Assembly: GCF_000212735.1 (NCBI RefSeq)
Contig: NC_015510.1
Span: forward strand, 2,568,315-2,632,314
Length of the DNA stretch: 64,000 nucleotides
Direction of reading: 5' to 3'
DNA from: Haliscomenobacter hydrossis DSM 1100
Lineage (GTDB): Bacteria; Bacteroidota; Bacteroidia; Chitinophagales; Saprospiraceae
Positions within the stretch are counted from its first letter, which is position 1. Each line of letters starts with the position of its first letter. The notes under the pieces were generated by a model that searched no databases, was not told the DNA's origin, and was given only the letters and a program-made list of their open reading frames with translations. The translations under genes and the position numbers were made by a program. Of this stretch, positions 1 to 64,000 are shown one piece after another.

Positions 1-85
1 GAGGAAATAATTGTAAAAACTCAAGCGCAATAAAAACCACTTTTGCACTTTAAGTGTTACTTTTAAGATTCGTTCTAAATAACCA

Positions 86-724
86 ATGCTAACGCCAACA
101 GACACTCATCATATGGAGACTACTGTTACCAAAAGCCCGGTGTTGTTGTACACCGAGCAGACACCCAACCCTGAGTCACTCAAATTTGTGACCAACCGGA
201 TGTTGTACCGCGGTACTGCCGATTTTCGCGAAGTAGATCTGGCTACTGAATGGTCGCCACTGGCCACTGCCTTGTTCGATTTCCCTTACGTACGAGGAGT
301 ATACGTCAGCAACAACTTCGTAACCGTAAGTAAAGAACTGAACTACGAATGGCCTGACATCATGCTCAAACTCAAAGACTTCATCAAGAACTACATTGAA
401 GAAGGGGGTGAGTTGGTTAAAGAAGGTTTTGCCGAACACATTTCCAAAATCGAGGCAGATCGTGCGGGAGTAGCCTATACCGGTGATGAAGCCGAACTTG
501 TCCAAAAAATCAAAGAGCTGATTGACACCTACGTCAAACCAGCTGTAGAAATGGACGGGGGCAATATTGAGTTCAAGCACTACGAAAACGGAAAGGTTTT
601 TGTACTCATGCAAGGCTCTTGCAGCGGTTGTCCATCTTCAACCGTGACCCTCAAGGCAGGTATTGAAGGTATGCTCAAACGAATGATTCCTCAAGTTGAA
701 GAAGTCGTGCAAGAAATGGGCTAA
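86..724 (+). CDS. NifU-type Fe-S cluster scaffold protein (Nfu_N + NifU C-terminal domain)
   Basis: Probable cytosolic Fe-S cluster carrier. The N-terminal part (about residues 20-105, starting near LLYTEQTPNPESLKF) matches the Nfu N-terminal domain. The C-terminal part (about 130-212) is the NifU-like domain with the CxxC cluster ligands Cys179 and Cys182 (GSCSGCPSS). Such proteins bind a cluster between two protomers and pass it to apo-targets. The length of 212 aa is normal for the two-domain form. The start is uncertain: an in-frame ATG at 113 would give 203 aa and begin just before the conserved domain. The gene stands alone and is followed by a strong hairpin. I infer function from the family; which targets it serves cannot be seen. 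Confidence 0.9.
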   Translation: MLTPTDTHHMETTVTKSPVLLYTEQTPNPESLKFVTNRMLYRGTADFREVDLATEWSPLATALFDFPYVRGVYVSNNFVTVSKELNYEWPDIMLKLKDFIKNYIEEGGELVKEGFAEHISKIEADRAGVAYTGDEAELVQKIKELIDTYVKPAVEMDGGNIEFKHYENGKVFVLMQGSCSGCPSSTVTLKAGIEGMLKRMIPQVEEVVQEMG

Positions 725-752
725 TACTCAACGCTCTAATTGAACACATAAG

Positions 753-786
753 CAGGGAATTTTCACTCATACGTGAAAATTCCCTG
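753..786 (+). terminator. Hairpin terminator after the NifU-like gene
   Basis: A perfect 14-bp inverted repeat (CAGGGAATTTTCAC at 753-766, its complement at 773-786) encloses a 6-nt loop and lies 29 bases after the stop codon. It is followed by TTCATTTA, which is only a weak T-run, so termination rather than another hairpin role is an inference. Confidence 0.7.
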
Positions 787-1193
787 TTCATTTATAGGCC
801 TGTCAAGCAAAGAAATAGTAAAAAACACTTGTATGTAAAAAAATATTTGTGCTATATCCAAATTACATCTATATTGCATCACTTTTTAAAAGTATTAGTT
901 CCCGCCTAATATCATTATCCTACCCTATTTCCCAAAATGAATCATAGTTTGCCTCATTCCGTGTTGAATGATTCAATGAATCGGGATAATTTCATGTGAA
1001 CCACTTTGTAATACTTAATCACTTTTGCCATTTTAGGTTCCCTCCCCCTCTGTAGCCGTGCTGTGCACTGCTCAGTATTTTTTTGTGTCTATAACACCTA
1101 AACTACAACATTACAACTTCAATAACAGCTGATTGACTAAATCTCATCAGTCTGAATGGGAAGGTTTTTTTACCAGTAACCTATTGGAACACT
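787..1193. other. Intergenic region before the first metalloprotease
   Basis: This AT-rich stretch has no plausible gene; the short reading frame from 1133 is out of frame with, and overlaps, the protease start. A near match to the Bacteroidota -7 box (CACTTTTG, 1020-1027) lies 166 bases before the start codon but lacks a well-spaced upstream TTG. I see no other structure. Confidence 0.4.
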
Positions 1194-3623
1194 ATGAAAT
1201 CACTATGTACATTAACCGTCTTGGCGTTAGCCACCTGGTTCGTTCATGCTCAGCCTGCTATGCGGCCTCAAGAGCAAGTCGAAACATTGCAAAAAAGCAA
1301 GATTCCTTTTTCGAAATCGGCTCTTTTTAAGGCCACTCCTGCATTGAATGACCCTGATGTCCCCAATGCCCAATTCACCCTTTTTCAGGAAGAAGAAGCA
1401 AGCAATTTATTGCAAGACCCACCTGATGCTATAACGCTTGTGGTTTCAACCGATCGTGAACAATTTGTCCTGGAATTGTTCAAAGTTGAGCTATTCGCAC
1501 AAGGTTTCAGTCTAAAACTTGCGCGACCTAATCAAGGTACCGACGAAATCGGCGCCGGAGTGTATTACCGTGGAATTGTGAAAGGACAATCTGGCTCACT
1601 GGTTTCTTTGAGCATTTATGCTGATGAAGTGCTGGGATTGATCAGCATTCCTGGACGCAGCAACCTTACTTTGGCCAAGTATCAGTCGTCAAAAATAAAA
1701 ACGCCAGGCTTGCATGTTTTGTACGCAGAGGATCAAATGCCCGAGCACCACGATTTTCAGTGTTATACCCCCGACGGCCAACGGGGCTATTCCGCAAATG
1801 AACTTGAAGACCATCCAGAACTACGGAGTGCCAATAGCTGTGTCAACCTATACCTTGAAGTAGACTATGATGTTTTTAAAGACAAAGGCGGTTTAGATGC
1901 TACCCAACGCTACATCATGGGTGTATTTAATGAGGTAGCTACCCTTTATGCCAATGAGCGAATCTCGCTCAATCTGTCCCAATTGTACATTTGGAATACG
2001 GTCAGTCCTTATAGTGCTTACGATGCTTATGGTTTGTTGATTCAATTTAAGGACAAACGCGCCGGATCAATCACAGGTGATGCAGGCATGTTGCTTTCTT
2101 ACAAAGGGGGGGGTGGCATTGCGGTGGTAGATGGCCTGTGTGATCCTTTTAACCTGGGCTATTCCGGGATTGGAAAAAGTTACCAAACCGTGCCAGCTTA
2201 CTCCTTCACCGTAATGGTACTCGCCCATGAATTGGGGCACATTTTGGGTTCACATCATACCCATTCCTGTGTATGGAACGGGAACAATACTGCGATCGAC
2301 GGTTGTCCAGGTTTTACCGACGGGGGCTGTAGTACCCCAGCTGTTCCTCGTGAAGGTGGCACGATGATGTCTTATTGCCACGTTAATGCTGCTGGGATCA
2401 ATTTTTCTTTGGGGTTTGGCCCCCAACCCGGTAATGTCATCCGCAATCGTATTGCAAATGCAGCTTGTATCAGCGGATGTTCAAATAAACCCATTGTACC
2501 ACAACCCACTTGTGGTGAAATCAATCTCAGCGTCACCCTGGGTGCCTATGGCAATGAAACAACCTGGGAGTTACTGGATGTCACCAAAGCTGTAGTCGAC
2601 CGTGGAGGCCCTTACCAGATTCAAAGCAATGGTTTGAAGATTCAAAAAAAGATATGCCTGCCTCCTGGTTGTTATACCCTAAGGGTACTGGACTCACGAG
2701 GGGATGGTTTGTGCTGTAGATACGGCGATGGAGCTTTCAAACTGACGGACAGTAATCAAGCTATATTGGCCGAAGGTGGGCAGTTTGCACGCGAAGTGAC
2801 AACTACTTTCTGTATTGATGCACAAGGAAAAAAAGTGACCAACGTAGTTCCTCCTCCCACCACGAACCTTGGCTGTACAGAAATCAATTTTAACAATTAC
2901 GAAATTTTATCCTTTGGCGATTCCCAAGATCAAGGTACCGCTTCCATTGGTGACAATGGCAAAAGTATTGTCTTACAGAACAATGCCTGGAAAGCCATCC
3001 CCTTCGAATATGACATCACCGCCAATACTTTTTTGGAAGTAGAATTTCGTTCTACGCAAGAAGCAGAAATCCATGGCATCGGCTTTGACACCGACCTGAG
3101 TATCTCCACCGTTTACACTTTCCAGTTATGGGGTACTCAAGACTGGGGTTACCAATCCCACAACAACTATGAAGGGACTGGAGAATGGAAACGGTATACT
3201 ATTCCCATTGGTCAGAAATACCGACACAAAGCCCAATATCTTTACTTTGCCTGCGATAACGATGCGGTGGCGAGCATTGGTAACTCCCAATTCCGCAATA
3301 TCCGGGTTTATGAAAAAAACCCGTGCCCTCGTTTGTCTAATTTTGATACGCCCGAAGCATTTGCCTCAGCCTTGAGTGTCTTTCCCAACCCCGCCGATGA
3401 TCAGTTACATTTCAGGCTTGAAGGCTGGCCGGAAGGTTCCTATCAATTACAATTGTTTGATCCTTTGGGCAGGCTACAGCGGCACCAGCAAATTGATAAA
3501 GCAGATGGAGACCTGACCGTTGATTGCACCGTTGCTGATCTACCCGTTGGTTTTTATGCCTATACCATCCATGGTAAAGATCACAAAGTTTCCGGAAAAG
3601 TGCTGGTTAAAAGAGCAGAATAA
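1194..3623 (+). CDS. Secreted reprolysin-like metalloprotease with T9SS sorting domain (copy 1)
   Basis: An 809-aa exported zinc protease. Residues 1-19 form a signal peptide ending near VHAQ. A propeptide-like region follows, then a metzincin catalytic domain (about 200-430) with HELGHILGSHH, giving zinc ligands His345, His349 and His355 and catalytic Glu346; the Met-turn is seen in MMSYCH. A cysteine-rich module (about 440-540, GDGLCC) and a beta-sandwich module (about 560-710) probably bind substrate or glycan. The last ~85 residues (FPNPADD onward) are a type A T9SS C-terminal domain, so the protein should be secreted or attached to the cell surface. It is a close paralogue of the next gene in every domain. 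The substrate is unknown. The M12B-type family call rests on the extended zinc motif. Confidence 0.9.
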   Translation: MKSLCTLTVLALATWFVHAQPAMRPQEQVETLQKSKIPFSKSALFKATPALNDPDVPNAQFTLFQEEEASNLLQDPPDAITLVVSTDREQFVLELFKVELFAQGFSLKLARPNQGTDEIGAGVYYRGIVKGQSGSLVSLSIYADEVLGLISIPGRSNLTLAKYQSSKIKTPGLHVLYAEDQMPEHHDFQCYTPDGQRGYSANELEDHPELRSANSCVNLYLEVDYDVFKDKGGLDATQRYIMGVFNEVATLYANERISLNLSQLYIWNTVSPYSAYDAYGLLIQFKDKRAGSITGDAGMLLSYKGGGGIAVVDGLCDPFNLGYSGIGKSYQTVPAYSFTVMVLAHELGHILGSHHTHSCVWNGNNTAIDGCPGFTDGGCSTPAVPREGGTMMSYCHVNAAGINFSLGFGPQPGNVIRNRIANAACISGCSNKPIVPQPTCGEINLSVTLGAYGNETTWELLDVTKAVVDRGGPYQIQSNGLKIQKKICLPPGCYTLRVLDSRGDGLCCRYGDGAFKLTDSNQAILAEGGQFAREVTTTFCIDAQGKKVTNVVPPPTTNLGCTEINFNNYEILSFGDSQDQGTASIGDNGKSIVLQNNAWKAIPFEYDITANTFLEVEFRSTQEAEIHGIGFDTDLSISTVYTFQLWGTQDWGYQSHNNYEGTGEWKRYTIPIGQKYRHKAQYLYFACDNDAVASIGNSQFRNIRVYEKNPCPRLSNFDTPEAFASALSVFPNPADDQLHFRLEGWPEGSYQLQLFDPLGRLQRHQQIDKADGDLTVDCTVADLPVGFYAYTIHGKDHKVSGKVLVKRAE

Positions 3624-3654
3624 AAGACCTGAATTTGGACTTTGGACAAAAAGA

Positions 3655-3681
3655 GGCAGGACTTCGGTTCTGCCTTTTTTT
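3655..3681 (+). terminator. Rho-independent terminator after metalloprotease copy 1
   Basis: GGCAGGAC and GTTCTGCC (one G:U pair) enclose a TTCG tetraloop, followed directly by seven T residues. It lies 31 bases after the stop codon. Confidence 0.85.
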
Positions 3682-3978
3682 GTCCAAGTTTCAAGTCTAT
3701 GAATGTAAAACTTGCGTCAAAAAAAAATCTGTATTATTTTGGGCTTGTTTTCTATACATCACGGGTAACTCCAACCCACAATCAACGCGCGGGCTGGCAA
3801 TATTTCCAGATCGACCGCCCTCCCAAAAACTGCACAGAGTCTTGGCCAATTCGGTCATACTCAAATTATTATGAAATTGCCTTTCTCCATTTATGGCGAA
3901 AGTTTGCGATTTCACCACTGCTTTGGCTTTATAAAATCCTTATAAGGCGTGAATTGTTTTTTAAGGTTACTCATTTGA

Positions 3979-4002
3979 GGGCTTTGCCTCTCGGCAAAGC
4001 CC
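3979..4002. repeat. Perfect 10-bp hairpin with TCTC tetraloop
   Basis: GGGCTTTGCC at 3979-3988 and GGCAAAGCCC at 3993-4002 form a perfect stem around TCTC. No T-run follows. Its role is unknown; it lies about 70 bases upstream of the predicted promoter of the second protease. Confidence 0.7.
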
Positions 4003-4070
4003 TACTTGACACAATTCCGTCAGAAAATTGTCAGTTTATCCTCCGTATTCAGCATCAATTCACCGAAGGG

Positions 4071-4100
4071 TTGTTTTTTTGATCAATAGCCTTATCTTTG
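4071..4100 (+). promoter_or_regulatory. Bacteroidota sigma-type promoter upstream of metalloprotease copy 2
   Basis: TTG at 4071-4073 and TATCTTTG at 4093-4100 are separated by 19 bases, matching the Bacteroidota TTG / TAnnTTTG consensus. Transcription would start near 4107, leaving a leader of roughly 325 nt before the start codon at 4431. Confidence 0.6.
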
Positions 4101-4430
4101 CCGTACAAAACAGAAAAAGATTTATATTTTTTTTGTTTTGTGCACAATCCAAACTATCGGGATGGAGTTATAAACTGCAAATTCCTTCCCAAACTTAGCG
4201 CTAGTCCAAGGACATCTTAAACTTGCCGCGCCAACTAACAGTTGTAATCTCACACAAACAAGACGTCGTTGTTGCTTTTAGCCCGTAGATTGCTTTGTCT
4301 TGAGCGATCGGTAATCAATCTTTACAAACAGGGGATTAACACACTTTGAGAAAACCAGCGGCTTGGTGTACTGGCCAGTCGTATTTATTTGTAGTAACCT
4401 TAAAAGTTTTACCAAAAACCGATTCACGCC

Positions 4431-6908
4431 ATGAGAACCTTACTTACGCTGGTCATGGCTATGGCTTTGTCCATAGTCCAGGCACAACTATCTTTACGTC
4501 CCTCAGAGCTGGTATCAGCTCAAAAAAGCAGTCGCTCCAAGTTTGTCAATTACAAACTATTTGATCGTGCCCCCGATTTGCGCGATGGAGACGCTGTAAA
4601 CGCTCAGTGGCTGTCCTTGCGGTCGGAAGACTTGCGAGGGCTGCTACTTGATCGGCCCAAAGCCATGACCCTCCCACTACCTGCGGGCGACGACAATACC
4701 TACGAACTGGAACTGGTACAGGTAAACCTCTTTGCTAATGACTTTAGCATTGTATTGGCCAGTAATCCCAAGGTATTGCACGAATTGGATGAAGGCATCC
4801 ACTACCGTGGTGTCATCAAAGATTACCCCGGATCGGTGGTCGCCATTAGTGTATTTGGCGATGAGATTTCAGGGGTCATCAGTACTCCTGAAAACGGCAA
4901 CCAAATACTTGGTCGTTACAAGGGAAGTAATCCCAGATTGCACCTCTTGCATGAGGACAGCAAAATGGCGGATCATCCAGAATTTCATTGCCAAACCCCA
5001 GACAGTGGGCGCGGTTATACGGCTGAAGAACTCAACAGTGGCGGGGAGTTGCGTGCAGCAGCATCCTGCGTAAGGGTATACCTGGAAGTGGACTACGACG
5101 TATTTGTTGACAAGGGGGGACAGACTGGAGCTTCCAACTATATCACCAGTGTATTCAACCAGGTAGCTACCCTTTATGCCAATGAAAACATCAGTATAAC
5201 ACTTTCACAAATTTTCCTTTGGAACACGACCAGCCCCTATTCTGGCTCCGACACGTATAGTTTATTGACTCAATTTCAGCGTACCCGCTCTACGTTTAAC
5301 GGTGATGCTGGTATGTTGCTGTCTTACCGGGGCAATGGAGGTATTGCGGTTGTGGACGGGTTGTGCCGCCCCTACACCTCTTTTAAAATGGGGTATTCAG
5401 GTATAGGCAAAACCTTCTCTGCTGTCCCTACATTTTCCTTCACCACGATGGTCGTTGCACACGAATTGGGGCATATTCTGGGTTCACAGCATACCCATGC
5501 TTGTGTTTGGAATGGCAACAATACGGCGTTAGATGCTTGTCCTGGTTTTACCGAAGGCAATTGCGCTGCTTCAGTTACAGCACCTACCGCAGGTGGAACT
5601 GTTATGTCTTATTGCCACATGAACCGGGTTGGAATCAACTATGCCCAAGGTTTTGGGCAACAACCCGGTAACCTGATCCGCAGTCGGATTGCTGCCGCCA
5701 GTTGTTTGCAAGCCTGCACCAACACTCCTCCTCCGCCGCCACCGCCTTCTGGTGGAGGCAGTGGCGCTACTTGTGGCAACGTCACGTTTACCCTGACCCT
5801 CGATTTGTTTGGCAGCGAAACCACCTGGGAGATTCTGAATCCAGCTGGAGTAGCCGTAGATAAAGGCGGGCCTTATGTGGATAAAACCTCGGGGCAAATT
5901 GTACAAAAAAAGCTTTGTCTACCTTATGGTTGTTACAAGTTGCGCATTTTGGACAAAATTGGCGATGGCATTTGTTGTACCTATGGCAATGGTGCATTCA
6001 AATTACAAGACGCCAACAACATTGTGATTGCGCAAGGCGGGCAATTCACCAAAGAAGCATTGACCAACTTCTGCGTACAAGCTCCTGGAGGCAGCAATCC
6101 TCCTCCGCCAAGCGGAACGACTTGTACCAACATCGACTTCATCAAAACGCCACCCGTTTCTTTTGGTGGTTCACAAGATGGGGGTAGTGCAACGGTTACC
6201 GAGGCGGGGAAAGCCCTGACGATCAAAAACAACGCCTGGAAAGCCGTACCGCTTAGCTACAACATTACCGCCAATACGTACATCGAATTTGAATTCCGCT
6301 CTACCTTGCAAGGTGAAATTCATGGCATAGGTTTTGACGATGACGAAAACATCTCGGCGCCATACACCTTCCAGCTCTGGGGCAAACAGACCTGGGGGAT
6401 CACCACTTACCGCAATTATGAAGGCAATAGTGCCTGGAAAAAGTATACCATCAAGGTAGGCCAGTTCTATACGGGTACCGTCACCCGCTTGTTCTTTGCT
6501 GCCGATATGGATGCCGCTCCTTATACCAGTGAGTCGCAATTCCGCAATGTGCGGATTTACGAAAGTACGCCTTGTCCTACATTCCAACAACCCGAGACCC
6601 AAGGTGCAGGTTTCGGCGCTAATTTTCTGGAAAACAAACCAGCCGTAGTCATTTATCCCAATCCGACAAACACCAACACCAAAGCCCAGGTGAACCTCAG
6701 TGCATGGCCCGCAGGTCAACACGATTTGGAAGTGTTTGACTTATACGGGAAACTGATCCGTACCCAACGTTTGAATGTAGCCACGTATGGTGAACATTCG
6801 TTCGATTTGGACACTACTGGCTTGCCAGCAGGGACTTACTTGTACAAAGTGGGTGACGAGAAGTTGAAACTATCGGGTAGAGTGGTCGTGATGAGCGGCC
6901 AATTGTAA
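4431..6908 (+). CDS. Secreted reprolysin-like metalloprotease with T9SS sorting domain (copy 2)
   Basis: An 825-aa paralogue of the preceding protease with the same order of parts: signal peptide (residues 1-19, ending VQAQ), propeptide, catalytic domain with HELGHILGSQHTH (ligands His344, His348 and His354; Glu345 catalytic) and Met-turn VMSYCH, a GDGICC cysteine-rich module, a beta-sandwich module and a T9SS type A tail (from about YPNPTNT). It differs by carrying proline-rich linkers (a PPPPPPPSGGGSG stretch and a shorter PPPPSG) around the cysteine-rich module. Tandem duplication followed by divergence is the simplest origin. It has its own promoter match and terminator, so it is probably transcribed separately from copy 1. 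Confidence 0.9.
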   Translation: MRTLLTLVMAMALSIVQAQLSLRPSELVSAQKSSRSKFVNYKLFDRAPDLRDGDAVNAQWLSLRSEDLRGLLLDRPKAMTLPLPAGDDNTYELELVQVNLFANDFSIVLASNPKVLHELDEGIHYRGVIKDYPGSVVAISVFGDEISGVISTPENGNQILGRYKGSNPRLHLLHEDSKMADHPEFHCQTPDSGRGYTAEELNSGGELRAAASCVRVYLEVDYDVFVDKGGQTGASNYITSVFNQVATLYANENISITLSQIFLWNTTSPYSGSDTYSLLTQFQRTRSTFNGDAGMLLSYRGNGGIAVVDGLCRPYTSFKMGYSGIGKTFSAVPTFSFTTMVVAHELGHILGSQHTHACVWNGNNTALDACPGFTEGNCAASVTAPTAGGTVMSYCHMNRVGINYAQGFGQQPGNLIRSRIAAASCLQACTNTPPPPPPPSGGGSGATCGNVTFTLTLDLFGSETTWEILNPAGVAVDKGGPYVDKTSGQIVQKKLCLPYGCYKLRILDKIGDGICCTYGNGAFKLQDANNIVIAQGGQFTKEALTNFCVQAPGGSNPPPPSGTTCTNIDFIKTPPVSFGGSQDGGSATVTEAGKALTIKNNAWKAVPLSYNITANTYIEFEFRSTLQGEIHGIGFDDDENISAPYTFQLWGKQTWGITTYRNYEGNSAWKKYTIKVGQFYTGTVTRLFFAADMDAAPYTSESQFRNVRIYESTPCPTFQQPETQGAGFGANFLENKPAVVIYPNPTNTNTKAQVNLSAWPAGQHDLEVFDLYGKLIRTQRLNVATYGEHSFDLDTTGLPAGTYLYKVGDEKLKLSGRVVVMSGQL

Positions 6909-6940
6909 GTTCTTCCTGATTATACTAAGAGACGGAAAAG

Positions 6941-6973
6941 AAGGGCTGTGGAAACTTTCCATGGCCCTTTTTT
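6941..6973. terminator. Terminator between metalloprotease copy 2 and convergent argH
   Basis: AAGGGCTGTGGAA (6941-6953) pairs with TTCCATGGCCCTT (6957-6969) using two G:U pairs in the middle, with loop ACT, followed by a run of T to 6973. It lies 32 bases after the protease stop and just before the argH stop on the other strand, so it may serve both genes. Confidence 0.8.
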
Positions 6974-6981
6974 CAAATGCT

Positions 6982-8313
6982 CTACTTCAACAATTGTTCT
7001 ACCCGCTCACTCACCCCCTCAAACCCAAACCCACTCCACACCCGCTTCCATTTCTCGCGAATTTCGGCGGTACACAAGTTGCCAAGGCTGCCTTCGTGGG
7101 TATGATTCAAGGTGCGATCGGGATTGAACGTTCCATTTTCAATATCGTGTCCGACCTGGCGGTAGGCATCCCGGAAGGGCACACCTTCCAGTGCAAGTTG
7201 ATTGACTACTTCTACAGAATAGAGGTATTTGTATTTGTCATCGTCCAGAATATTTATTTTAGGCTTCATTTGTGGCAAAGCAAAACAAAGCATGCTCAGG
7301 CAACTTTTTGCCGTTTCGATGGCCGGAAAGATGACTTCTTTCAGCAATTGAAAATCACGGTGGTAACCACTCGGCAGGTTGCCCGTCAACAAACTCACCT
7401 GTTGGGGTAGGGCCGCTAATTGGGTACTTTTTGCCCGCAGCAATTCAAATACATCGGGGTTTTTTTTGTGGGGCATGATGCTGGAGCCGGTAGTCAATTC
7501 ATCCGGAAAACTGAGGAAAGCAAAGTTTTGGTTGAGGTACAGCACCACATCCATCGAGAGTTTATTCAAGGTATGGCCCAAGCCCGACAAGGCAAAAGCC
7601 AGAAACAACTCGGTTTTGCCACGCCCCATTTGGGCATGCACCACGTTGTAATTGAGATCGGCAAAGCCCAATAACTCGGTAGTCATGCGCCGATTGAGGG
7701 GGAAGGAAGAACCATAACCCGCGGCAGAACCCAGGGGGTTTTGGTTGATGATCTGATACGCACTTTGAAATTGCCGCAAGTCGTCTACCAAAGATTCGGC
7801 ATAAGCACCCAGCCAAAGTCCAAAAGAAGAGACCATCGCCACTTGCAAGTGGGTATACCCCGGCAGTAACACCTCTTTGTGTTTTTCGGAAAGGGTTTGT
7901 AAAACATCAAACAGTTCCCCAATTTGGCCAGAAAGTGCTTCAATTTCTGCCCGCAAAAACAAGCGCAAATCCACCAAGACCTGATCGTTGCGCGAACGCC
8001 CGCTGTGGATTTTTTTACCCATATCACCCAGCATCCGCGTCAGCAACATTTCTACTTGTGAATGGACGTCTTCTACCCCTTCTTCAATCACAAAATTACC
8101 GGCAATGGCATCTTTGTACAATTGACGCAAGGCCGCTGCGAGAGCCGAGTACTCCTCTTTTTCCAATAAACCAATGCTGCACAACATTTCAATGTGCGCC
8201 AAAGAGCCCATGATATCATAAGGTGCCAGGTACAAGTCCATTTCCCGATCACGACCTACTGTGAAAGTCTCTACTTCCGACCAGGCGGTGATGGATTTTT
8301 GCCAAAGTTTCAT
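6982..8313 (-). CDS. argH: Argininosuccinate lyase
   Basis: A 443-aa enzyme that splits argininosuccinate to arginine and fumarate, the last step of arginine synthesis; cytosolic homotetramer in this family. The fumarase/aspartase superfamily signature GSSIMPHKKNP is present, as are SGRSRNDQV and the TGNLPSGYHRD segment typical of ArgH. Length is close to the usual 440-470 aa. It is the most downstream gene of the minus-strand cluster argB - argE-like - argH and is separated from the M20 gene by a long palindrome. It converges on the metalloprotease gene. The assignment is secure. Confidence 0.95.
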   Translation of the reverse strand: MKLWQKSITAWSEVETFTVGRDREMDLYLAPYDIMGSLAHIEMLCSIGLLEKEEYSALAAALRQLYKDAIAGNFVIEEGVEDVHSQVEMLLTRMLGDMGKKIHSGRSRNDQVLVDLRLFLRAEIEALSGQIGELFDVLQTLSEKHKEVLLPGYTHLQVAMVSSFGLWLGAYAESLVDDLRQFQSAYQIINQNPLGSAAGYGSSFPLNRRMTTELLGFADLNYNVVHAQMGRGKTELFLAFALSGLGHTLNKLSMDVVLYLNQNFAFLSFPDELTTGSSIMPHKKNPDVFELLRAKSTQLAALPQQVSLLTGNLPSGYHRDFQLLKEVIFPAIETAKSCLSMLCFALPQMKPKINILDDDKYKYLYSVEVVNQLALEGVPFRDAYRQVGHDIENGTFNPDRTLNHTHEGSLGNLCTAEIREKWKRVWSGFGFEGVSERVEQLLK

Positions 8314-8327
8314 TTTTTTGGGTTTAT

Positions 8328-8419
8328 GGGTTCGGGGGTTCGGGGTTTCGATTCACCGGGCACCTCGACTTTGCTCGGCGACCGGTGAATCGAAACCCCG
8401 AACCCTCGAACCCCCGAAC
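8328..8419. repeat. Long palindrome, GTTCG-type outer arms with conserved loop
   Basis: The arms 8337-8359 and 8382-8404 are perfectly complementary over 23 bp, and the outer parts continue as repeated GGTTCGGG / CCCGAACC units; the right side carries one extra unit. The loop (8360-8381, read on the minus strand) begins TCGCCGAGC and ends CGAGGTGC, the same as in the palindromes at 21347-21437 and 61259-61322. It fills almost the whole gap between argH and the M20 gene. Confidence 0.9.
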
Positions 8420-8420
8420 T

Positions 8421-9473
8421 TTAAATCCCTTCAATCAAACGTATATAAGTGTCGATTCCCGCTCGAATTTCACTCAAGCGAATGTATTCATCTGCGGTAT
8501 GGGAACGTGCTGAATCTCCAGGGCCAATTTTTAAAGAGGGAAAAGGCATCAAAGCCTGGTCCGACAGTGTAGGTGAGCCAAAGTAAGGCAAACCCAGGTT
8601 CAATCCACTTTGTACCAAGGGGTGCTCGAGGGCGATCCCCGAAGAATTGAGTCGAAATGAACGAGGTGTTAATTCCGATTGCAGCTGCGACTGAAGGATT
8701 TCGAACACTTCTTCATTGCGGTAGCATTCGTTGGTGCGTACATCGATTACAAAGCGACAAGAATCGGGCACTACATTGTGTTGTTTGCCCGCCTCGATTT
8801 GGGTCACGGTCATTTTCACCTTGCCAAGCAAGGGCGATACCCGCTCCAGATCCATCCTGCGGATGCGTTCAATGTCTTCCAAGGCAATGTACAAGGCATT
8901 GATACCCTCCTCACGGGCGGCATGACCGGACACCCCTTTTGCTTCGCCATCAACCACCATCAAACCTTTTTCGGCAATGGCCATCTTCATTTGAGTGGGT
9001 TCGCCGACGATCGCAAAATCTACGGGGCCTAATTCGGGAATCACGCTAGCAATGCCCTGTGCTCCGGAAATTTCTTCTTCGGCTGTAGCCGCCATGATGA
9101 TGTTGACCGGGAGATCCTCACGCTCATAAAAATGCAAAAAAGTGGCGATAAGTGCCACCAATGGCCCGCCTGCATCATTGCTGCCCAGGCCATACAAAAC
9201 ATCTTCCGCTTCGATTCCAGGATGAAAGGGATCGCGCTGCCACCCGGTTGCGGGTTTGACCGTATCCATGTGTGAATTGAGTAACAGAATGGGTTTTCCA
9301 TTCTGCCAATGGCGGTTGCGTGCCCAAATATTGTTTCCTTTGCGCGTAAAAGGAATGTACCGCTTGGTCAAAAAAATGGCTACTTGTTGGGCGGCCTCGT
9401 CCTCTTCTTTGGAAAAAGAGGGCGTAGCTATCAAAATTTTCAACAAATCTATGGCCGAATCCGCTACACTCAT
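8421..9473 (-). CDS. M20 family metallopeptidase, ArgE-like N-acyl-ornithine deacylase
   Basis: A 350-aa cytosolic zinc hydrolase. Zinc-site motifs of the M20 family are present: LLNSHMDTV, GLGSNDAGG and ATAEEEISG (with the tandem Glu pair). Its place between argB and argH argues that it removes the N-acyl group from acetyl- or succinyl-ornithine (or citrulline) in arginine synthesis. Some Bacteroidota use succinylated intermediates; nothing visible here decides between acyl groups, so I leave the symbol blank. It starts at the ATG at 9473, 20 bases from a TATCTTTG box on the same strand. Confidence 0.85.
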   Translation of the reverse strand: MSVADSAIDLLKILIATPSFSKEEDEAAQQVAIFLTKRYIPFTRKGNNIWARNRHWQNGKPILLLNSHMDTVKPATGWQRDPFHPGIEAEDVLYGLGSNDAGGPLVALIATFLHFYEREDLPVNIIMAATAEEEISGAQGIASVIPELGPVDFAIVGEPTQMKMAIAEKGLMVVDGEAKGVSGHAAREEGINALYIALEDIERIRRMDLERVSPLLGKVKMTVTQIEAGKQHNVVPDSCRFVIDVRTNECYRNEEVFEILQSQLQSELTPRSFRLNSSGIALEHPLVQSGLNLGLPYFGSPTLSDQALMPFPSLKIGPGDSARSHTADEYIRLSEIRAGIDTYIRLIEGI

Positions 9474-9492
9474 TTTTTGCGTTTATCGGCGG

Positions 9493-9500
9493 CAAAGATA
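9493..9500 (-). promoter_or_regulatory. -7 box upstream of the M20/ArgE-like gene
   Basis: On the minus strand TATCTTTG (complement of 9493-9500) matches TAnnTTTG exactly and is 20 bases upstream of the start codon. No TTG at the expected spacing is seen, so this is a half match. Confidence 0.4.
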
Positions 9501-9535
9501 AGCAGAGTTGATACTTTTTTGACTTATCCTTCTGC

Positions 9536-10306
9536 TTAATCCTGATAAATCACTGTACCTCCACCATAGCATACCGACTCCGGCCCACAAATGATGACTT
9601 CCTTTACCCCTTGACGCAGGGCATCAAATGCATTGTCGAGTTTGGGCAGCATTCCGGCATATACGATTCCTTCTGCTTTGAACCGCTCATAATCTGCTGC
9701 ATTCATGCTGGGAATAACGGAGGCATCGTCCTCAGGATTGGACAAAACCCCATTCTTGTCCAGGCACAAGTATAATTTTACTTCATAAAGCGTAGACATG
9801 GCCGTGGCCAAACTTGAAGCGATAGTGTCCGCATTGGTGTTGAGTAATTGGCCCTGTCCATCGTGGGTGATGGCACAAAAAACCGGGGTAAAATCGGCAT
9901 TCAGCAACCGATGGATGGCCTGGGCGTTGACCTGATCCAAATCCCCTACAAAACCATAATCAATTTCTTTGACCGGGCGGCGATGGGCCAAAATAACATT
10001 GCCATCTGCGCCACTTAAACCTAGTGCATTGCCTCCTAAAGATTGGAGCAGCGCAACAATTTGCTTGTTAAAAAGGCCGGCATAAACCATCGTCGCTACT
10101 TCGAGAGAAGCGGCATCCGTAATGCGTCGACCATTGACCATTTGTACCGCAATGCCGAGTTTTTCACTGAGTTCAGAGGCCTTTTTGCCTCCTCCGTGTA
10201 CGATGATTTTTTTGCCTTCTTTTTGTAGAAAAGATTCCAGAATGGGTTGCAACAAGGCTAAATCATCAATGACTTTGCCGCCGACTTTCAAAATGTGCAG
10301 TGTCAT
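9536..10306 (-). CDS. argB: Acetylglutamate (or N-acylglutamate) kinase
   Basis: A 256-aa amino acid kinase family enzyme that phosphorylates N-acylglutamate in the second step of arginine synthesis. It shows the glycine-rich KVGGKVIDD start, the nucleotide/substrate loop IVHGGGKKASEL and NGRRITDAAS, and the central LSGADGNVI segment. Length is typical for ArgB. It is upstream of the M20 deacylase and argH on the same strand. Whether the true substrate is acetyl- or succinylglutamate cannot be read from the sequence. A TACCTTCG element (10338-10345, minus strand) sits 32 bases ahead and may be a weak -7 box. Confidence 0.93.
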   Translation of the reverse strand: MTLHILKVGGKVIDDLALLQPILESFLQKEGKKIIVHGGGKKASELSEKLGIAVQMVNGRRITDAASLEVATMVYAGLFNKQIVALLQSLGGNALGLSGADGNVILAHRRPVKEIDYGFVGDLDQVNAQAIHRLLNADFTPVFCAITHDGQGQLLNTNADTIASSLATAMSTLYEVKLYLCLDKNGVLSNPEDDASVIPSMNAADYERFKAEGIVYAGMLPKLDNAFDALRQGVKEVIICGPESVCYGGGTVIYQD

Positions 10307-10381
10307 CGTGCTGATGGATTAGATTAAAAAACAAGCACGAAGGTAGTGTTTTTATAGTGTGTGGAGAAGGTAAAAAAGTAA

Positions 10382-10460
10382 GGGTTCGAAGGTTCGGGGG
10401 TTCGGGAGTTCGAGGGCTAACTTTACCCTCGAACAACGAACCCTCGAACTTACGAACCCC
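10382..10460. repeat. Imperfect palindrome of GTTCG units
   Basis: The left half is a run of GGTTCG-type units (10382-10416) and the right half the complementary CGAAC units (10426-10460), around a short CTAACTTTA-like loop. The inner arms (GTTCGAGGG / CCCTCGAAC) are perfect; the outer parts are imperfect. It lies between the argB start and the stop of the giant surface protein, both on the minus strand. The conserved 22-nt loop seen elsewhere is absent. Confidence 0.8.
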
Positions 10461-10468
10461 TTAGCTAC

Positions 10469-13400
10469 TTACATCTTATTGATACGGATCAACTCTGGTG
10501 CTTGGCCGCTCCGCATTACGCGGATGAGGTAAAGGCCAGAAGGTAGTGATTTCATATCAAGTTCACCTTCGGTAACGCCTGAATCAAATTTCTCCCGGTT
10601 GATGACACGGCCATTGATGTTGAGCACCTCAACAGAAATACCAGCTTCATCTACCAATTTAGGATCTTTGAAAACCAGCCTTACTCGATCGTTCGTTGGA
10701 TTGGGATAGGCATCCGTTGATGGTACTGCCCCAAATCCTTTACAATCGTTGACATCAAAGGTTGCACCACTCAGTTCCACAAATCCACAGTATGCTCCTC
10801 CGCCCATCTTCAATTTGGCCATCAAATCGTATAAGTTGGAGAACCGAGAAACAGCCACTTCGGATGGCTTGACAATCACGGCATGAATTCGATAGGAACC
10901 AACCTGAGTAACCGTAAATTCTGGTGTACCACTAACGGATAGAATGTTCAGACTGTTTCCAGCAGTCAATACATAATCCAACGCATATGGTGCATCAAAC
11001 ATGTTCATTGAAACCACATCCGCTTTGATGGTAATGCCTCCAGGTTTGAAACATTCCATTGGCTGCGGGTTCAAACGACCAGCCATAATGGTACCACAAC
11101 CTGAACACATCCGAATGTCGAGCATGAAACCATCCTTGTCAAAATTGATACAAGGATAGGATGAAAACTCTTCTTCAAGGTCATCGATCGTAGACTGTCC
11201 AGGTGCAAGTAGATTGTCCAGGTTGACTTCTTTTGGATTATAAATCAACTGATGCAACGTGTACTTTCCAATTTTGCACAGCAAGAATTCAGACTTTTCG
11301 TAATAAACGGTGATGAGTTTGCTGTTTGGAGCACTCAACAGGTATACGATCTTCCAGCCTTGAGGAACCACAGGAGCTTTCGTCCATTGGATCTTCACAT
11401 AGGCACAAGCTCCCTGTTGGATACATGGCACATTTACGAAAGGTTTGATCATACCCAACATACCAGGAACACAACATTTACCAGTTTTAAAGCGTACACC
11501 TACATCATCCAGGTTAGCACAAATTTGGCTATTGGCGATTTGGGCTTTTAAGCCCGCAATGGTGGTTACCCCCAGTTGAATGCTGTTGATTGCAAACGTG
11601 GTCGGGTCGAACACCAGGGTATGAATCGTAAAGCTCTTCAAGCTATTTACGGTGAAGTCTGGCTGAGTGTGAATTTGCTCAATGACCTTATTGTCACCAC
11701 TAGCCAATAAGTACCGTACCTGGTAGTTCACTGGAATGATTGGTGGAATATTTGCCTGTGCCCGTAAACGAGCGGGAAGCGTCGAGATACACGTATCACC
11801 CAATGGTTTAAGTGTACCAGCAAAAGCTACACAAGTAAGCTGGCAATTGGCAATCTCAAACAATACGCCCGTATCCAAAGCAGCACAAACATCTCCGGTA
11901 ATCTGGTTGGAAATGAAGGTGAGTTGGGTGGTACCAAAGGTTACATTCAAATTCAAACTACCCGGAAGGAATACCAGCGTATGAATGCGGTAACGTCCAG
12001 CGGTGGTAACCGGGAATGATGGTGAGCTAGAAATCGCTCTGATCACGCGGTTATCGGTGCTGGTCAGGATGTACCGAACGATATATCCTGCTGGTACTAC
12101 GGGTGCAATGGTTGTCGTAGCCGTGAAGATACCCTGACCGTTCACCAGACAAGGTTCACCAACGACGACCAGTTTACCTGGCGTAACTACACAAGGCACA
12201 TAACATGGTGCCACTTCAAAGACCGCCCCGGTGGGTTCAACGCTGGCACAAATTGCACCACCGCCTTCAATAAACTGTGCCCGCAAACTGTTGATTGTGG
12301 TCACGTTCAGTTGAATATTGGCCAATGGGAAGGTCGCTTGATTGAACACCAATACGTGGATGCGGTAAGTACCCGTTTCAGCAACGCTGAAGCTTGGGTT
12401 TGTACCATAGTCGATGATAACCTTATTGGCACCTTTGGTCAGCAAATAACGAATTGCATATCCAGCAGGAACCGTACTAGTCGTAAGTGTACTGGCGGTC
12501 AGCAGCAACTCTCCATTTTTGGGCAAACAAACGTTGCCGCTTGTTTTGAGCTTACCTGCATCAGCAGCACAAACACATGACTTAATGTAGATGGATGCTC
12601 CTACCAAATCAAGTGCTGCACAAATTACGCCACCACCCTGAATCAACTTCGCATTGAGCTGTGCAACCGTAGTTGTGCCCAGGATGATGTTGCTATTCAA
12701 GGGCAGGGTATTTTGATCGTACACCAAAGTCAATACCCGGTAACTACCGGTTTGGTTGACCCCAAACTTAGGCTGAAGCTCGATCTGACGAATGACATTA
12801 TCCGCAGTAACCAATAGGTAACGGCGAGAAAATCCAGCAGGGATATAAGAGGCTCCACCAGCAGGGTGTTTTGCCGCAATCCAGGCGTAACCTATCGACA
12901 GACACTCTTCCAAATCAGGAACCAGAGTACCCGTAGTAGGATTACATACCGGTAAACAATCCTTGACCGTAAAGCAAGCGCCAATCATGTCGACATGACC
13001 ACAAACACTGCCGCCCGTTAGCCAGTAATTCAGCTGGGAAAGCTTGGTGACCCCTTTAATGATGAGGTTTGGATTGAAGGTCAAAGCCCGGAATACAAAG
13101 ACATGTATACAATACGTACCTTTCTTCTTAATCCAGAAACATTTGTCTTCAACTACATCTACAATGGTGCCCTTATCGTCAACCATCGCATAACAAACGG
13201 TAAATCCGCTCGGTGTGGATGGAGGAATAGCGATGTTTACACAAAGCTTGAAGGAATCAACCAAACAAGGTAGGTTCGTAGGAATACTTACTTTACCTGC
13301 ATCTACATTACAAACGTTGGTACAAGGCAAGACCGTGAAACATACTCCGTTCAAATCAATCCCAGCGCAGTAGTCTTTCAACCAATTGCTGAGTTGAATG

Positions 13401-16400
13401 ATCGTAGTTGTGTTCTCGATAATGCGATTAACATTGAAATACGCCGTTGGGAAGATAAAGGTATGCATGCAATAAGTCCCCGTAGCACGTACAACCGCAC
13501 TTGGCTGCTCGGTAACATCTACAATTACACCATTCTTGACAATTGCGTAGCAAATGGTATATCCGGTAGGTACTACCGCTGCAGTAGTGAAGTCAGCAAT
13601 CAACGTTGAAATCCCACCAACTGGCAAACAGTTGGGAATACGTGGAGTGAGTTTACCTACGAATACATCACAAGTTGGTGTACAAGTGTTAACGGTAAAA
13701 CAAACCCCATATAAATCAATTGCAGAACACAGGTCGTTCAACCATAGTTTGAGCTGATTCAGCGTTGTCGTGCCTTCGATGATGCGGCTAACGTTAAACT
13801 GCGCATTAGGGAAGACAAACGTATGCATGCAATAGGTACCTGGATGCCGAACAATCGCCGAAGGACTTTCGGTTACATCAACAATGACACCATTGCTGTT
13901 CACTATGGCGTAGCACACCGTCCAGCCCTGAGGTACAATTGGCGCAATCAACACCTCTGTGGAAAGGGTAACGATTCCACCGGGGGTAAGGCAATTTGGC
14001 ACCTTGGCTTTTAGTTTGCCCGTTGAAACGACGCAAGTAGTACAAGCCTTAATGTCAAAATAAGCACCATTAAGATCTAGGGCCGCACATACTGCTCCAC
14101 CACCTTGAATCAACAATGCGTTGAGTTCACTGAGGAGCGTATTTCCCAGGTAAATGGTAAAGTTGAGCGTATTGGGATGGTATACCAGCGTATGGATGCG
14201 GTATTTCCCGGTAGCGTTCACTTCAAAAACAGGAGAGCTGCTCACTTTCAAAATGACCTTGTTGTCACCTGTAGTAAGCAAATAGCGAATTACATAACCC
14301 GAAGGTGCGTTAGGCTGAGTACCTACATAGGCTTTCAATTCCACTTCACCCCAGTTGTCCAAACAAGGTTGGCTGTATGGAATGAGTGTACCCGCAGTTA
14401 CCCCACAGGTCTGCTGACAGAGGCTCACTACAAAATAAGCCCCTACTGGATCAACAGCCGCACAAGTTGTGCCGCCATCCTGAATGAAGGTCTGTTTAAC
14501 CGTTTTGAGCATGGTCACGCCAAGCTGAATAGCCGTAGCGGGGTTCCAGTTACTCGGATGATAAACCAACCTATGAATACGGTAGCCACCCGTATTGCCA
14601 ACGGTGAAGTCAGGACTGTCACCAATCAACAATATGGTCATATTGTCCCCATACGTAAGCAAGTATTTGATCACAAAGCCAGTAGGTACTACCGGAGCAC
14701 GGTCGGGGTTAGCCTGTAAGCGTGCACCCGTGACCGCATTCAAACATACTTGCGCTTTAGGTTTAAGGGTTCCTGCTTCAACCGCACAGCCTTCGCAAGG
14801 CTTGACGTAGAATACAGCACCTGTTTCATCCAGGCTAGCACAAGTAGGCACAATGCCGCGTACCAATAACACTTTCAATTGCTCAATCGTAGTTGAATTG
14901 AGTACGATTTGAGCCAAATTGAACGTACTTGGATTGAACACCAATGCGTGAATCCGCCAGGTGCCGGTAGTATGGACGATGAAGTCGGGTTTGTCACCAA
15001 TGTCTGTAATGACCTGGTCGCTGCCAAAGCTCACCAAGTAGCGCAACTGATAACCATTGGGTATCACTGGTGCCAATTTGGTTGCTGCACGCAAACGAGC
15101 ATCCCACCAATTGTCCAAACATGGGCCATTTGCAGGAATAAGTGTACCCGAGTAAGCAGTACAGTTTGCACAATTGACCACATCAAATACGGCTCCGGTT
15201 ACATCCAACGCGCCACAAACCTGGCCACCACCTTGAATCAACTGGCTGGCAATGGCTGAAGCACGGGTGCTGCCAAAGATCACTCCAGTAAGATTAAGGG
15301 TAGCCGGATTGTATACCAAAGTATGGATGCGGTAACGGCCAGTAGTTGGTACGAGGAAATCTGCGCTAGAATTGATGTTCTGGATCACCAGGTTATCACC
15401 ACTAGTGAGCACATAGCGCAGCAAGAAACCTTCTGGAACCGAAGGAGCTTGTAGTGTAGCGGCCCGCAAACGAGCAGTACCACCAACCGGCAAACAAGTT
15501 TGATCCAGTACTTTAAGGGTACCCGCACCCGCCGAGCAAGTTGGTGCACAAGTGCTGACATCAAAGACCAGTCCACTCAAATGAATCGAACCACAAATGG
15601 CGCCACCTCCCTCAATCAATCGATCGCGAATGGCTTGTCCGGTGGTAATTCCAATTTGAATGTCATTGATATTGAATGTACTTGGGTTATAAACAAACGC
15701 ATGGACGCGATAACGACCTGCGGCAGTTACCGTAAAGTCGGCAACAGTTTTTACCTGACGTACCACCAATACATCACCCTGAGTAAGGATGTAACGCAAT
15801 TGGTAACCCGCAGGCACGACTGAAGCAACATTCACATTGGCACGGATGCGTGCTGATCCTGCGTTCAAACAGGGCAGATCGATGGCCACCAAGGTTCCCG
15901 CCTTAGCTGTACAAACACAGCCCGTAACCTCAAACAATGCGCCGTTCAAGTCCAGCGCACCACAAAGTGGGCCACCTCCTTGAATGAGCAGCTTGTTGAT
16001 GTCTGTTGCACGAGTAAGACCAAAAACAACCGTACCCAAATCCAGATCCGCTGGATTGTAAATAAGCGTATGGATACGGAAAGTACCCGTTTTGGTAACG
16101 TTAAAGGTTGGATTTTGATTGACTCCTTCGATAACCAGATTCGGACCAAAAGTGAGCACATAGCGGCGTTGGTACCCCGCTGGAATAACGGGTGCAACAT
16201 CAATCAAAGCCGTCAATTTGGCCGGAGAGATGTTGTCGTAACATACCTGCGCTTCTGGCTTGAGTTTGCCTACAGTAGGCTCACAAGGGCAAGAAGTTAC
16301 ATCAAATGTAGCCCCGAACAAATCCAGCGCAGCACAAATCAGGCCTCCGCCTTGAATCAATCTACTATTGATCGCTCCGGCTTTGGTTGTGCCAAACACT

Positions 16401-17518
16401 ACGCCACTCAAATCCAGGGTGGCTGGATCGTACACCAGCGTATGGATGCGGTAACGGCCGGTCTGAGCTACAGAAAACTGCGGATTCGGGCCAATTTGCA
16501 TGATGGTGAGGTCTTCACCACGTGTCAAAATGTACCGAACCTGGAAGCCCGTAGGAACAACGGTTGGTAAAATGCGATTAGCAGTCAACTGCACTGAACC
16601 CGTATTGATACAGGGTTGACTGGCCGCTGCCAAAGCGCCCGGATTGGCCGAACAAGGGCAAACACTTACTTCGAATTTGGCACCTCCAACGTCAAGAGCA
16701 CCGCAAATTTTGCCACCACCTTGTACCAGTAGTTTGAGCAAATCTGATGCTTTGTATTCGCCTGGATCAAATATCCCCAAATTAAGTTTAGCCGGATCGT
16801 ATACCAATGTATGAATGGTAAAGATGCCAGCTTTGCGAACAATAAAGTCAGGGGTAGCTTGTAATGATTCGAGCACCAGGTCATTTCCACTGGTCAGTAC
16901 GTAAATTACTTTGTAGTTCGATGGAACAGGGAAAGTGGGCGCAGTAGCGGTTACTGCTTGCAAACGGGCAAGTCCATTGTCCAGGCATTTTTGTGCCAGA
17001 ACGCGTAGTGTTCCTGCAAAAACGCCGCAGGTATCACATTCATTAAAAGCGAAATGAGCACCAATGGTGTCAATCCCTGCACAAAGTAGCGCGCTACTTG
17101 CTGCGAAGCGCTGCGCCAATTGTGGTACCTTGTAGTTCTTGGGCGGGAACAGGGTATCAGGATTGAGCTTGGTTGGATCATACACCAAGGTATGAATACC
17201 GTAAAGCCCTTCCGCCTTGACTTTGAACAGTGGGCTCGCGTTTCTAGCAAGCACGCGCTGTTCACTTCCTTTCGAAAGTAGATAGGTTCGAGCAAAACCT
17301 TGTGGTACTACTGAAGCCTCAACCTGCTTTGCTTCAATTAAGGCGGAATCCTTGTTGATACACACCTTTAAATCTCCCAATTTTCCGACTTTGGTCGTAC
17401 AAGTGATTAGATTTGGCTGCTGTGCAAACACAGGAATTCCCACTAAGAGAAGCAATACTGGCAACAAGTGTTTCAGTTGCCGCAAATGGCTTGAAAAGAG
17501 GTACTTAATGGGTATCAT
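10469..17518 (-). CDS. Giant repetitive cell-surface protein, 18 cysteine-bearing repeats plus T9SS sorting domain
   Basis: A 2349-aa exported protein of unknown function. I start it at the ATG at 17518 because that gives a proper signal peptide (MIPIKYLFSS... ending PVFAQ); an upstream in-frame ATG adds 29 unlikely residues. From about residue 45 to 2260 I count 18 tandem repeats of about 122 aa. Each contains an AGTL-like start, a PCL cysteine, VPxGYxxRYLLT, a GDN turn, GxYRIHTLVYxP, a GGGxxCAALDLxGAxF segment and a closing Cys-x-Cys or C-x-x-C. Repeats 10-12 carry extra cysteines. The C-terminal ~85 residues (YPNPTNDRV onward) are a T9SS type A domain. A surface adhesin or sheath role is plausible but only inferred. 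I do not recognise the repeat as a named family. Confidence 0.88.
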   Translation of the reverse strand: MIPIKYLFSSHLRQLKHLLPVLLLLVGIPVFAQQPNLITCTTKVGKLGDLKVCINKDSALIEAKQVEASVVPQGFARTYLLSKGSEQRVLARNASPLFKVKAEGLYGIHTLVYDPTKLNPDTLFPPKNYKVPQLAQRFAASSALLCAGIDTIGAHFAFNECDTCGVFAGTLRVLAQKCLDNGLARLQAVTATAPTFPVPSNYKVIYVLTSGNDLVLESLQATPDFIVRKAGIFTIHTLVYDPAKLNLGIFDPGEYKASDLLKLLVQGGGKICGALDVGGAKFEVSVCPCSANPGALAAASQPCINTGSVQLTANRILPTVVPTGFQVRYILTRGEDLTIMQIGPNPQFSVAQTGRYRIHTLVYDPATLDLSGVVFGTTKAGAINSRLIQGGGLICAALDLFGATFDVTSCPCEPTVGKLKPEAQVCYDNISPAKLTALIDVAPVIPAGYQRRYVLTFGPNLVIEGVNQNPTFNVTKTGTFRIHTLIYNPADLDLGTVVFGLTRATDINKLLIQGGGPLCGALDLNGALFEVTGCVCTAKAGTLVAIDLPCLNAGSARIRANVNVASVVPAGYQLRYILTQGDVLVVRQVKTVADFTVTAAGRYRVHAFVYNPSTFNINDIQIGITTGQAIRDRLIEGGGAICGSIHLSGLVFDVSTCAPTCSAGAGTLKVLDQTCLPVGGTARLRAATLQAPSVPEGFLLRYVLTSGDNLVIQNINSSADFLVPTTGRYRIHTLVYNPATLNLTGVIFGSTRASAIASQLIQGGGQVCGALDVTGAVFDVVNCANCTAYSGTLIPANGPCLDNWWDARLRAATKLAPVIPNGYQLRYLVSFGSDQVITDIGDKPDFIVHTTGTWRIHALVFNPSTFNLAQIVLNSTTIEQLKVLLVRGIVPTCASLDETGAVFYVKPCEGCAVEAGTLKPKAQVCLNAVTGARLQANPDRAPVVPTGFVIKYLLTYGDNMTILLIGDSPDFTVGNTGGYRIHRLVYHPSNWNPATAIQLGVTMLKTVKQTFIQDGGTTCAAVDPVGAYFVVSLCQQTCGVTAGTLIPYSQPCLDNWGEVELKAYVGTQPNAPSGYVIRYLLTTGDNKVILKVSSSPVFEVNATGKYRIHTLVYHPNTLNFTIYLGNTLLSELNALLIQGGGAVCAALDLNGAYFDIKACTTCVVSTGKLKAKVPNCLTPGGIVTLSTEVLIAPIVPQGWTVCYAIVNSNGVIVDVTESPSAIVRHPGTYCMHTFVFPNAQFNVSRIIEGTTTLNQLKLWLNDLCSAIDLYGVCFTVNTCTPTCDVFVGKLTPRIPNCLPVGGISTLIADFTTAAVVPTGYTICYAIVKNGVIVDVTEQPSAVVRATGTYCMHTFIFPTAYFNVNRIIENTTTIIQLSNWLKDYCAGIDLNGVCFTVLPCTNVCNVDAGKVSIPTNLPCLVDSFKLCVNIAIPPSTPSGFTVCYAMVDDKGTIVDVVEDKCFWIKKKGTYCIHVFVFRALTFNPNLIIKGVTKLSQLNYWLTGGSVCGHVDMIGACFTVKDCLPVCNPTTGTLVPDLEECLSIGYAWIAAKHPAGGASYIPAGFSRRYLLVTADNVIRQIELQPKFGVNQTGSYRVLTLVYDQNTLPLNSNIILGTTTVAQLNAKLIQGGGVICAALDLVGASIYIKSCVCAADAGKLKTSGNVCLPKNGELLLTASTLTTSTVPAGYAIRYLLTKGANKVIIDYGTNPSFSVAETGTYRIHVLVFNQATFPLANIQLNVTTINSLRAQFIEGGGAICASVEPTGAVFEVAPCYVPCVVTPGKLVVVGEPCLVNGQGIFTATTTIAPVVPAGYIVRYILTSTDNRVIRAISSSPSFPVTTAGRYRIHTLVFLPGSLNLNVTFGTTQLTFISNQITGDVCAALDTGVLFEIANCQLTCVAFAGTLKPLGDTCISTLPARLRAQANIPPIIPVNYQVRYLLASGDNKVIEQIHTQPDFTVNSLKSFTIHTLVFDPTTFAINSIQLGVTTIAGLKAQIANSQICANLDDVGVRFKTGKCCVPGMLGMIKPFVNVPCIQQGACAYVKIQWTKAPVVPQGWKIVYLLSAPNSKLITVYYEKSEFLLCKIGKYTLHQLIYNPKEVNLDNLLAPGQSTIDDLEEEFSSYPCINFDKDGFMLDIRMCSGCGTIMAGRLNPQPMECFKPGGITIKADVVSMNMFDAPYALDYVLTAGNSLNILSVSGTPEFTVTQVGSYRIHAVIVKPSEVAVSRFSNLYDLMAKLKMGGGAYCGFVELSGATFDVNDCKGFGAVPSTDAYPNPTNDRVRLVFKDPKLVDEAGISVEVLNINGRVINREKFDSGVTEGELDMKSLPSGLYLIRVMRSGQAPELIRINKM
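12950..14040 (-). repeat. Cysteine-enriched repeats 10-12 of the giant surface protein
   Basis: These three adjacent repeats replace RYLLT with xCYAIV or CYAMV, GYRIHT with TYCMHT or TYCIHV, and xAxFxV with GVCFTV or GACFTV. Each gains three cysteines at equivalent positions compared with the other fifteen repeats. They are more like one another than like their neighbours, suggesting local duplication. Confidence 0.8.
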
Positions 17519-17700
17519 AATTAATCGTTTTCGATGATGGTGGAAACCGACTATGTACCCGGGCTTGAACCCATGAATAAATTCACAGGCATTCCACGAA
17601 TCCATTCGTGGACTTTAGTAGTTCAGACTGATGCTAGAAGGAGGAGAGATAACTTGAAGTAAAACCTAGACTTTTTACATCTTCAACCTAATTGAGATCT

Positions 17701-17708
17701 CAAATATA
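17701..17708 (-). promoter_or_regulatory. Possible -7 box for the giant surface protein gene
   Basis: TATATTTG on the minus strand (complement of 17701-17708) matches TAnnTTTG but no well-spaced TTG is evident. It would give a leader of roughly 175 nt. Confidence 0.3.
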
Positions 17709-17758
17709 CAACTCTAGATGACACACTTCCTCCTTTTTTTGCATTTTTTTCTTCATTT

Positions 17759-18700
17759 TTAAACAAATAACCTAAACAGGTTACGGGTTTTTTCCAAAAA
17801 GTTGAATGTTTTGGAAAAGTTTTGCGCAATGGAGAAATAAGGGGTTTGTTTTGCTCCAAATTGCCGTCGGATGGCTTCCACATTTTTCAACATACTTCCT
17901 TCAAAATCCAGACATTTTATATCTAGATTATTATGAAGAAATAGAATGGCTTCCCAGATGAGCAGAATTCCTGCGCCATGATGGCGAAGGCTTGGATCAT
18001 CTCCGGCCAAATGGTAATAACCAACTTGATCATCCCATACCAGATAAGACGCGCTATGTACTCGTCCTAGTTGGTCAACGGCGAAAAAAAACTTTCGCCG
18101 GTTTTGGGATGCCAATGCCGCATCATGTCTTGTGAATTCTTGCAATGAGTACGGAATTGAGATGTTTTGTCGGTCAAAACTCAGCTTATTGACACCATAA
18201 AATTGTGCGGGGTTGTCCCAATGTTCAATTTTTATTTGCGCGGCTGCTTTTTGTAAGTTGCGCCGAATATTACGATTGACACCATTTTGCACTTGCTGCA
18301 AATCACTGATGTCAAGCAAATAGGTGTACTTGGTCATTTGCCGATAACCCTGCCAGTACAAAGGTAGCCAATTGGTAGTTGTGTAATGAAAATCTTGTTT
18401 GATGCTGGCCACTGGGGGAATTTGAGCCAGTAATTTCTCTAATATTTGATGTTGCACACCTAAATCGTACGTTCCTAACAAATAAGGACCCATAAATTTA
18501 ACAAAAACTGGCATGGTAATGTATCGAAAGCCCATTTTTTTTTTGATAAAATAAGTCCAGATGCCTTTTATTTTTCCCCCTTCTTCCACTATGGCCACGT
18601 CCCACTCTCCTTCCTGGCATACGGCGTCAAGGTACCAATCCTGGAAGAAGATGGGAAGTTCGGGGTGGGAAGCACAAAAAGCACGGTAGGCAGTTTTCAT
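17759..18700 (-). CDS. GNAT/FemAB-like acyltransferase domain protein
   Basis: A 313-aa protein that looks like the acyl-CoA N-acyltransferase family with two GNAT-like halves, related to FemAB/BioF2-type transferases. The C-terminal half (about 150-290) has the characteristic order: RNIRRNLQKA basic helix, a tyrosine/histidine-rich strand near VGYYHLAGDDPSLRHHGAG (acyl-donor loop), and an LDFEGSM strand before a long helix. No signal peptide is seen, so it is probably cytosolic. Its start ATG overlaps the stop of the methyltransferase by 4 bases (ATGA), so translation is coupled. Substrate unknown; modification of a surface polymer precursor or small molecule is a guess. Confidence 0.7.
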   Translation of the reverse strand: MKTAYRAFCASHPELPIFFQDWYLDAVCQEGEWDVAIVEEGGKIKGIWTYFIKKKMGFRYITMPVFVKFMGPYLLGTYDLGVQHQILEKLLAQIPPVASIKQDFHYTTTNWLPLYWQGYRQMTKYTYLLDISDLQQVQNGVNRNIRRNLQKAAAQIKIEHWDNPAQFYGVNKLSFDRQNISIPYSLQEFTRHDAALASQNRRKFFFAVDQLGRVHSASYLVWDDQVGYYHLAGDDPSLRHHGAGILLIWEAILFLHNNLDIKCLDFEGSMLKNVEAIRRQFGAKQTPYFSIAQNFSKTFNFLEKTRNLFRLFV

Positions 18701-19428
18701 GGGTTTGGAGCTGTAGGGTTCGAAGGTTCGGGGGTTCGAGGTTCGGGGGTTCGAGGTTCAGGGGTTATCCCTCGAACTCCCGAACCTTCGAACTCCCGAA
18801 CCCTAATGATCATCAACCCGTCCCGCAAGGGCAGCAAAAGGTTTTCCACCCGCGTATCGGCTTGTATTTTTTCGTTAAACTGGTGAATCAACATGGTGTC
18901 CTTGTCTTTTTTCTCGTGGGTAACTTTGCCGTCCCAGAGTACATTGTCTACGAGGATGATCCCCCCAGGGTTCATTTTGTTGATGACGAGATCATAATGT
19001 TGACTATAATCTTGTTTGCCTCCATCAATCATCACCAAATCAAAGGTGCAATCCAAACCAGCAATAATATCTTCAGCACGACCCCTGTGCAGTTGTATGC
19101 GGTCGGTCAGCCCTGCCTTTTCGACATATTTTCGAAAAATGTACTCCAGCTCGCGATTGGGTTCAATGGTGTGCAACATGCCGTCAGGAGGCAAACCTTC
19201 CGCGATACAAATCGAGCCATATCCCGTAAAAGTTCCTATTTCGAGTGCAAACTTGGGTTTGACCCAAAGGCTGATGAACCGCAACAACTGTCCCTGCAAT
19301 GGGCCGGTCATCATTTGTGGGGCCAGGGTTTTGAGGTGGGTTTCACGGTCCAACTCGTGCAAGACTTCAGAAGGAGGAGTACTATGGGCGGCACAATAAT
19401 GGTAGATGTTGCGTAAAGAACGTTGCAT
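18697..19428 (-). CDS. SAM-dependent O-methyltransferase (family 3) with palindrome-encoded C-terminal tail
   Basis: A 243-aa class I methyltransferase of the catechol/caffeoyl-CoA O-methyltransferase type. The SAM-binding motif ALEIGTFTGYGSI, the acidic LVMIDGGKQDY and the VDNVLWDGKV segment with its metal-binding Asp-Asn are all present. The family usually ends close to LPLRDGLMIIRV, about residue 210. Here some 33 further residues, rich in TPEPR and TPEPS, follow. These are translated from a GTTCG-type palindrome (18716-18803) that elsewhere in the window is non-coding. The stop then overlaps the start of the next gene (ATGA). The tail is probably disordered. Substrate is unknown; the enzyme class is secure. 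Confidence 0.9.
   Translation of the reverse strand: MQRSLRNIYHYCAAHSTPPSEVLHELDRETHLKTLAPQMMTGPLQGQLLRFISLWVKPKFALEIGTFTGYGSICIAEGLPPDGMLHTIEPNRELEYIFRKYVEKAGLTDRIQLHRGRAEDIIAGLDCTFDLVMIDGGKQDYSQHYDLVINKMNPGGIILVDNVLWDGKVTHEKKDKDTMLIHQFNEKIQADTRVENLLLPLRDGLMIIRVREFEGSGVRGITPEPRTPEPRTPEPSNPTAPNP
18716..18803. repeat. GTTCG-type palindrome inside the methyltransferase reading frame
   Basis: Left half GGGTTCGAAGG followed by further GTTCG units; right half CCCTCGAACTCC and CGAACCTTCG units ending in CCCGAACCC. The arms are imperfect but clearly complementary. The element lies entirely inside the 3' end of the O-methyltransferase gene and encodes its extra tail. Confidence 0.85.
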
Positions 19429-19437
19429 ACTAGAAAA

Positions 19438-19541
19438 ATTGAGGTTGAGGAAGGTTGAGAAAGTTGAGAAAGTTGAGCGTCGCCCGTGCTTAAGTCACTG
19501 CAGTAGCCTCAACCTTCTCAACCTTCTCAACCTCTCTCAAC
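19438..19541. repeat. GTTGAG-type palindrome between divergent genes
   Basis: The left half (19438-19477) is built of GGTTGAGAA-like units, the right half (19507-19541) of TTCTCAACC units; the loop of about 30 nt is unrelated to the 22-nt core found elsewhere. It lies between the start codons of the O-methyltransferase (minus) and the M14 peptidase (plus), so it is in a promoter region rather than at a 3' end. Confidence 0.85.
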
Positions 19542-19620
19542 CAACAAAAAGCCAAAGTTCTAAAAGTTTTTTGTACTTTTCCTCACTTCCATACCTTGTT
19601 TAAATTGAACTTGAACAACC

Positions 19621-21357
19621 ATGAAAAAATCGACCCGGCTTGGTTTTATCCTGAGCCTGCTTTTACCTTTCGGCCTACTTGCCCAATACCCAACCCGTTT
19701 TGAGACCAGCAATGGCACCCAAACCCCAACCTACGAAGAGGGCATTGCCTGGTACCAACGCATGGCTACTGATTTTAAAGAAATCGACATGCAAGTAAAA
19801 GGGCCTACCGATAGTGGTTTCCCACTTCATCTCGTGATGTATTCCAAAAACCGCAAATTTGACCTTGCCAAACTCAAAGCCCAGGGCAAAGCCATTTTTT
19901 TCATCAACAACGCCATCCACCCCGGTGAACCCGATGGTGTAGATGCTTCGATGATGCTCTTGCGAGATCTTGCCCTGCACCCCGAGCGTTACCCGATGTT
20001 GGATAGTGTGGTGGTGGCACTGATCCCATTTTACAACATCGGCGGTGCGCTCAACCGCAGTTCGACCAGTCGGGTCAGCCAAAATGGCCCCGAAGCTCAT
20101 GGTTTTCGTGGCAATGCCCGCAATTTCGACCTCAACCGTGATTTTATCAAAGCGGATACCCGCAATGCCCAAAGTTTTATAGCCATCTTTCAGGAACTCG
20201 ATCCCGATTTGTTCATCGATACCCACGTCAGCAATGGCGCCGACTACCAGTACACCATGACTTTTTGTTATGCACAGGAGGAAAAACTGGGGGGCGTTTT
20301 AGGGCCTTTCCACAAAGGAACTTTCCTGCCTTTTCTGTATGAGCACATGAAAACCGCAGGCTTTGAGGCTACACCATACGTCAATGCTTTTGGGCAAACG
20401 CCGGATAAAGGTTTTAGTCAGTTTGCCGATTGGCCGCGCTATTCCACGGGTTATGCGGCACTGTTCCACACCTTTGGCATGATGACGGAAACCCACATGC
20501 TCAAACCTTATGCCCAGCGGGTGAAGTCAACTTATGCACTATTAGATGGGGTGTTGAAATTCTTGGGGCAGCACCGGGCGCGTTTGTTGGCCTTGCGGAA
20601 AGCCACCAAGGAAGCGGTCAAAACCCAAACGGAATTTCCCCTGACCTGGAAACTCAACCGTGAAAAGTTTTCAGAAATTGAGTTCAAAGGTTATGAACCC
20701 GAGTATCCGATCAGTGCCATCAGCGGGCAAAAACGCCTGTACTACAATCGAGACAAGCCACTGAACAAAATTGTCCCTTTTTATGACCACTACGATGTGG
20801 AGCTAAAAGCCAGCAAGCCCTCGGCTTACATCATTCCTCAAGGTTGGCACAATGTCATTGATCGACTCAAAATGAATGGGGTACAAATGCGGCAATTGAC
20901 CCAGGATAGTACGCTTGAATTGGAGGTTTACATCATTGATGCCTATAAAAGCGCAGCTAATCCCTACGAAGGACACCATCAAAATACCAGCGTAGACTTG
21001 CATACCGAACGCCACAAAATAGCCTTGCGCAAAGGGGATTATTTCATTCCCCTCAATCAATGGCGCAATCGTTTTATCGTAGAGGTTCTGGAACCTCAAG
21101 GGGTAGATTCTTACTTCCGCTGGAATTTTTTCGATACCATTTTGCAGGAAAAAGGAGGGTATTCGTCTTACGTATTTGAAGACCTGGCGGCGGAGTTGCT
21201 CCAGAAAGACCCGGCCCTAAAGCAAAAACTGGAGGATAAGAAAAAGGCGGACAAGGCTTTCGCGGATAGTGCTTCGGCGCAGTTGGATTTTGTGTACCGC
21301 AATTCGATCTATTGGGAAAAGGAGTACATGCGGTATCCGGTGTATCGGGTGAGGTGA
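19621..21357 (+). CDS. Secreted M14 family zinc carboxypeptidase
   Basis: A 578-aa exported peptidase with a signal peptide (MKKSTRLGF... ending LLAQ). The M14 zinc motif HxxE is His100 and Glu103 in AIHPGEPDG; the third histidine is probably in LFIDTHVSNG (about residue 202), and the substrate-binding Asn-Arg pair in FDLNRDFIK. The catalytic domain spans about 35-320; the remaining ~250 residues form a beta-rich region without T9SS tail, so it may be periplasmic. Family members trim C-terminal residues from peptides or peptidoglycan stems. The last codons and stop lie within the left arm of a long palindrome. Confidence 0.88.
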   Translation: MKKSTRLGFILSLLLPFGLLAQYPTRFETSNGTQTPTYEEGIAWYQRMATDFKEIDMQVKGPTDSGFPLHLVMYSKNRKFDLAKLKAQGKAIFFINNAIHPGEPDGVDASMMLLRDLALHPERYPMLDSVVVALIPFYNIGGALNRSSTSRVSQNGPEAHGFRGNARNFDLNRDFIKADTRNAQSFIAIFQELDPDLFIDTHVSNGADYQYTMTFCYAQEEKLGGVLGPFHKGTFLPFLYEHMKTAGFEATPYVNAFGQTPDKGFSQFADWPRYSTGYAALFHTFGMMTETHMLKPYAQRVKSTYALLDGVLKFLGQHRARLLALRKATKEAVKTQTEFPLTWKLNREKFSEIEFKGYEPEYPISAISGQKRLYYNRDKPLNKIVPFYDHYDVELKASKPSAYIIPQGWHNVIDRLKMNGVQMRQLTQDSTLELEVYIIDAYKSAANPYEGHHQNTSVDLHTERHKIALRKGDYFIPLNQWRNRFIVEVLEPQGVDSYFRWNFFDTILQEKGGYSSYVFEDLAAELLQKDPALKQKLEDKKKADKAFADSASAQLDFVYRNSIYWEKEYMRYPVYRVR

Positions 21358-21437
21358 GAATTTTAGGAATGTTCCTTTCGGTCGCCGAGCGAAGTCGAGG
21401 TGCCGAAAGGAACATTCCTAAAATTCTTACCTCACCC
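21347..21437. repeat. Long palindrome with conserved loop spanning the end of the M14 gene
   Basis: The arms 21347-21381 and 21403-21437 are 35 bp with a single mismatch; the 21-nt loop begins TCGCCGAGC and ends CGAGGTG. The left arm includes the last codons and stop of the M14 peptidase gene, and the right arm ends 4 bases before the stop of the convergent AAA ATPase gene. Apart from the conserved loop, the arm sequence (with TTTTAGGAATGTTCC) is unlike the other palindromes here. Confidence 0.92.
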
Positions 21438-21441
21438 AAAC

Positions 21442-23004
21442 TTACACTTCCTCGGCTACCCCCATCTGCGCCAACACCATCGCCGGATTCAACGCCGCAG
21501 CCGGGTTGTGCGCGGCCGTAAACGCAGGTGCAGCCGCCAAACGCTCCCGGTTGGCGCGTAGTTGATCAATAGCTTGGGCGAAGTACTCAAAGGGAGCACG
21601 TACGGGTTGTTCCTTGGCCACATCAAAACCGTGCAAATTGCGGGCATCGGCCACGATGCGCTTGAGGTCGGCACCCGAACAATCGTAGGTCAATTCCGCC
21701 AGGTGGCTCAATTCTCCAGCCTTGAGCTGAAGTACACTGCCCGTGATGATTGATTGCAACATGGCCTGCCGCGCCGTCGCATTGGGCAATTTCATTTCCA
21801 GCCACAATTCCACCCGACCACTACGGATCAAGGCAGGGGGCAAGCTACCGATGTTCATCGCGGTAAACATCACCGTCACCTGAGTATTCGACCTGGATTC
21901 CAAACCGTCAAGCATGGTGAGCAAATAGCGGTAAAGACCAAACTCGTCCTGGTTCTCAAACAAGACATCGCAATCGTCGATGAACAGGATGCTGGGCGCG
22001 TTGTGTTTTGCGGCCTCAAAAATCTGGCTCACTTTGTGGTAAAACTGATCGGTACCACTGATCACCGTACCGTCCAGCAAGAAAAATTTGCTGTGTAGGC
22101 GGTGCGCCAAGGCTCGACCAATCGAGGTTTTACCCGTACCAGGAGGACCGTACAACAAGACCCCACGTTTGGCGCGAATGCCCAGGTCTTTGGCCAAATC
22201 GTCGCGCTCCATCGGCACGATGATGTCGATCTCCAATTGGCGGATGACTTCTTCTACGCCGTACAAATCGGAAAAATCCATGGGATCCACTTCAGAAGTA
22301 TCCACGTTGCTGAACAAGGCATAGGTTTCCAAAAACTGAATTAAAAATGGGGTATCAAAAGTACCTTCTGCTGGCAACAATTGACAAGCATAGGCCATTT
22401 GAATGGCGTTGAGGTGGGGGGCAAAAACGTACACCCGCTCAAAGTCGACATTCGATAAGCGACCATTGCTCAGGGTATTGAATAAAAAAGCGTGATCTTC
22501 CGCCGTGAACTCAATCAAATTGACCTTTTGAACAAATTCATTCAAGGGATCAACATAATGCCCGTGTTGGCTGCTCAACACCAAACGTTTGCCGCTTTGC
22601 TCCAACCAACGCAAGATGCCATCCAATGCAGCGATCAAGACGCCCGGACGAGCTTTTCCATAACAGCTTTCCACCATATTACAAACGTGGTGGAAATCAT
22701 CGACGATGACCAGGTCATGCGCCTTGAGGGCTTTGAGCAAGGTTGCGGCAATGCCTTCCTCGATGGCCAGGGGGTGAAAGGTTTGGATTTCGTCAAAAAA
22801 ATCGGCCAGGCGTAAAAGCTGTCCTCCTGTTTCAAGAGCCAGGCGCTTGAGCATGAAGCTGCGGCCGTGGCCATAATTTACACCAAGTCCACATAAGTTA
22901 TGTTGCTGGAGCTTGCCGAGCAATTGCTGATAAGCGACTTCCTGGGTAGGGCTTAAAGGGGGTAGTTCTACGGTTTTTACATTCAAGGGGCGAAGCGTTT
23001 GCAT
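21442..23004 (-). CDS. AAA-family ATPase with a degenerate first and an intact second ATPase module
   Basis: A 520-aa cytosolic ATPase. The second module (about 245-470) is a classical CDC48/FtsH-type AAA core: Walker A GPPGTGKTS near residue 285, Walker B ILFIDDCDVLF near 340, and a sensor-like NIGSLPPALIRSGR with an arginine finger. The N-terminal module (about 25-220) keeps the fold's order but not the nucleotide motif: GVNYGHGRSF replaces Walker A and LVIVDDFHHV resembles Walker B. The C-terminal ~50 residues are alanine-rich. No protease domain is attached, so it is probably a remodelling ATPase. It is the only gene on its strand between convergent and unknown neighbours; partner unknown. 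Confidence 0.85.
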   Translation of the reverse strand: MQTLRPLNVKTVELPPLSPTQEVAYQQLLGKLQQHNLCGLGVNYGHGRSFMLKRLALETGGQLLRLADFFDEIQTFHPLAIEEGIAATLLKALKAHDLVIVDDFHHVCNMVESCYGKARPGVLIAALDGILRWLEQSGKRLVLSSQHGHYVDPLNEFVQKVNLIEFTAEDHAFLFNTLSNGRLSNVDFERVYVFAPHLNAIQMAYACQLLPAEGTFDTPFLIQFLETYALFSNVDTSEVDPMDFSDLYGVEEVIRQLEIDIIVPMERDDLAKDLGIRAKRGVLLYGPPGTGKTSIGRALAHRLHSKFFLLDGTVISGTDQFYHKVSQIFEAAKHNAPSILFIDDCDVLFENQDEFGLYRYLLTMLDGLESRSNTQVTVMFTAMNIGSLPPALIRSGRVELWLEMKLPNATARQAMLQSIITGSVLQLKAGELSHLAELTYDCSGADLKRIVADARNLHGFDVAKEQPVRAPFEYFAQAIDQLRANRERLAAAPAFTAAHNPAAALNPAMVLAQMGVAEEV

Positions 23005-23087
23005 GATAAGTTGAAGTTTGTTTGGGGTGGTAACGGCGGGAGAGGGAAAAAGATTCCCGGAAAGAGTGAATTTTTATCGATAAGGCT

Positions 23088-23618
23088 TCAATGGGAAGCT
23101 TGTAATCTCAGCAGGTCGTTTAATGCTCTGGTTGTCTCTTGCTGTGAAATTTTTAATGCGGAAATTTCTTTCAGTACATTATCTAGCAAATCGTTGGTAT
23201 TCAAGGCTAATTTTTGATGGTAATTGGCTGCAAACGGAGAATAAATCTCTGCTTGATAATATGATTTTTCACTAGGAAGATAATCTTCGTTCAGTTTTTC
23301 GGTAGCAACAATTTGAATAGTATGATAATTTAATTGATCGTCTAAGTCAATCAGGTAACAAAAAGGTTTGCTTAAAAAAAGTTGACGTAGGGTTAAATGG
23401 CCATTAAAAAAGAGACCAAGATCTTTGGTAGAAAAAGGAACGATGATCCATCGGTTATAAAAATCGTCGTTGTCAACCCACTTGTAAAGAAAATGATTTT
23501 CAGGGTTTTCCTGGTCAATGAATAGACTGAGAAGTGGACCTTCGTATTCCAGAATATCACCCAACTTTTGAGGAACAAACCCCAACTTTGAAATCGTTAT
23601 ACCTTGAATTTGTTCCAT
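23088..23618 (-). CDS. Hypothetical protein, 176 aa
   Basis: I do not recognise this protein. It has no signal peptide or membrane segment and looks like a small soluble alpha/beta protein: a strand-rich first two thirds containing EYEGPLLSLF and HFLYKWVDNDD, then a helical end (about 140-176, LLDNVLKEISALKISQQET) that may form a coiled coil. The start segment weakly recalls small DUF6575-like proteins, but I would not rely on that. It follows a good promoter match and is in the same direction as, and 83 bases upstream of, the AAA ATPase gene, so the two could be cotranscribed. Confidence 0.7.
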   Translation of the reverse strand: MEQIQGITISKLGFVPQKLGDILEYEGPLLSLFIDQENPENHFLYKWVDNDDFYNRWIIVPFSTKDLGLFFNGHLTLRQLFLSKPFCYLIDLDDQLNYHTIQIVATEKLNEDYLPSEKSYYQAEIYSPFAANYHQKLALNTNDLLDNVLKEISALKISQQETTRALNDLLRLQASH

Positions 23619-23642
23619 CGCTATAACTTTTGAATAATCACA

Positions 23643-23674
23643 AAGATAAAGTCATTCCTTTACACTTGTCAATA
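23643..23674 (-). promoter_or_regulatory. Promoter for the 176-aa hypothetical gene
   Basis: On the minus strand TTG (complement of 23672-23674) and TATCTTTG (complement of 23643-23650) are 21 bases apart. The -7 box ends 24 bases before the start codon at 23618. Confidence 0.55.
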
Positions 23675-23729
23675 TCTTCTCTGTTCAGAAATTGCTAAGG
23701 CCTGCATCAAAAAGGATAGAAAAAATTAT

Positions 23730-23737
23730 TACCTTTG
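23730..23737 (+). promoter_or_regulatory. -7 box upstream of the SGNH/MBOAT operon
   Basis: TACCTTTG matches TAnnTTTG and lies 88 bases before the start codon of the SGNH lipoprotein gene. No clear upstream TTG is seen at the usual spacing. Confidence 0.4.
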
Positions 23738-23825
23738 CCACCACAAACAAGCATCCCAAAAGCATTTCCATCCAGCCTCCCGTGAACCTGAAACGCCCCG
23801 ATACATCCTCATTCACATTCAGGTC

Positions 23826-25421
23826 ATGCTTCAATTTCCCCTCAAGATCTTCCTGAGTCTCGTACTCGCGTCTACGGGCTGTGCCCCTGCGGCAGAAAAG
23901 CCCAAAGCGCCCCTGGCGGCAAAGGTGACAGCGTCCAAGCCCGTCGCTGCGCCAGCTAAAGACACCATTCCCAAGCCACCGGATCTGGATCCAGCCCAGT
24001 TTCCGTTCATCGATTTTAGCGTTAATACCATTGAACGAGCGGAGTCCCTCCAATCATTTTTCAAACGATTGGACGCTTTAAAGTCCGGAAAATCCAATCA
24101 GGTGCGCGTGCTGCACATCGGCGATTCCCACATCCAGGGAGACTACTTCACGGGTTGGCTGCGGGCTTTTTTCCAGGAAGAATTTGGGCAAGCTGGCCGG
24201 GGTTTGGTATTTCCTTATCAACAAGCCGGAAGTTACAATGCCCGCGATGTAAAAACCAATAGCAAAGGCAATTGGCAAGGGCGAAAAAGTACCTTTCAAA
24301 ATACCGAGATCCCCATTGGCCTGAGTGGCATGGGGATGCGTACCTACTATGAAGATTTTGAACTCAGCATCTATCCTCAAGACCGCTACGGTTTGGATCA
24401 ACGTTTCAATTCGGTGACCATTTTTCACGAAAAAGGGCCCGAAATTTTTGACATGTTGGTAGAAACGGGCAAAACCACTCCGCTTGCCCCCCCGAAACTT
24501 GCAGGCACCAAATCCATCACGGGAAGTATCGAAAGTAAACCCGTACTCGTGACCGGTACCAGCAGCCACAAGGTGCGCTCAGGAGAATCCCTGTACAGCA
24601 TTTCGCGGCGCTACCATTGCAACATTGCCGATTTGCGCAAACTCAATCGACTGAACAGCAATTTGATCCACCCGGGAGATGTACTCAAAGTGCCCGCCTC
24701 CAATTGGGTAGCGCCCCGCACCGCACCAGCGCCAAGTCCTGACCTCAACACGTTCATCGAAGCTGGGGCCAAAATGGTTGCTGGAACCTACGATAGTACT
24801 CAGCCTTTCCTGAGCGTGGTGCATCTGGACACCTTAACTTCCGTACTGCGCATCAAGGGGTTGAAAAACCAGCCCCGACAGGAACGGACTACCTTGTTTG
24901 GTTTTTTACTGGAAAACAATTCCAAACCAGGTTTGCTGTACTGTGCTGCGGGTGCTAACGGGGTTACGTATTACCACTACAACCATGCCCAGTACTTTGT
25001 AGACCAGGCGGCCATGTTGTTTCCCGATTTGATCATCATTTCTTTGGGCACCAATGAGGCTTTTTTGCCAGGCAGCAAAATGGCCGAGGTAGAACGTGAG
25101 GTCGCGGCTTTTTTGGGCAAGTTACAAGCCAAAATGCCCCAGGTTCCCATTTTGGTCACCATCCATCCCGATGTATTAAAAAATAAATCCGTGGACAATA
25201 CCATCGGATTGCAGGTTCGAGATATCTTGCGCAGGCAAACGCAAGAACACCAGGTAGCCATTTGGGATCTCCACCAGGTCATGGGTGGACTGGGCTCAAT
25301 GCGCCGTTGGCGCTCAGGTGGCCTTGCGCAAGCTGATGGAATTCATTTTACCGAAAGAGGATACCTAGTAAAGGCGCAGTTGTTGTACAGCGCCCTGATG
25401 AAAGCCTATGCCGCCAATTAA
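23826..25421 (+). CDS. SGNH/GDSL-hydrolase lipoprotein with internal LysM domain
   Basis: A 531-aa lipoprotein: the signal ends in a lipobox ASTGC with Cys19. SGNH block I is at about residues 97-106 (HIGDSHIQGD, catalytic Ser101), a block II/III-like GANGVTY and SLGTNEAF occur near 380-412, and the catalytic Asp/His block DGIHFTERG is near 504. Between blocks I and II sits a LysM domain (about 247-290, HKVRSGESLYSISRRY) flanked by linkers and a beta-rich segment. LysM domains bind peptidoglycan or other N-acetylglucosamine polymers, so the enzyme is probably tethered to the cell wall. It overlaps the MBOAT gene by 14 bases. By analogy with AlgJ/AlgX-AlgI pairs it probably transfers or removes acetyl groups on an envelope glycan. 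Confidence 0.85.
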   Translation: MLQFPLKIFLSLVLASTGCAPAAEKPKAPLAAKVTASKPVAAPAKDTIPKPPDLDPAQFPFIDFSVNTIERAESLQSFFKRLDALKSGKSNQVRVLHIGDSHIQGDYFTGWLRAFFQEEFGQAGRGLVFPYQQAGSYNARDVKTNSKGNWQGRKSTFQNTEIPIGLSGMGMRTYYEDFELSIYPQDRYGLDQRFNSVTIFHEKGPEIFDMLVETGKTTPLAPPKLAGTKSITGSIESKPVLVTGTSSHKVRSGESLYSISRRYHCNIADLRKLNRLNSNLIHPGDVLKVPASNWVAPRTAPAPSPDLNTFIEAGAKMVAGTYDSTQPFLSVVHLDTLTSVLRIKGLKNQPRQERTTLFGFLLENNSKPGLLYCAAGANGVTYYHYNHAQYFVDQAAMLFPDLIIISLGTNEAFLPGSKMAEVEREVAAFLGKLQAKMPQVPILVTIHPDVLKNKSVDNTIGLQVRDILRRQTQEHQVAIWDLHQVMGGLGSMRRWRSGGLAQADGIHFTERGYLVKAQLLYSALMKAYAAN

Positions 25422-27156
25422 TTGGACTGATTTTTCCGGATTGTGGACTTATGTAGCATCCAGGCCCTTGCTTTTTAGCAACCTGGAGTTCTTCATCCTT
25501 TTTTTTATTTTTTACACGCTTTACTTGTTGTTGCTGCGCAGTTTTAACCTGCGCCTGCTCTTGACCACCATTTTTTCGCTGTTTTTTTATTATAAGTGCA
25601 CCGGAGGGCCCGTCAATTTATGGGTGGTGTACTCCTACCCTTTTGTGTTGTTGATTTTTTCGGCAGTGGTCGATTTTTTTCTGGGGCATTTTATCTATCA
25701 GGCGCCTTCCAAAGCGGGTAAGTTGTTGTTTCTGATCCTCAGCTTGGTCTTCAACCTCGGCATGCTGGTGTATTTCAAGTACACCAATTTTTTCATCGGC
25801 ATCTTCAATTCTACCCTGCATACCAATTGGGCACTGCAAAACATCTACCTCCCGGCGGGTATTTCCTTTTTTGTGTTTCAAACCCTCAGTTACAGCATCG
25901 ACGTGTACCGGGGGCAAATTCAACCCGTCAGTGCAGGGATGAAAGACTTGCGTTCCTTTTTGCGCAGTTTTTTGGACTTCGGCTTTTTTGTCACTTTTTT
26001 TCCCCAATTGCTGGCCGGTCCAATTGTACGCGCGGCCGATTTTTTGCCCCAAATCCGCAAAAAGCCCCATTTGAGTAAGGAGCAAATGGGCCGCGCCATG
26101 ATCCTGATCATGAGCGGTTTGTTCAAAAAAGCCATTATTTCGGATTACATCAGTGTCAATTACGTAGACCGGGTTTTTGAAAACCCTTCTCTATATTCTG
26201 GTTTGGAAAACCTGGTGGCCACTTATGGCTATGCCATTCAAATTTATTGCGATTTTTCGGGGTATTCGGATATGGCCATTGGCTTGGCCTTGTTGCTTGG
26301 GTTTACCCTACCCGATAACTTTCATACGCCTTACCGCTCCAGCAGCATTCAGGAGTTTTGGCGGCGTTGGCACATTTCGCTGTCCAGTTGGCTGCGCGAT
26401 TATTTGTACATTTCCCTCGGCGGCAACCGCAAGGGTAAGTTTTTCACCTACTTCAACCTCATGATTACGATGGTGTTGGGGGGCTTATGGCACGGTGCCA
26501 GTTGGGTGTTCATTGCCTGGGGAGCGCTGCATGGCTTTGCCCTGGCGATAGATCGGGCGCTTTCTATACCCAACCGTTTTTGGGGCAACCCGGCCATGCG
26601 GGCCTTCATCATTGTGCTGATGGTACAATTTGCATTGCAAGGCTCCTTGTATGGGTTGGCCTCCAGCGGTGGAATTTCGCCGGAACAGCTGGCTAGCCTG
26701 AGTTTCAGCAATCTGGTTTTTTTCAGTTTGGCACTACTCCTGACCTTGCTTGCAACCAGCATCGATGTGTTGAGCAATCGGCAAATTCTGGGGCCTTGGG
26801 TAGGTACTTTCCTTACTTTTCACTTCGTAACCTTTTGTTGGATTTTGTTCCGCTCAGGCGCGCTCAACAATCCGAACCCACCGCTGGAAACCACATCCAT
26901 GGTGCTGACCCAAATTGGCTCGGCTTTTCACGGCGAACTGTGGGGACAATTGTGGAGTGGCTATAAACCGGTGTTGTTCCTGATTGTACTAGGCTATGTG
27001 CTGCACTTTATGCCCGACCGGTGGTATGCCTTTTGGGATAAACTGTTTGAACGCAGTCCGGTGCCGGTGCAGGCCTTGGTGCTGGCCCTGGTGGTTTGGC
27101 TGGTGATCCAGACGGCGAGTGCGGATGTGGTGCCGTTTATTTATTTTCAGTTTTGA
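25408..27156 (+). CDS. MBOAT family O-acyltransferase (AlgI/DltB-like)
   Basis: A 582-aa polytopic inner-membrane protein with about a dozen hydrophobic segments. It has the MBOAT signature, with the conserved histidine in LGGLWHGASWVF (about residue 355), the upstream IQEFWRRWHISLSSW motif, and AGPIVRAADFLPQ in the central part. Such proteins move acyl groups from a cytoplasmic donor to an extracytoplasmic polysaccharide or peptidoglycan acceptor with the help of an SGNH partner. The start codon lies inside the end of the SGNH lipoprotein gene, so the two are translationally coupled and very likely act together. The acceptor polymer cannot be read from the sequence; no alginate genes are nearby. 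Confidence 0.92.
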   Translation: MPPINWTDFSGLWTYVASRPLLFSNLEFFILFFIFYTLYLLLLRSFNLRLLLTTIFSLFFYYKCTGGPVNLWVVYSYPFVLLIFSAVVDFFLGHFIYQAPSKAGKLLFLILSLVFNLGMLVYFKYTNFFIGIFNSTLHTNWALQNIYLPAGISFFVFQTLSYSIDVYRGQIQPVSAGMKDLRSFLRSFLDFGFFVTFFPQLLAGPIVRAADFLPQIRKKPHLSKEQMGRAMILIMSGLFKKAIISDYISVNYVDRVFENPSLYSGLENLVATYGYAIQIYCDFSGYSDMAIGLALLLGFTLPDNFHTPYRSSSIQEFWRRWHISLSSWLRDYLYISLGGNRKGKFFTYFNLMITMVLGGLWHGASWVFIAWGALHGFALAIDRALSIPNRFWGNPAMRAFIIVLMVQFALQGSLYGLASSGGISPEQLASLSFSNLVFFSLALLLTLLATSIDVLSNRQILGPWVGTFLTFHFVTFCWILFRSGALNNPNPPLETTSMVLTQIGSAFHGELWGQLWSGYKPVLFLIVLGYVLHFMPDRWYAFWDKLFERSPVPVQALVLALVVWLVIQTASADVVPFIYFQF

Positions 27157-27241
27157 GGGATCAAGGAAAAATGAGTAGCTTTGCTCAAGGCAGATCACCA
27201 AGCTGCCAGGGAATCTACATGCCTGTTCTAATTTTCCCATT

Positions 27242-30200
27242 GTGCAAAAAAACATCAAAAATCTAACACTCTGGGGTATTGTTGTTCTGTTTGGGATGCA
27301 CGGTTGCACCATGCAGGACGATGACCAAAAAGCCAATCTGCACACCATTAAGTGGGTGAAAGCCAATCCCCATGTAGTACCTGGTGACTCCGTAGCTAGT
27401 CCAGTAAAAAGAAAAGTAAATAGCACAACCAACGCGGTGATCAAAGCAGGGGCACCCCAGGTCATCCCCAGCAACCTGAATATTTTACCCGTAGTACATC
27501 CCAGCCCTATCCCGGTCAATGAAGCAACGTTGATCAAAGTCCAGGCAGGCAAAAATGGTTTCACAAAACCAAGTTCATTTTTGGCTAAAGGCCAGCGTGT
27601 GCCAGTAGGTATACCTGAAATTGTTTTGGCAAAAGATCGAGTAGGCAAAGACCAAAACCCCTATAATTTCAGCGCATTTGGCAAGTTGCAAGGCTTGAAG
27701 CACAACGTGATCAGCTGCATTGCGCAAGATGCTAAAGGTAATTTGTGGATTGGGAGCTTAGGCGGAGGGGTATGCAGATACGATGGAAAATATTTTACTC
27801 ATTATACCGAAAAAGAAGGGCTGAACAGCAATAATGTGACCTGTATTCTGGTAGACAAACAGGGGAATCTGTGGTTTGGTACCGATGGTGCCGGCGTAGC
27901 CAAATACGACGGAAAATATTTCATCCATTTTACAGAAGAGGACGGATTACCGAGCAATAATGTCTCTGCCATTTGTGAAGACCAACAAAGGAACATCTGG
28001 TTGGGTAGTGTAGACCAAGGCGTCACCAGATTCCAGGGGAATAAGTTTACCCACTACACTAAAAAGCAAGGCCTGAGTAGTGATCGAATTTTATCCATTT
28101 TTGCGGACAGCAAAAACAATGTCTGGTTTGGCACCGATGATGGAGGGGTCTCTAAATTTGATGGAACCAGTTTCATCCATTTTACTCCAAAAGAAGGTTT
28201 GATGCACAGCGATGTTTCTGCAATTTCCGAAGACAAGGAGGGGAATATCTGGTTGGGTACAGAATTGGGGGCGAGCCGATACGATGGTAAATCGTTCTAC
28301 AATTATTCAGATAAAACAGGGTTTAATCGCGTCCCCGTTTCAAGCATCATGGTTGATCATTATGGTGACATTTGGTTTGGTACATTAGGTAAGGGTGCGA
28401 CCAAATACGATGGTCAAACATTTAAGCATTTCGCTGAGGATTCAGGAATCAATTACAGCGGAGTTTTGTGCATTTTTGAAGACAAAGCAGGTAACATTTG
28501 GCTGGGCACAGATGGCGGTGGAATAAGTAAATACAACGGGAATATTTTTACCCACCTCACCCAAAAAGAGGGACTGAGCAGCAACGAAGTTTTTAGCACC
28601 ATCGAAGACAATCGAGGCACTTTGTGGTTTGGCACTCAAGGTGGAGGAGCTTTAAAGATTGATGGCAGACATTTTTATCTTTACAATGAAGCAATCGGCC
28701 TGAGTAATAACTTTATCTACTCGATCATAAATGATCAACAAGGAAATTTGTGGTTCGGCACCAATGGAAGTGGAACATCAAGGTATGATGGCCAATACTT
28801 TACCAACTTTAGCCAAAAAGAGGGCTTGAGCAGCAATCATGTATTGTGCATGTTGGAGGATAAACGAGGAAACATCTGGTTTGGCACGCGCGAAGGGGGG
28901 GCCACCAAATACGACGGCCAATATTTCACCCATTTCAGCGAAAAAGAAGGATTGAGCAGCAACACCATTTTTTCTTTGTTAGAAGACAATCGTGGAAACA
29001 TCTGGTTTGGTACCCAAGGCGGAGGCGTTTCCAAATACGACGGCAAAAATTTCACCCATTACCGCGAAGAAAATGGGTTAAGCCACAATGATGTAACCTC
29101 TATTTTACAGGACACCAAAGGCAATCTCTGGTTCGGCACTTTAGCGGGTGGTTTAAACCGTTTTGATGGCCAATATTTCACCCATTTCACCGAAAAAGAA
29201 GGCCTGAGCAACAACGCCGTGCTCTCTCTTTTACAAGACAAAAAAGGCAATTTGTGGGTCGGCACTCGTTTTGGGCTTTCCAAAATGGCCAGCACCACGT
29301 TGGCTTCCATCAGCGCAAAGTCTGCAATTGAACTTACTCCGTCCAGTGTGCTTTTCAAAAATTACAGCTATGAAGATGGCTTTTTAGGCATCGGTTGTTG
29401 GCGCAACAGTTTATTCGAAGCCAAAAATGGCGACATCTACATTGGTGCCAACGATCGGCTAACCATTTATCATCCCGGTGGGGAATCCCTCCAGGCTACC
29501 AAGCCCAACATCAGCCTGATGGGCATTTCTTTTCACAATGAAAACATCCCCTGGCCGGCTTTATTACAAAAACAAGACAGTTCCTTCGTGCTCGGCAATG
29601 GCGTAAAAGTGGGTGATTTTCGTTTCTCAGGCTTATCAGACTGGAATAGATTGCCCCAAAATCTTAGCTTGAAACACAACAACAATAACCTCAGTTTCAC
29701 CTTTGTAGCAAGCACCCAGCAACAACCCGAAAAAGTAAAATACCAATATAAACTGGAAGGATTTGATGCCACCTGGAGCTCACTCAACATCAAAAATGAA
29801 GCCTCGTATGGCAACTTGCCTATCGGCGACTATACCTTCAGGGCCAAAGCCTTGAGCAGCATGGGAACCTGGAGCGATGAACTGGTTTATTCCTTCAGCA
29901 TTCGTCCCCCTTGGTGGAAAACCTGGTGGATGTACACGTTGTATGCCGCCCTGATCATGGGTATTTTGTATTGGTTCCGCCGACAAGAACAACAACGGCA
30001 AGCCCAACAATTGCTCCTGGAACGCCAAAAAACCGAGCAAGAACAAAAAGTGAATGAGCAACTGCGCCGGGTGGATGCCCTCAAAGACCAGTTTTTGGCC
30101 AATACTTCGCATGAATTGCGCACACCCTTGCAGGGCATCATCGGCCTTTCTGAATCCCTGATTGAAAGAGTGCAGGAGCGAGACCAGCAAGAAGATTTGA

Positions 30201-32140
30201 GCATGATCATTTCTTCCAGTCGCCGCCTGAACAGTTTGGTCAACGACATCCTCGATTTTTCCAAACTGAAAAATCAGGAAATCGAGTTGGCCACCAAACC
30301 CGTTAACCTCTATGCCTTAACCGACGTGGTGTTGCGCAATTTAGCCCCACTGGTCCAAGGAAAAAAATTCAGCATCATCAATGCGGTTCCCAACGACTTA
30401 CCTGCCGCCTGGGCCGATGAAAATCGTTTGCAACAAATTCTCTACAACCTGGTGGGCAATGCCATCAAATTTACCGAAACGGGTCAGATTGTGGTCAATG
30501 CCCTCCGGGAAAAAACTTCCGATGTACTTACCATCTCCGTAAAAGATACCGGAATAGGCATCCCCGCAGACAAACAAGAGGTCATTTTTAAAGAGTTTGA
30601 ACAAGGAGATGGTTCCATTGCGCGCAGTTTTGCCGGCACTGGCTTGGGCTTGTCGGTCTCCAAACGTTTGGTCGAATTACACGGGGGAAAAATGTGGCTG
30701 GAATCCGTAGTGGGCAGCGGTTCTACTTTTTTCTTCACCCTGCCCCTGGCTTCGACGGAAGCATCCGCAGGTGTTTCCGAAACCACCAACCAGATGCCTG
30801 CACCCTTGTCCAGTGTAAAAAGTTGGGCCATGGAAACCAATGGAAACCCAAATAAAACCGAACTTGAACTAAAAAACAACGCCTTATCGGACTCAGAAAA
30901 GGTACACATCCTGATCGTTGATGACGAAGTGGTCAACCAACAGGTGCTCAAAAATTTTCTCAACAAAGCGATATACCGCATTACTCAAGTATTAAGCGGG
31001 GAAGAAGCCCTGCAAGTGTTGGATGATGATGATACCATCGACCTGGTGCTCCTCGATGTGATGATGCCCCGCATGTCCGGATACGAAGTTTGTCAAAAAA
31101 TCAGGGAAAAACACCTCCCCAGCGAGCTCCCGGTACTCATGATCACTGCCAAAAACCAGGTCTCTGACCTCGTGACCGGACTCAATACAGGTGCCAATGA
31201 TTACATCGCCAAACCATTTTCCAAAGACGAGTTTTTGGCTCGACTCAATATGCACCTCAGCCTGCACAAAATCAACGCGGCTTCCAATCGCTTTGTCCCC
31301 AATGAGTTTATCCGTTCCCTCGGTCATGAAAGCATCACCGATGTGCGTTTGGGCGATCACGTAGAGCAGGTGGTAACGGTCCTTTTTGCCGACATCCGTG
31401 ATTACACCGGACTGGCAGAATCAATGACCCCGGCAGAAAATTTCAAATTTGTATCTGCTTACAACCAACGAATGGGCCCGCTGGTACAAAAACACCGGGG
31501 CTTCGTCAATCAATACCTCGGAGATGGGATTATGGCCATTTTCACCAGCAGCCCTGAGGATGCCCTGCGTGCAGCAGTTGCCATTCAAAAAGAGCTGAGC
31601 AGCTACAATGAGCAAAGACGGGAGAAAGGCCGACAAACCATCGAAGTAGGCATCGGTCTGCATACTGGCTCACTGATCATGGGCATCATCGGCGACCAAA
31701 AACGTATGGATGCCGCTACCGTATCTGATACCGTGAATACGGCCTCCCGTATGGAAGGGCTCACCAAATTTTATGGCACCCGCATCTTGTTGAGCGAATT
31801 CAGTTTAAAATTGATTGAAAATAAAGCAGATTTTAACTTCCGCTACCTGGGCAAAGTACAAGTCAAGGGAAAAAAGGCATTTACCGACATCTACGAATGT
31901 TTTGATGGAGATGCCGATGTAGCATTTAGCAATAAGAAACAAACGCTAACAGTTTTTGAACAAGGGCTTTACGCCTATTTTAATAAAGACTTTGACGACA
32001 CCATGAGCTCCTTAACTCAAGTATTGTCAATTAACCCACACGATGCACCCGCACAGTGGTTTTTGGAAAAAGCGCAGCGCTATGCCCAGTCAGGTACCCC
32101 TGAAAATTGGGAGGGCGTTGAATTTATGAAAGAAAAATAA
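27242..32140 (+). CDS. Hybrid sensor: Reg_prop propeller, Y_Y_Y, histidine kinase, receiver and class III nucleotide cyclase
   Basis: A 1632-aa one-protein signalling system. A GTG start (27242) is chosen because it gives a lipoprotein-like signal with MHGC and Cys22. Residues ~145-690 hold 13 Reg_prop repeats of about 42 aa (GNLWFGT...YDGKxFTHFTEKEGLSSN), followed by a Y_Y_Y domain (~790-885) and one membrane segment (~895-915). Inside the cell come HisKA with His957 (SHELRTPL), HATPase_c (NLVGNAIKFT, DTGIGIP, GTGLGLS), a receiver with Asp1272 (LLDVMMP), and a class III adenylate/guanylate cyclase domain with metal-binding Asp1384 and Asp1428 and VNTASR. The AraC output domain usual in Bacteroidota hybrid sensors is missing; the cyclase takes its place. 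It lies 130 bases upstream of the caspase operon on the same strand. Confidence 0.92.
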   Translation: MQKNIKNLTLWGIVVLFGMHGCTMQDDDQKANLHTIKWVKANPHVVPGDSVASPVKRKVNSTTNAVIKAGAPQVIPSNLNILPVVHPSPIPVNEATLIKVQAGKNGFTKPSSFLAKGQRVPVGIPEIVLAKDRVGKDQNPYNFSAFGKLQGLKHNVISCIAQDAKGNLWIGSLGGGVCRYDGKYFTHYTEKEGLNSNNVTCILVDKQGNLWFGTDGAGVAKYDGKYFIHFTEEDGLPSNNVSAICEDQQRNIWLGSVDQGVTRFQGNKFTHYTKKQGLSSDRILSIFADSKNNVWFGTDDGGVSKFDGTSFIHFTPKEGLMHSDVSAISEDKEGNIWLGTELGASRYDGKSFYNYSDKTGFNRVPVSSIMVDHYGDIWFGTLGKGATKYDGQTFKHFAEDSGINYSGVLCIFEDKAGNIWLGTDGGGISKYNGNIFTHLTQKEGLSSNEVFSTIEDNRGTLWFGTQGGGALKIDGRHFYLYNEAIGLSNNFIYSIINDQQGNLWFGTNGSGTSRYDGQYFTNFSQKEGLSSNHVLCMLEDKRGNIWFGTREGGATKYDGQYFTHFSEKEGLSSNTIFSLLEDNRGNIWFGTQGGGVSKYDGKNFTHYREENGLSHNDVTSILQDTKGNLWFGTLAGGLNRFDGQYFTHFTEKEGLSNNAVLSLLQDKKGNLWVGTRFGLSKMASTTLASISAKSAIELTPSSVLFKNYSYEDGFLGIGCWRNSLFEAKNGDIYIGANDRLTIYHPGGESLQATKPNISLMGISFHNENIPWPALLQKQDSSFVLGNGVKVGDFRFSGLSDWNRLPQNLSLKHNNNNLSFTFVASTQQQPEKVKYQYKLEGFDATWSSLNIKNEASYGNLPIGDYTFRAKALSSMGTWSDELVYSFSIRPPWWKTWWMYTLYAALIMGILYWFRRQEQQRQAQQLLLERQKTEQEQKVNEQLRRVDALKDQFLANTSHELRTPLQGIIGLSESLIERVQERDQQEDLSMIISSSRRLNSLVNDILDFSKLKNQEIELATKPVNLYALTDVVLRNLAPLVQGKKFSIINAVPNDLPAAWADENRLQQILYNLVGNAIKFTETGQIVVNALREKTSDVLTISVKDTGIGIPADKQEVIFKEFEQGDGSIARSFAGTGLGLSVSKRLVELHGGKMWLESVVGSGSTFFFTLPLASTEASAGVSETTNQMPAPLSSVKSWAMETNGNPNKTELELKNNALSDSEKVHILIVDDEVVNQQVLKNFLNKAIYRITQVLSGEEALQVLDDDDTIDLVLLDVMMPRMSGYEVCQKIREKHLPSELPVLMITAKNQVSDLVTGLNTGANDYIAKPFSKDEFLARLNMHLSLHKINAASNRFVPNEFIRSLGHESITDVRLGDHVEQVVTVLFADIRDYTGLAESMTPAENFKFVSAYNQRMGPLVQKHRGFVNQYLGDGIMAIFTSSPEDALRAAVAIQKELSSYNEQRREKGRQTIEVGIGLHTGSLIMGIIGDQKRMDAATVSDTVNTASRMEGLTKFYGTRILLSEFSLKLIENKADFNFRYLGKVQVKGKKAFTDIYECFDGDADVAFSNKKQTLTVFEQGLYAYFNKDFDDTMSSLTQVLSINPHDAPAQWFLEKAQRYAQSGTPENWEGVEFMKEK
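27680..29280 (+). repeat. Thirteen tandem ~126-bp coding repeats (Reg_prop blades)
   Basis: Each unit encodes about 42 residues with the pattern LWFGTxGGG, KYDGKxFTHF and EKEGLSSN. Units 10-12 are nearly identical at the protein level, suggesting recent duplication. A further divergent blade probably follows (DIYIGANDR), which would make 14, i.e. two seven-bladed propellers. Confidence 0.9.
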
Positions 32141-32270
32141 GGGAGTCTTGCCCGGTATAAATTTTTGTAGTAATTTTTCACTTGTGTGGAAACTTTTTGA
32201 CCCGCTTGAGTACTTATGTTAGGTAGGCAGGCCGCTCGTTTGCCCCACACCTGAAACCAAATAGCCTGGT

Positions 32271-35200
32271 ATGAAAAAAATCACACTGCTCGCCTTATTG
32301 CTTGTACAAAATCTCGTTCTTCTTGCCCAAAAACCACAATTGGTGCCACCCATGGGGCATTCTTATATCGTTAGTGAAGTGGCCATTTCTCCCGACGGAA
32401 AATACGTCTTGACTGCCGGAGGCTACCCTGATAATACCGTTTTGCTTTGGACTGAAGGAGGGCAACTGCTGAAAATTCTTGACGGACATCAAAACAATGT
32501 TTCTGATGCAGAATTTTCAGCAGATGGCAAATACATATTCACCCTGGAATCGAAAACCAGGACACTCAACCTTTGGGACAATCAAGGAAAAAAGTTACGA
32601 AAACTTCCTGATTTAGATATTTTGGCCGTTTGCTTCTCTACGGATAGCCAGCATGTATTGGGTGGTGATTTTGATGGAAATATCAAACGTTTCGACCTCA
32701 ACGGAAAGCTTGTTCAAACCATCAAAGCAAGTGACCGTGAAATCAATAAGGTGATTTGTTCCAAAGATGGCCGATACCTTGCAGCAGGAGACTATGGGGG
32801 CATTATTCGAATCTTTAACCAAGCAGGAGAACTGCTCAATACGCTGGATGGACACGGTCAATACGCCATCAATGCGCTTGCTTTTTCGCCAGACGGGCAA
32901 AAAATCCTCTCCGGGGGGTACAATTATAAAGTTAGGCTCTGGGATTGGCGGAACAACAAGGTCATCAAGGAAATAGATCAACACCGTACCGTAATCAGTA
33001 CTGTTGCTTTCTCCCCAGATGGCGCATATCTAGCCACTGCGGGATCGAGTGAGAATGATGTTTTCCTTTGGGATAAGCAGGGTAATCTTTTGCAGAAATT
33101 TCAGGAAGATCGCATCAACGATCTGGATTTTACACCTGACGGAAAGGCCCTGTTGATGGCTCCCTGGAGCAAGAGTGCCAAAAGTTACGATTTAAATGGA
33201 CAGCACATTAACAGTTATAGCAATGATGCTTCTCCTGTAACCAGCGTGGGCTTTTCACCCTTTGCGCCCGATTCCATATTCATCGTCACGGGTGGAAATG
33301 GTACACACATTCGGTTATGGGATGCGGTTTCAGGAGAAGTACAAGGTTTTCTGAATCAAAAAGATTTCAACACCCCCGTTGCTTTTAATCCCCAATATCC
33401 CAGTGTAATGCTTGCAGAATCCGGCGATTCACTTTATCACTACGACCTGTATAGCGACGAACACATTGCCATTGAAAAGTCCGCGCAGGTTAGTCATTCT
33501 TCCCTGGTTTACAATTTTGCCGGAGATCATTTTCTCATCAGCAATTTTTCAGGTGGAATACAACTCTGGAGAGAAGGCGACCAGGAATGGGAAGAAATAT
33601 GGGAAAATCAACTTGATTCCAATCAAGTGACCAGTTTAAACTTTTCTCCTGACGGGCAATATTTTTTGACGGCTACCAATCGGCACTGGGTACCGGAAGT
33701 CCTGAAAATCATCCCCGAAAAAAGGGATCAACCCTACAACCAGCAAGGCTTTCCCGCTGTATTGCGCCGGGTCGATGATTTTACAACCGTGCAACAATAT
33801 GGATCCAGTGCCGACAAGGCTGTTTTTTCCCCTGATGGAAAGTATGTCGCTACCAATGAAACTTACGGTTTAAGTGTATACAACCGACAAACAGCTCGGG
33901 AATTATTCCACATCAGCGACGCCGGCAATGGGGTATTTGAGATAGCTACTTGCCTTGCTTTTTCACCAAACAGTCAAAGCGTTGTGGTGGGATTTACTTC
34001 CAACGTAATCCGTCAATACAACTTACAAGGCAAACTCATCCGCCAGTATGAGGGCCATTTAAGTGCCATTCGCGCTGTATCTTTTTCTCCTTCCGGGCAA
34101 TTTCTGATTTCGGGCAGCAATGACAATACAGCCAAAATCTGGAATACCCAGACCGCTGCGGAAATGGCTACGCTAATGGCGGTGGGTAAAGAAGACTGGC
34201 TGGTCACCACCCCTGAAGGGCTGTTTGACGCCTCGGAAGGGGCTATGGAACACTTGTATTACGTAGCTGGTATAGAAGTCATTGCCCTTGACCAATTGAA
34301 AGACCGGTATTACGAACCCGGTTTGCTGGCTAAAGTGATGGGCTTCGCCGAAGGCCCCATCCGTAAAGTAAGCGACCTGGACAATCAAGAATTGGCCCTT
34401 TACCCGGATTTGGTTGAGGCAAAGCTTTTAGACGATCAAATCAGCGTACAACTCACCAAACGCAGCGGTGGAATCGGCCCCGTAAGTCTTATATTAGACG
34501 ATGACATTGAAATAGCTACCGATGTCAACCCTGAACGAAAAGCCAACTTTACCATCAATCTGCAACAATACGCCAAACATTTTATTCCTGGCGAGATAAA
34601 CAAACTGTCACTGGTCTTTTTTAATGCAGATAAATGGCTGCCCAGTCCTCCACATCACATCAATTACGTGCCCGGTTCAAAAGGCAAAGACACCCCCAAT
34701 CTTATCTCGCTCAATGATCGATCTGATCAGGCCATTTCGAATACGCTTTACGCGCTGGTTGTAGGGACTTCTGATTACAAAGGCACCCAATTGGATCTTA
34801 AATTTCCAGACTTGGATGCTGCAGCCTACAAAGACATGCTCCAAATTTCCGCTGCTGGCTTGTTTGGCAATCGGATGCAAATTAAGTTGTTGTCCACAGC
34901 TAAAGGCAATACCCGGCCAAGCAAAACCGCCATTCGGGCTGCCTTGATGGAATTTGCAGCCAAGGCAGAGCCTAAAGATGTATTGATCGTTTATTTTTCT
35001 GGTCATGGTGCCACCTGGCCTGAAAATGACCCCAGCAGTCAGTTTTATTTTCTGAGCATTGACAACGAAAACTTCGATTTAGCCAATCCGGTTAACCGGC
35101 AATTGGCTCTCGCTCAGGATTCGTTGCAAGCCTGGATTCGGAGCGTAAAAGCCCGCAAGAGGATTCTTATTCTGGATGCTTGTAACTCAGGAGAAGTGGT

Positions 35201-35903
35201 CAAACAGCTGGATCTGGGCGCTAAAGGATCTACCTTGAATACAGATCAGCGCAGGGCATTGGAACGCATGAAAGACCGGGGCGGTTTTTTTGTTCTGGCG
35301 GGTAGTGCCGCAGACATGAAAAGCTATGAGGATCCTCGTTTTGGGCATGGCTTGCTGACTTACAGCCTTTTAAACAATATGCCCAAGGTGGCGGCAGGTG
35401 ACAAAAACAACTACATTGATGTGGGGAAACTGTTTCAGGAAGTGCGGGATGACGTACCCAAATTGGCCGCTGCATTGAATAAAATCCAGGAACCCAAACT
35501 CATTGGTATGGAGGATTTCAGTATTGGCATCATTAAAAACGATACCAAGTACAAACTGCCTACGGCAAAAAAAATCATCATCAGTTCCGATTTTTCCAAT
35601 AAAAAAAGATTGGATCCCCTCAAATTTAAAGCAGAATTCAACTCCCAATTGGAGGCCATGCTGGCCAACCCGGAATTGCCTTTTGCCTATTACCCCACCG
35701 ACAAAGCGCAGGGCCTGCACTATTTCATCAACGGAGAATATGAGGTAATTGCCACCACCGCAAAAGTGACCGCTTACCTCTACAAAAGTGACCAAGAAAA
35801 CGAACTCGAAACCTTTAACGTGGAAGGCAGCAGCACCAATGTAAAAGCACTGGTAGAACAAGTCCTTGTCAAAGTGAAGGAAGCACTTGCCAAACTAAAA
35901 TAA
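32271..35903 (+). CDS. Exported WD40-repeat protein with C-terminal caspase-like (C14) protease domain
   Basis: A 1210-aa protein with a signal peptide (MKKITLLALLL... ending LLAQ). I count 14 WD40-type blades (about residues 20-640; SPDGKYVLTAG, LLWD and similar), enough for two seven-bladed propellers. A linker with TTPEGLFDASEG and an Ig-like region (~730-800) follow. The caspase-like domain (~820-1050) starts LYALVVGTSDYKG and has the catalytic dyad His912 (FSGHG) and Cys971 (DACNSG). A ~150-residue C-terminal domain follows. WD40-metacaspase fusions are known, usually cytosolic; the clear signal peptide here points to the periplasm or outside. It is the first gene of a tight operon (gaps 5 and 20 bases). 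Target and trigger are unknown. Confidence 0.92.
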   Translation: MKKITLLALLLVQNLVLLAQKPQLVPPMGHSYIVSEVAISPDGKYVLTAGGYPDNTVLLWTEGGQLLKILDGHQNNVSDAEFSADGKYIFTLESKTRTLNLWDNQGKKLRKLPDLDILAVCFSTDSQHVLGGDFDGNIKRFDLNGKLVQTIKASDREINKVICSKDGRYLAAGDYGGIIRIFNQAGELLNTLDGHGQYAINALAFSPDGQKILSGGYNYKVRLWDWRNNKVIKEIDQHRTVISTVAFSPDGAYLATAGSSENDVFLWDKQGNLLQKFQEDRINDLDFTPDGKALLMAPWSKSAKSYDLNGQHINSYSNDASPVTSVGFSPFAPDSIFIVTGGNGTHIRLWDAVSGEVQGFLNQKDFNTPVAFNPQYPSVMLAESGDSLYHYDLYSDEHIAIEKSAQVSHSSLVYNFAGDHFLISNFSGGIQLWREGDQEWEEIWENQLDSNQVTSLNFSPDGQYFLTATNRHWVPEVLKIIPEKRDQPYNQQGFPAVLRRVDDFTTVQQYGSSADKAVFSPDGKYVATNETYGLSVYNRQTARELFHISDAGNGVFEIATCLAFSPNSQSVVVGFTSNVIRQYNLQGKLIRQYEGHLSAIRAVSFSPSGQFLISGSNDNTAKIWNTQTAAEMATLMAVGKEDWLVTTPEGLFDASEGAMEHLYYVAGIEVIALDQLKDRYYEPGLLAKVMGFAEGPIRKVSDLDNQELALYPDLVEAKLLDDQISVQLTKRSGGIGPVSLILDDDIEIATDVNPERKANFTINLQQYAKHFIPGEINKLSLVFFNADKWLPSPPHHINYVPGSKGKDTPNLISLNDRSDQAISNTLYALVVGTSDYKGTQLDLKFPDLDAAAYKDMLQISAAGLFGNRMQIKLLSTAKGNTRPSKTAIRAALMEFAAKAEPKDVLIVYFSGHGATWPENDPSSQFYFLSIDNENFDLANPVNRQLALAQDSLQAWIRSVKARKRILILDACNSGEVVKQLDLGAKGSTLNTDQRRALERMKDRGGFFVLAGSAADMKSYEDPRFGHGLLTYSLLNNMPKVAAGDKNNYIDVGKLFQEVRDDVPKLAAALNKIQEPKLIGMEDFSIGIIKNDTKYKLPTAKKIIISSDFSNKKRLDPLKFKAEFNSQLEAMLANPELPFAYYPTDKAQGLHYFINGEYEVIATTAKVTAYLYKSDQENELETFNVEGSSTNVKALVEQVLVKVKEALAKLK

Positions 35904-35908
35904 AAACT

Positions 35909-37546
35909 ATGCCTAGAATCATCATCGTTTTTTGCTTCTTCTGCTTGATACAGCATTGTGTCGCAGCGCAGGAACGCAGCTTTGGCACCTTGCCACTTAT
36001 CAACAAACCGGGGATAGTTCTGGCCTCCTCGGGTTCCAAAAAAATCGACAGCGTTCAGTATCGCCGTGTTTTGAACATCTACAACCGCCTGGTACAGGCC
36101 CGGGGAGATTTTCGTTTTCCCGTGCCCAGTTTTAACCTGGTGGCAGAAGAGCGTCGGGTAGCGGGCATCGACTACGATCAACTCAATATTGTGCTGGAAG
36201 AAAAAGCCTTGGGGGTATGCAACAGCTTCGGCGCGGATGCCGATGCTGCCATTGCTTTTTTATTGGCGCATGAATTGACGCATTATTATGAAAAACACGC
36301 CTGGCGCAGTGGTTTCGCCGATGAAAACAAAGACCTGAAAATTTCCGTGGAAATGAACAAACTGGCCGATGATGCGGCCAATGAAACCGAAGCTGATTAC
36401 CTCGGCGGCTTTCTGGCTTATTCCGCCGGATATGGCCTGTTCCAGCGCGGAGCTGAAATCATCCAGGGCTTGTACAAGGCTTATGGACTCAAAAATGAAA
36501 TCGCAGGATATCCCAGTTTGAGCGACCGCCAGGCCCTGAGTCGGCGTACTGCAGAGCGGCTTGCCAATCTGGTTGACCTGTTTGAAATGGCCAATTTGCT
36601 TTCCGCCACTGGCAAACACAATCTCGCCTACGAATACTATCGCTACCTTTTGCTAGAGTACCAAAGCCGGGAAATTTACAACAACCTGGGCGTTACGGTA
36701 ACGCTGAGCACCATGGAAGAAATTGGAACGCAGAAGTACCGGTATCCGCTTGAAATGGATCTGGAAAGTTCGGCTCAAAAAGCAGCCATGTTAAGTCCCG
36801 GAGACCCCAGAGTTCAGGAAAAATTTCGTCAAGCCATTTTACACTTTGATGCGGCCATCAGCATGGATCCCAATTATGCCCCGGCCTACTTGAATAAAGC
36901 TACAGTTTATGCCTTAATGGGCGACCTGGTTCGGGCCCGCTTTTACGCCAATGTAGAAGCCAGACAAGCCAGTAAAACCGGAAATTATCCCAAAGTAGCC
37001 CAGGACATCGATGTACTCATGGGCATCATTGAAGCACGCAGCAACAATGTAAAAGGGGCTCAAGCTTTGTTCACCAAAGCCGACAAAGCGGGCAGCGCCC
37101 TGGCCAAAATCAACCTGCGCGTTTTGCTCAAACAGCCCCCTTTAAAAGAAATTCCTGCTGGCGGCCTGTGGCTTGACGCCGAAAAGATCGAAAACTTTAG
37201 TTTGGATGAGGTTGCCCGTGATTTGCGGGTTGATCCCAAAAAAACGATCATGGTCAAAAGTAGAATGGAGTTTTTGCAAACCCCGCCCATCGGCACTGCC
37301 TCTACCGTATTTGTTAACCTCGTAAACAACGATCAAAAAACCATTTTTCACCTGACGGAACCCGGCTATACCGGCAAAACCGCCCGTAAAATTGGCCTTG
37401 GAGATCCCCGCGCCAATGTGGTGAAGGTGTATGGAGAACCCGCGCGCAGCCTGGAAACTCCCCGTGGGCAAATCATGGTGTATCAAAACATCCTTTTCAT
37501 CATTGGAAAAGATGGCAAGCTCGAACGCTGGGCCAACTATCAATAG
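35909..37546 (+). CDS. Exported M48-type zinc metalloprotease with TPR-like repeats
   Basis: A 545-aa protein with a signal peptide (MPRIIIVFCFF... ending CVAAQ). The M48-like motif HELTH gives zinc ligands His121 and His125 with catalytic Glu122; a downstream ETEADYLGG supplies the likely third ligand (about Glu161). The region ~225-400 is helical with TPR-like units (AISMDPNYAPAYLNKATVYALMG spans two helices), and the last ~100 residues form a small beta-rich domain. The layout recalls BepA/YfgC-type periplasmic chaperone-proteases, but that is a comparison, not a proof of role. It starts 5 bases after the caspase-like gene and is followed after 20 bases by the FecR-like gene, so all three should be cotranscribed. 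Confidence 0.88.
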   Translation: MPRIIIVFCFFCLIQHCVAAQERSFGTLPLINKPGIVLASSGSKKIDSVQYRRVLNIYNRLVQARGDFRFPVPSFNLVAEERRVAGIDYDQLNIVLEEKALGVCNSFGADADAAIAFLLAHELTHYYEKHAWRSGFADENKDLKISVEMNKLADDAANETEADYLGGFLAYSAGYGLFQRGAEIIQGLYKAYGLKNEIAGYPSLSDRQALSRRTAERLANLVDLFEMANLLSATGKHNLAYEYYRYLLLEYQSREIYNNLGVTVTLSTMEEIGTQKYRYPLEMDLESSAQKAAMLSPGDPRVQEKFRQAILHFDAAISMDPNYAPAYLNKATVYALMGDLVRARFYANVEARQASKTGNYPKVAQDIDVLMGIIEARSNNVKGAQALFTKADKAGSALAKINLRVLLKQPPLKEIPAGGLWLDAEKIENFSLDEVARDLRVDPKKTIMVKSRMEFLQTPPIGTASTVFVNLVNNDQKTIFHLTEPGYTGKTARKIGLGDPRANVVKVYGEPARSLETPRGQIMVYQNILFIIGKDGKLERWANYQ

Positions 37547-37566
37547 ACTAACCAAAACTAATCTTT

Positions 37567-38628
37567 ATGCCTAAATCTATCGTCTTCTGTTTGTGCCTGC
37601 TTGGCGGGGTGAGTGCCGCAAGTGCACAAAATGACAACCCGATCGTAGTGATGGCTGCTCAAGGAAAAATCAGCTATCAAGCACCTGGGTACAAAAGTAA
37701 ATCCATCAGCGCCGGATCACTGTTCAAAAACACGGGCACGGTAAAACTGAAAGCCAATAGCAGCATTACCTTTTTTACCGAAGGCCAGTTTCAAACCCTG
37801 CAAGGTCCCAAATCCAGTACCCTTCAGGACGTTTTCCCCGATCAGGGTGGCATGAAACTCAATTTTGAGCGTGGTTTTAGCGATTTCCTGGTAGCCGCAC
37901 TAGACCTGGCCGCTAACCCCCAAAATCCCAAAGATGCCTGGGGCACAGTGACCAGTAAAAAGGGCAGTGGTGATGGCTGGGGTACCGTTACAAGTAAAAA
38001 AGGTAGTGGTGACGGTTGGGGCACGGTCACAAGTAAGAAAGGTAGTGGCGATGGCTGGGGCACAGTTACAAGTAAAAAAGGCAGCGGTGACGGATGGGGA
38101 GGCAAAGGCAAGCTCATCAATACCATTGCTCCTTTTGGCAAAATCCGTCCGGGAGCAAAATTGTTCCAATGGTCAAAACCAGCGGGTCCTCAAGACTATC
38201 GATTGGAAATCAAAGACAGCAAGGGAACTACAATCCTCAAAATCACCGCCCAGGATACCTTGCTGAGCGTCGATCTCGATCCTGTAAAATTCAAGGAAGG
38301 CCAACAGTACGTGTGGCAAGTGTCCACCGCGGCAGGTGATGTGCTGTCCAATCCTATGGTTTTTGAAATTGGTACCAGCCAGGCTTTGAGCAGCGTCGTA
38401 CAAAAGGCGGAAACCGCAGAATCCTACGCCAAAAACTCGGCAAGTGTCCAAGGCTTGATGCGCGCCGTCGCTCTGGAACAAGGGGAATGGTACCAGGATG
38501 CAGCCCTAACCTACTTCCAACTGCAAACCGCCGACCCCAATAATCTACTCATCAAATTGATGTATGCCGCCTTTTGGATGCGCAATGGCCCAAAGCCATT
38601 GGCCGAACAAGCATTTAAACTGCGTTGA
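37567..38628 (+). CDS. Exported FecR-like protein with four 13-residue GWGTVTSKKGSGD repeats
   Basis: A 353-aa protein with a signal peptide (MPKSIVFCLCLL... ending ASAQ). Residues ~25-105 resemble a FecR-type beta domain (GKISYQ, SAGSLFKNTGTVKLKANSS). Residues ~124-180 hold four copies of a 13-aa unit, each with a GWGT start and lysine/serine/glycine-rich end. Residues ~185-280 look like an Ig/fibronectin-type fold ending in YVWQVSTA, and the C-terminus is helical (TPR-like). FecR-like and similar Ig-type proteins often neighbour caspase-family genes in other bacteria, which I recall as a pattern but cannot check here. A structural or docking partner of the two proteases is plausible. It is the last gene of the operon and is followed by a terminator. 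Confidence 0.75.
   Translation: MPKSIVFCLCLLGGVSAASAQNDNPIVVMAAQGKISYQAPGYKSKSISAGSLFKNTGTVKLKANSSITFFTEGQFQTLQGPKSSTLQDVFPDQGGMKLNFERGFSDFLVAALDLAANPQNPKDAWGTVTSKKGSGDGWGTVTSKKGSGDGWGTVTSKKGSGDGWGTVTSKKGSGDGWGGKGKLINTIAPFGKIRPGAKLFQWSKPAGPQDYRLEIKDSKGTTILKITAQDTLLSVDLDPVKFKEGQQYVWQVSTAAGDVLSNPMVFEIGTSQALSSVVQKAETAESYAKNSASVQGLMRAVALEQGEWYQDAALTYFQLQTADPNNLLIKLMYAAFWMRNGPKPLAEQAFKLR
37936..38091 (+). repeat. 39-bp coding minisatellite, four copies
   Basis: Four direct repeats of exactly 39 bp (units at 37936, 37975, 38014 and 38053) encode the same 13 residues, apart from Ala for Gly at the first position of unit 1. The differences between units are all at third codon positions otherwise, so the protein sequence is conserved while the DNA drifts. 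Confidence 0.95.
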
Positions 38629-38648
38629 AGCCTGATAAAATAAAAAAA

Positions 38649-38680
38649 GGCCCCAACTGCCTTTCACAGCAGTTGGGACC
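38649..38680. terminator. Bidirectional terminator between the FecR-like and LysM genes
   Basis: A 12-bp stem with one mismatch (GGCCCCAACTGC / GCAGTTGGGACC) encloses an 8-nt loop. On the minus strand it is followed by seven T residues (complement of 38642-38648); on the plus strand by TTCTTT. It suits both convergent genes, better the LysM gene. Confidence 0.85.
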
Positions 38681-38704
38681 TTCTTTATGCACTATTTTTT
38701 CCGG

Positions 38705-39100
38705 TTATGGATTAGGAATGCTCAACACCTGACCGACTACGATCAAATCAGGGTTTTTCAAGATGTCCTTGTTGGCTTCAAAAATGGCCACGTATTTGCT
38801 GGCATCATCGAAGTAATGCTTGGCAATTTTGCCCAAAGTTTCGCCCGCAACCACAGTGTGGCGGTGGTAAACACTGTCATCACTGACTTTGATATTGGCC
38901 TTCACTTCGGAAGGAGCAGCATCGTCTTTCGACAGTCCGTTGATTGACTTCAGTTTGTCCCAGATGGCATTGCGTACAAATGGAGTTGGAACCGTACCGT
39001 TAAATACGATGTTACCGTCTTCTTCATGGAAGTTTTCCATTTCTGCGCCGTGTTCTTTGGCGAAATCAAGGGCTGATTGGTACTTGTCTTTCAATGACAT
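38705..39100 (-). CDS. Small BON + LysM domain protein (Kbp/YgaU-like)
   Basis: A 131-aa protein without signal peptide. The first part (about 20-75) looks like a BON domain (IVFNGTVPTPFVRNAIWDKL) and the last ~50 residues are a LysM domain (HTVVAGETLGKIAKHYF ... PDLIVVGQVLSIP). This matches the layout of E. coli Kbp (YgaU), a soluble potassium-binding protein, in both length and order. Whether it binds potassium here is inference. It is transcribed alone toward the caspase operon and is separated from it by a strong terminator. Confidence 0.85.
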   Translation of the reverse strand: MSLKDKYQSALDFAKEHGAEMENFHEEDGNIVFNGTVPTPFVRNAIWDKLKSINGLSKDDAAPSEVKANIKVSDDSVYHRHTVVAGETLGKIAKHYFDDASKYVAIFEANKDILKNPDLIVVGQVLSIPNP

Positions 39101-39209
39101 TTCAATTGGTATTAATGAGGTGATTAAAAAATTTCCGTGTTTGACAAATGTTAGGAATTATAACGACTTTCGCAAGTTCCGCTGGTTATTTTATCGTAAA
39201 GAAAAACCT

Positions 39210-42200
39210 TTATTTTTTTGAAAAATATCGGTAAGCCATTTCTACTACTTTCCCCATTGCCTCGTTTGCCGCGGTTTCATTTGTCCAGCCTTTAGACAGG
39301 ATGGTAAACGAAAAGTAACGCCCCTCTGGGGAAATAATTAAAGCTGAATCGTGGTGATGCTGGGTAATCCAGCCGGTTTTGTGGGCAATCTGCACATCGG
39401 CGGGCAAACAGGTCGGGATCACATCGTTAAATTCCTGATCCGAAAGGATCTTGATCATCTCCTGGCAATCGACTGGCCGCCCCGCTTCTCCCCTGCCGAT
39501 GCGCTCCATCAGCAACATCAGGTCATAGGCGGTGGCACTGTTGTTGAGCCCAGCGGCATAAGCTTTGCTGTCTTCTACTCCACGTCGAACCATGATGTCC
39601 TGGAGCCCCAGATCGCGCATGGTTTGGGTGGTGTTTTCCGCACCCACCAACTCGATCAGCATGTTGGTCGCCAAATTCGAACTGCGTACAATCATCGCCC
39701 GGGCAAGGTCGTAAATGCTGACTTTTTGCCCCATACGCTGGTACCAGGGCAAATCGGAATCATCCCCTTCACTGAGCGAATAAGGGCTGCCATCCACAAT
39801 ACTTTTGAACTCGTTTTTCAACACAATGGAATCGCTGAGTTTAAATTTCCCCTGATTGGCTTGTTTAAAAACCTCCACCAACACGGGCGTTTTCATGGTA
39901 CTGGCGGGGTGAATGCTGATTTTTTCATTGATAAAAACGGCCTGCACGGGGTTTTGCAGATCGCGAAAAGCAACATAAAAGGTTCCCTCCACCCGAGCGA
40001 GTTCCGCTTTAATCGCTGCTTCCAATTCCGTCAGGTTTTGGGGTTCTCCACCCTTATTGCCGGAATCTTTGCGCATTTTTGCGGCACGAAAGAGCAGATC
40101 AGCGGCCATCAAAACCTTGTTGCGCAGCCGGTAAGGAAAATTGGGTGACTTTGCCAAAAACTGGCGCACTGCAGCCGAGGCCTCTGCCGAGTTTTGCCCA
40201 CCCAATACCGCGCTAATCCAGCGGCGCGGAAAAAAGATGTCCCCGGTGCGCTGAATTTCTTCCAACAATTCCAGTGCCGGTAGAACGTAGTGCAGCTTTT
40301 CTGCATTGGGGCGACGAGGATGATTCAAATAGCCCAAGGCGTCCTCCACCCAGGGTTCATAGTCGCGGTTTTCTTCTTTTTTTAGGCTGTTGAAAAAAGC
40401 ATCGCGTTGGGCTTGGTCGGCAGCAAAAACCGGGCGGATGAAATTCAGGCGTTGCACGCGGTCGGGGTTGGTAATTTCGGCCAATTGTTGGGTCAAAATG
40501 GAGTCGGCCCGCTGTGGCCAACGCAAGGCAATGGCACAAGCGAGATCGATGCGCTGGCTTTCGGAAAGCGTTAGGCCGGTAATGCTCAGGCTTTTGTTCC
40601 ACAAACGGTTCAATCGCTGTACCGCAGGCCATGTTTCCGCCATCGACTGGTAGGCGCTAAAATAGGTCAAACGCGCCGAAGCGTCTTTGGCACTCAAGAG
40701 CAAATCCCAGAGCAATTCCTCAATTTTTGCTTTGCTGGATAGCCGCAATTCGGGATCAGCAAAGCGCCAATAAATGGTCTGCAACTGATCGAGCAATTGT
40801 TGCCGATTGAGGGGTTCCTGTTCGGCGGGCAAGGCTTCCAGAATGCTTTCGAGTAACGTACTCGGCGGCATGGCTTCGTGTAAAAATTCTTCCATCAGCG
40901 CCATGCGTGCCGCACCGCGCAGGAGCGGATCGGCAATTTTAGGCGTTTGTTTGAGAAAATACGTCAATGAACGCATGTCCAGGCGGCAAAAACCATAACT
41001 CTGCGGCGAAGCCAGCAAAAGTGACGCCAGGGGAAAAGGATAGCCTTTTACCGCGTTAATTTCCGTTTTTTCTCCAGCAATTTCCACCGGAAAAAGCGCC
41101 ACACTATCGGGATAAAACAGCGCCAACTGGGTTTGTTCCGGCCAGTATTTTCCCGAAGCGGAAGTTTTTTCTTGCCGCACGATCAGCTTTTCCAATCCTT
41201 GCCCATTGCCTACTTGTTCCAGCGCAAAGCGCGGCATCCCCGCTTCTTTGACCCAAACCTGGCTCCATTCGGCCAGGTCTTTCGGGCAATACTTGTCCAA
41301 AATGCTGATCAGTTGATCCCAGGTCGCGTTGCCATAACTATAGGTGCGCACGTATTCTTGCAGGCCTTTGCGCATTTGCTCCTCCCCCATCATGGCCTCC
41401 AACTGCCGCATCACCACGGGCGCTTTTTGGTAAATGATACCGCCGTAGAGGCTGCCTGCGTTTTTGAGGTTTTCGAGTTCTTGCTGGATGGGGTGGCTGC
41501 CTTCCGAACGGTCTTCCGAATAGGCGGAGGGCTGATGCGCCAGCAAAAAACGCAGTTCGTGATTGATCTTGGGAAAGGAGGGATTGACAATTTTGGCGGC
41601 CATAAAATTGGCAAAAACCTCTTTGAGCCACACGTCGTTGAACCAGTTCATGGTCACCAAATCGCCAAACCACATGTGCGCGGTTTCGTGCGCAATCAGA
41701 CTGGCGCGGCCCAGTTTTTGGTTTTCGGTGGCGTTTTCATCCAGCATCAAACTGGCTTCCCGGTAAAAAATAGCCCCAATGTGCTCCATGCCGCCGTATT
41801 GAAAGCCGGGCATGAGCGCAAAATCAAGTTTGGCAAAAGGTAGTTTAATGCCCGTGTATTCTTCCATCCACGCGATGGCGTGGGCGTGCAAATCAAAGAT
41901 GTCCACGAGGTTGCGCTGCACCTTGGCCTGGTCGGTTTCGCGGTACAACATGGTCAGGCTGCGGCCATTGCGGGTTTCGGTTGCTTTTTGGAATTTCCCC
42001 GCGCAAAAGGCAAAAACGTAGGTACTGAAGGCTTCGGTGGTTTTGAAATGCAGTTGTTTGCGCCCGGCTTTTTCCGTGCTGTTGTCCAGCGGCCCATTGC
42101 CCATGGCCTCCCAATCGGCGGGAATATCCAGATGTAAAGTGTACCGCGCTTTGAGATTGGGTTGGTCAAAGCAGGGAAAAACCGTGGAAGCCCTATCGGG

Positions 42201-42632
42201 TACGACGAGGGTGTACAGGTAATCGGCGCTGCGGTTGAGGGATTGGTTGTTGGCCTCAAAGGTGAGTTGCACCGCATTTTTGCCCAGTTTCAGGTGTTTA
42301 GCCGGGAGTACAAAATGGCCTTGCGCATGATTGCCTTTTAATTTTTTTCCATTGATGCTCAGTTGGCCAGCCCAGGTTTTACCGGGTTTAAAGTCCAGCA
42401 GCAAGTCTTGCGTTTTGTTTTTCAACTCAAAAGCGATGTTGACCATGCCCGTAATTGGGTCGGTTTTCGCGAGCGGAATGTGCAGGTTTAAATCGTACAC
42501 AATGGCACTCAGGTTTTGGCTACGCCATTGCGCCAATTCCCAGGAGACACCTTCTTCCAGCGGGATGGGGATATTTTTTTGTGCAAAAGCCATGGTGGAA
42601 CTGATCAAAAGTGCGATGAGTAAAAAGCGCAT
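39210..42632 (-). CDS. M1 family aminopeptidase fused to a class A beta-lactamase-like serine hydrolase
   Basis: An 1140-aa exported protein with a signal peptide (MRFLLIALLIS... ending AFAQ). Residues ~30-540 are an M1 (gluzincin) aminopeptidase: the GAMEN-like motif is GGMEHIG, zinc ligands are His315, His319 and Glu338 (HETAH with Glu after 18 residues), and Glu316 is catalytic. An ERAP1-like helical region (~560-850) follows. Residues ~870-1140 are a class A beta-lactamase fold: Ser911-x-x-Lys914 (STMK), an SSN in place of SDN, and Lys1085-Thr-Gly (KTG). A penicillinase-type Glu may lie in RGVEDSKAY. Both halves keep their catalytic residues. The gene is upstream of the LysM gene. The beta-lactamase part could hydrolyse a lactam, an ester or a D-peptide; I cannot tell. 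Confidence 0.92.
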   Translation of the reverse strand: MRFLLIALLISSTMAFAQKNIPIPLEEGVSWELAQWRSQNLSAIVYDLNLHIPLAKTDPITGMVNIAFELKNKTQDLLLDFKPGKTWAGQLSINGKKLKGNHAQGHFVLPAKHLKLGKNAVQLTFEANNQSLNRSADYLYTLVVPDRASTVFPCFDQPNLKARYTLHLDIPADWEAMGNGPLDNSTEKAGRKQLHFKTTEAFSTYVFAFCAGKFQKATETRNGRSLTMLYRETDQAKVQRNLVDIFDLHAHAIAWMEEYTGIKLPFAKLDFALMPGFQYGGMEHIGAIFYREASLMLDENATENQKLGRASLIAHETAHMWFGDLVTMNWFNDVWLKEVFANFMAAKIVNPSFPKINHELRFLLAHQPSAYSEDRSEGSHPIQQELENLKNAGSLYGGIIYQKAPVVMRQLEAMMGEEQMRKGLQEYVRTYSYGNATWDQLISILDKYCPKDLAEWSQVWVKEAGMPRFALEQVGNGQGLEKLIVRQEKTSASGKYWPEQTQLALFYPDSVALFPVEIAGEKTEINAVKGYPFPLASLLLASPQSYGFCRLDMRSLTYFLKQTPKIADPLLRGAARMALMEEFLHEAMPPSTLLESILEALPAEQEPLNRQQLLDQLQTIYWRFADPELRLSSKAKIEELLWDLLLSAKDASARLTYFSAYQSMAETWPAVQRLNRLWNKSLSITGLTLSESQRIDLACAIALRWPQRADSILTQQLAEITNPDRVQRLNFIRPVFAADQAQRDAFFNSLKKEENRDYEPWVEDALGYLNHPRRPNAEKLHYVLPALELLEEIQRTGDIFFPRRWISAVLGGQNSAEASAAVRQFLAKSPNFPYRLRNKVLMAADLLFRAAKMRKDSGNKGGEPQNLTELEAAIKAELARVEGTFYVAFRDLQNPVQAVFINEKISIHPASTMKTPVLVEVFKQANQGKFKLSDSIVLKNEFKSIVDGSPYSLSEGDDSDLPWYQRMGQKVSIYDLARAMIVRSSNLATNMLIELVGAENTTQTMRDLGLQDIMVRRGVEDSKAYAAGLNNSATAYDLMLLMERIGRGEAGRPVDCQEMIKILSDQEFNDVIPTCLPADVQIAHKTGWITQHHHDSALIISPEGRYFSFTILSKGWTNETAANEAMGKVVEMAYRYFSKK

Positions 42633-42716
42633 GTGCTGGTTTTATGTGGATGAGGGGATGAAAACCAATAGCAGATCTATGGCAAGGAAACATACGGCTT
42701 TTTGCGCAAAACTACC

Positions 42717-43511
42717 TCAACGCTTCAGCAAATTTTCATACGTATCCACCACATAATAGACCACATTCCCTTTAATGGTCTTACCGACCTTTTGATTCAG
42801 CATCTGTCGGCCTAGTTTGTTAAAACCTTGTACGTACACACAAATGGTTTGGGGTGGAATGGACAAATCTACCTTTTCAGCGTGGTTGCTATCCAATACC
42901 AATAAGTTTTGCGTTGCATTTTGATACCGCAGCACTTCATTGCCCTTGGCCATGCGGAAGGGGTCTGCTGGTAGTGTTGTGCCCAAATAACCGCTTTCAT
43001 CCAGCTGCAAACGGGTGTTTCCCTGGGCGTCTATTTCGAAAAGCTTTCCGTCCGGCTGATGATATGCGATACAAAACTTGCCTCTGAATCCTTCGGGAAG
43101 GGTGATGATCGTTTTGGGTTCTTTGGAAAAATCGAGGTCTTCAGGCTTTGCTCCGACTTTGTAAAACAAATTGACTTCGTCGATGCGGTCCTCGATTCCT
43201 TCCCTGTCCTGGAAGCCGTAATACACCATAAAATTGCGTTCAAGCTGAATCCTTCCGCGAAAAAGGCTGTCTACTTCAATGCCATCATAATAGCCCCCGT
43301 CTTTGTAAATGGTATACTTATACGTCTTTCCAGAAAACAAGTCCATCTCAGGATTAAACGTAAAATACCCGAGCGAGTCAACCTGAATAAAAAATTCGGG
43401 CGCTGCGGAGTGGTGCCAACGACCGAGGATGGAGTTGTTTTGGGCGAAGAGTAAAATACTTTGCAGGAAGAAAATGAATACCAAGGTGGGTTTAGTCAAT
43501 GGAGTGGTCAT
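42717..43511 (-). CDS. Hypothetical exported protein, 264 aa
   Basis: I do not recognise a family. The N-terminus is a signal peptide (TLVFIFFLQSILLFAQ). The mature part is beta-rich with alternating strands (GYFTFNPEMDLFSGKTYKY, GGYYDGIEVDSLFRGRI) and no cysteine pairs or T9SS tail, so it could be a small periplasmic or surface beta-sandwich protein. It lies 84 bases upstream of the M1/beta-lactamase gene on the same strand and may share its transcript. A CAGATT-type palindrome lies just upstream. Confidence 0.7.
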   Translation of the reverse strand: MTTPLTKPTLVFIFFLQSILLFAQNNSILGRWHHSAAPEFFIQVDSLGYFTFNPEMDLFSGKTYKYTIYKDGGYYDGIEVDSLFRGRIQLERNFMVYYGFQDREGIEDRIDEVNLFYKVGAKPEDLDFSKEPKTIITLPEGFRGKFCIAYHQPDGKLFEIDAQGNTRLQLDESGYLGTTLPADPFRMAKGNEVLRYQNATQNLLVLDSNHAEKVDLSIPPQTICVYVQGFNKLGRQMLNQKVGKTIKGNVVYYVVDTYENLLKR

Positions 43512-43550
43512 ATTGAGTTGAGTTTTTTACAAACAACTGGATATTTTTAT

Positions 43551-43644
43551 TTCACACAGATTTCACGCAGATTAAACCACAGATTTCACACAGATTTTTC
43601 TGCGTGAAATCTGTGAAAAAATCTGTGTAGCATCTGCGTGAAAT
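43551..43644. repeat. CAGATT-type palindrome between divergent genes
   Basis: ATTTCACGCAGAT (43560-43572) pairs with ATCTGCGTGAAAT (43632-43644), and inside it CACAGATTTCA (43579-43589) pairs with TGAAATCTGTG (43605-43615). The whole element is built of CAGATTTCAC-like units. It sits between the start codons of the 264-aa exported protein and the DinB gene. Confidence 0.85.
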
Positions 43645-43765
43645 GAAAATGTCTGGTCGTGTAGTTTTTTTTTACAAAACAACGTTCGTATATCTCCCAA
43701 AAATTGTGAATGCTAAAAATTTAAAAAACGCTTAATTTATCCGCTCAAAAACACCGCAACAAGAC

Positions 43766-44209
43766 ATGAAAGCCTTTTTCCAAAACATCTACGGGTACCA
43801 GCACCATTTCAATCATCAATTGATTGAACAGCTCGTCCTGCATCATCAGGTGCTGCCCGAACGTTGTATTCCCTTGTTTAGCCACGTACTCAACGCGCAA
43901 AAAATCTGGAATGCCCGGATTTTAGGGCTACCTTCTTCTGGGGTATTTGATGTACACCCCATCGAAACCATGCAAGCATTGGCCCTGCTCAATCATCAAC
44001 ACTCGCTGGAAATCATCGAAGGTTTTGACCTGAGTCAAAGCATCACGTACCGCAATACCCTGGGCGAAGAATACTCCAATACCATTCAGGACTTGTTGTT
44101 TCATGTCATCAACCACACGACCCACCATCGGGGGCAAATCATTTCCGATTTCCGTCAGGCTGGCATAGAGCCACTGAAGACCGATTATGTATTTTATGTG
44201 CGAAAGTAA
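43766..44209 (+). CDS. DinB/YfiT-like four-helix protein
   Basis: A 147-aa soluble protein with the DinB fold pattern: a first helix ending in FSHVLNAQKIW and a second histidine cluster in HVINHTTHHRGQI. Three histidines at these positions usually bind a divalent metal. The family includes thiol-dependent transferases (bacillithiol or mycothiol) and many proteins of unknown role; the name comes from a damage-inducible B. subtilis gene and does not imply DNA repair. Length is typical. The gene stands alone, converging on the sortilin-like gene across a palindrome. Confidence 0.85.
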   Translation: MKAFFQNIYGYQHHFNHQLIEQLVLHHQVLPERCIPLFSHVLNAQKIWNARILGLPSSGVFDVHPIETMQALALLNHQHSLEIIEGFDLSQSITYRNTLGEEYSNTIQDLLFHVINHTTHHRGQIISDFRQAGIEPLKTDYVFYVRK

Positions 44210-44239
44210 ACAGTTCATCGTCCCTGGTTTTTTATATTT

Positions 44240-44434
44240 CAAAAGCGACACTTTTTTAACACAAGGGGCACAAAGGAAAGCACAAGGGGCACAAGGGCGA
44301 GACTTTGACAAAGCGATGTGCTTGAGTTTTGGTTTCTATTCACCCTCATTTTGGGCATAACCCCCGTCAACATCATATCCTTGTGTTCCTTGTGCTCCCT
44401 TGGTGTCCTTTGTGCTTAAAAATTTTGTCGCTTT
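44240..44434. repeat. CACAAGG-type imperfect palindrome between convergent genes
   Basis: The left arm (44240-44297) begins AAAAGCGACA and continues with CACAAGGGG units; the right arm (about 44379-44434) is the complement, CCTTGTG units ending TTGTCGCTTTG. The arms are imperfect and enclose about 80 nt. Unit and flank match the palindrome at 51508-51644. Confidence 0.8.
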
Positions 44435-44464
44435 GGTCTTTTTAAAACCCCGGGACAACTCATG

Positions 44465-47167
44465 TCACTCCCGCTCCGTCGGCACCGCGCCAATTTTCCA
44501 GCCCTGCACCTTAGTAAACCGGCCTGGCTTGCTTTGTTTTTGCCCCGCTTGCTCCAGGGTAATCAGGTATTCTCCAGGACTTACTGAATTGGCCGGGCCT
44601 CGCCTCCCACGTACAGGAGCAGCGCTGAAATTCCAGACCAGCTCATTCAAACCCGCTTTGGGCAACAACTTCCAGGTTCGCACTGGTTTACCTTGCACAT
44701 CCTGGATGCTTACCCTTAGCGAATCGCTGGTATTGCTGGTGAAATACCGGATGCTCAAACCATTGGGTTCATTCGGCGTGCGGATGTGGCGGTTGCCGTA
44801 CAAGTGGTAATTGGCAAATTGTACCCCTTCGAGGCGCAATGGTTTGGGTTCGATGTTGAACAAATGAAAAGTAGCCTTGGCCATTTCGGGTTTGTATTCT
44901 TGCAAAGCGCTGACATCCGCCACAAAAACGCCCCGGCCATAAGTACCCACCACCAGATCGTTTTCACGAGGGTGTACCAACAGGTCGTGAACCGGTACAC
45001 TGGCCGGCATGTTGCTTTGGAAATGTTGCCAGTTACTTCCAGCGTTTAGCGAGACATACACCCCTTTATCATTGCCGACGTAGAGCAAGTCAGGGTTTTT
45101 GGGATCTTCAAAAATAACATTGACGGGTTTATTGGGGAGTCCCTGCATGATGGGCGTCCAGGTCCGGCCAAAGTCCGTGGTTTTAAAAACGTAGGGCTTA
45201 AAATCATCGGCGCGAAAACCGGTTTTGCTCACATACGCCGTGCCGGGTTGATGGGCGGAAGCAAACACCCGGCTTACCCACAATTCTTTTGGGCCACCGA
45301 TAGAGATCAGCTCCGCTGTGCACTCCGTCCAGCTTGCGCCGTGGTCTTTGCTGACCCATACCCTGCCATCGTCGGTACCTACCCAAATCACGCCCGCTTG
45401 CCGGGGCGATTCAGAAATGGTGGTGATGGTACAAAATTGGATATTGCCCTTGCCGTTGATGCGTTGCGGGTTATTCGTCGTCAAATCAGGACTAATTTCT
45501 TGCCAGGTATCGCCGCGATCCAGCGAGCGCAGTAAAACTTCCGCCCCGGTGTACACGATGGACGGATTGTGTGGAGAAAGCCGAATGGGTGGCGACCAGT
45601 TCCAGCGGTATGGTTTTTGGCTGCCGGGCCGACGTGGGGCGATGTTTTTGCGCTCACCCGTCCACTGATCGAGGCGGATGTGGTTGCCAAACTGCTCTTC
45701 GTTGTACACCCAGCGGTTGTTGCTGGGGTCGATTTGGTTGTACATGCCATCGCCACCACCTACGGGCACCCAGTTTTCGAGGGTAATTTCCCCCGACCAG
45801 GCATTACTGGGGCCTTTCCAGGAATCGTGGTCTTGCAACCCGGCGTAGATGTTGTAGGGCTCTTCCATGTCTACGCCAATGGCATAGATTTCCCCACCGG
45901 GAATGTTGTCGTAATAATCACAGGTTTTGCCGCCGTCGTAGCTGAGTTGCAAGCCACCGTCGCTACCCAATAGCATCCGCTGCGGATTGAATGGATCGAT
46001 GTAAAAGGTGCGCACATCACCAAAGGCTTCGGGAAATATTTTGCTGGTGTCCGTCCATTCAATACCTTTCCAGGTTTTGCCGCCGTCGTAGCTGTGCTGG
46101 AGGTTGAGGCCCGTGACGTATACTTTTTGAGGGTCTTGGGGGTCTACGCGCAAGGTATTGAAGGAGTAGGCCGCTTTGCCGCCCACGTTGTCTTCCAGGC
46201 GGTTGGTTTTGCGCCAGCTCGCGCCAGCATCGTCGCTGCGGTACACTTCACCACCAATTTCCCGCTTTTGTGGACTTAGTCCGGCGGCACTATCCGCTTT
46301 GATTTCCGCAGGAAAGGGATCGCGGAGGTTGATGTTTTCGATGACCGCGTATACGACGTTCGGTTTGCCCCGGCACACATCCAAACCGATGCGCCCCAAA
46401 TCGCCACCGGGCAGGCCCTGGCTGAGTTTTTTCCAGCTTTTACCCCCATCGGTCGTTTTATAAATGCCCGTTTCTTTCCCTCCGGTGATGAGTGTCCAGG
46501 GATAGCGGTATTTTTCGTAGGCGGCGGCGTAGATGATGTTGGGATTGGAGATGTCCATGGCCATGTCTACGATCCCCGTATTGTCGCTGATGAAGAGGGA
46601 TTTTTGCCAGGTTTTGCCCCCGTCAATACTCTTGAACACCCCGCGTTCGGGATTGGGGCCAAAGAGGTGACCCATCGCTGCAACATAGACGGTATTGGGA
46701 TCTTTGGGGTGGATCAGAATTTTGCCGATGTGCTGGCTTTCGGACAAGCCGCAGTGGGTCCAGGTTTTGCCGCCATCGCTGCTTTTGTGTACGCCGTTGC
46801 CGCTGTAGGAACTGCGGGCGTAATAGGAATCACCGGTACCCAGATAGACTACGTTGGCGTTGGACGGTGCCACAGCCACTGCGCCCAGGGAATGCACATC
46901 GGGGTGATTGAACACCGAAGTCCAGGTCGTACCGTTGTTGGACGACTTGTACAATCCGGCGTTGCGCGTAGCGACATAAATGGTATAGAGGTGTTCGGTT
47001 TGGGGTTGTTCGGGTACGGCCAAATCTACCACCCAACAACCAGGGCGAAAGGGGCCAATGTTGCGATAACTGAGCTTGTTCAACAGCTCAGTGGCCAGAT
47101 CATTTTGGGCAAAAAGAGGAGTCAGGCCAAAGCAAGAGGCCAGGATGAGGGCTAAAAGACGCGGCAT
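44465..47167 (-). CDS. Secreted BNR/sortilin (VPS10)-like beta-propeller protein
   Basis: A 900-aa exported protein. I start it at the ATG at 47167 because the signal peptide begins there (MPRLLALILAS... ending LFAQ); the longer frame adds 22 unlikely residues. Many Asp-box/BNR turns are present (SSDGGKTW, SIDGGKTW, TTDGGKSW, SYDGGKTW, SKDHGASW), as expected for a sortilin or glycosidase-like ten-bladed propeller (~45-740). The C-terminal ~150 residues form a beta domain ending in a PGEYLITL strand. Catalytic residues cannot be assigned; many such Bacteroidota proteins are annotated only as BNR proteins. No T9SS tail is seen. It converges on the DinB gene. Confidence 0.85.
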   Translation of the reverse strand: MPRLLALILASCFGLTPLFAQNDLATELLNKLSYRNIGPFRPGCWVVDLAVPEQPQTEHLYTIYVATRNAGLYKSSNNGTTWTSVFNHPDVHSLGAVAVAPSNANVVYLGTGDSYYARSSYSGNGVHKSSDGGKTWTHCGLSESQHIGKILIHPKDPNTVYVAAMGHLFGPNPERGVFKSIDGGKTWQKSLFISDNTGIVDMAMDISNPNIIYAAAYEKYRYPWTLITGGKETGIYKTTDGGKSWKKLSQGLPGGDLGRIGLDVCRGKPNVVYAVIENINLRDPFPAEIKADSAAGLSPQKREIGGEVYRSDDAGASWRKTNRLEDNVGGKAAYSFNTLRVDPQDPQKVYVTGLNLQHSYDGGKTWKGIEWTDTSKIFPEAFGDVRTFYIDPFNPQRMLLGSDGGLQLSYDGGKTCDYYDNIPGGEIYAIGVDMEEPYNIYAGLQDHDSWKGPSNAWSGEITLENWVPVGGGDGMYNQIDPSNNRWVYNEEQFGNHIRLDQWTGERKNIAPRRPGSQKPYRWNWSPPIRLSPHNPSIVYTGAEVLLRSLDRGDTWQEISPDLTTNNPQRINGKGNIQFCTITTISESPRQAGVIWVGTDDGRVWVSKDHGASWTECTAELISIGGPKELWVSRVFASAHQPGTAYVSKTGFRADDFKPYVFKTTDFGRTWTPIMQGLPNKPVNVIFEDPKNPDLLYVGNDKGVYVSLNAGSNWQHFQSNMPASVPVHDLLVHPRENDLVVGTYGRGVFVADVSALQEYKPEMAKATFHLFNIEPKPLRLEGVQFANYHLYGNRHIRTPNEPNGLSIRYFTSNTSDSLRVSIQDVQGKPVRTWKLLPKAGLNELVWNFSAAPVRGRRGPANSVSPGEYLITLEQAGQKQSKPGRFTKVQGWKIGAVPTERE

Positions 47168-47220
47168 AGGTATGGTTTTTTCTCTGGAGCCTAAAGTAAT
47201 CACTTTTATAGACTCTGAGT

Positions 47221-47390
47221 AAAAGTTTAGCACCTCGCCTACGGCGAGCCTATTTTTATTTTTTCTCCCGCAGATTGCGCAGATTTCCGCAGATTAATGT
47301 CCTTTTTGAAGAAAATCTGCGGAAATCTGCGCAATCTGCGGGAGACAATTCATAAGATTCACTCCGACGAAGTCGGGGTGCTAAACTTTT
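47221..47390. repeat. Nested palindrome: GTGC-core outer repeat around a CAGATT-type inner palindrome
   Basis: The outer arms AAAAGTTTAGCACC (47221-47234) and its exact complement (47377-47390) are 14 bp. Next to them are small hairpins CTCGCC-tac-GGCGAG and CCGAC-gaa-GTCGG; the latter followed by GGTGC resembles the conserved loop of other palindromes. Inside is a perfect 31-bp inverted repeat (47265-47295 / 47314-47344) of CAGATT units with an 18-nt loop. Confidence 0.9.
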
Positions 47391-47446
47391 ACGACGCCGA
47401 AAAGCACTCATCGTCCACAGCCGTTTCAGGGGGGCAGACAACAAAA

Positions 47447-47483
47447 AATGAATGACTAAGGACAAAGCGCTTAATCATTCATT
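47447..47483 (-). terminator. Terminator of the 106-aa secreted protein gene
   Basis: AATGAATGACTAA and TTAATCATTCATT form a 13-bp stem with one mismatch and an 11-nt loop. On the minus strand it is followed by six T residues and lies 31 bases after the stop codon. Confidence 0.75.
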
Positions 47484-47514
47484 TTGCATCAGAAATGCCA
47501 ATTGAATATTTGAA

Positions 47515-47835
47515 TTAGTTCCCCTGAGGACGGCGAGCCGGTTTTCTCCGCTGACCCGTAGCCTGGCCACTCGCCGGATCGCGAGGGCTGACAACGTTGC
47601 CGTCCTTGTCCTGGATCTCGAAATTCCCCAGCTTGTCTTGCTTAGCTTTCCGGCTGGTATTTCCTGGGCTATTCACGGTTGCAGTTTTGTCTATTGGTTT
47701 TTTGACCCACAACAATGAATCATCTCGCCAGCCAGAAGGCCTTGCGACTTTAGCCTTGGCTTTGGTGCGCTCTTGAGCAAATGTAACCGTGGCAAACAAA
47801 GTGAACATGCTGAGCAAAAACAGAATCTTTTTCAT
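47515..47835 (-). CDS. Small secreted basic protein, 106 aa
   Basis: Unrecognised. The first ~20 residues are a clear signal peptide (MKKILFLLSMFTLFA... ending TFAQ). The mature ~85 residues are rich in Lys, Arg, Gly and Pro, contain NFEIQDKDGNVVSP, and end in a low-complexity basic stretch (GQRRKPARRPQG). There are no cysteines and no membrane segment. It has its own terminator. Codon use and signal peptide make it a believable gene. Function unknown. Confidence 0.7.
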   Translation of the reverse strand: MKKILFLLSMFTLFATVTFAQERTKAKAKVARPSGWRDDSLLWVKKPIDKTATVNSPGNTSRKAKQDKLGNFEIQDKDGNVVSPRDPASGQATGQRRKPARRPQGN

Positions 47836-48024
47836 GTTTAATAGGATTTATGAGATTTACAATTCGATTGATTATTCGATTGAATACAATGCAAAGTTGC
47901 AGGAGAAAAAATAGCTGCACCTCACCTAAACAGGTGATTTTACCACTACTTTTATCAAAGTTAAATTTTTAAGGAAAGAGAATTGCACTTTTTTAGTCAA
48001 AAATCTCAAAATCAAGCTTTTGGA

Positions 48025-49197
48025 ATGGATTCAACTGATGATTTTTTTGATGTGATCGTATTGGGGGTAGGTTCAATGGGCGCTTCCGCCTGTTTTCATT
48101 TGGCCAATCGTGGCCTCAAGGTACTGGGCATTGAACAATTCGATATCCCACATGACCAGGGCTCACACGCCGGGCAAAGCCGCATCATCCGCAAAGCCTA
48201 TTTTGAACATCCTGATTATGTTCCTCTGCTGGAGCGGGCCTATCAAAACTGGCATGATTTGGAAGCCTTGACTGGTACTCAAATCTACCACGAAACCGGG
48301 CTTTTATACTGCGGTCCTCCTGAAAATGACATGATGCAGGGTGTGAAATTATCCGCAAAAACCTACGCTGTGCCACTCAATATGTTGAGCCAGGAACAAC
48401 ATCAAGCCCAATTCCCTCAAATCGCAATTCCAGCACATTATGAAGGGCTGCTGGAACCCGCAGCAGGGTTCATCCCGCCTGAACGAGCCATCTTGTTGTA
48501 TACCAATCAGGCCATCCGGCAGGGGGCGGTCATCCAAACACAGGAAAAAGTATTGAGTTGGCACAAGCATCCAGGAGGTGATATTACCGTAATCAGCGAA
48601 AAGGGACGCTATCGAGCAGCAAAACTGGTCATTACTGCTGGCCCCTGGGCTGGCCATTTTATGCCCCAACTAGCCCCCAAACTACAGGTTACCCGGCAGG
48701 TACTGGCCTGGGTGATTCCTAAAAATCCGCAGCGTTTTGAACTGGGACAATTGCCTTGCTGGATGATTGTGGATGAAGTCAATCCCGGTATTTTGTACGG
48801 GTTCCCCATCATGCCCGTAGGACAATTCAATGGCCCAATTGGGTTCAAGGCGGGTTATCATGTGCCCGGACAGACAACTGATCCCAATCAGGTAAATCGA
48901 GGGGTAAGCAGCGCGGAGGCGCAAATGATCATTGAGGCCTTGCAGCGTTTTTTCCCGGAGGGCTATCGGTCCACCCATGTGCTCAAAACCTGCTTGTACA
49001 CCTACACGCCCGATGAAAACTTTATCATCGATTTTTTACCCGAATTCGATCAAAAAGTGGCGATTGCCGCCGGATTCAGCGGGCATGGATTTAAGTTTGC
49101 TTCCGTAGTTGGTGAAATTTTAGCAGATTTGACGATTGATGGAAAAACCGCACTACCCATCGGTTTTCTCAACGCAGATAGATATGTTCGACCTTAA
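48025..49197 (+). CDS. FAD-dependent amine oxidase of the monomeric sarcosine oxidase / N-methyltryptophan oxidase family
   Basis: A 390-aa flavoenzyme. I start it at the ATG at 48025, which places the FAD-binding GVGSMG at residues ~14-19 and gives the usual family length; a longer frame from a TTG at 47983 is preceded by AGGAAAGAG and cannot be excluded. EQFDIPHDQGSHAGQSRIIR is the conserved flavin-domain segment. KTCLYTYTPDENFIID carries Cys323, equivalent to the cysteine that covalently holds FAD. The enzyme should oxidise an N-methyl amino acid to formaldehyde, amine and hydrogen peroxide; which substrate is unknown. It is 18 bases upstream of the GH92 gene, so they may be cotranscribed, though the functions do not obviously connect. 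Confidence 0.9.
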   Translation: MDSTDDFFDVIVLGVGSMGASACFHLANRGLKVLGIEQFDIPHDQGSHAGQSRIIRKAYFEHPDYVPLLERAYQNWHDLEALTGTQIYHETGLLYCGPPENDMMQGVKLSAKTYAVPLNMLSQEQHQAQFPQIAIPAHYEGLLEPAAGFIPPERAILLYTNQAIRQGAVIQTQEKVLSWHKHPGGDITVISEKGRYRAAKLVITAGPWAGHFMPQLAPKLQVTRQVLAWVIPKNPQRFELGQLPCWMIVDEVNPGILYGFPIMPVGQFNGPIGFKAGYHVPGQTTDPNQVNRGVSSAEAQMIIEALQRFFPEGYRSTHVLKTCLYTYTPDENFIIDFLPEFDQKVAIAAGFSGHGFKFASVVGEILADLTIDGKTALPIGFLNADRYVRP

Positions 49198-49215
49198 CGT
49201 TTTAAAGCACCTTTT

Positions 49216-51477
49216 ATGAAAAAAGTCCTTTTTCTGCTCTTCACTTTGTTGGTTTTAACGACCCAAAGTCAGGCTCAAAACCTCCTGCGCTACGTCAATC
49301 CATTGGTTGGCACCGATTCTGACTTTAGCCTCAGTACGGGCAACACCTACCCCGCCATTGCCCTGCCTTGGGGCATGAACTTCTGGACCCCGCAAACGGC
49401 TCCCAACGGCGACGGCTGGCAATACGCTTACGACGCCAACAAAATCCGGGGCTTCAAACAGACCCACCAGCCTTCGCCCTGGATCAACGATTACGGGGCT
49501 TTTTCGCTATTGCCAATGACGGGTAAAAACCCCGAAGTGCGCCACCTCAAACGAGGCTCCTGGTATTCGCACAAAACCGAAACGGCACAAGCCCACTACT
49601 ATCAGGTGTACCTGGCCGACTATGACTGCTGGACGGAAATCACGCCCACCGAACGCGCCGCCCAAATGCGTTTCCGTTGGGGCCAAGAAGGTCCCAAATC
49701 GGTTTTGCTCGATGCTTTTGACATGGGCAGCATGGTCAAAATCATCCCCGCCGAACGCAAAATCATCGGCTACGCCAAAAACAACCACGGCGGGGTACCG
49801 GATAATTTTCGCAATTATTTCGTCGCCATTTTTGATCAGGATTTTGACCTGACCAATACGTTTAGCGATACCATTGTGCTGAAAGACCTGAGCGCCGAAG
49901 GTAAACACGTTGGCGCGCTGGTGCATTTCAAATCCGGCGTACGCACCGTGAATGTAAAATTGGCCTCCTCATTCATCAGTCACGAGCAAGCTGAACTGAA
50001 CTTGCAGCGCGAGATCGGCGCGGATGCTTTTGAGGTGACCAAAGAAAAAGCGCGTTTGGCCTGGGAAAAAATCCTGGGTCGGGTACAAGTGCAAGGCGGT
50101 GCGGAAACCGACAAAATGAATTTTTACACGGCTTTGTACCGCGTCATGCTTTTCCCCCGCAAGTTTTTTGAGTTTGATGCCAAGGGGCAAATGGTGCATT
50201 ACAGCCCCTACAACGGGCAGGTTTTGCCGGGCTATATGTTTACGGACAATGGTTTTTGGGATACCTTCCGGGCGGTATTTCCGCTATTTTCGGTGCTTTT
50301 CCCCGAACTTGATGGCCAGATCATGCAGGGCTTGGTCAATACCTACAAGGAAAGTGGCTGGTTGCCCGAATGGGCCAGTCCCGGTCACCGCGATTGTATG
50401 ATTGGGTCAAATTCGGCCTCACTGGTTACCGAAGCTTGGCTCAAAGGAATTAGGGGATTTGACATTGAGACTTTGTATGAGGCTATGGTTAAAAACAGCC
50501 AGAGCGTTGGTCCCGTTGCCTCGGTTGGCCGCCTGGGTGCGGAACAATACAACCGCCTGGGCTACGTACCCTACAATGTGGGCATCAACGAAAATACCGC
50601 TCGTACGCTGGAGTATGCCTACGCGGATTACTGCATCTGGCAATTGGGTCAAAAACTGGGCAAACCCGAAGCACCTACTTTTGCCAAACGTGCCCAAAAC
50701 TGGCGCAACGTATTTGACAAGTCCAGCAATTTCATGCGGGGCCGCAATGCCGACGGCAGCTGGCAGTCACCCTTCCGGCCCGATAAATGGGGCGATGCCT
50801 TCACCGAGGGTTCTTCCTGGCATTACACCTGGTCGGTTTTCCACGATCCTGCCGGACTGGCGGGCGCAATGGGCGGCAAACCTCAAATGGCGGCTAAACT
50901 CGATTCCATTTTTTCTTCAGCACCAACTTTTGATTATTCTTATTACGGCTTCCCCATTCACGAGATCACCGAAATGCTGATCATGGGCATGGGCCAGTAC
51001 GCGCATGGTAACCAGCCGATCCAACACGCGGTATACCTCTACAATTGGGTGGGTCAGCCCTGGAAAGCGCAAATGCGCGCCCGCGACATCATGAAAAAAC
51101 TCTATCAGCCTACGCCTGATGGGCTTTGTGGTGATGAAGACAATGGCCAAACTTCGGCCTGGCTGGTGTTTTCGGGAATGGGTTTTTATCCGGTTTGCCC
51201 GGCTACGGGGGAGTATGCGCTGGGAAGTCCGCTGTTTCAGAAAATCACCTTGAAACTGGAAAATGGCAAAACCTTTACGATTGACGCCGCGGGCAACTCG
51301 GATCAAAACATCTACATCCAAAGTGCCAAACTGAATCAGCAGCCTTTTAGCAAAAATTTCCTGAGCCACCAGCAGATCATGCAGGGCGGGACTTTGCAGT
51401 TGATGATGGGCGCGAAGCCAAATACCACGCGGGGTGTGGGGGTAAAGGATGCACCGTATTCGATGAGTGCGCAATGA
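49216..51477 (+). CDS. GH92 family alpha-1,2-mannosidase
   Basis: A 753-aa exported glycosidase with a signal peptide (MKKVLFLLFTLLVL... ending SQAQ). The GH92 hallmarks are present: the N-terminal beta-sandwich starts LRYVNPLVGTDSDFS with the GNTYPAIALPWGMN motif, and the catalytic (alpha/alpha)6 part has GFWDTFRAVFPLF, LPEWASPGHRDCMIG, and GDEDNGQTSAWLVFSGMGFYP split across the usual C-terminal catalytic motifs. These calcium-dependent exo-mannosidases trim mannose from N-glycans or yeast mannan. No T9SS tail and no lipobox are seen, so it is probably periplasmic. No SusCD pair is nearby, which is unusual for a Bacteroidota glycan enzyme. Confidence 0.93.
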   Translation: MKKVLFLLFTLLVLTTQSQAQNLLRYVNPLVGTDSDFSLSTGNTYPAIALPWGMNFWTPQTAPNGDGWQYAYDANKIRGFKQTHQPSPWINDYGAFSLLPMTGKNPEVRHLKRGSWYSHKTETAQAHYYQVYLADYDCWTEITPTERAAQMRFRWGQEGPKSVLLDAFDMGSMVKIIPAERKIIGYAKNNHGGVPDNFRNYFVAIFDQDFDLTNTFSDTIVLKDLSAEGKHVGALVHFKSGVRTVNVKLASSFISHEQAELNLQREIGADAFEVTKEKARLAWEKILGRVQVQGGAETDKMNFYTALYRVMLFPRKFFEFDAKGQMVHYSPYNGQVLPGYMFTDNGFWDTFRAVFPLFSVLFPELDGQIMQGLVNTYKESGWLPEWASPGHRDCMIGSNSASLVTEAWLKGIRGFDIETLYEAMVKNSQSVGPVASVGRLGAEQYNRLGYVPYNVGINENTARTLEYAYADYCIWQLGQKLGKPEAPTFAKRAQNWRNVFDKSSNFMRGRNADGSWQSPFRPDKWGDAFTEGSSWHYTWSVFHDPAGLAGAMGGKPQMAAKLDSIFSSAPTFDYSYYGFPIHEITEMLIMGMGQYAHGNQPIQHAVYLYNWVGQPWKAQMRARDIMKKLYQPTPDGLCGDEDNGQTSAWLVFSGMGFYPVCPATGEYALGSPLFQKITLKLENGKTFTIDAAGNSDQNIYIQSAKLNQQPFSKNFLSHQQIMQGGTLQLMMGAKPNTTRGVGVKDAPYSMSAQ

Positions 51478-51507
51478 GGTTGAGCAATGACCCCGAGTTT
51501 TGTAGTG

Positions 51508-51644
51508 GCCAAGAGCGATTCAAAAATTAGCACAAGGGACACAAAGAAAAGCACAAGGTGCACAAAGTCGCGCATGTCTGGTGACGTTTGTGCACCTTGT
51601 GCTTTTCTTTGTGTCCCTTGTGCTAATAAATGTCGCTTTGGGAA
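51508..51644. repeat. CACAAGG-type palindrome with 40-bp perfect arms
   Basis: Arms 51527-51566 and 51587-51626 are perfectly complementary over 40 bp and built of CACAAGG/CACAAAG units; the loop is 20 nt. Outer flanks (CCAAGAGCGA and TGTCGCTTTGG) extend the pairing imperfectly and match the outer flanks of the element at 44240-44434. It lies between the convergent GH92 and FMN-binding genes. Confidence 0.95.
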
Positions 51645-51683
51645 TCTTATTAAATTCGGAGGAAGTACAACCTAAAATTTCTC

Positions 51684-52328
51684 CTATCTACTGTAAGTTT
51701 GAACATACCCCGGCAACGCAACCTCCTTCGCTTGCACCTCATCCTGTACTGGCACTCCGGGAGTCAGTTTCAGTGGAACCAGACCCGCCCAAACCGCTGC
51801 TTCCATATCCTCCGGGTCATCCCCGACGCCATGATCGCGTACTTTTGCAGAGGCTTCTTCCATGTCAACGGCAATGAACATGGTTTTTTTCATCTCATTG
51901 GCCGAAGGCTGCCGTGCATCATCCCAACGCCCCGGGATCACGTGCTCAACAAAACGTGCGGCTGCCGTCCAGGCCTCCTCCGGGTCTTCCACCAGGCGGG
52001 TGGTGCCAAAAATCACTACGGAGCGATAATTGATGGAGTGATGGAATACGGAACGCGCCAACACCAGTGCGTCAAGCAAGGTTACTGCGATACAGACGGG
52101 AATACCCTGAGCCATTTGCATAAAAAAATGACTCCCTACCGAGCCGTGCAGGTAAAGGGTATTGTCGATGCGGCAATAAGCCGTTGGCAAAATGAAAGGC
52201 TGCTCACCCAGGCGATAGGAGACATGACAAACCAAGGCCTCATCCAGAATCGAATGAATGGTTGCGTCATCATTGCGCATGCGCTTGGCAAGGCGACTGG
52301 GTTGGATACGGGAAGTTTTTGGCTTCAT
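51684..52328 (-). CDS. Pyridoxamine 5'-phosphate oxidase-like FMN-binding protein
   Basis: A 214-aa soluble split-barrel protein of the Pyridox_ox_2/NimA-like group. Typical segments are ILDEALVCHVSYRLGEQPFILPT near the N-terminus, LYLHGSVGSHF in the flavin-contact strand, and YRSVVIFGTTRLV. The start MKPKTSRIQPSRLAKR fits related proteins. Members bind FMN or heme and may reduce small molecules; none has a single defined role, and this one is unlikely to be the real PdxH, which is longer and has a different signature. It stands alone. Substrate unknown. Confidence 0.85.
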   Translation of the reverse strand: MKPKTSRIQPSRLAKRMRNDDATIHSILDEALVCHVSYRLGEQPFILPTAYCRIDNTLYLHGSVGSHFFMQMAQGIPVCIAVTLLDALVLARSVFHHSINYRSVVIFGTTRLVEDPEEAWTAAARFVEHVIPGRWDDARQPSANEMKKTMFIAVDMEEASAKVRDHGVGDDPEDMEAAVWAGLVPLKLTPGVPVQDEVQAKEVALPGYVQTYSR

Positions 52329-52508
52329 AGTGGCTGCTGAATTTGAGTCAAAACTAAAACATTAGAGGACCATTCGAATCAGCCAGTTTTTAGAAAACAG
52401 GTGGTCCACTTAGCTCAGAAACTAAAATTACCACCTGAAATTAACTGAAAAATGAAAGCAGATAACCGATTGAGCGAAAAACGTAGCCCATTTGTCGATA
52501 CAAAACCA

Positions 52509-52536
52509 TTGAAGTGCGAGATCTCGTATACTTTTG
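52509..52536 (+). promoter_or_regulatory. Promoter for the NfeD-like gene
   Basis: TTG at 52509-52511 and TACTTTTG at 52529-52536 are 17 bases apart, matching TTG / TAnnTTTG. The -7 box covers an in-frame TTG (52534), which makes that codon unlikely as a start and supports the ATG at 52561. Confidence 0.6.
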
Positions 52537-52560
52537 TCGAATAAGCAAGAAGAGAAGACT

Positions 52561-53148
52561 ATGCACTATTGGCTATTTATCCCCGCATTACTCCAACTCA
52601 CCTGGGCAGAGCAACTGCTATGGGTCGCTGCGGTGGTGTTTACCATCTTGCTGAGTATTTTATTGATCATGGAGTTTTTTAGCGATGCGCAAGATCATGC
52701 CAATCATCGCCCCAAAATTTTGAGTGCACGTGTCATTCTCACCTTCTTCACTTTTTGGGCCTGGACAAGTTTATTGGCCCACGTTTGGGAACCGGGTTTA
52801 CTCATTTCACTTTTGGATGGACTACCTTTTGGGATCATTGCCGCTTTGTTTCCCTTTATCCTTTTGCGCTTGCGCAAGCCCGTTAAAAAAATTGTCCCGT
52901 CCAGTGACAATTTCAATTATCAGGAAGCGCTGTCCAGTACAGGTGAAGTGTTGCAATACATCCCTCCGCACCAGGAAGGTTTTGGACGGGTACACCTTAA
53001 CTTGCGCAAAGCCCCCTACGCTTTGGATGCAGTATCCATTGGTGCCGAAATTCGTCCCGGCGATTCCGTGCGGGTCGTTGACATTGTAGACGATCACATC
53101 CTCGTGGTGGAGCCACTTCAGCACGTTGGCCCACAAGCTCCGTTTTAA
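52561..53148 (+). CDS. NfeD-like membrane protein
   Basis: A 195-aa inner-membrane protein. The first ~125 residues hold three to four hydrophobic segments (AEQLLWVAAVVFTILLSILL, LSARVILTFFTFWAW, LLDGLPFGIIAALFPFILL). The C-terminal ~70 residues form the NfeD OB-fold: GEVLQYIPPHQEGFGRVHL, then RPGDSVRVVDIVDDHILVV. NfeD proteins usually pair with flotillin/stomatin-like proteins and help organise membrane domains; no such partner is seen next to it. I start it at the ATG at 52561, since the longer frame begins inside the promoter box. Confidence 0.85.
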   Translation: MHYWLFIPALLQLTWAEQLLWVAAVVFTILLSILLIMEFFSDAQDHANHRPKILSARVILTFFTFWAWTSLLAHVWEPGLLISLLDGLPFGIIAALFPFILLRLRKPVKKIVPSSDNFNYQEALSSTGEVLQYIPPHQEGFGRVHLNLRKAPYALDAVSIGAEIRPGDSVRVVDIVDDHILVVEPLQHVGPQAPF

Positions 53149-53161
53149 TCGCATAAGATCG

Positions 53162-53191
53162 TTTGGTATTGCTTTCCGTTACTTATCTTTG
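53162..53191 (+). promoter_or_regulatory. Promoter for the 172-aa membrane protein gene
   Basis: TTTG at 53162-53165 and TATCTTTG at 53184-53191 are 18 bases apart and 33 bases before the start codon at 53224. Confidence 0.6.
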
Positions 53192-53223
53192 GCTTATTCA
53201 AGTTCAAAATAAATCATTCACCT

Positions 53224-53742
53224 ATGACCTTGCGTGATCTTCTCGTTTATGTTGGCAACCACCCTGAATCTGTAGTGTTGTACTTTGCCATCTTGCCCAT
53301 TGCCGCATTACTTTTAGCCTGGATAGCTGGAGCAGAGGGACGCAATTCACCCTGGAATTACCTCTATTCGGCCATTATTTACCTGAGTGCAGTACCCGGA
53401 ATTTTTGCCCTTTCCCTCAACATCTACATTTTTTTGTTTGAGCGGGGCAGCATCTTGAACCTGGACATCTATACTCAATTGTTGCCCATTTTGTCCATGA
53501 TCCTCACGCTGGGTATTGTGCGTCGCAATGTCGATTTGAGTTATGTACCCGGATTTGGTAAACTATCGGGCCTATTGATGTTGATTGGCGCTACGATCGC
53601 ACTGATGTGGCTGGTAGATCGTACGCGAATCTACGCCATCATTAGTATGCCTTTTTCGGTAGTAATCTTGATTTTTGTGGTATTGATGCTGGTATTGCGC
53701 TTTGGATATCGCCAGACCTTTGGAAGAGGCTATCGCAGCTAA
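53224..53742 (+). CDS. Hypothetical integral membrane protein, 172 aa
   Basis: Unrecognised. About five membrane segments are visible: SVVLYFAILPIAALLLAWIA, a second in IIYLSAVPGIFALSLNIYIF, a third in LLPILSMILTLGIV, a fourth in LSGLLMLIGATIALMWLV, and a fifth in IISMPFSVVILIFVVLMLV. Loops are short and no catalytic motif stands out. It has its own promoter, follows the NfeD-like gene, and its stop is only 3 bases from the convergent stop of the next gene. A link to the NfeD protein is possible but unsupported beyond position. Confidence 0.75.
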   Translation: MTLRDLLVYVGNHPESVVLYFAILPIAALLLAWIAGAEGRNSPWNYLYSAIIYLSAVPGIFALSLNIYIFLFERGSILNLDIYTQLLPILSMILTLGIVRRNVDLSYVPGFGKLSGLLMLIGATIALMWLVDRTRIYAIISMPFSVVILIFVVLMLVLRFGYRQTFGRGYRS

Positions 53743-53745
53743 GGA

Positions 53746-54291
53746 CTATATATTAAAATTGAAGTCGTCGTCGTCTCCTCCTTTTTCTTTGCGCAGGCGC
53801 TCAGGACTCACGCGGAAAGTATATTCCCGATCAACGGTATACCCAAAAGTCGCGTGGGGCAACAAACGCATCAGAAACTTGCTAACCAGTTTTAATTTAC
53901 TAGCTTGCATACCTACGGTAAAATCACTGCCGTCGGCGAGCTTGAAATGCAAAGTGCCTTTGCGGAAAAGGTGAATGCCAAAAGGGGTGCGCTCGGTGAT
54001 GACGGAATAAACCCACACAATATGTTGGGGTTGATACCGCAGATAATTGAGCAGTAAGTGGTTGTCGATGCGCAAATTAGCCGTGGTGTCCACCACCAAT
54101 TTGCCTCCAACCATACTCAATCCCAAACCAATAATGGAAAAAACTACGTTCATCTTAAACGTCAACACGCACAGTCCAGAACCAAAAGCCAACAATACAA
54201 GGCTCATGGCAAACTGACCACGCAGTTCGCGTAAAATGGCGTTGCGTAAGTTGCGCATCGCCGGGTGACGATAAAGAGTTTCTCGGTTCAA
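53746..54291 (-). CDS. Hypothetical membrane-anchored protein, 181 aa
   Basis: Unrecognised. Two close membrane segments (about residues 28-47 and 49-67) are followed by a soluble beta-rich C-terminal part (LLNYLRYQPQHIVWVYSVI, TLHFKLADGSDFTVGM) that has the alternation of a PH-like or small barrel domain, and an acidic tail (GGDDDDFNFN). Probably an inner-membrane protein with a cytosolic domain. It has one of the best promoter matches in the window and converges on the previous gene with a 3-base gap. Confidence 0.75.
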   Translation of the reverse strand: MNRETLYRHPAMRNLRNAILRELRGQFAMSLVLLAFGSGLCVLTFKMNVVFSIIGLGLSMVGGKLVVDTTANLRIDNHLLLNYLRYQPQHIVWVYSVITERTPFGIHLFRKGTLHFKLADGSDFTVGMQASKLKLVSKFLMRLLPHATFGYTVDREYTFRVSPERLRKEKGGDDDDFNFNI

Positions 54292-54331
54292 GATGATGAA
54301 ATTAAAAAATAAACAACAAATTGTTGTTCAG

Positions 54332-54361
54332 CAAAGTTATTTTGCTGTATATTTAACGCAA
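54332..54361 (-). promoter_or_regulatory. Promoter for the 181-aa membrane protein gene
   Basis: On the minus strand TTG (complement of 54359-54361) and TAACTTTG (complement of 54332-54339) are exactly 19 bases apart. The -7 box ends 40 bases before the start codon at 54291. Confidence 0.65.
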
Positions 54362-54431
54362 AAATACCACTCTTTTCGTTCTTTTGAACTGATTTGCAGT
54401 AGTTTTTAATATTTTTTTAACAACGGAGCAC

Positions 54432-56342
54432 ATGGCACAACAGCAAGTGAGTTACAACGAGGACAATATCCGCTCTCTGGATTGGAAAGAACATATTCGC
54501 CTGCGCCCAGGAATGTACATTGGCAAGCTAGGTGATGGTGCTTCTTCGGATGACGGAATCTATATTTTGATCAAAGAAGTAGTCGATAACTGCATCGATG
54601 AATTCGTCATGGGACATGGCAAGGAGATTCAGTTAAAGATCGAAGACAATACCGCTGAAATCCGCGATTATGGCCGGGGTATCCCCCTGGGCAAAGTAAT
54701 CGATTGTGTTTCCAAGATCAATACCGGGGGCAAATACGACTCCAAAGCCTTCAAAAAATCGGTGGGTTTGAATGGGGTGGGTACCAAAGCAGTCAATGCC
54801 CTTTCCGATTATTTTATGGTCAAAGCCGTGCGCGATGGGCAGATGAAAATAGCCGAATTTGAAAAAGGGGAATTGCTCAAAGAACATCCGATCAAAAAAA
54901 CCGATGAACCCAACGGTACTTTCGTTACTTTCCGGCCAGATAATGTCATTTTTAAAAACTACCGCTTCCAAAAAGACCACCTGGAAAACCAGCTTTGGAA
55001 TTACGCTTACCTCAACTCTGGTTTAAAGCTCAATTACAACGGCAACATCATCACCTCCAAAAATGGTTTGTTGGATTTGCTGGAACGCAAAAGTAAAAAC
55101 GAAGACCTGCGTTACCCCATCATTCACCTCAAAGCGGATGATTTGGAAGTTGCCATGAGTCACGGCAACCACTATGGAGAACAGTACTATTCCTTCGTGA
55201 ACGGCCAAAACACGACCCAGGGCGGCTCCCACCTCAGCGCATTCAAAGAAGCAGTGGTGGACACGGTGAAGAAGTTTTACAATGCCAATTACGACCGTAC
55301 CGATATCCTGGGCTCAATTGTGGCCGCGGTGAGTATCCGGGTAGAAGAACCGGTGTTTGAATCACAAACCAAAACCAAACTCGGCTCGGTCAATATTGCC
55401 CCCGAAGGGCAAACGATCCGCACCTTTGTGGGCAATGCCATCAAGGAGCACCTGGACAACCACCTGCGCAAACATCCCGAAATTGCCGACGCCCTGAAAA
55501 AGCGGATTCTGCAATCGGAACGAGAGCGCAAAGAAATTGCCGACATCAAAAAACTGGCCAACCAACGGGCCAAAAAAGCCAATCTGCACAACAAAAAGCT
55601 GCGCGATTGTCGCTTACATTTCAACGACTCGGCCAAAAAGGTAGCCGAGGACATGCGCTTGGCCACTACCTTGTTCATCACCGAAGGGGATTCAGCTAGT
55701 GGTTCCATTACCAAAGCACGGGATGTACAAACCCAGGCCATTTTCAGTTTGCGGGGAAAACCCTTGAACTGTTATGGTTTGACCAAAAAAACGGTCTACG
55801 AAAACGAGGAATTTAACCTCCTCCAACACGCCCTCAATATTGAAGATGGTATGGACGACCTGCGCTACAACCGGGTGGTCATCGCCACCGATGCCGACGT
55901 AGACGGCATGCACATCCGCTTGTTGATGTTGACTTTTTTCCTCCAGTTTTTTCCGGAATTGGTGCGGGGCAATCACTTGTACATCCTGGAGACGCCACTG
56001 TTCCGGGTACGCGACAAGCAGCAGCGCTTTTACTGCTACTCCGAAACCGAAAAAAGAGCGGCCATCAAAAAATTACGCGGCAAACCGGAAATCACCCGTT
56101 TCAAAGGTCTGGGCGAAATTTCTCCTGATGAATTCTCGGCTTTTATCGGTCCCGATATCCGCCTGGAACCCGTTATCATCAGCGACAATACCGACATCGA
56201 CGATGTCCTTTCCTACTATATGGGCAAAAACACCCCCGAACGCCAGGATTTCATCATTGGCAATTTGCGGGTGGAATTGAACGATGTGGAAACGGAAATT
56301 GAAGAGGCACCAAAATTGGAAATGGTAGAAGTAGAGGATTGA
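54432..56342 (+). CDS. parE: DNA topoisomerase IV subunit B (type IIA topoisomerase ATPase subunit)
   Basis: A 636-aa type IIA topoisomerase B subunit. The GHKL ATPase domain has [20 protein letters not shown] and GRGIPLG; the transducer has QTKTKLG; the TOPRIM domain has Glu418 in [10 protein letters not shown] and the DADVDG acidic cluster (Asp487, 489 and 491) binding magnesium. The C-terminal [10 protein letters not shown] is the usual end of the TOPRIM part. With ParC it decatenates chromosomes. The length fits ParE rather than the longer GyrB of many species, but the two are hard to tell apart without a tree, and no parC neighbours it. The next gene starts within its stop codon. Confidence 0.85.
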
Positions 56343-57187
56343 TGAATATCTTATCCTACCTGCCCGAGATTTCATACCTCATTCTAAGCCTGCTGGTATT
56401 GGACTTACTAGGCAGCGGCCTGTTCCGTTTGATCGTGCGGCCGCGTGCTAAGCGCTATTGGGAAGCTGCTGAAGAGCCTTTACTTCCGCAAAAATTGGCA
56501 CAAAATCAATTTCCCCCACAGTGGCTACAATACCTTGAAAAAAGTGGAGCCACCAAGGCGGAGCCTTCCGGCAAAGTACGCCTCCGCATGAAAGGGGTAG
56601 TTCGGACCAAGCCTTCTGGCAAATGGCACCCCTCTGAGTGCAAAGCGTTTTTTACCAGCAAGCCTTTGACGATGGTTTGGTACGCGGACATCACGCGGGC
56701 TTTTTTGGTTTCCATCAAAGCCACCGAGCAGTTTGCGCAGGGTCAGGGGTTCAGCACCCGCTGGATTTTGTCAACATTTCCTTACCGTTGGAAATCAGTT
56801 GGCCTTCCACAATCAATGGCTCAGCGCAATGCTTTTTATAACTTGGCGGCAGCAGTTTGGCAGCCTCAATGGTGGTGGTTTTATGCCCTGGATTGGCGCG
56901 AAACAGCAGATGATTTACTTCCTTTCACCTGTACAATTGATGATCAAGTCTTCTTTTTAAAAGCGCAGTTCAACCCCGCTCATCAGCTCACCGAATTGAG
57001 TCATTGGCAGGAAAATTGGCAGGAGATTAACACAAAATTGGTCTTCAGTGATTACCAAATGGTGCAAGAACAATCAATCCCTTTACAAGTGGAAGTGCTC
57101 GAAAAAGATGCCAACGGGCTGTTGTTTGTACACATCGACTTACAGGTAACAGACGTAGTGCAAAAAGGGCCCTATGCGTGGTGGTAG
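56342..57187 (+). CDS. DUF6544-like membrane-anchored protein
   Basis: A 281-aa protein. The start is the ATG at 56342, which shares one base with the TGA of the topoisomerase gene, so translation is probably coupled; a TTG just before it would add only one residue. One N-terminal membrane segment (about 3-27) is followed by a soluble domain with MKGVVRTKPSGKWHPSECKA and TSKPLTMVWYADI, which resembles the start of the DUF6544 family. The central FALDWRE-like and WQPQWWWFYALDW region is tryptophan-rich. Function unknown. Its tie to parE may be only transcriptional. Confidence 0.65.
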   Translation: MNILSYLPEISYLILSLLVLDLLGSGLFRLIVRPRAKRYWEAAEEPLLPQKLAQNQFPPQWLQYLEKSGATKAEPSGKVRLRMKGVVRTKPSGKWHPSECKAFFTSKPLTMVWYADITRAFLVSIKATEQFAQGQGFSTRWILSTFPYRWKSVGLPQSMAQRNAFYNLAAAVWQPQWWWFYALDWRETADDLLPFTCTIDDQVFFLKAQFNPAHQLTELSHWQENWQEINTKLVFSDYQMVQEQSIPLQVEVLEKDANGLLFVHIDLQVTDVVQKGPYAWW

Positions 57188-57191
57188 GCCA

Positions 57192-57791
57192 TTATTTAAA
57201 CAAATCAGACAACTTCACTTCAAACCCTGGCAACACGGCGCTGCCAGTAAGCACCTCATCAAACGGCACTTCGGTTTCGCTACCATCCGCCTGATAAACC
57301 GTAGTTTTTTGTAAAAAAGGATCAATCAACCAGGCCAGCTGGCAACCACACTCCATAAATTCGCCAATTTTTTCTTGGATCGGCTTCAAGCTGTCACTTT
57401 TTGAACGAATTTCGACGACAAAGTCAGGGACGATCGGGGCAAATGATTCCTGTTCGTCTGGTGTCAGGGAATTCCATTTCTCGTGGGTCATCCAGGCAGC
57501 GTCCGGTCCATAGGTGGCACCATTGGGCAATTTGAATCCTGCTGAAGAATCGAAGACTTCTCCCCTATTGTCTTTTAAGTTCCATATACCTAATGCCAGG
57601 TTAAATTTAGCATTCCTAATTCCAGTTTTAGATCCAGTTGGCGACATAATGATGATTTCTCCTGCGGCGTTGCGTTCGATTTTCAAACCTCGGTTCAAGC
57701 GGCAAAATTCAAAAAATTCGTCATCACTCATGCCCTTTTCTGGAAAGGCGAGTGCCAGGACTCCTTCAAATTGATTGGCAACGGCGGTCAT
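57192..57791 (-). CDS. Uma2 (DUF820) family PD-(D/E)XK nuclease-like protein
   Basis: A 199-aa soluble protein of the Uma2 family. The nuclease-like core is visible in GPDAAWMTHEKW, PDFVVEIRSKSDSL (acidic residue plus Glu-x-Arg instead of Glu-x-Lys) and KIGEFMECGCQLAWLIDP. The ERNAAGEIIIMSPTGSKTG turn is characteristic. These proteins are abundant in cyanobacteria and some Bacteroidota, often many copies per genome; activity has rarely been shown. It converges on the DUF6544-like gene with only 4 bases between stops. No toxin-antitoxin partner is seen. Confidence 0.85.
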   Translation of the reverse strand: MTAVANQFEGVLALAFPEKGMSDDEFFEFCRLNRGLKIERNAAGEIIIMSPTGSKTGIRNAKFNLALGIWNLKDNRGEVFDSSAGFKLPNGATYGPDAAWMTHEKWNSLTPDEQESFAPIVPDFVVEIRSKSDSLKPIQEKIGEFMECGCQLAWLIDPFLQKTTVYQADGSETEVPFDEVLTGSAVLPGFEVKLSDLFK

Positions 57792-57933
57792 GGTCTAGAC
57801 TTTTTACAAAAATAGGCAATGTGACGCACTTTTACAAGGCTAAGCTCGGTAGTGCATTGGCCAAACAGCGATAAGTACGTTCTCTCTGAACAAAAGGTAC
57901 TAATCATTTTCTATTTTCGTTTTTCATTGTACT

Positions 57934-59889
57934 ATGCGCTACCATCTCATCCTATTTTTTGTGTTTCAACTCCTGGTCCAGGCAAGTTCTGCCTTTGGCC
58001 AAAGCTATACCACCCGTACTACCCTGAGTCCCAAATTGCAAAAGCAGTTTGAAAAAGTGCGGGCCCAGGTAGATGCCAAAGCCTTTACCGAAGCCAAAAC
58101 GGGTTTGAACAAAATCCTGCAAGAAGACCCCAACTTCATCGACGGCATCATTTGGCTGGCCAACATTCATTATGATGAACAGGACTACCCACAAGCCATC
58201 AAATCTTACCAGGCTGCCCTGCAACTGGGTCCCGATTATCAACCCCGTTTGTACTACCAATTGGCACTGGCTCAAATGCGCGCTGACGATTTTGCGGGTT
58301 CCATCCCTACCTGGAATCAATTTTTGCAGCGCGAAAAAAAGAATCCCGAGCTCATTCAACGCGCCCAGCGCAACCGCGCCGATGCCGTTTTTGCTGCCGA
58401 GGCCATCAAAAACCCACTACCCTTTCAGCCCGAAAAATTACCACCCAGCATCAACAGCCCCGAGCACGCGGAGTTTTTACCTTCGCTGAGCGCCGACGGG
58501 CAGACGATGGTTTTTAGCCGCCTGGTGCAAGGGCAAGAAGATTTTTTTGTGAGTAAAAAAAAGGAGGGCATTTGGCAAACCGCTGAACCCCTAGTGGAAC
58601 TCAATACGCCCTTTAATGAAGCGGGACATTGTCTCTCCCCCGACGGCAAAACCTTGTACTACACCGGTTGCAACCAGGCCAAAAGTTTAGGTGGTTGTGA
58701 CATTTATGTGTCCTATTATCGCGATAGTAGCTGGACGGCCCCGGCCAATCTTGGTGCACCGATCAATTCCGGGGCATGGGAATCACTACCTTCCATCTCC
58801 GCTGCTGGCCGGGCCATGATTTTTGCCTCGGATCGAGCGGGAGGCGTAGGTGGCCGCGACCTTTGGTTGAGCCGCCAATTGCCCGATGGCAAATGGTCAG
58901 CACCCCGCAATTTAGGCGCGAAAGTGAATACCAAGGGCGATGAACAGGCCCCGTTTCTACACCCCGATGGTGCCACCTTGTACTTCATGTCGAATGGACA
59001 TCCCGGTATGGGGGGCTTCGATTTGTACCTGACCAGACTAGACAGTGCGGGCAATTGGAGTGTCCCGCAAAACCTGGGTTACCCCATCAACACCCGCGCC
59101 AACGAAGGGGCCTTGGCGGTGAGTCTGGACGGTAGCCGTGCCTGGTTTTCAACAGATATGGAAGATACCCGCAATGCGGAAGGCATCAAATTGGGTCGTT
59201 CAGACATTTACAGTTTTATCCTTCCCGAGATCAATCGTCCCAAAATGGTCACTTTTGCCCGGGGCAAGGTGTTTGATTTACAAACCCAAACACCACTTGC
59301 GGCCGAAGTAGAAGTCCTTGAACTTGCCTCCAGAAAAGTTTTTTACAAAGCCAAAGTGGCCGAAGATGGTACTTTTTTGGTATGCCTGCCCCTCGGCCAA
59401 AACTATGCCCTCAATGCCTCTTTTCCTGGCTATACTTTTTATTCCGCCAATTTTGCCCTCGCCGAAGTACGCAGTGCAGATCAGGCTTATGAGCTGAGCG
59501 CGGGTTTACAGGCCTTACCTCAAACCAGCGACCTGGTAGCAAACAAAGACCAAGCGCCCGTGGTGTTGCGCAATGTGTTTTTTGAAACGGCTTCAGCGGC
59601 CTTGCGGCAGGAATCTGGACCCGAGTTGGATCACCTGGCGGATTTGCTGAATCAGAACCCAAACTTACGCATTCAAATCAATGGCCATACCGACAATGTA
59701 GGTACTGATGCCGACAACCTGCGGCTTTCGGAGCAGCGTGCCAAAGCAGTGTACACCTACCTGGTTGGCAAAGGGATCGCTGCGGAACGCCTGGCGTACA
59801 AAGGTTTTGGAGAAACCCAGCCCATTGCTGACAATAATACAGAAGAAGGGCGGAAGGTAAATCGACGGACGGAATTTGTGGTGTTGTAA
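57934..59889 (+). CDS. PorE-like TPR / PD40 propeller / carboxypeptidase-regulatory-like / OmpA protein
   Basis: A 651-aa exported protein (signal peptide ending SAFGQ). Domains in order: TPR (about 35-145), a PD40/WD40-like propeller (~175-430, with SADGQTMVFSR, SPDGKTLYYTG, RAMIFASDRAGG and HPDGATLYFMSN), a carboxypeptidase-regulatory-like beta sandwich (~440-520), and an OmpA C-terminal domain (~545-651) with INGHTDNVGTDADNLRLSEQ and NRRTEFVV, which binds peptidoglycan. This order matches PorE of the T9SS machinery, which is a lipoprotein; here no lipobox cysteine is seen. It may therefore be a periplasmic paralogue anchored only to peptidoglycan. A weak TATTTTCG (57912-57919) precedes the start. 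Confidence 0.88.
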   Translation: MRYHLILFFVFQLLVQASSAFGQSYTTRTTLSPKLQKQFEKVRAQVDAKAFTEAKTGLNKILQEDPNFIDGIIWLANIHYDEQDYPQAIKSYQAALQLGPDYQPRLYYQLALAQMRADDFAGSIPTWNQFLQREKKNPELIQRAQRNRADAVFAAEAIKNPLPFQPEKLPPSINSPEHAEFLPSLSADGQTMVFSRLVQGQEDFFVSKKKEGIWQTAEPLVELNTPFNEAGHCLSPDGKTLYYTGCNQAKSLGGCDIYVSYYRDSSWTAPANLGAPINSGAWESLPSISAAGRAMIFASDRAGGVGGRDLWLSRQLPDGKWSAPRNLGAKVNTKGDEQAPFLHPDGATLYFMSNGHPGMGGFDLYLTRLDSAGNWSVPQNLGYPINTRANEGALAVSLDGSRAWFSTDMEDTRNAEGIKLGRSDIYSFILPEINRPKMVTFARGKVFDLQTQTPLAAEVEVLELASRKVFYKAKVAEDGTFLVCLPLGQNYALNASFPGYTFYSANFALAEVRSADQAYELSAGLQALPQTSDLVANKDQAPVVLRNVFFETASAALRQESGPELDHLADLLNQNPNLRIQINGHTDNVGTDADNLRLSEQRAKAVYTYLVGKGIAAERLAYKGFGETQPIADNNTEEGRKVNRRTEFVVL

Positions 59890-59935
59890 CACCGATCAGT
59901 CCTGATTTTGTAGCTACAGTACATAAAAAACCCTG

Positions 59936-61240
59936 CTATTTCCCCTGCGCCTTCTCCCAACGAATTTTCGCCACCAAATAATTGTACCAGGCACTCAGCG
60001 AATTGTTCTCCGCTTCGCGTAAGGAAAACTCGGTATTCAGCAACTCCGAAAAAAGCAAATTGCCTCCGGCATACCGCTCCTTTTCCAATTCGAGAATTTT
60101 GCGGGCTGTAGCTAGGTTCTGCTGTGCGCTCTGCATTTGTACCTGAGCATTTTTTAAAGCTGTTTGGGTGGAGGCCATTTCGTAGTTGATGTCCTGTTGG
60201 ATGCGTTCGAGATTTTGCTTGCTCACTTGGTTTTGCAGCTTGAGTACTTCGAGGTTTTTGTTGCGCAAGTTGCCATCGAAGAGGGTAAAGCTGGTTTGTA
60301 AGCCCACGTAAACCGCAGGGAACCATTTTTCCCAGACCGCAAAATTGTTGCTCAGGTGCTGCACCGAACCATTGGCAATGGCGCTCAAATTGGGGCGGTA
60401 TTGCTCCTTGATGCGTTGCTGATCGAGCAGGTTGATGGCCAAACGCTGTTGTTCTTCCTTAAGTTCCCAACGTTGACCAGCGTTGGCAGGGTTGGGAAGT
60501 TCCGCGGTAGGTGGTGGAATATCCCCCACTTGCAGCGGGGTATCCAGGGGCAAACCGACCTGGTAGGCCAGGTTTTGCCGACTCAAGTCCAGGCTGTTCT
60601 GCGCCTGGTCGCGGGCGGCGCGGTTGTTGTCCACTTCCAGTTGGCTCCGTTGAACCTCGCTGGCCAGCAAGGCTCCGGCGTTGAAGCGGTTCTGACTGAT
60701 TTGTAGCAGCGATTCTGCGCGTTTGAATTTTTCCTCGGCCAATTTGAGTTGTTCTTGCTTCAAAAACACATCGTACCAGGCCTCGGCAATGGTGAGGCGG
60801 TAGTTGACTTTTTGTTTTTCCAGGGTGGCCTCTTGCAAACTCCGCTGGCCATCCGCCAGTAGCTGATCCGTGCGCAGGGTCGGATCGATCAAGGAGTAGG
60901 ACACATTCAATGCTCCCGTAATGTTGAACGTGGTGCCGAAACGCAGTTTTTGATCCTCGCCTGTGGCAGGGCCACCAAATGCTCCAGCGGGAATGATGGT
61001 CGTAGGTAATACCAGGTTGCTGCGCAATTCGCCGTTGGCGCTCACGACCGGGCTGCGGCGGGAATCTACCTTATCCCGTTCCCGCTGAGCCAATTGGATT
61101 TGCAGGACCTGATTTTTGAGTTCAAGGTTATTGCTCTGCCCCAGAGAGATGGCTTCTTCAAGACTGAGCACGCGTGGATTTTGGCCAAAGGCCAGCCCTA
61201 CACTTAGAAAGAAAAGTATCGTAAAAAGTGGAGATTTCAT
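59936..61240 (-). CDS. TolC-family outer membrane efflux protein
   Basis: A 434-aa outer-membrane channel subunit. I start it at the ATG at 61240 because the signal peptide begins there (MKSPLFTILFF... ending AFGQ); the longer frame reads through a palindrome. The mature protein begins VLSLEEAISLGQSNNLELKNQ, the usual TolC/OEP start, and has two long helical hairpin repeats (e.g. ESLLQISQNRFNAGALLASEV and ARKILELEKERYAGGNLLF at equivalent places). It is the last gene of the operon DevA-DevB-DevC-TolC, so it should form the outer-membrane exit of that ABC exporter. Confidence 0.92.
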   Translation of the reverse strand: MKSPLFTILFFLSVGLAFGQNPRVLSLEEAISLGQSNNLELKNQVLQIQLAQRERDKVDSRRSPVVSANGELRSNLVLPTTIIPAGAFGGPATGEDQKLRFGTTFNITGALNVSYSLIDPTLRTDQLLADGQRSLQEATLEKQKVNYRLTIAEAWYDVFLKQEQLKLAEEKFKRAESLLQISQNRFNAGALLASEVQRSQLEVDNNRAARDQAQNSLDLSRQNLAYQVGLPLDTPLQVGDIPPPTAELPNPANAGQRWELKEEQQRLAINLLDQQRIKEQYRPNLSAIANGSVQHLSNNFAVWEKWFPAVYVGLQTSFTLFDGNLRNKNLEVLKLQNQVSKQNLERIQQDINYEMASTQTALKNAQVQMQSAQQNLATARKILELEKERYAGGNLLFSELLNTEFSLREAENNSLSAWYNYLVAKIRWEKAQGK

Positions 61241-61241
61241 G

Positions 61242-61322
61242 GTTGAGGAGGTTGAAGAGTTGAGGAGGTTACACTTCGGTCGCCGAGCGGAGCCGAGGTG
61301 CCCGAAGTGCAACCTTCTCAAC
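61242..61322. repeat. GTTGAG-type palindrome with conserved loop between TolC and permease genes
   Basis: Arms 61259-61279 and 61302-61322 pair with two mismatches in 21; the outer left part adds GGTTGAGGAGG units. The 22-nt loop (61280-61301) begins TCGCCGAGC and ends CGAGGTGC, as in the palindromes at 8337-8404 and 21347-21437. The right arm runs into the stop of the permease gene. Confidence 0.9.
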
Positions 61323-62443
61323 TAAATTCTAAAAATAGCCGAAGGCTCCAGTCCGGTGATCCGCCGAATGGCAAACAAACTGCCAAAGAGCGCAATGAAC
61401 AAAGTCAGCACCAGAAAGCCAAAGCGCATCCAGAGGGGAAACTCAAAAATGGTACCCGCCTGGGCCACGCCGGTTTTGAAGCCATTGACAAAAAAGTAGC
61501 CGATCAAAAACCCGATGATCGCCAGGATCATTGCCTGCATCAGAATCAGGCGACTGATGTATCCATTTGTAGCGCCGATGGCTTTGAGGGTTCCGTAATC
61601 CCGGATGCGGTCGATGGTTGCAGAGTACAGCGTGAGCCCGATGATCACAAAACCCACAATCAACGCAAAGATGATCAAGGTACCAAAAGAGAGCGCAATA
61701 CCACTGGAACTCAATACCGTAAGAATGGTTTCACGGGTGAAGTCTTCACTGGGCCAGGCACGAATTCCCTTGATGTTTTTGTTGATCGAATAAATGACTT
61801 GCTCACGACCTATCTTGGGATCCCATTTGAGCAAAAAAGCGCTGGCTTCGTTGTTGGGGATATTGCCCAGGTAACGCGCCCTTTCGATGGTAGTAAACGT
61901 ATACGTTCCCCCAAAAGAACGCACACCTTTGGTATTGCCCGCAATGAAGACCTTTTTACCATTGATCTCAAAATAGTCGCCAATTTTGGCACTGCCGAGG
62001 GCTTCGCGGTCGAAGAAATCGGTGATGATGGCCCCATCTTTCAACATGTCTGCTTTGCTGCCTTCACTCAACATCCAAGGGCCACCCGCGCATTCCGGGT
62101 ATTGTACCCCAATGATGACCACGCCCGAGTTTTTGCCGTTGGCAAAACGAGCACCTCCGGAGGCCAACACGAGTGGGCTGACTTGGGTGACGCCGGGCAC
62201 ACTGGCTAACTCGCGGGCTTTGCGCATGTCCAGAGTAGCCAGGGAGTTGACGTCGTTGGTCTTGTCGTCGACTACCCAGATGTACTCCTGGTTGTTGCGC
62301 ACCAGCGCCGACATGGCATTGGTGAGGAAAATAAAAATACCGCATTGCTGCCCGATGAGGAATACCGAGAGGATCACGCCGAAGAGTGCGCCGAATGATT
62401 TTGCTTTGTCGTAAAGCAGAAAACGAAGAGCGGTTTTGAACAT
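61322..62443 (-). CDS. ABC exporter permease, DevC/MacB-like (FtsX family)
   Basis: A 373-aa inner-membrane permease with four membrane segments: one near the N-terminus (FGALFGVILSVFLIGQQCG), then a ~220-residue periplasmic domain, then three at the C-terminus (FGTLIIFALIVGFVIIGLTL, ILMQAMILAIIGFLIGYFF, MRFGFLVLTLFIALFGSLF). This is the MacB/DevC topology. IRDYGTLKAIGATNGYI is the conserved cytoplasmic coupling region. It follows DevB by 12 bases. The Dev-type system of cyanobacteria exports glycolipids; here the cargo is unknown. Confidence 0.9.
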   Translation of the reverse strand: MFKTALRFLLYDKAKSFGALFGVILSVFLIGQQCGIFIFLTNAMSALVRNNQEYIWVVDDKTNDVNSLATLDMRKARELASVPGVTQVSPLVLASGGARFANGKNSGVVIIGVQYPECAGGPWMLSEGSKADMLKDGAIITDFFDREALGSAKIGDYFEINGKKVFIAGNTKGVRSFGGTYTFTTIERARYLGNIPNNEASAFLLKWDPKIGREQVIYSINKNIKGIRAWPSEDFTRETILTVLSSSGIALSFGTLIIFALIVGFVIIGLTLYSATIDRIRDYGTLKAIGATNGYISRLILMQAMILAIIGFLIGYFFVNGFKTGVAQAGTIFEFPLWMRFGFLVLTLFIALFGSLFAIRRITGLEPSAIFRI

Positions 62444-62455
62444 GATTGTTTTTTT

Positions 62456-63424
62456 TTACTGTTGATCCAGTTCGATTACACACTCTACCCGGCTACCAAT
62501 GAGCACTTTGCTGTTGTCGTCGAGGCGCACGTGTACTTCGCGGACCCGGCGGTCTTCGAGGTTGTCGGCCCGGTCTGAAAACAGCGATTTTTGCTTGAGG
62601 TAAGACCCAGTAAACACCACCGTACCCCGGGTCAGGACTTTGTTTTCGCCCTGGGCGCGGATATAGGCTTTGTTGCCATTTTTGACCCGCAAAGCGTACA
62701 ATTCATCCACTTCACCCACGGCGAGATAAGGGCCATCTTTGGCAAAATCGCCGAGTACTTTTTCACTGTTGATGTAGTTCCCCGGTTTGACATCGCAAGA
62801 AAGAAAGATGCCGGAAAGGGGGGCACGCAGGCTCTTCTTGCCCAATTGGGTTTGGCTGAGGCCGATGTCGGTACGCAATTCTTCCAGGCGTGCCCGCTGT
62901 TGCTCGATATTGGCCGCTTGCGCAGCCAACTGCTTTTGCAGGTCGTCCACGTTGAAGCGGCTATCGTCTACACTCTGCTGGGTGGCAGCGTTGCCTTGCT
63001 GGAGTTTTAGGTTGCGGTTGTAGGTATTCTGGGCGTTGGCCAGTTTTACCCGCAGTGATTCCAGATTGGCCACGGCGGCATCGATGGCTGCCTGTTGGGT
63101 TTTGATGCGGCTTTGGGTCTGGCGCAATTGTGCGGTTTCGATGGCGGATTCCAGCACCACCAATACCTCCCCTTTTTTTACCGCCTGGTTCTCGGCAAAA
63201 AGAACTTCTTTGACAAAACCCGCCGTTTCAGCATTGATGCTGATGATTTTACCTGAAGGTTCGATACGGGCGATGCCCACTACCTCTTTGACGTTCATGG
63301 TTGAATCCAGCGGAACTTCAGTCGAAGTAAGGGGTTCGGATTGGGTTTCTTCGGTGGTTTTGTCTGCACCACAGCTCCACAAAGAAAAGGTAGCGGCTAA
63401 AAAAATGAGTTGAGTAGCTTTCAT
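62456..63424 (-). CDS. Periplasmic adaptor lipoprotein, DevB/HlyD-like
   Basis: A 322-aa membrane fusion protein. The signal ends with LWSC (Cys18 lipidated), so it is anchored by lipid. GIARIEPSGKIISINAETAGFV is the first barrel/lipoyl half; a long coiled coil follows (about 95-185, QTQSRIKTQQAAIDAAVANL on the way out, ANIEQQRARLEELRTDIG on the way back); and SLRAPLSGIFLSCDVKPGNYI is the second lipoyl half. It should link the DevC permease and the TolC channel. It lies 15 bases after the ATPase gene and 12 bases before the permease gene, so the three are one operon. Confidence 0.92.
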   Translation of the reverse strand: MKATQLIFLAATFSLWSCGADKTTEETQSEPLTSTEVPLDSTMNVKEVVGIARIEPSGKIISINAETAGFVKEVLFAENQAVKKGEVLVVLESAIETAQLRQTQSRIKTQQAAIDAAVANLESLRVKLANAQNTYNRNLKLQQGNAATQQSVDDSRFNVDDLQKQLAAQAANIEQQRARLEELRTDIGLSQTQLGKKSLRAPLSGIFLSCDVKPGNYINSEKVLGDFAKDGPYLAVGEVDELYALRVKNGNKAYIRAQGENKVLTRGTVVFTGSYLKQKSLFSDRADNLEDRRVREVHVRLDDNSKVLIGSRVECVIELDQQ

Positions 63425-63439
63425 GGTTATAGTGATGAA

Positions 63440-64000
63440 CTAATGATCAATTTTATCCACTGTGGTTACGATGCCATTGTTGACCGATACGATGCGGTGG
63501 GCATATTTCTCCAGACGGGGGTCGTGGGTAACGACGCATACCGACTTCCCTTCGTTGGCCAGGTGGCGTAGCTCTTGCATGACGACGTCTAGTGAGTCTT
63601 TGTCCAACGAGGCGGTGGGCTCGTCGCAGAGGATCAGTTTGGGATTCGTGACCAGGGCGCGGGCTATGGCGACCCGTTGCTGTTGTCCACCGGAGAGTTG
63701 TTTGGGCAATTGTTTGCGGCGGTCCATCATGTCCACCATCTCCAGCGCTTTTTGGGTGCGTTGGCGGGCTTCGGCATTTTTGACCCCCTGCAAGCGGAGG
63801 GGCATCAGCACGTTGTCTTCCGCAGTGAGGGGAGCCAACAAGTTGAAACTTTGGAACACAAATCCGATCGTACTGAGGCGCAGGTGGGCCAACTGCCGTT
63901 CGTTGAGGCGGTTGATCTCTTGTCCGTCAACCCACAGGCGTCCTTTGCTGGGGTAAAGCACACAGCCCAGGAGGGAGAGCAGGGTCGTTTTGCCCGAACC
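63440..64000 (-). CDS. ABC transporter ATP-binding protein, DevA/MacB/LolD-like (partial, N-terminus beyond window)
   Basis: The window holds the last ~186 residues; the reading frame is open to the window edge, so the true start is outside. The Walker A end GSGKTTLL is visible at the very edge (63977-64000), the Q-loop in GFVFQSFNLL, the signature in LSGGQQQRVAIARA, Walker B in LILCDEPTASLD and the H-loop in VVTHDPRL. It should power the DevC permease encoded downstream in the same operon. An internal GTG at 63961 is not a real start, since Walker A precedes it. Confidence 0.93.
   Translation of the reverse strand, partial: GSGKTTLLSLLGCVLYPSKGRLWVDGQEINRLNERQLAHLRLSTIGFVFQSFNLLAPLTAEDNVLMPLRLQGVKNAEARQRTQKALEMVDMMDRRKQLPKQLSGGQQQRVAIARALVTNPKLILCDEPTASLDKDSLDVVMQELRHLANEGKSVCVVTHDPRLEKYAHRIVSVNNGIVTTVDKIDH

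Follow-up and report, generated by a model that had tools for sequence, protein, structure and literature searches.

A REP-like 24-nt unit at the tips of gene-end palindromes in Haliscomenobacter hydrossis, whose place may be inherited and whose sequence may be replaced

In Haliscomenobacter hydrossis, a REP-like 24-nt unit stands at the tip of long palindromes that follow stop codons, and the reading put forward here, which has about as good a chance of being right as of being wrong, is that the place of these palindromes is inherited and their sequence replaced. The conserved loop would form one layer, a short hairpin unit (GGTCRCCGAGCGNAGYCGAGGTGY) of a widespread, REP-like kind characterized by GAGCGNAGYCGA; the second layer would be a long palindrome directly past the stop codon at many genes of the genus, in a place that tends to be common to the species, with arms and tip that are replaced and species-typical. 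In the species studied, the tip unit would have come to occupy the centres of about a hundred palindromes. The window, which is the whole stretch of DNA that was analysed, comprises 64,000 nucleotides of H. hydrossis DSM 1100, and its features are collected in Table 1.

The tip unit and its arms

Three palindromes of the window share an exact 21-nt core, CGCCGAGCNNAGYCGAGGTGC, for which the chance expectation is 0.02 per window. In the inverted-repeat list of the window, palindrome 1 has 37-nt arms with 92% complementarity and palindrome 2 has 35-nt arms with 97%; palindrome 3 is absent from that list, yet it folds at -38.4 kcal/mol (z -6.4), the fold z of palindromes 1 and 2 being -10.2 and -13.1. 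The original prediction of three palindromes with a common loop is therefore borne out by arm complementarity, folding and the shared exact core. A "related form" that it placed at 47364-47380 does not match the core even at 3 mismatches and lies beside, not within, the core-less palindrome at 47261-47348. The window has no Rfam match at the gathering score.

Table 1. Palindromes of the window and their tip units, in window positions
Feature	Position	Strand	Description
Palindrome 1	8328..8413	no strand	GTTCG-family arms around core; edge 7 nt from stop codon of gene 8421-9473(-)
Tip unit of palindrome 1, 24 nt	8360..8383	(-)	core 8360-8380 + GGT
Core-less palindrome	10397..10460	no strand	GTTCG-family arms
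Core-less palindrome	18718..18793	no strand	GTTCG-family arms
Core-less palindrome	19443..19542	no strand	GTTGA-family arms; many similar copies in sister species G001, G003
Palindrome 2	21347..21437	no strand	unique arms; right edge 4 nt from stop codon of 21442-23004(-)
Tip unit of palindrome 2, 24 nt	21380..21403	(+)	core 21383-21403
Core-less palindrome	47261..47348	no strand	CGCAGATT-type arms
Core-less palindrome	51526..51627	no strand	41-nt arms, 100% complementary, between two convergent ORFs
Palindrome 3	61259..61322	no strand	GTTGA-family arms; abuts stop codon of gene 61322-62443(-)
Tip unit of palindrome 3, 24 nt	61278..61301	(+)	core 61281-61301

Genome-wide, the core occurs 113 times at up to 2 mismatches, compared with 0 for a reversed-pattern control, and four congeners hold 7, 0, 4 and 5 copies at the same threshold; arm and position counts rest on the 102 of the 113 copies that were read. 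The full 24-nt unit consists of the core and the three bases preceding it: positions -4 to -1 are CGGT in 83/102 copies and TGGT in 12/102, and the bases 3' of the core are variable. The core starts with CRCC in nearly all 102 copies, and its changes fall at positions N and Y, at the final base and in one stem pair, in a sample that is biased because the search pattern left N and Y free and allowed up to 2 mismatches elsewhere. This stem pair is intact in 102/102 copies (GT 58, AT 30, CG 9, GC 4, TA 1). Published work on C(GNA)G-type mini-hairpins exists, and a C(GNA)G mini-hairpin with sheared G-A pairs was considered for the core on the strength of which positions vary; this idea of our own was set aside, being unsupported by folding because the bare core folds, as DNA and as RNA, no better than shuffles. 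All 81 copies with no more than 1 mismatch are on chromosome C1; the plasmid-size contigs C2-C4 have none.

The unit is central in a long palindrome at 84 of the 102 copies (arm score at least 12), and the within-locus median score is 20. For 600 random between-locus arm pairs the median is 1, and the 100 pairs that reach at least 12 do so largely because GTTCG-type arms fit one another (GTTCG arms from different loci have a median mutual score of 16 over 109 pairs). By arm type, the 102 copies comprise 43 GTTCG, 20 GTTGA and 39 unclassed (31 "unique" and eight intermediate). Arms are thus complementary within a locus, as predicted, but the accompanying claim that they are unrelated between loci holds for a minority only. 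Two families account for 63/102 copies, an arm sharing that the prediction had associated with an ordinary REP and that also bears on the arms part of a MITE definition; within the window, palindromes 1 and 3 belong to these families and only palindrome 2 is unique.

Long arms are lacking at 18/102 copies, of which eight lie in one array (L078, 354-356 kb), three stand in tandem at L042 and seven are scattered (L032, L073 twice, L079, L080, L083 and L084). The array (C1 352,600-357,200) is made up of a CCCC..GGGG variant of the core, which occurs in either orientation. At L042 (C1 near 7,664,342-7,664,386, outside the window), two tandem 24-nt units are followed by a third with a further mismatch, and the repeat is probably translated, since the units are in frame within a long ORF, shortly past a signal-peptide-like stretch. 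By eye, a 24-nt direct repeat of the unit is also present in several other genomes.

Armless copies, which the prediction had taken as evidence against it if they prevailed, are a minority in H. hydrossis but the majority in other genomes (48/53). A 25-nt pattern, YGGTCRCCGAGCGNAGYCGAGGTGY, was found in named genomes in 54 stretches with 53 distinct flanks, and long arms are present at 5 of these 53 foreign places, these five belonging to one Saprospiraceae and one Chitinophagales MAG; other Saprospiraceae/Chitinophagales records with the pattern have no long arms (L338, L369). In the two-layer reading, the unit is armless elsewhere because it would be a tip in pre-existing palindromes. The 12-nt heart of the core, GAGCGNAGYCGA, is common but patchy across 395 Bacteroidota genomes, with 195 copies in H. 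hydrossis, 197, 164, 139, 102 and 100 in other genomes, and few or none in many. Among copies abroad (55 distinct flanks, a non-random sample of Bacteroidota copies), four flanking positions pair at 0.76-0.82 compared with 0.41-0.60 when dealt anew, suggesting that short matched arms are general. Some copies in other Bacteroidota read CGTC-ATTCC-GAGCGAAGCCGA-GGAAT (L187). In the cyanobacterium Nostoc sp. FACHB-280 (L329, L330, L340, L372, L375, L377), the core lacks long arms and has a shared context, TGCTCCCGGT-like before it and TGCTCCCTCTGCGG-like after it.

Palindromes can likewise lack the core. In a 132-kb sample chosen regardless of the core (the window and L087-L090), a palindrome is present at 23 of 85 gene 3' ends, six with the core and 17 without, a convergent palindrome being liable to count twice; the value for shuffled segments is 0/150. 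The tip unit and the gene-end palindromes are two separable layers.

Gene ends in H. hydrossis and its sister species

The 84 core palindromes lie between tandem genes in 58 cases, convergent genes in 16 and divergent genes in one, the remaining nine being unclear or inside an ORF according to a crude ORF caller. The arm edge falls within 10 nt of the upstream stop codon at 74/99 gene ends (convergent sites counted twice) but within 10 nt of the downstream start at only 5/58. At tandem sites the core is sense in 34 cases and antisense in 18, a weak bias (p 0.036). Within 12 nt 3' of the palindrome, TTTT is present in just 9/84 cases, and so an intrinsic terminator consisting of a GC-rich hairpin and a U-tract was rejected.

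Orthologous sites were identified for 30 of the 102 loci, 77 in total (20 in G001, 3 in G002, 28 in G003 and 26 in G004). A core-less palindrome is present at 54 of these sites, a core palindrome at 2, and 5 are of other kinds; the 16 empty sites are spread over 10 loci, including L020, L057 and window locus 1. A palindrome is present in at least one relative for 35/39 genes that have one in H. hydrossis but for only 6/43 genes that do not (Fisher p 2.4e-12), most of the control genes being located next to core loci; among the genes of the window, the corresponding values are 6/6 and 2/14.

Arms and tip mostly differ at these sites. Matched gene stretches of G001, G003 and G004 are mostly ~70-90% identical to those of H. 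hydrossis, and the arms of orthologous palindromes are 0.59-0.75 identical (class means), compared with 0.70 for unrelated arms of this genome; any excess of identity within loci over that between loci is partly built in because the inverted repeats were picked for within-locus identity. At the site of palindrome 1, G001 and G004 have directly adjoining genes, and a GGTTCCAGG palindrome is present in G003; at that of palindrome 2, three relatives have GATTTCGG palindromes. At L018, where H. hydrossis has GTTCG arms, the core palindrome of G004 has GTTGA arms, and at L064 the core of G001 is on the opposite strand between other arms. The GTTCG-arm motif GGTTCGRGGGTTCG occurs 707 times in H. hydrossis and 0 times in the four congeners. 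Conversely, GGTTCCARGGTTCCA occurs 155 times in G003 (reversed-pattern control, 16), 15 times in G004, once in H. hydrossis and not in G001 or G002, and the tip GACAAGGNCNTTGTC occurs 44 times in G001, 52 in G003, 28 in G004, once in H. hydrossis and not in G002. Arms and tips are species-specific, and the place of a palindrome appears to outlive its sequence, given that gene ends of sister species often have different arms and a different tip.

It is tentatively suggested, with somewhat less than even confidence, that gene ends in the genus inherit a slot for a palindrome, and that arm motif and tip are rewritten genome-wide, separately for each species, while the arms stay matched. If true, this would require some active mechanism for writing inverted copies at gene ends and would amount to concerted evolution of dispersed palindromes.

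The absence of GGTTCGRGGGTTCG from the congeners and the 16 empty sites would also be expected if arms and tip together formed a single palindromic mobile element of MITE- or REP-like type, whose arms vary greatly and which inserts beside stop codons. This explanation is possible but unlikely. At L047, L055 and L074, the arms of the best relative are 0.92-0.96 identical to those of H. hydrossis but the tip differs, several of the relatives' tips being of the GACAAGG..TTGTC kind, and twelve arms of the unique type, searched together, have no clear third copy in the genome (off-locus matches E at least 0.3, with the shortest arms too short to score). Copying of arms from elsewhere in the genome was rejected on the same result. 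The original prediction had offered, as a second option, insertion of the core into existing palindromes, which is better supported than triggering by the core: the similar arms and different tips at L047, L055 and L074 agree with this, but the whole palindromes at sites that are empty in relatives do not.

Two further arrangements were observed in the sister species. At the orthologues of L010 in G001 and G003 (L225, L226), a GTAGAGACGC palindrome, simple in G004, apparently has a second palindrome nested in its middle, which may reflect insertion at a palindrome centre without the core. A similar element of ~130 bp, with TAATCCTTTG in both arms, is present in G003 at the L020 site and in G004 at the L014 site, and thus at two different gene ends in two species.

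A third explanation is that the palindromes are functional 3'-end hairpins, either terminators or mRNA stabilisers, whose arms are kept matched by compensatory selection rather than by copying and in which any strong hairpin can replace another. The prevalence of tandem and convergent sites over divergent ones, the abutted stop codons and the place common to the species all accord with such a function; it is nevertheless improbable as the whole explanation, given the scarcity of four-T runs, the 44-nt arms of 100% identity at L062, which exceed the need of a hairpin, and the 16 empty sites, at which the palindromes are evidently dispensable. Selection and copying could operate together.

Origin and matching of the arms

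Local origin of the arms is clear at one locus only. At L043, two relatives have a palindrome-free junction; in H. hydrossis, the ancestral T-run of this junction lies in the left arm, and the A-run of the right arm is its inverted copy. For palindrome 2 the case is less clear: the first 11 nt of its left arm are the 3' end of gene 19621-21357(+) and are conserved in G003 and, with less fidelity, in G004 and G001; 10/11 of these nucleotides are matched in the right arm. Scores for homology extending into the left arm, used only for arm types other than GTTGA because shared GTTGA arms inflate the null, are 9-11 at L043, 5-7 at palindrome 2 and 6 at L085 but only 2 at L040, 1 at L079 and 0-3 at L020; L040 resembles a local inverted copy by eye, but its formal score is low. 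The empty orthologous sites show that most other arms are new at their site. The predicted origin of arms as inverted local DNA stands for L043, and less firmly for palindrome 2, but not for most arms at empty sites, which are non-local.

The prediction further held that the core is the trigger for an inverted duplication of the flanking DNA. At L043 and palindrome 2, one arm does hold ancestral local DNA and the other its inverted copy; however, long arms are present at so few foreign places of the 25-nt pattern, core-less palindromes are so much the commoner at gene ends in this genome (17 compared with six), and arms at empty sites are so often non-local that this mechanism is very improbable.

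Between homologous stems of relatives, 15 matched double changes were counted over 433 stem pairs (15 species pairs, which overlap), compared with ~1.6 expected; one-sided changes are more numerous, at 55. In the two-layer reading, fold-back (template-switch) copying during replication would both create the arms and keep them matched, and tips may spread through exchange between palindromes that share arms or because the unit enters hairpins at their tip. Monttinen and Loytynoja (2022; PMC8794818) describe template switches in which an inverted copy builds or repairs a stem in a single step. Matched double changes are common to those hairpins and the present palindromes; the former were studied in RNA genes, whereas the latter are dispersed gene-end palindromes with a shared tip and species-specific arms.

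Relation to known repeats and significance

Broadly defined, the unit is a REP; it is closest to the CGTC-tagged REPs reported from Bacteroidetes (Di Nocera, De Gregorio and Rocco 2013; PMC3733652), but it lacks their tag and stem. As far as the consulted portions of that paper describe them, both are short hairpin repeats with matched stem changes, are located mostly 3' of genes and have no dedicated transposase. CGTC-tagged REPs, however, have an unpaired CGTC (TGTC, CCTC) tag and a stem of 8-9 bp that starts with AT and closes on a loop of 4-5, whereas the unit has CGGT or TGGT, has no AT start and lies inside palindromes with arms far longer than such stems (PMC3733652, same portions).

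GTAG REPs and REPINs are likewise dispersed, multi-copy, intergenic hairpins, but their arms are conserved, whereas here the tip is conserved and the arms vary; the GTAG tag is absent at the 102 core copies read. The genome has seven PF01797 (Y1) matches, and the nearest core is 20 kb away among the 100 cores listed, so that the suggested link to a REP-associated Y1/RAYT transposase found no counterpart within 20 kb of those cores. Among other core-rich genomes, G006 (197 motif copies) and G033 (139) have no PF01797 match and G076 (164) has one weak match, while G020, G306 and G015 (100, 102 and 67 copies) have 6, 4 and 7. Mobilisation by RAYT was set aside on the missing tag, the lack of a nearby Y1 gene and the two core-rich genomes without PF01797. 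Cyanobacterial STRR are species-typical short tandem units in intergenic DNA; the units here are also species-typical, with a period of 8 or ~9, but are laid out as two matched arms. No account of a tip unit in species-specific gene-end palindromes was found in the openly licensed literature.

The customary picture of REP-type repeats is one of fixed hairpins that a transposase moves. Here it is the hairpin's location that tends to be retained, whereas arms and tip are exchanged, and no transposase is evident. The palindromes would act, if at all, at mRNA 3' ends. Gene ends shared between sister species are natural replicates for the birth, matching and replacement of palindromes in bacterial chromosomes, and they also allow one to ask whether a hairpin adjacent to the stop codon matters to the mRNA.
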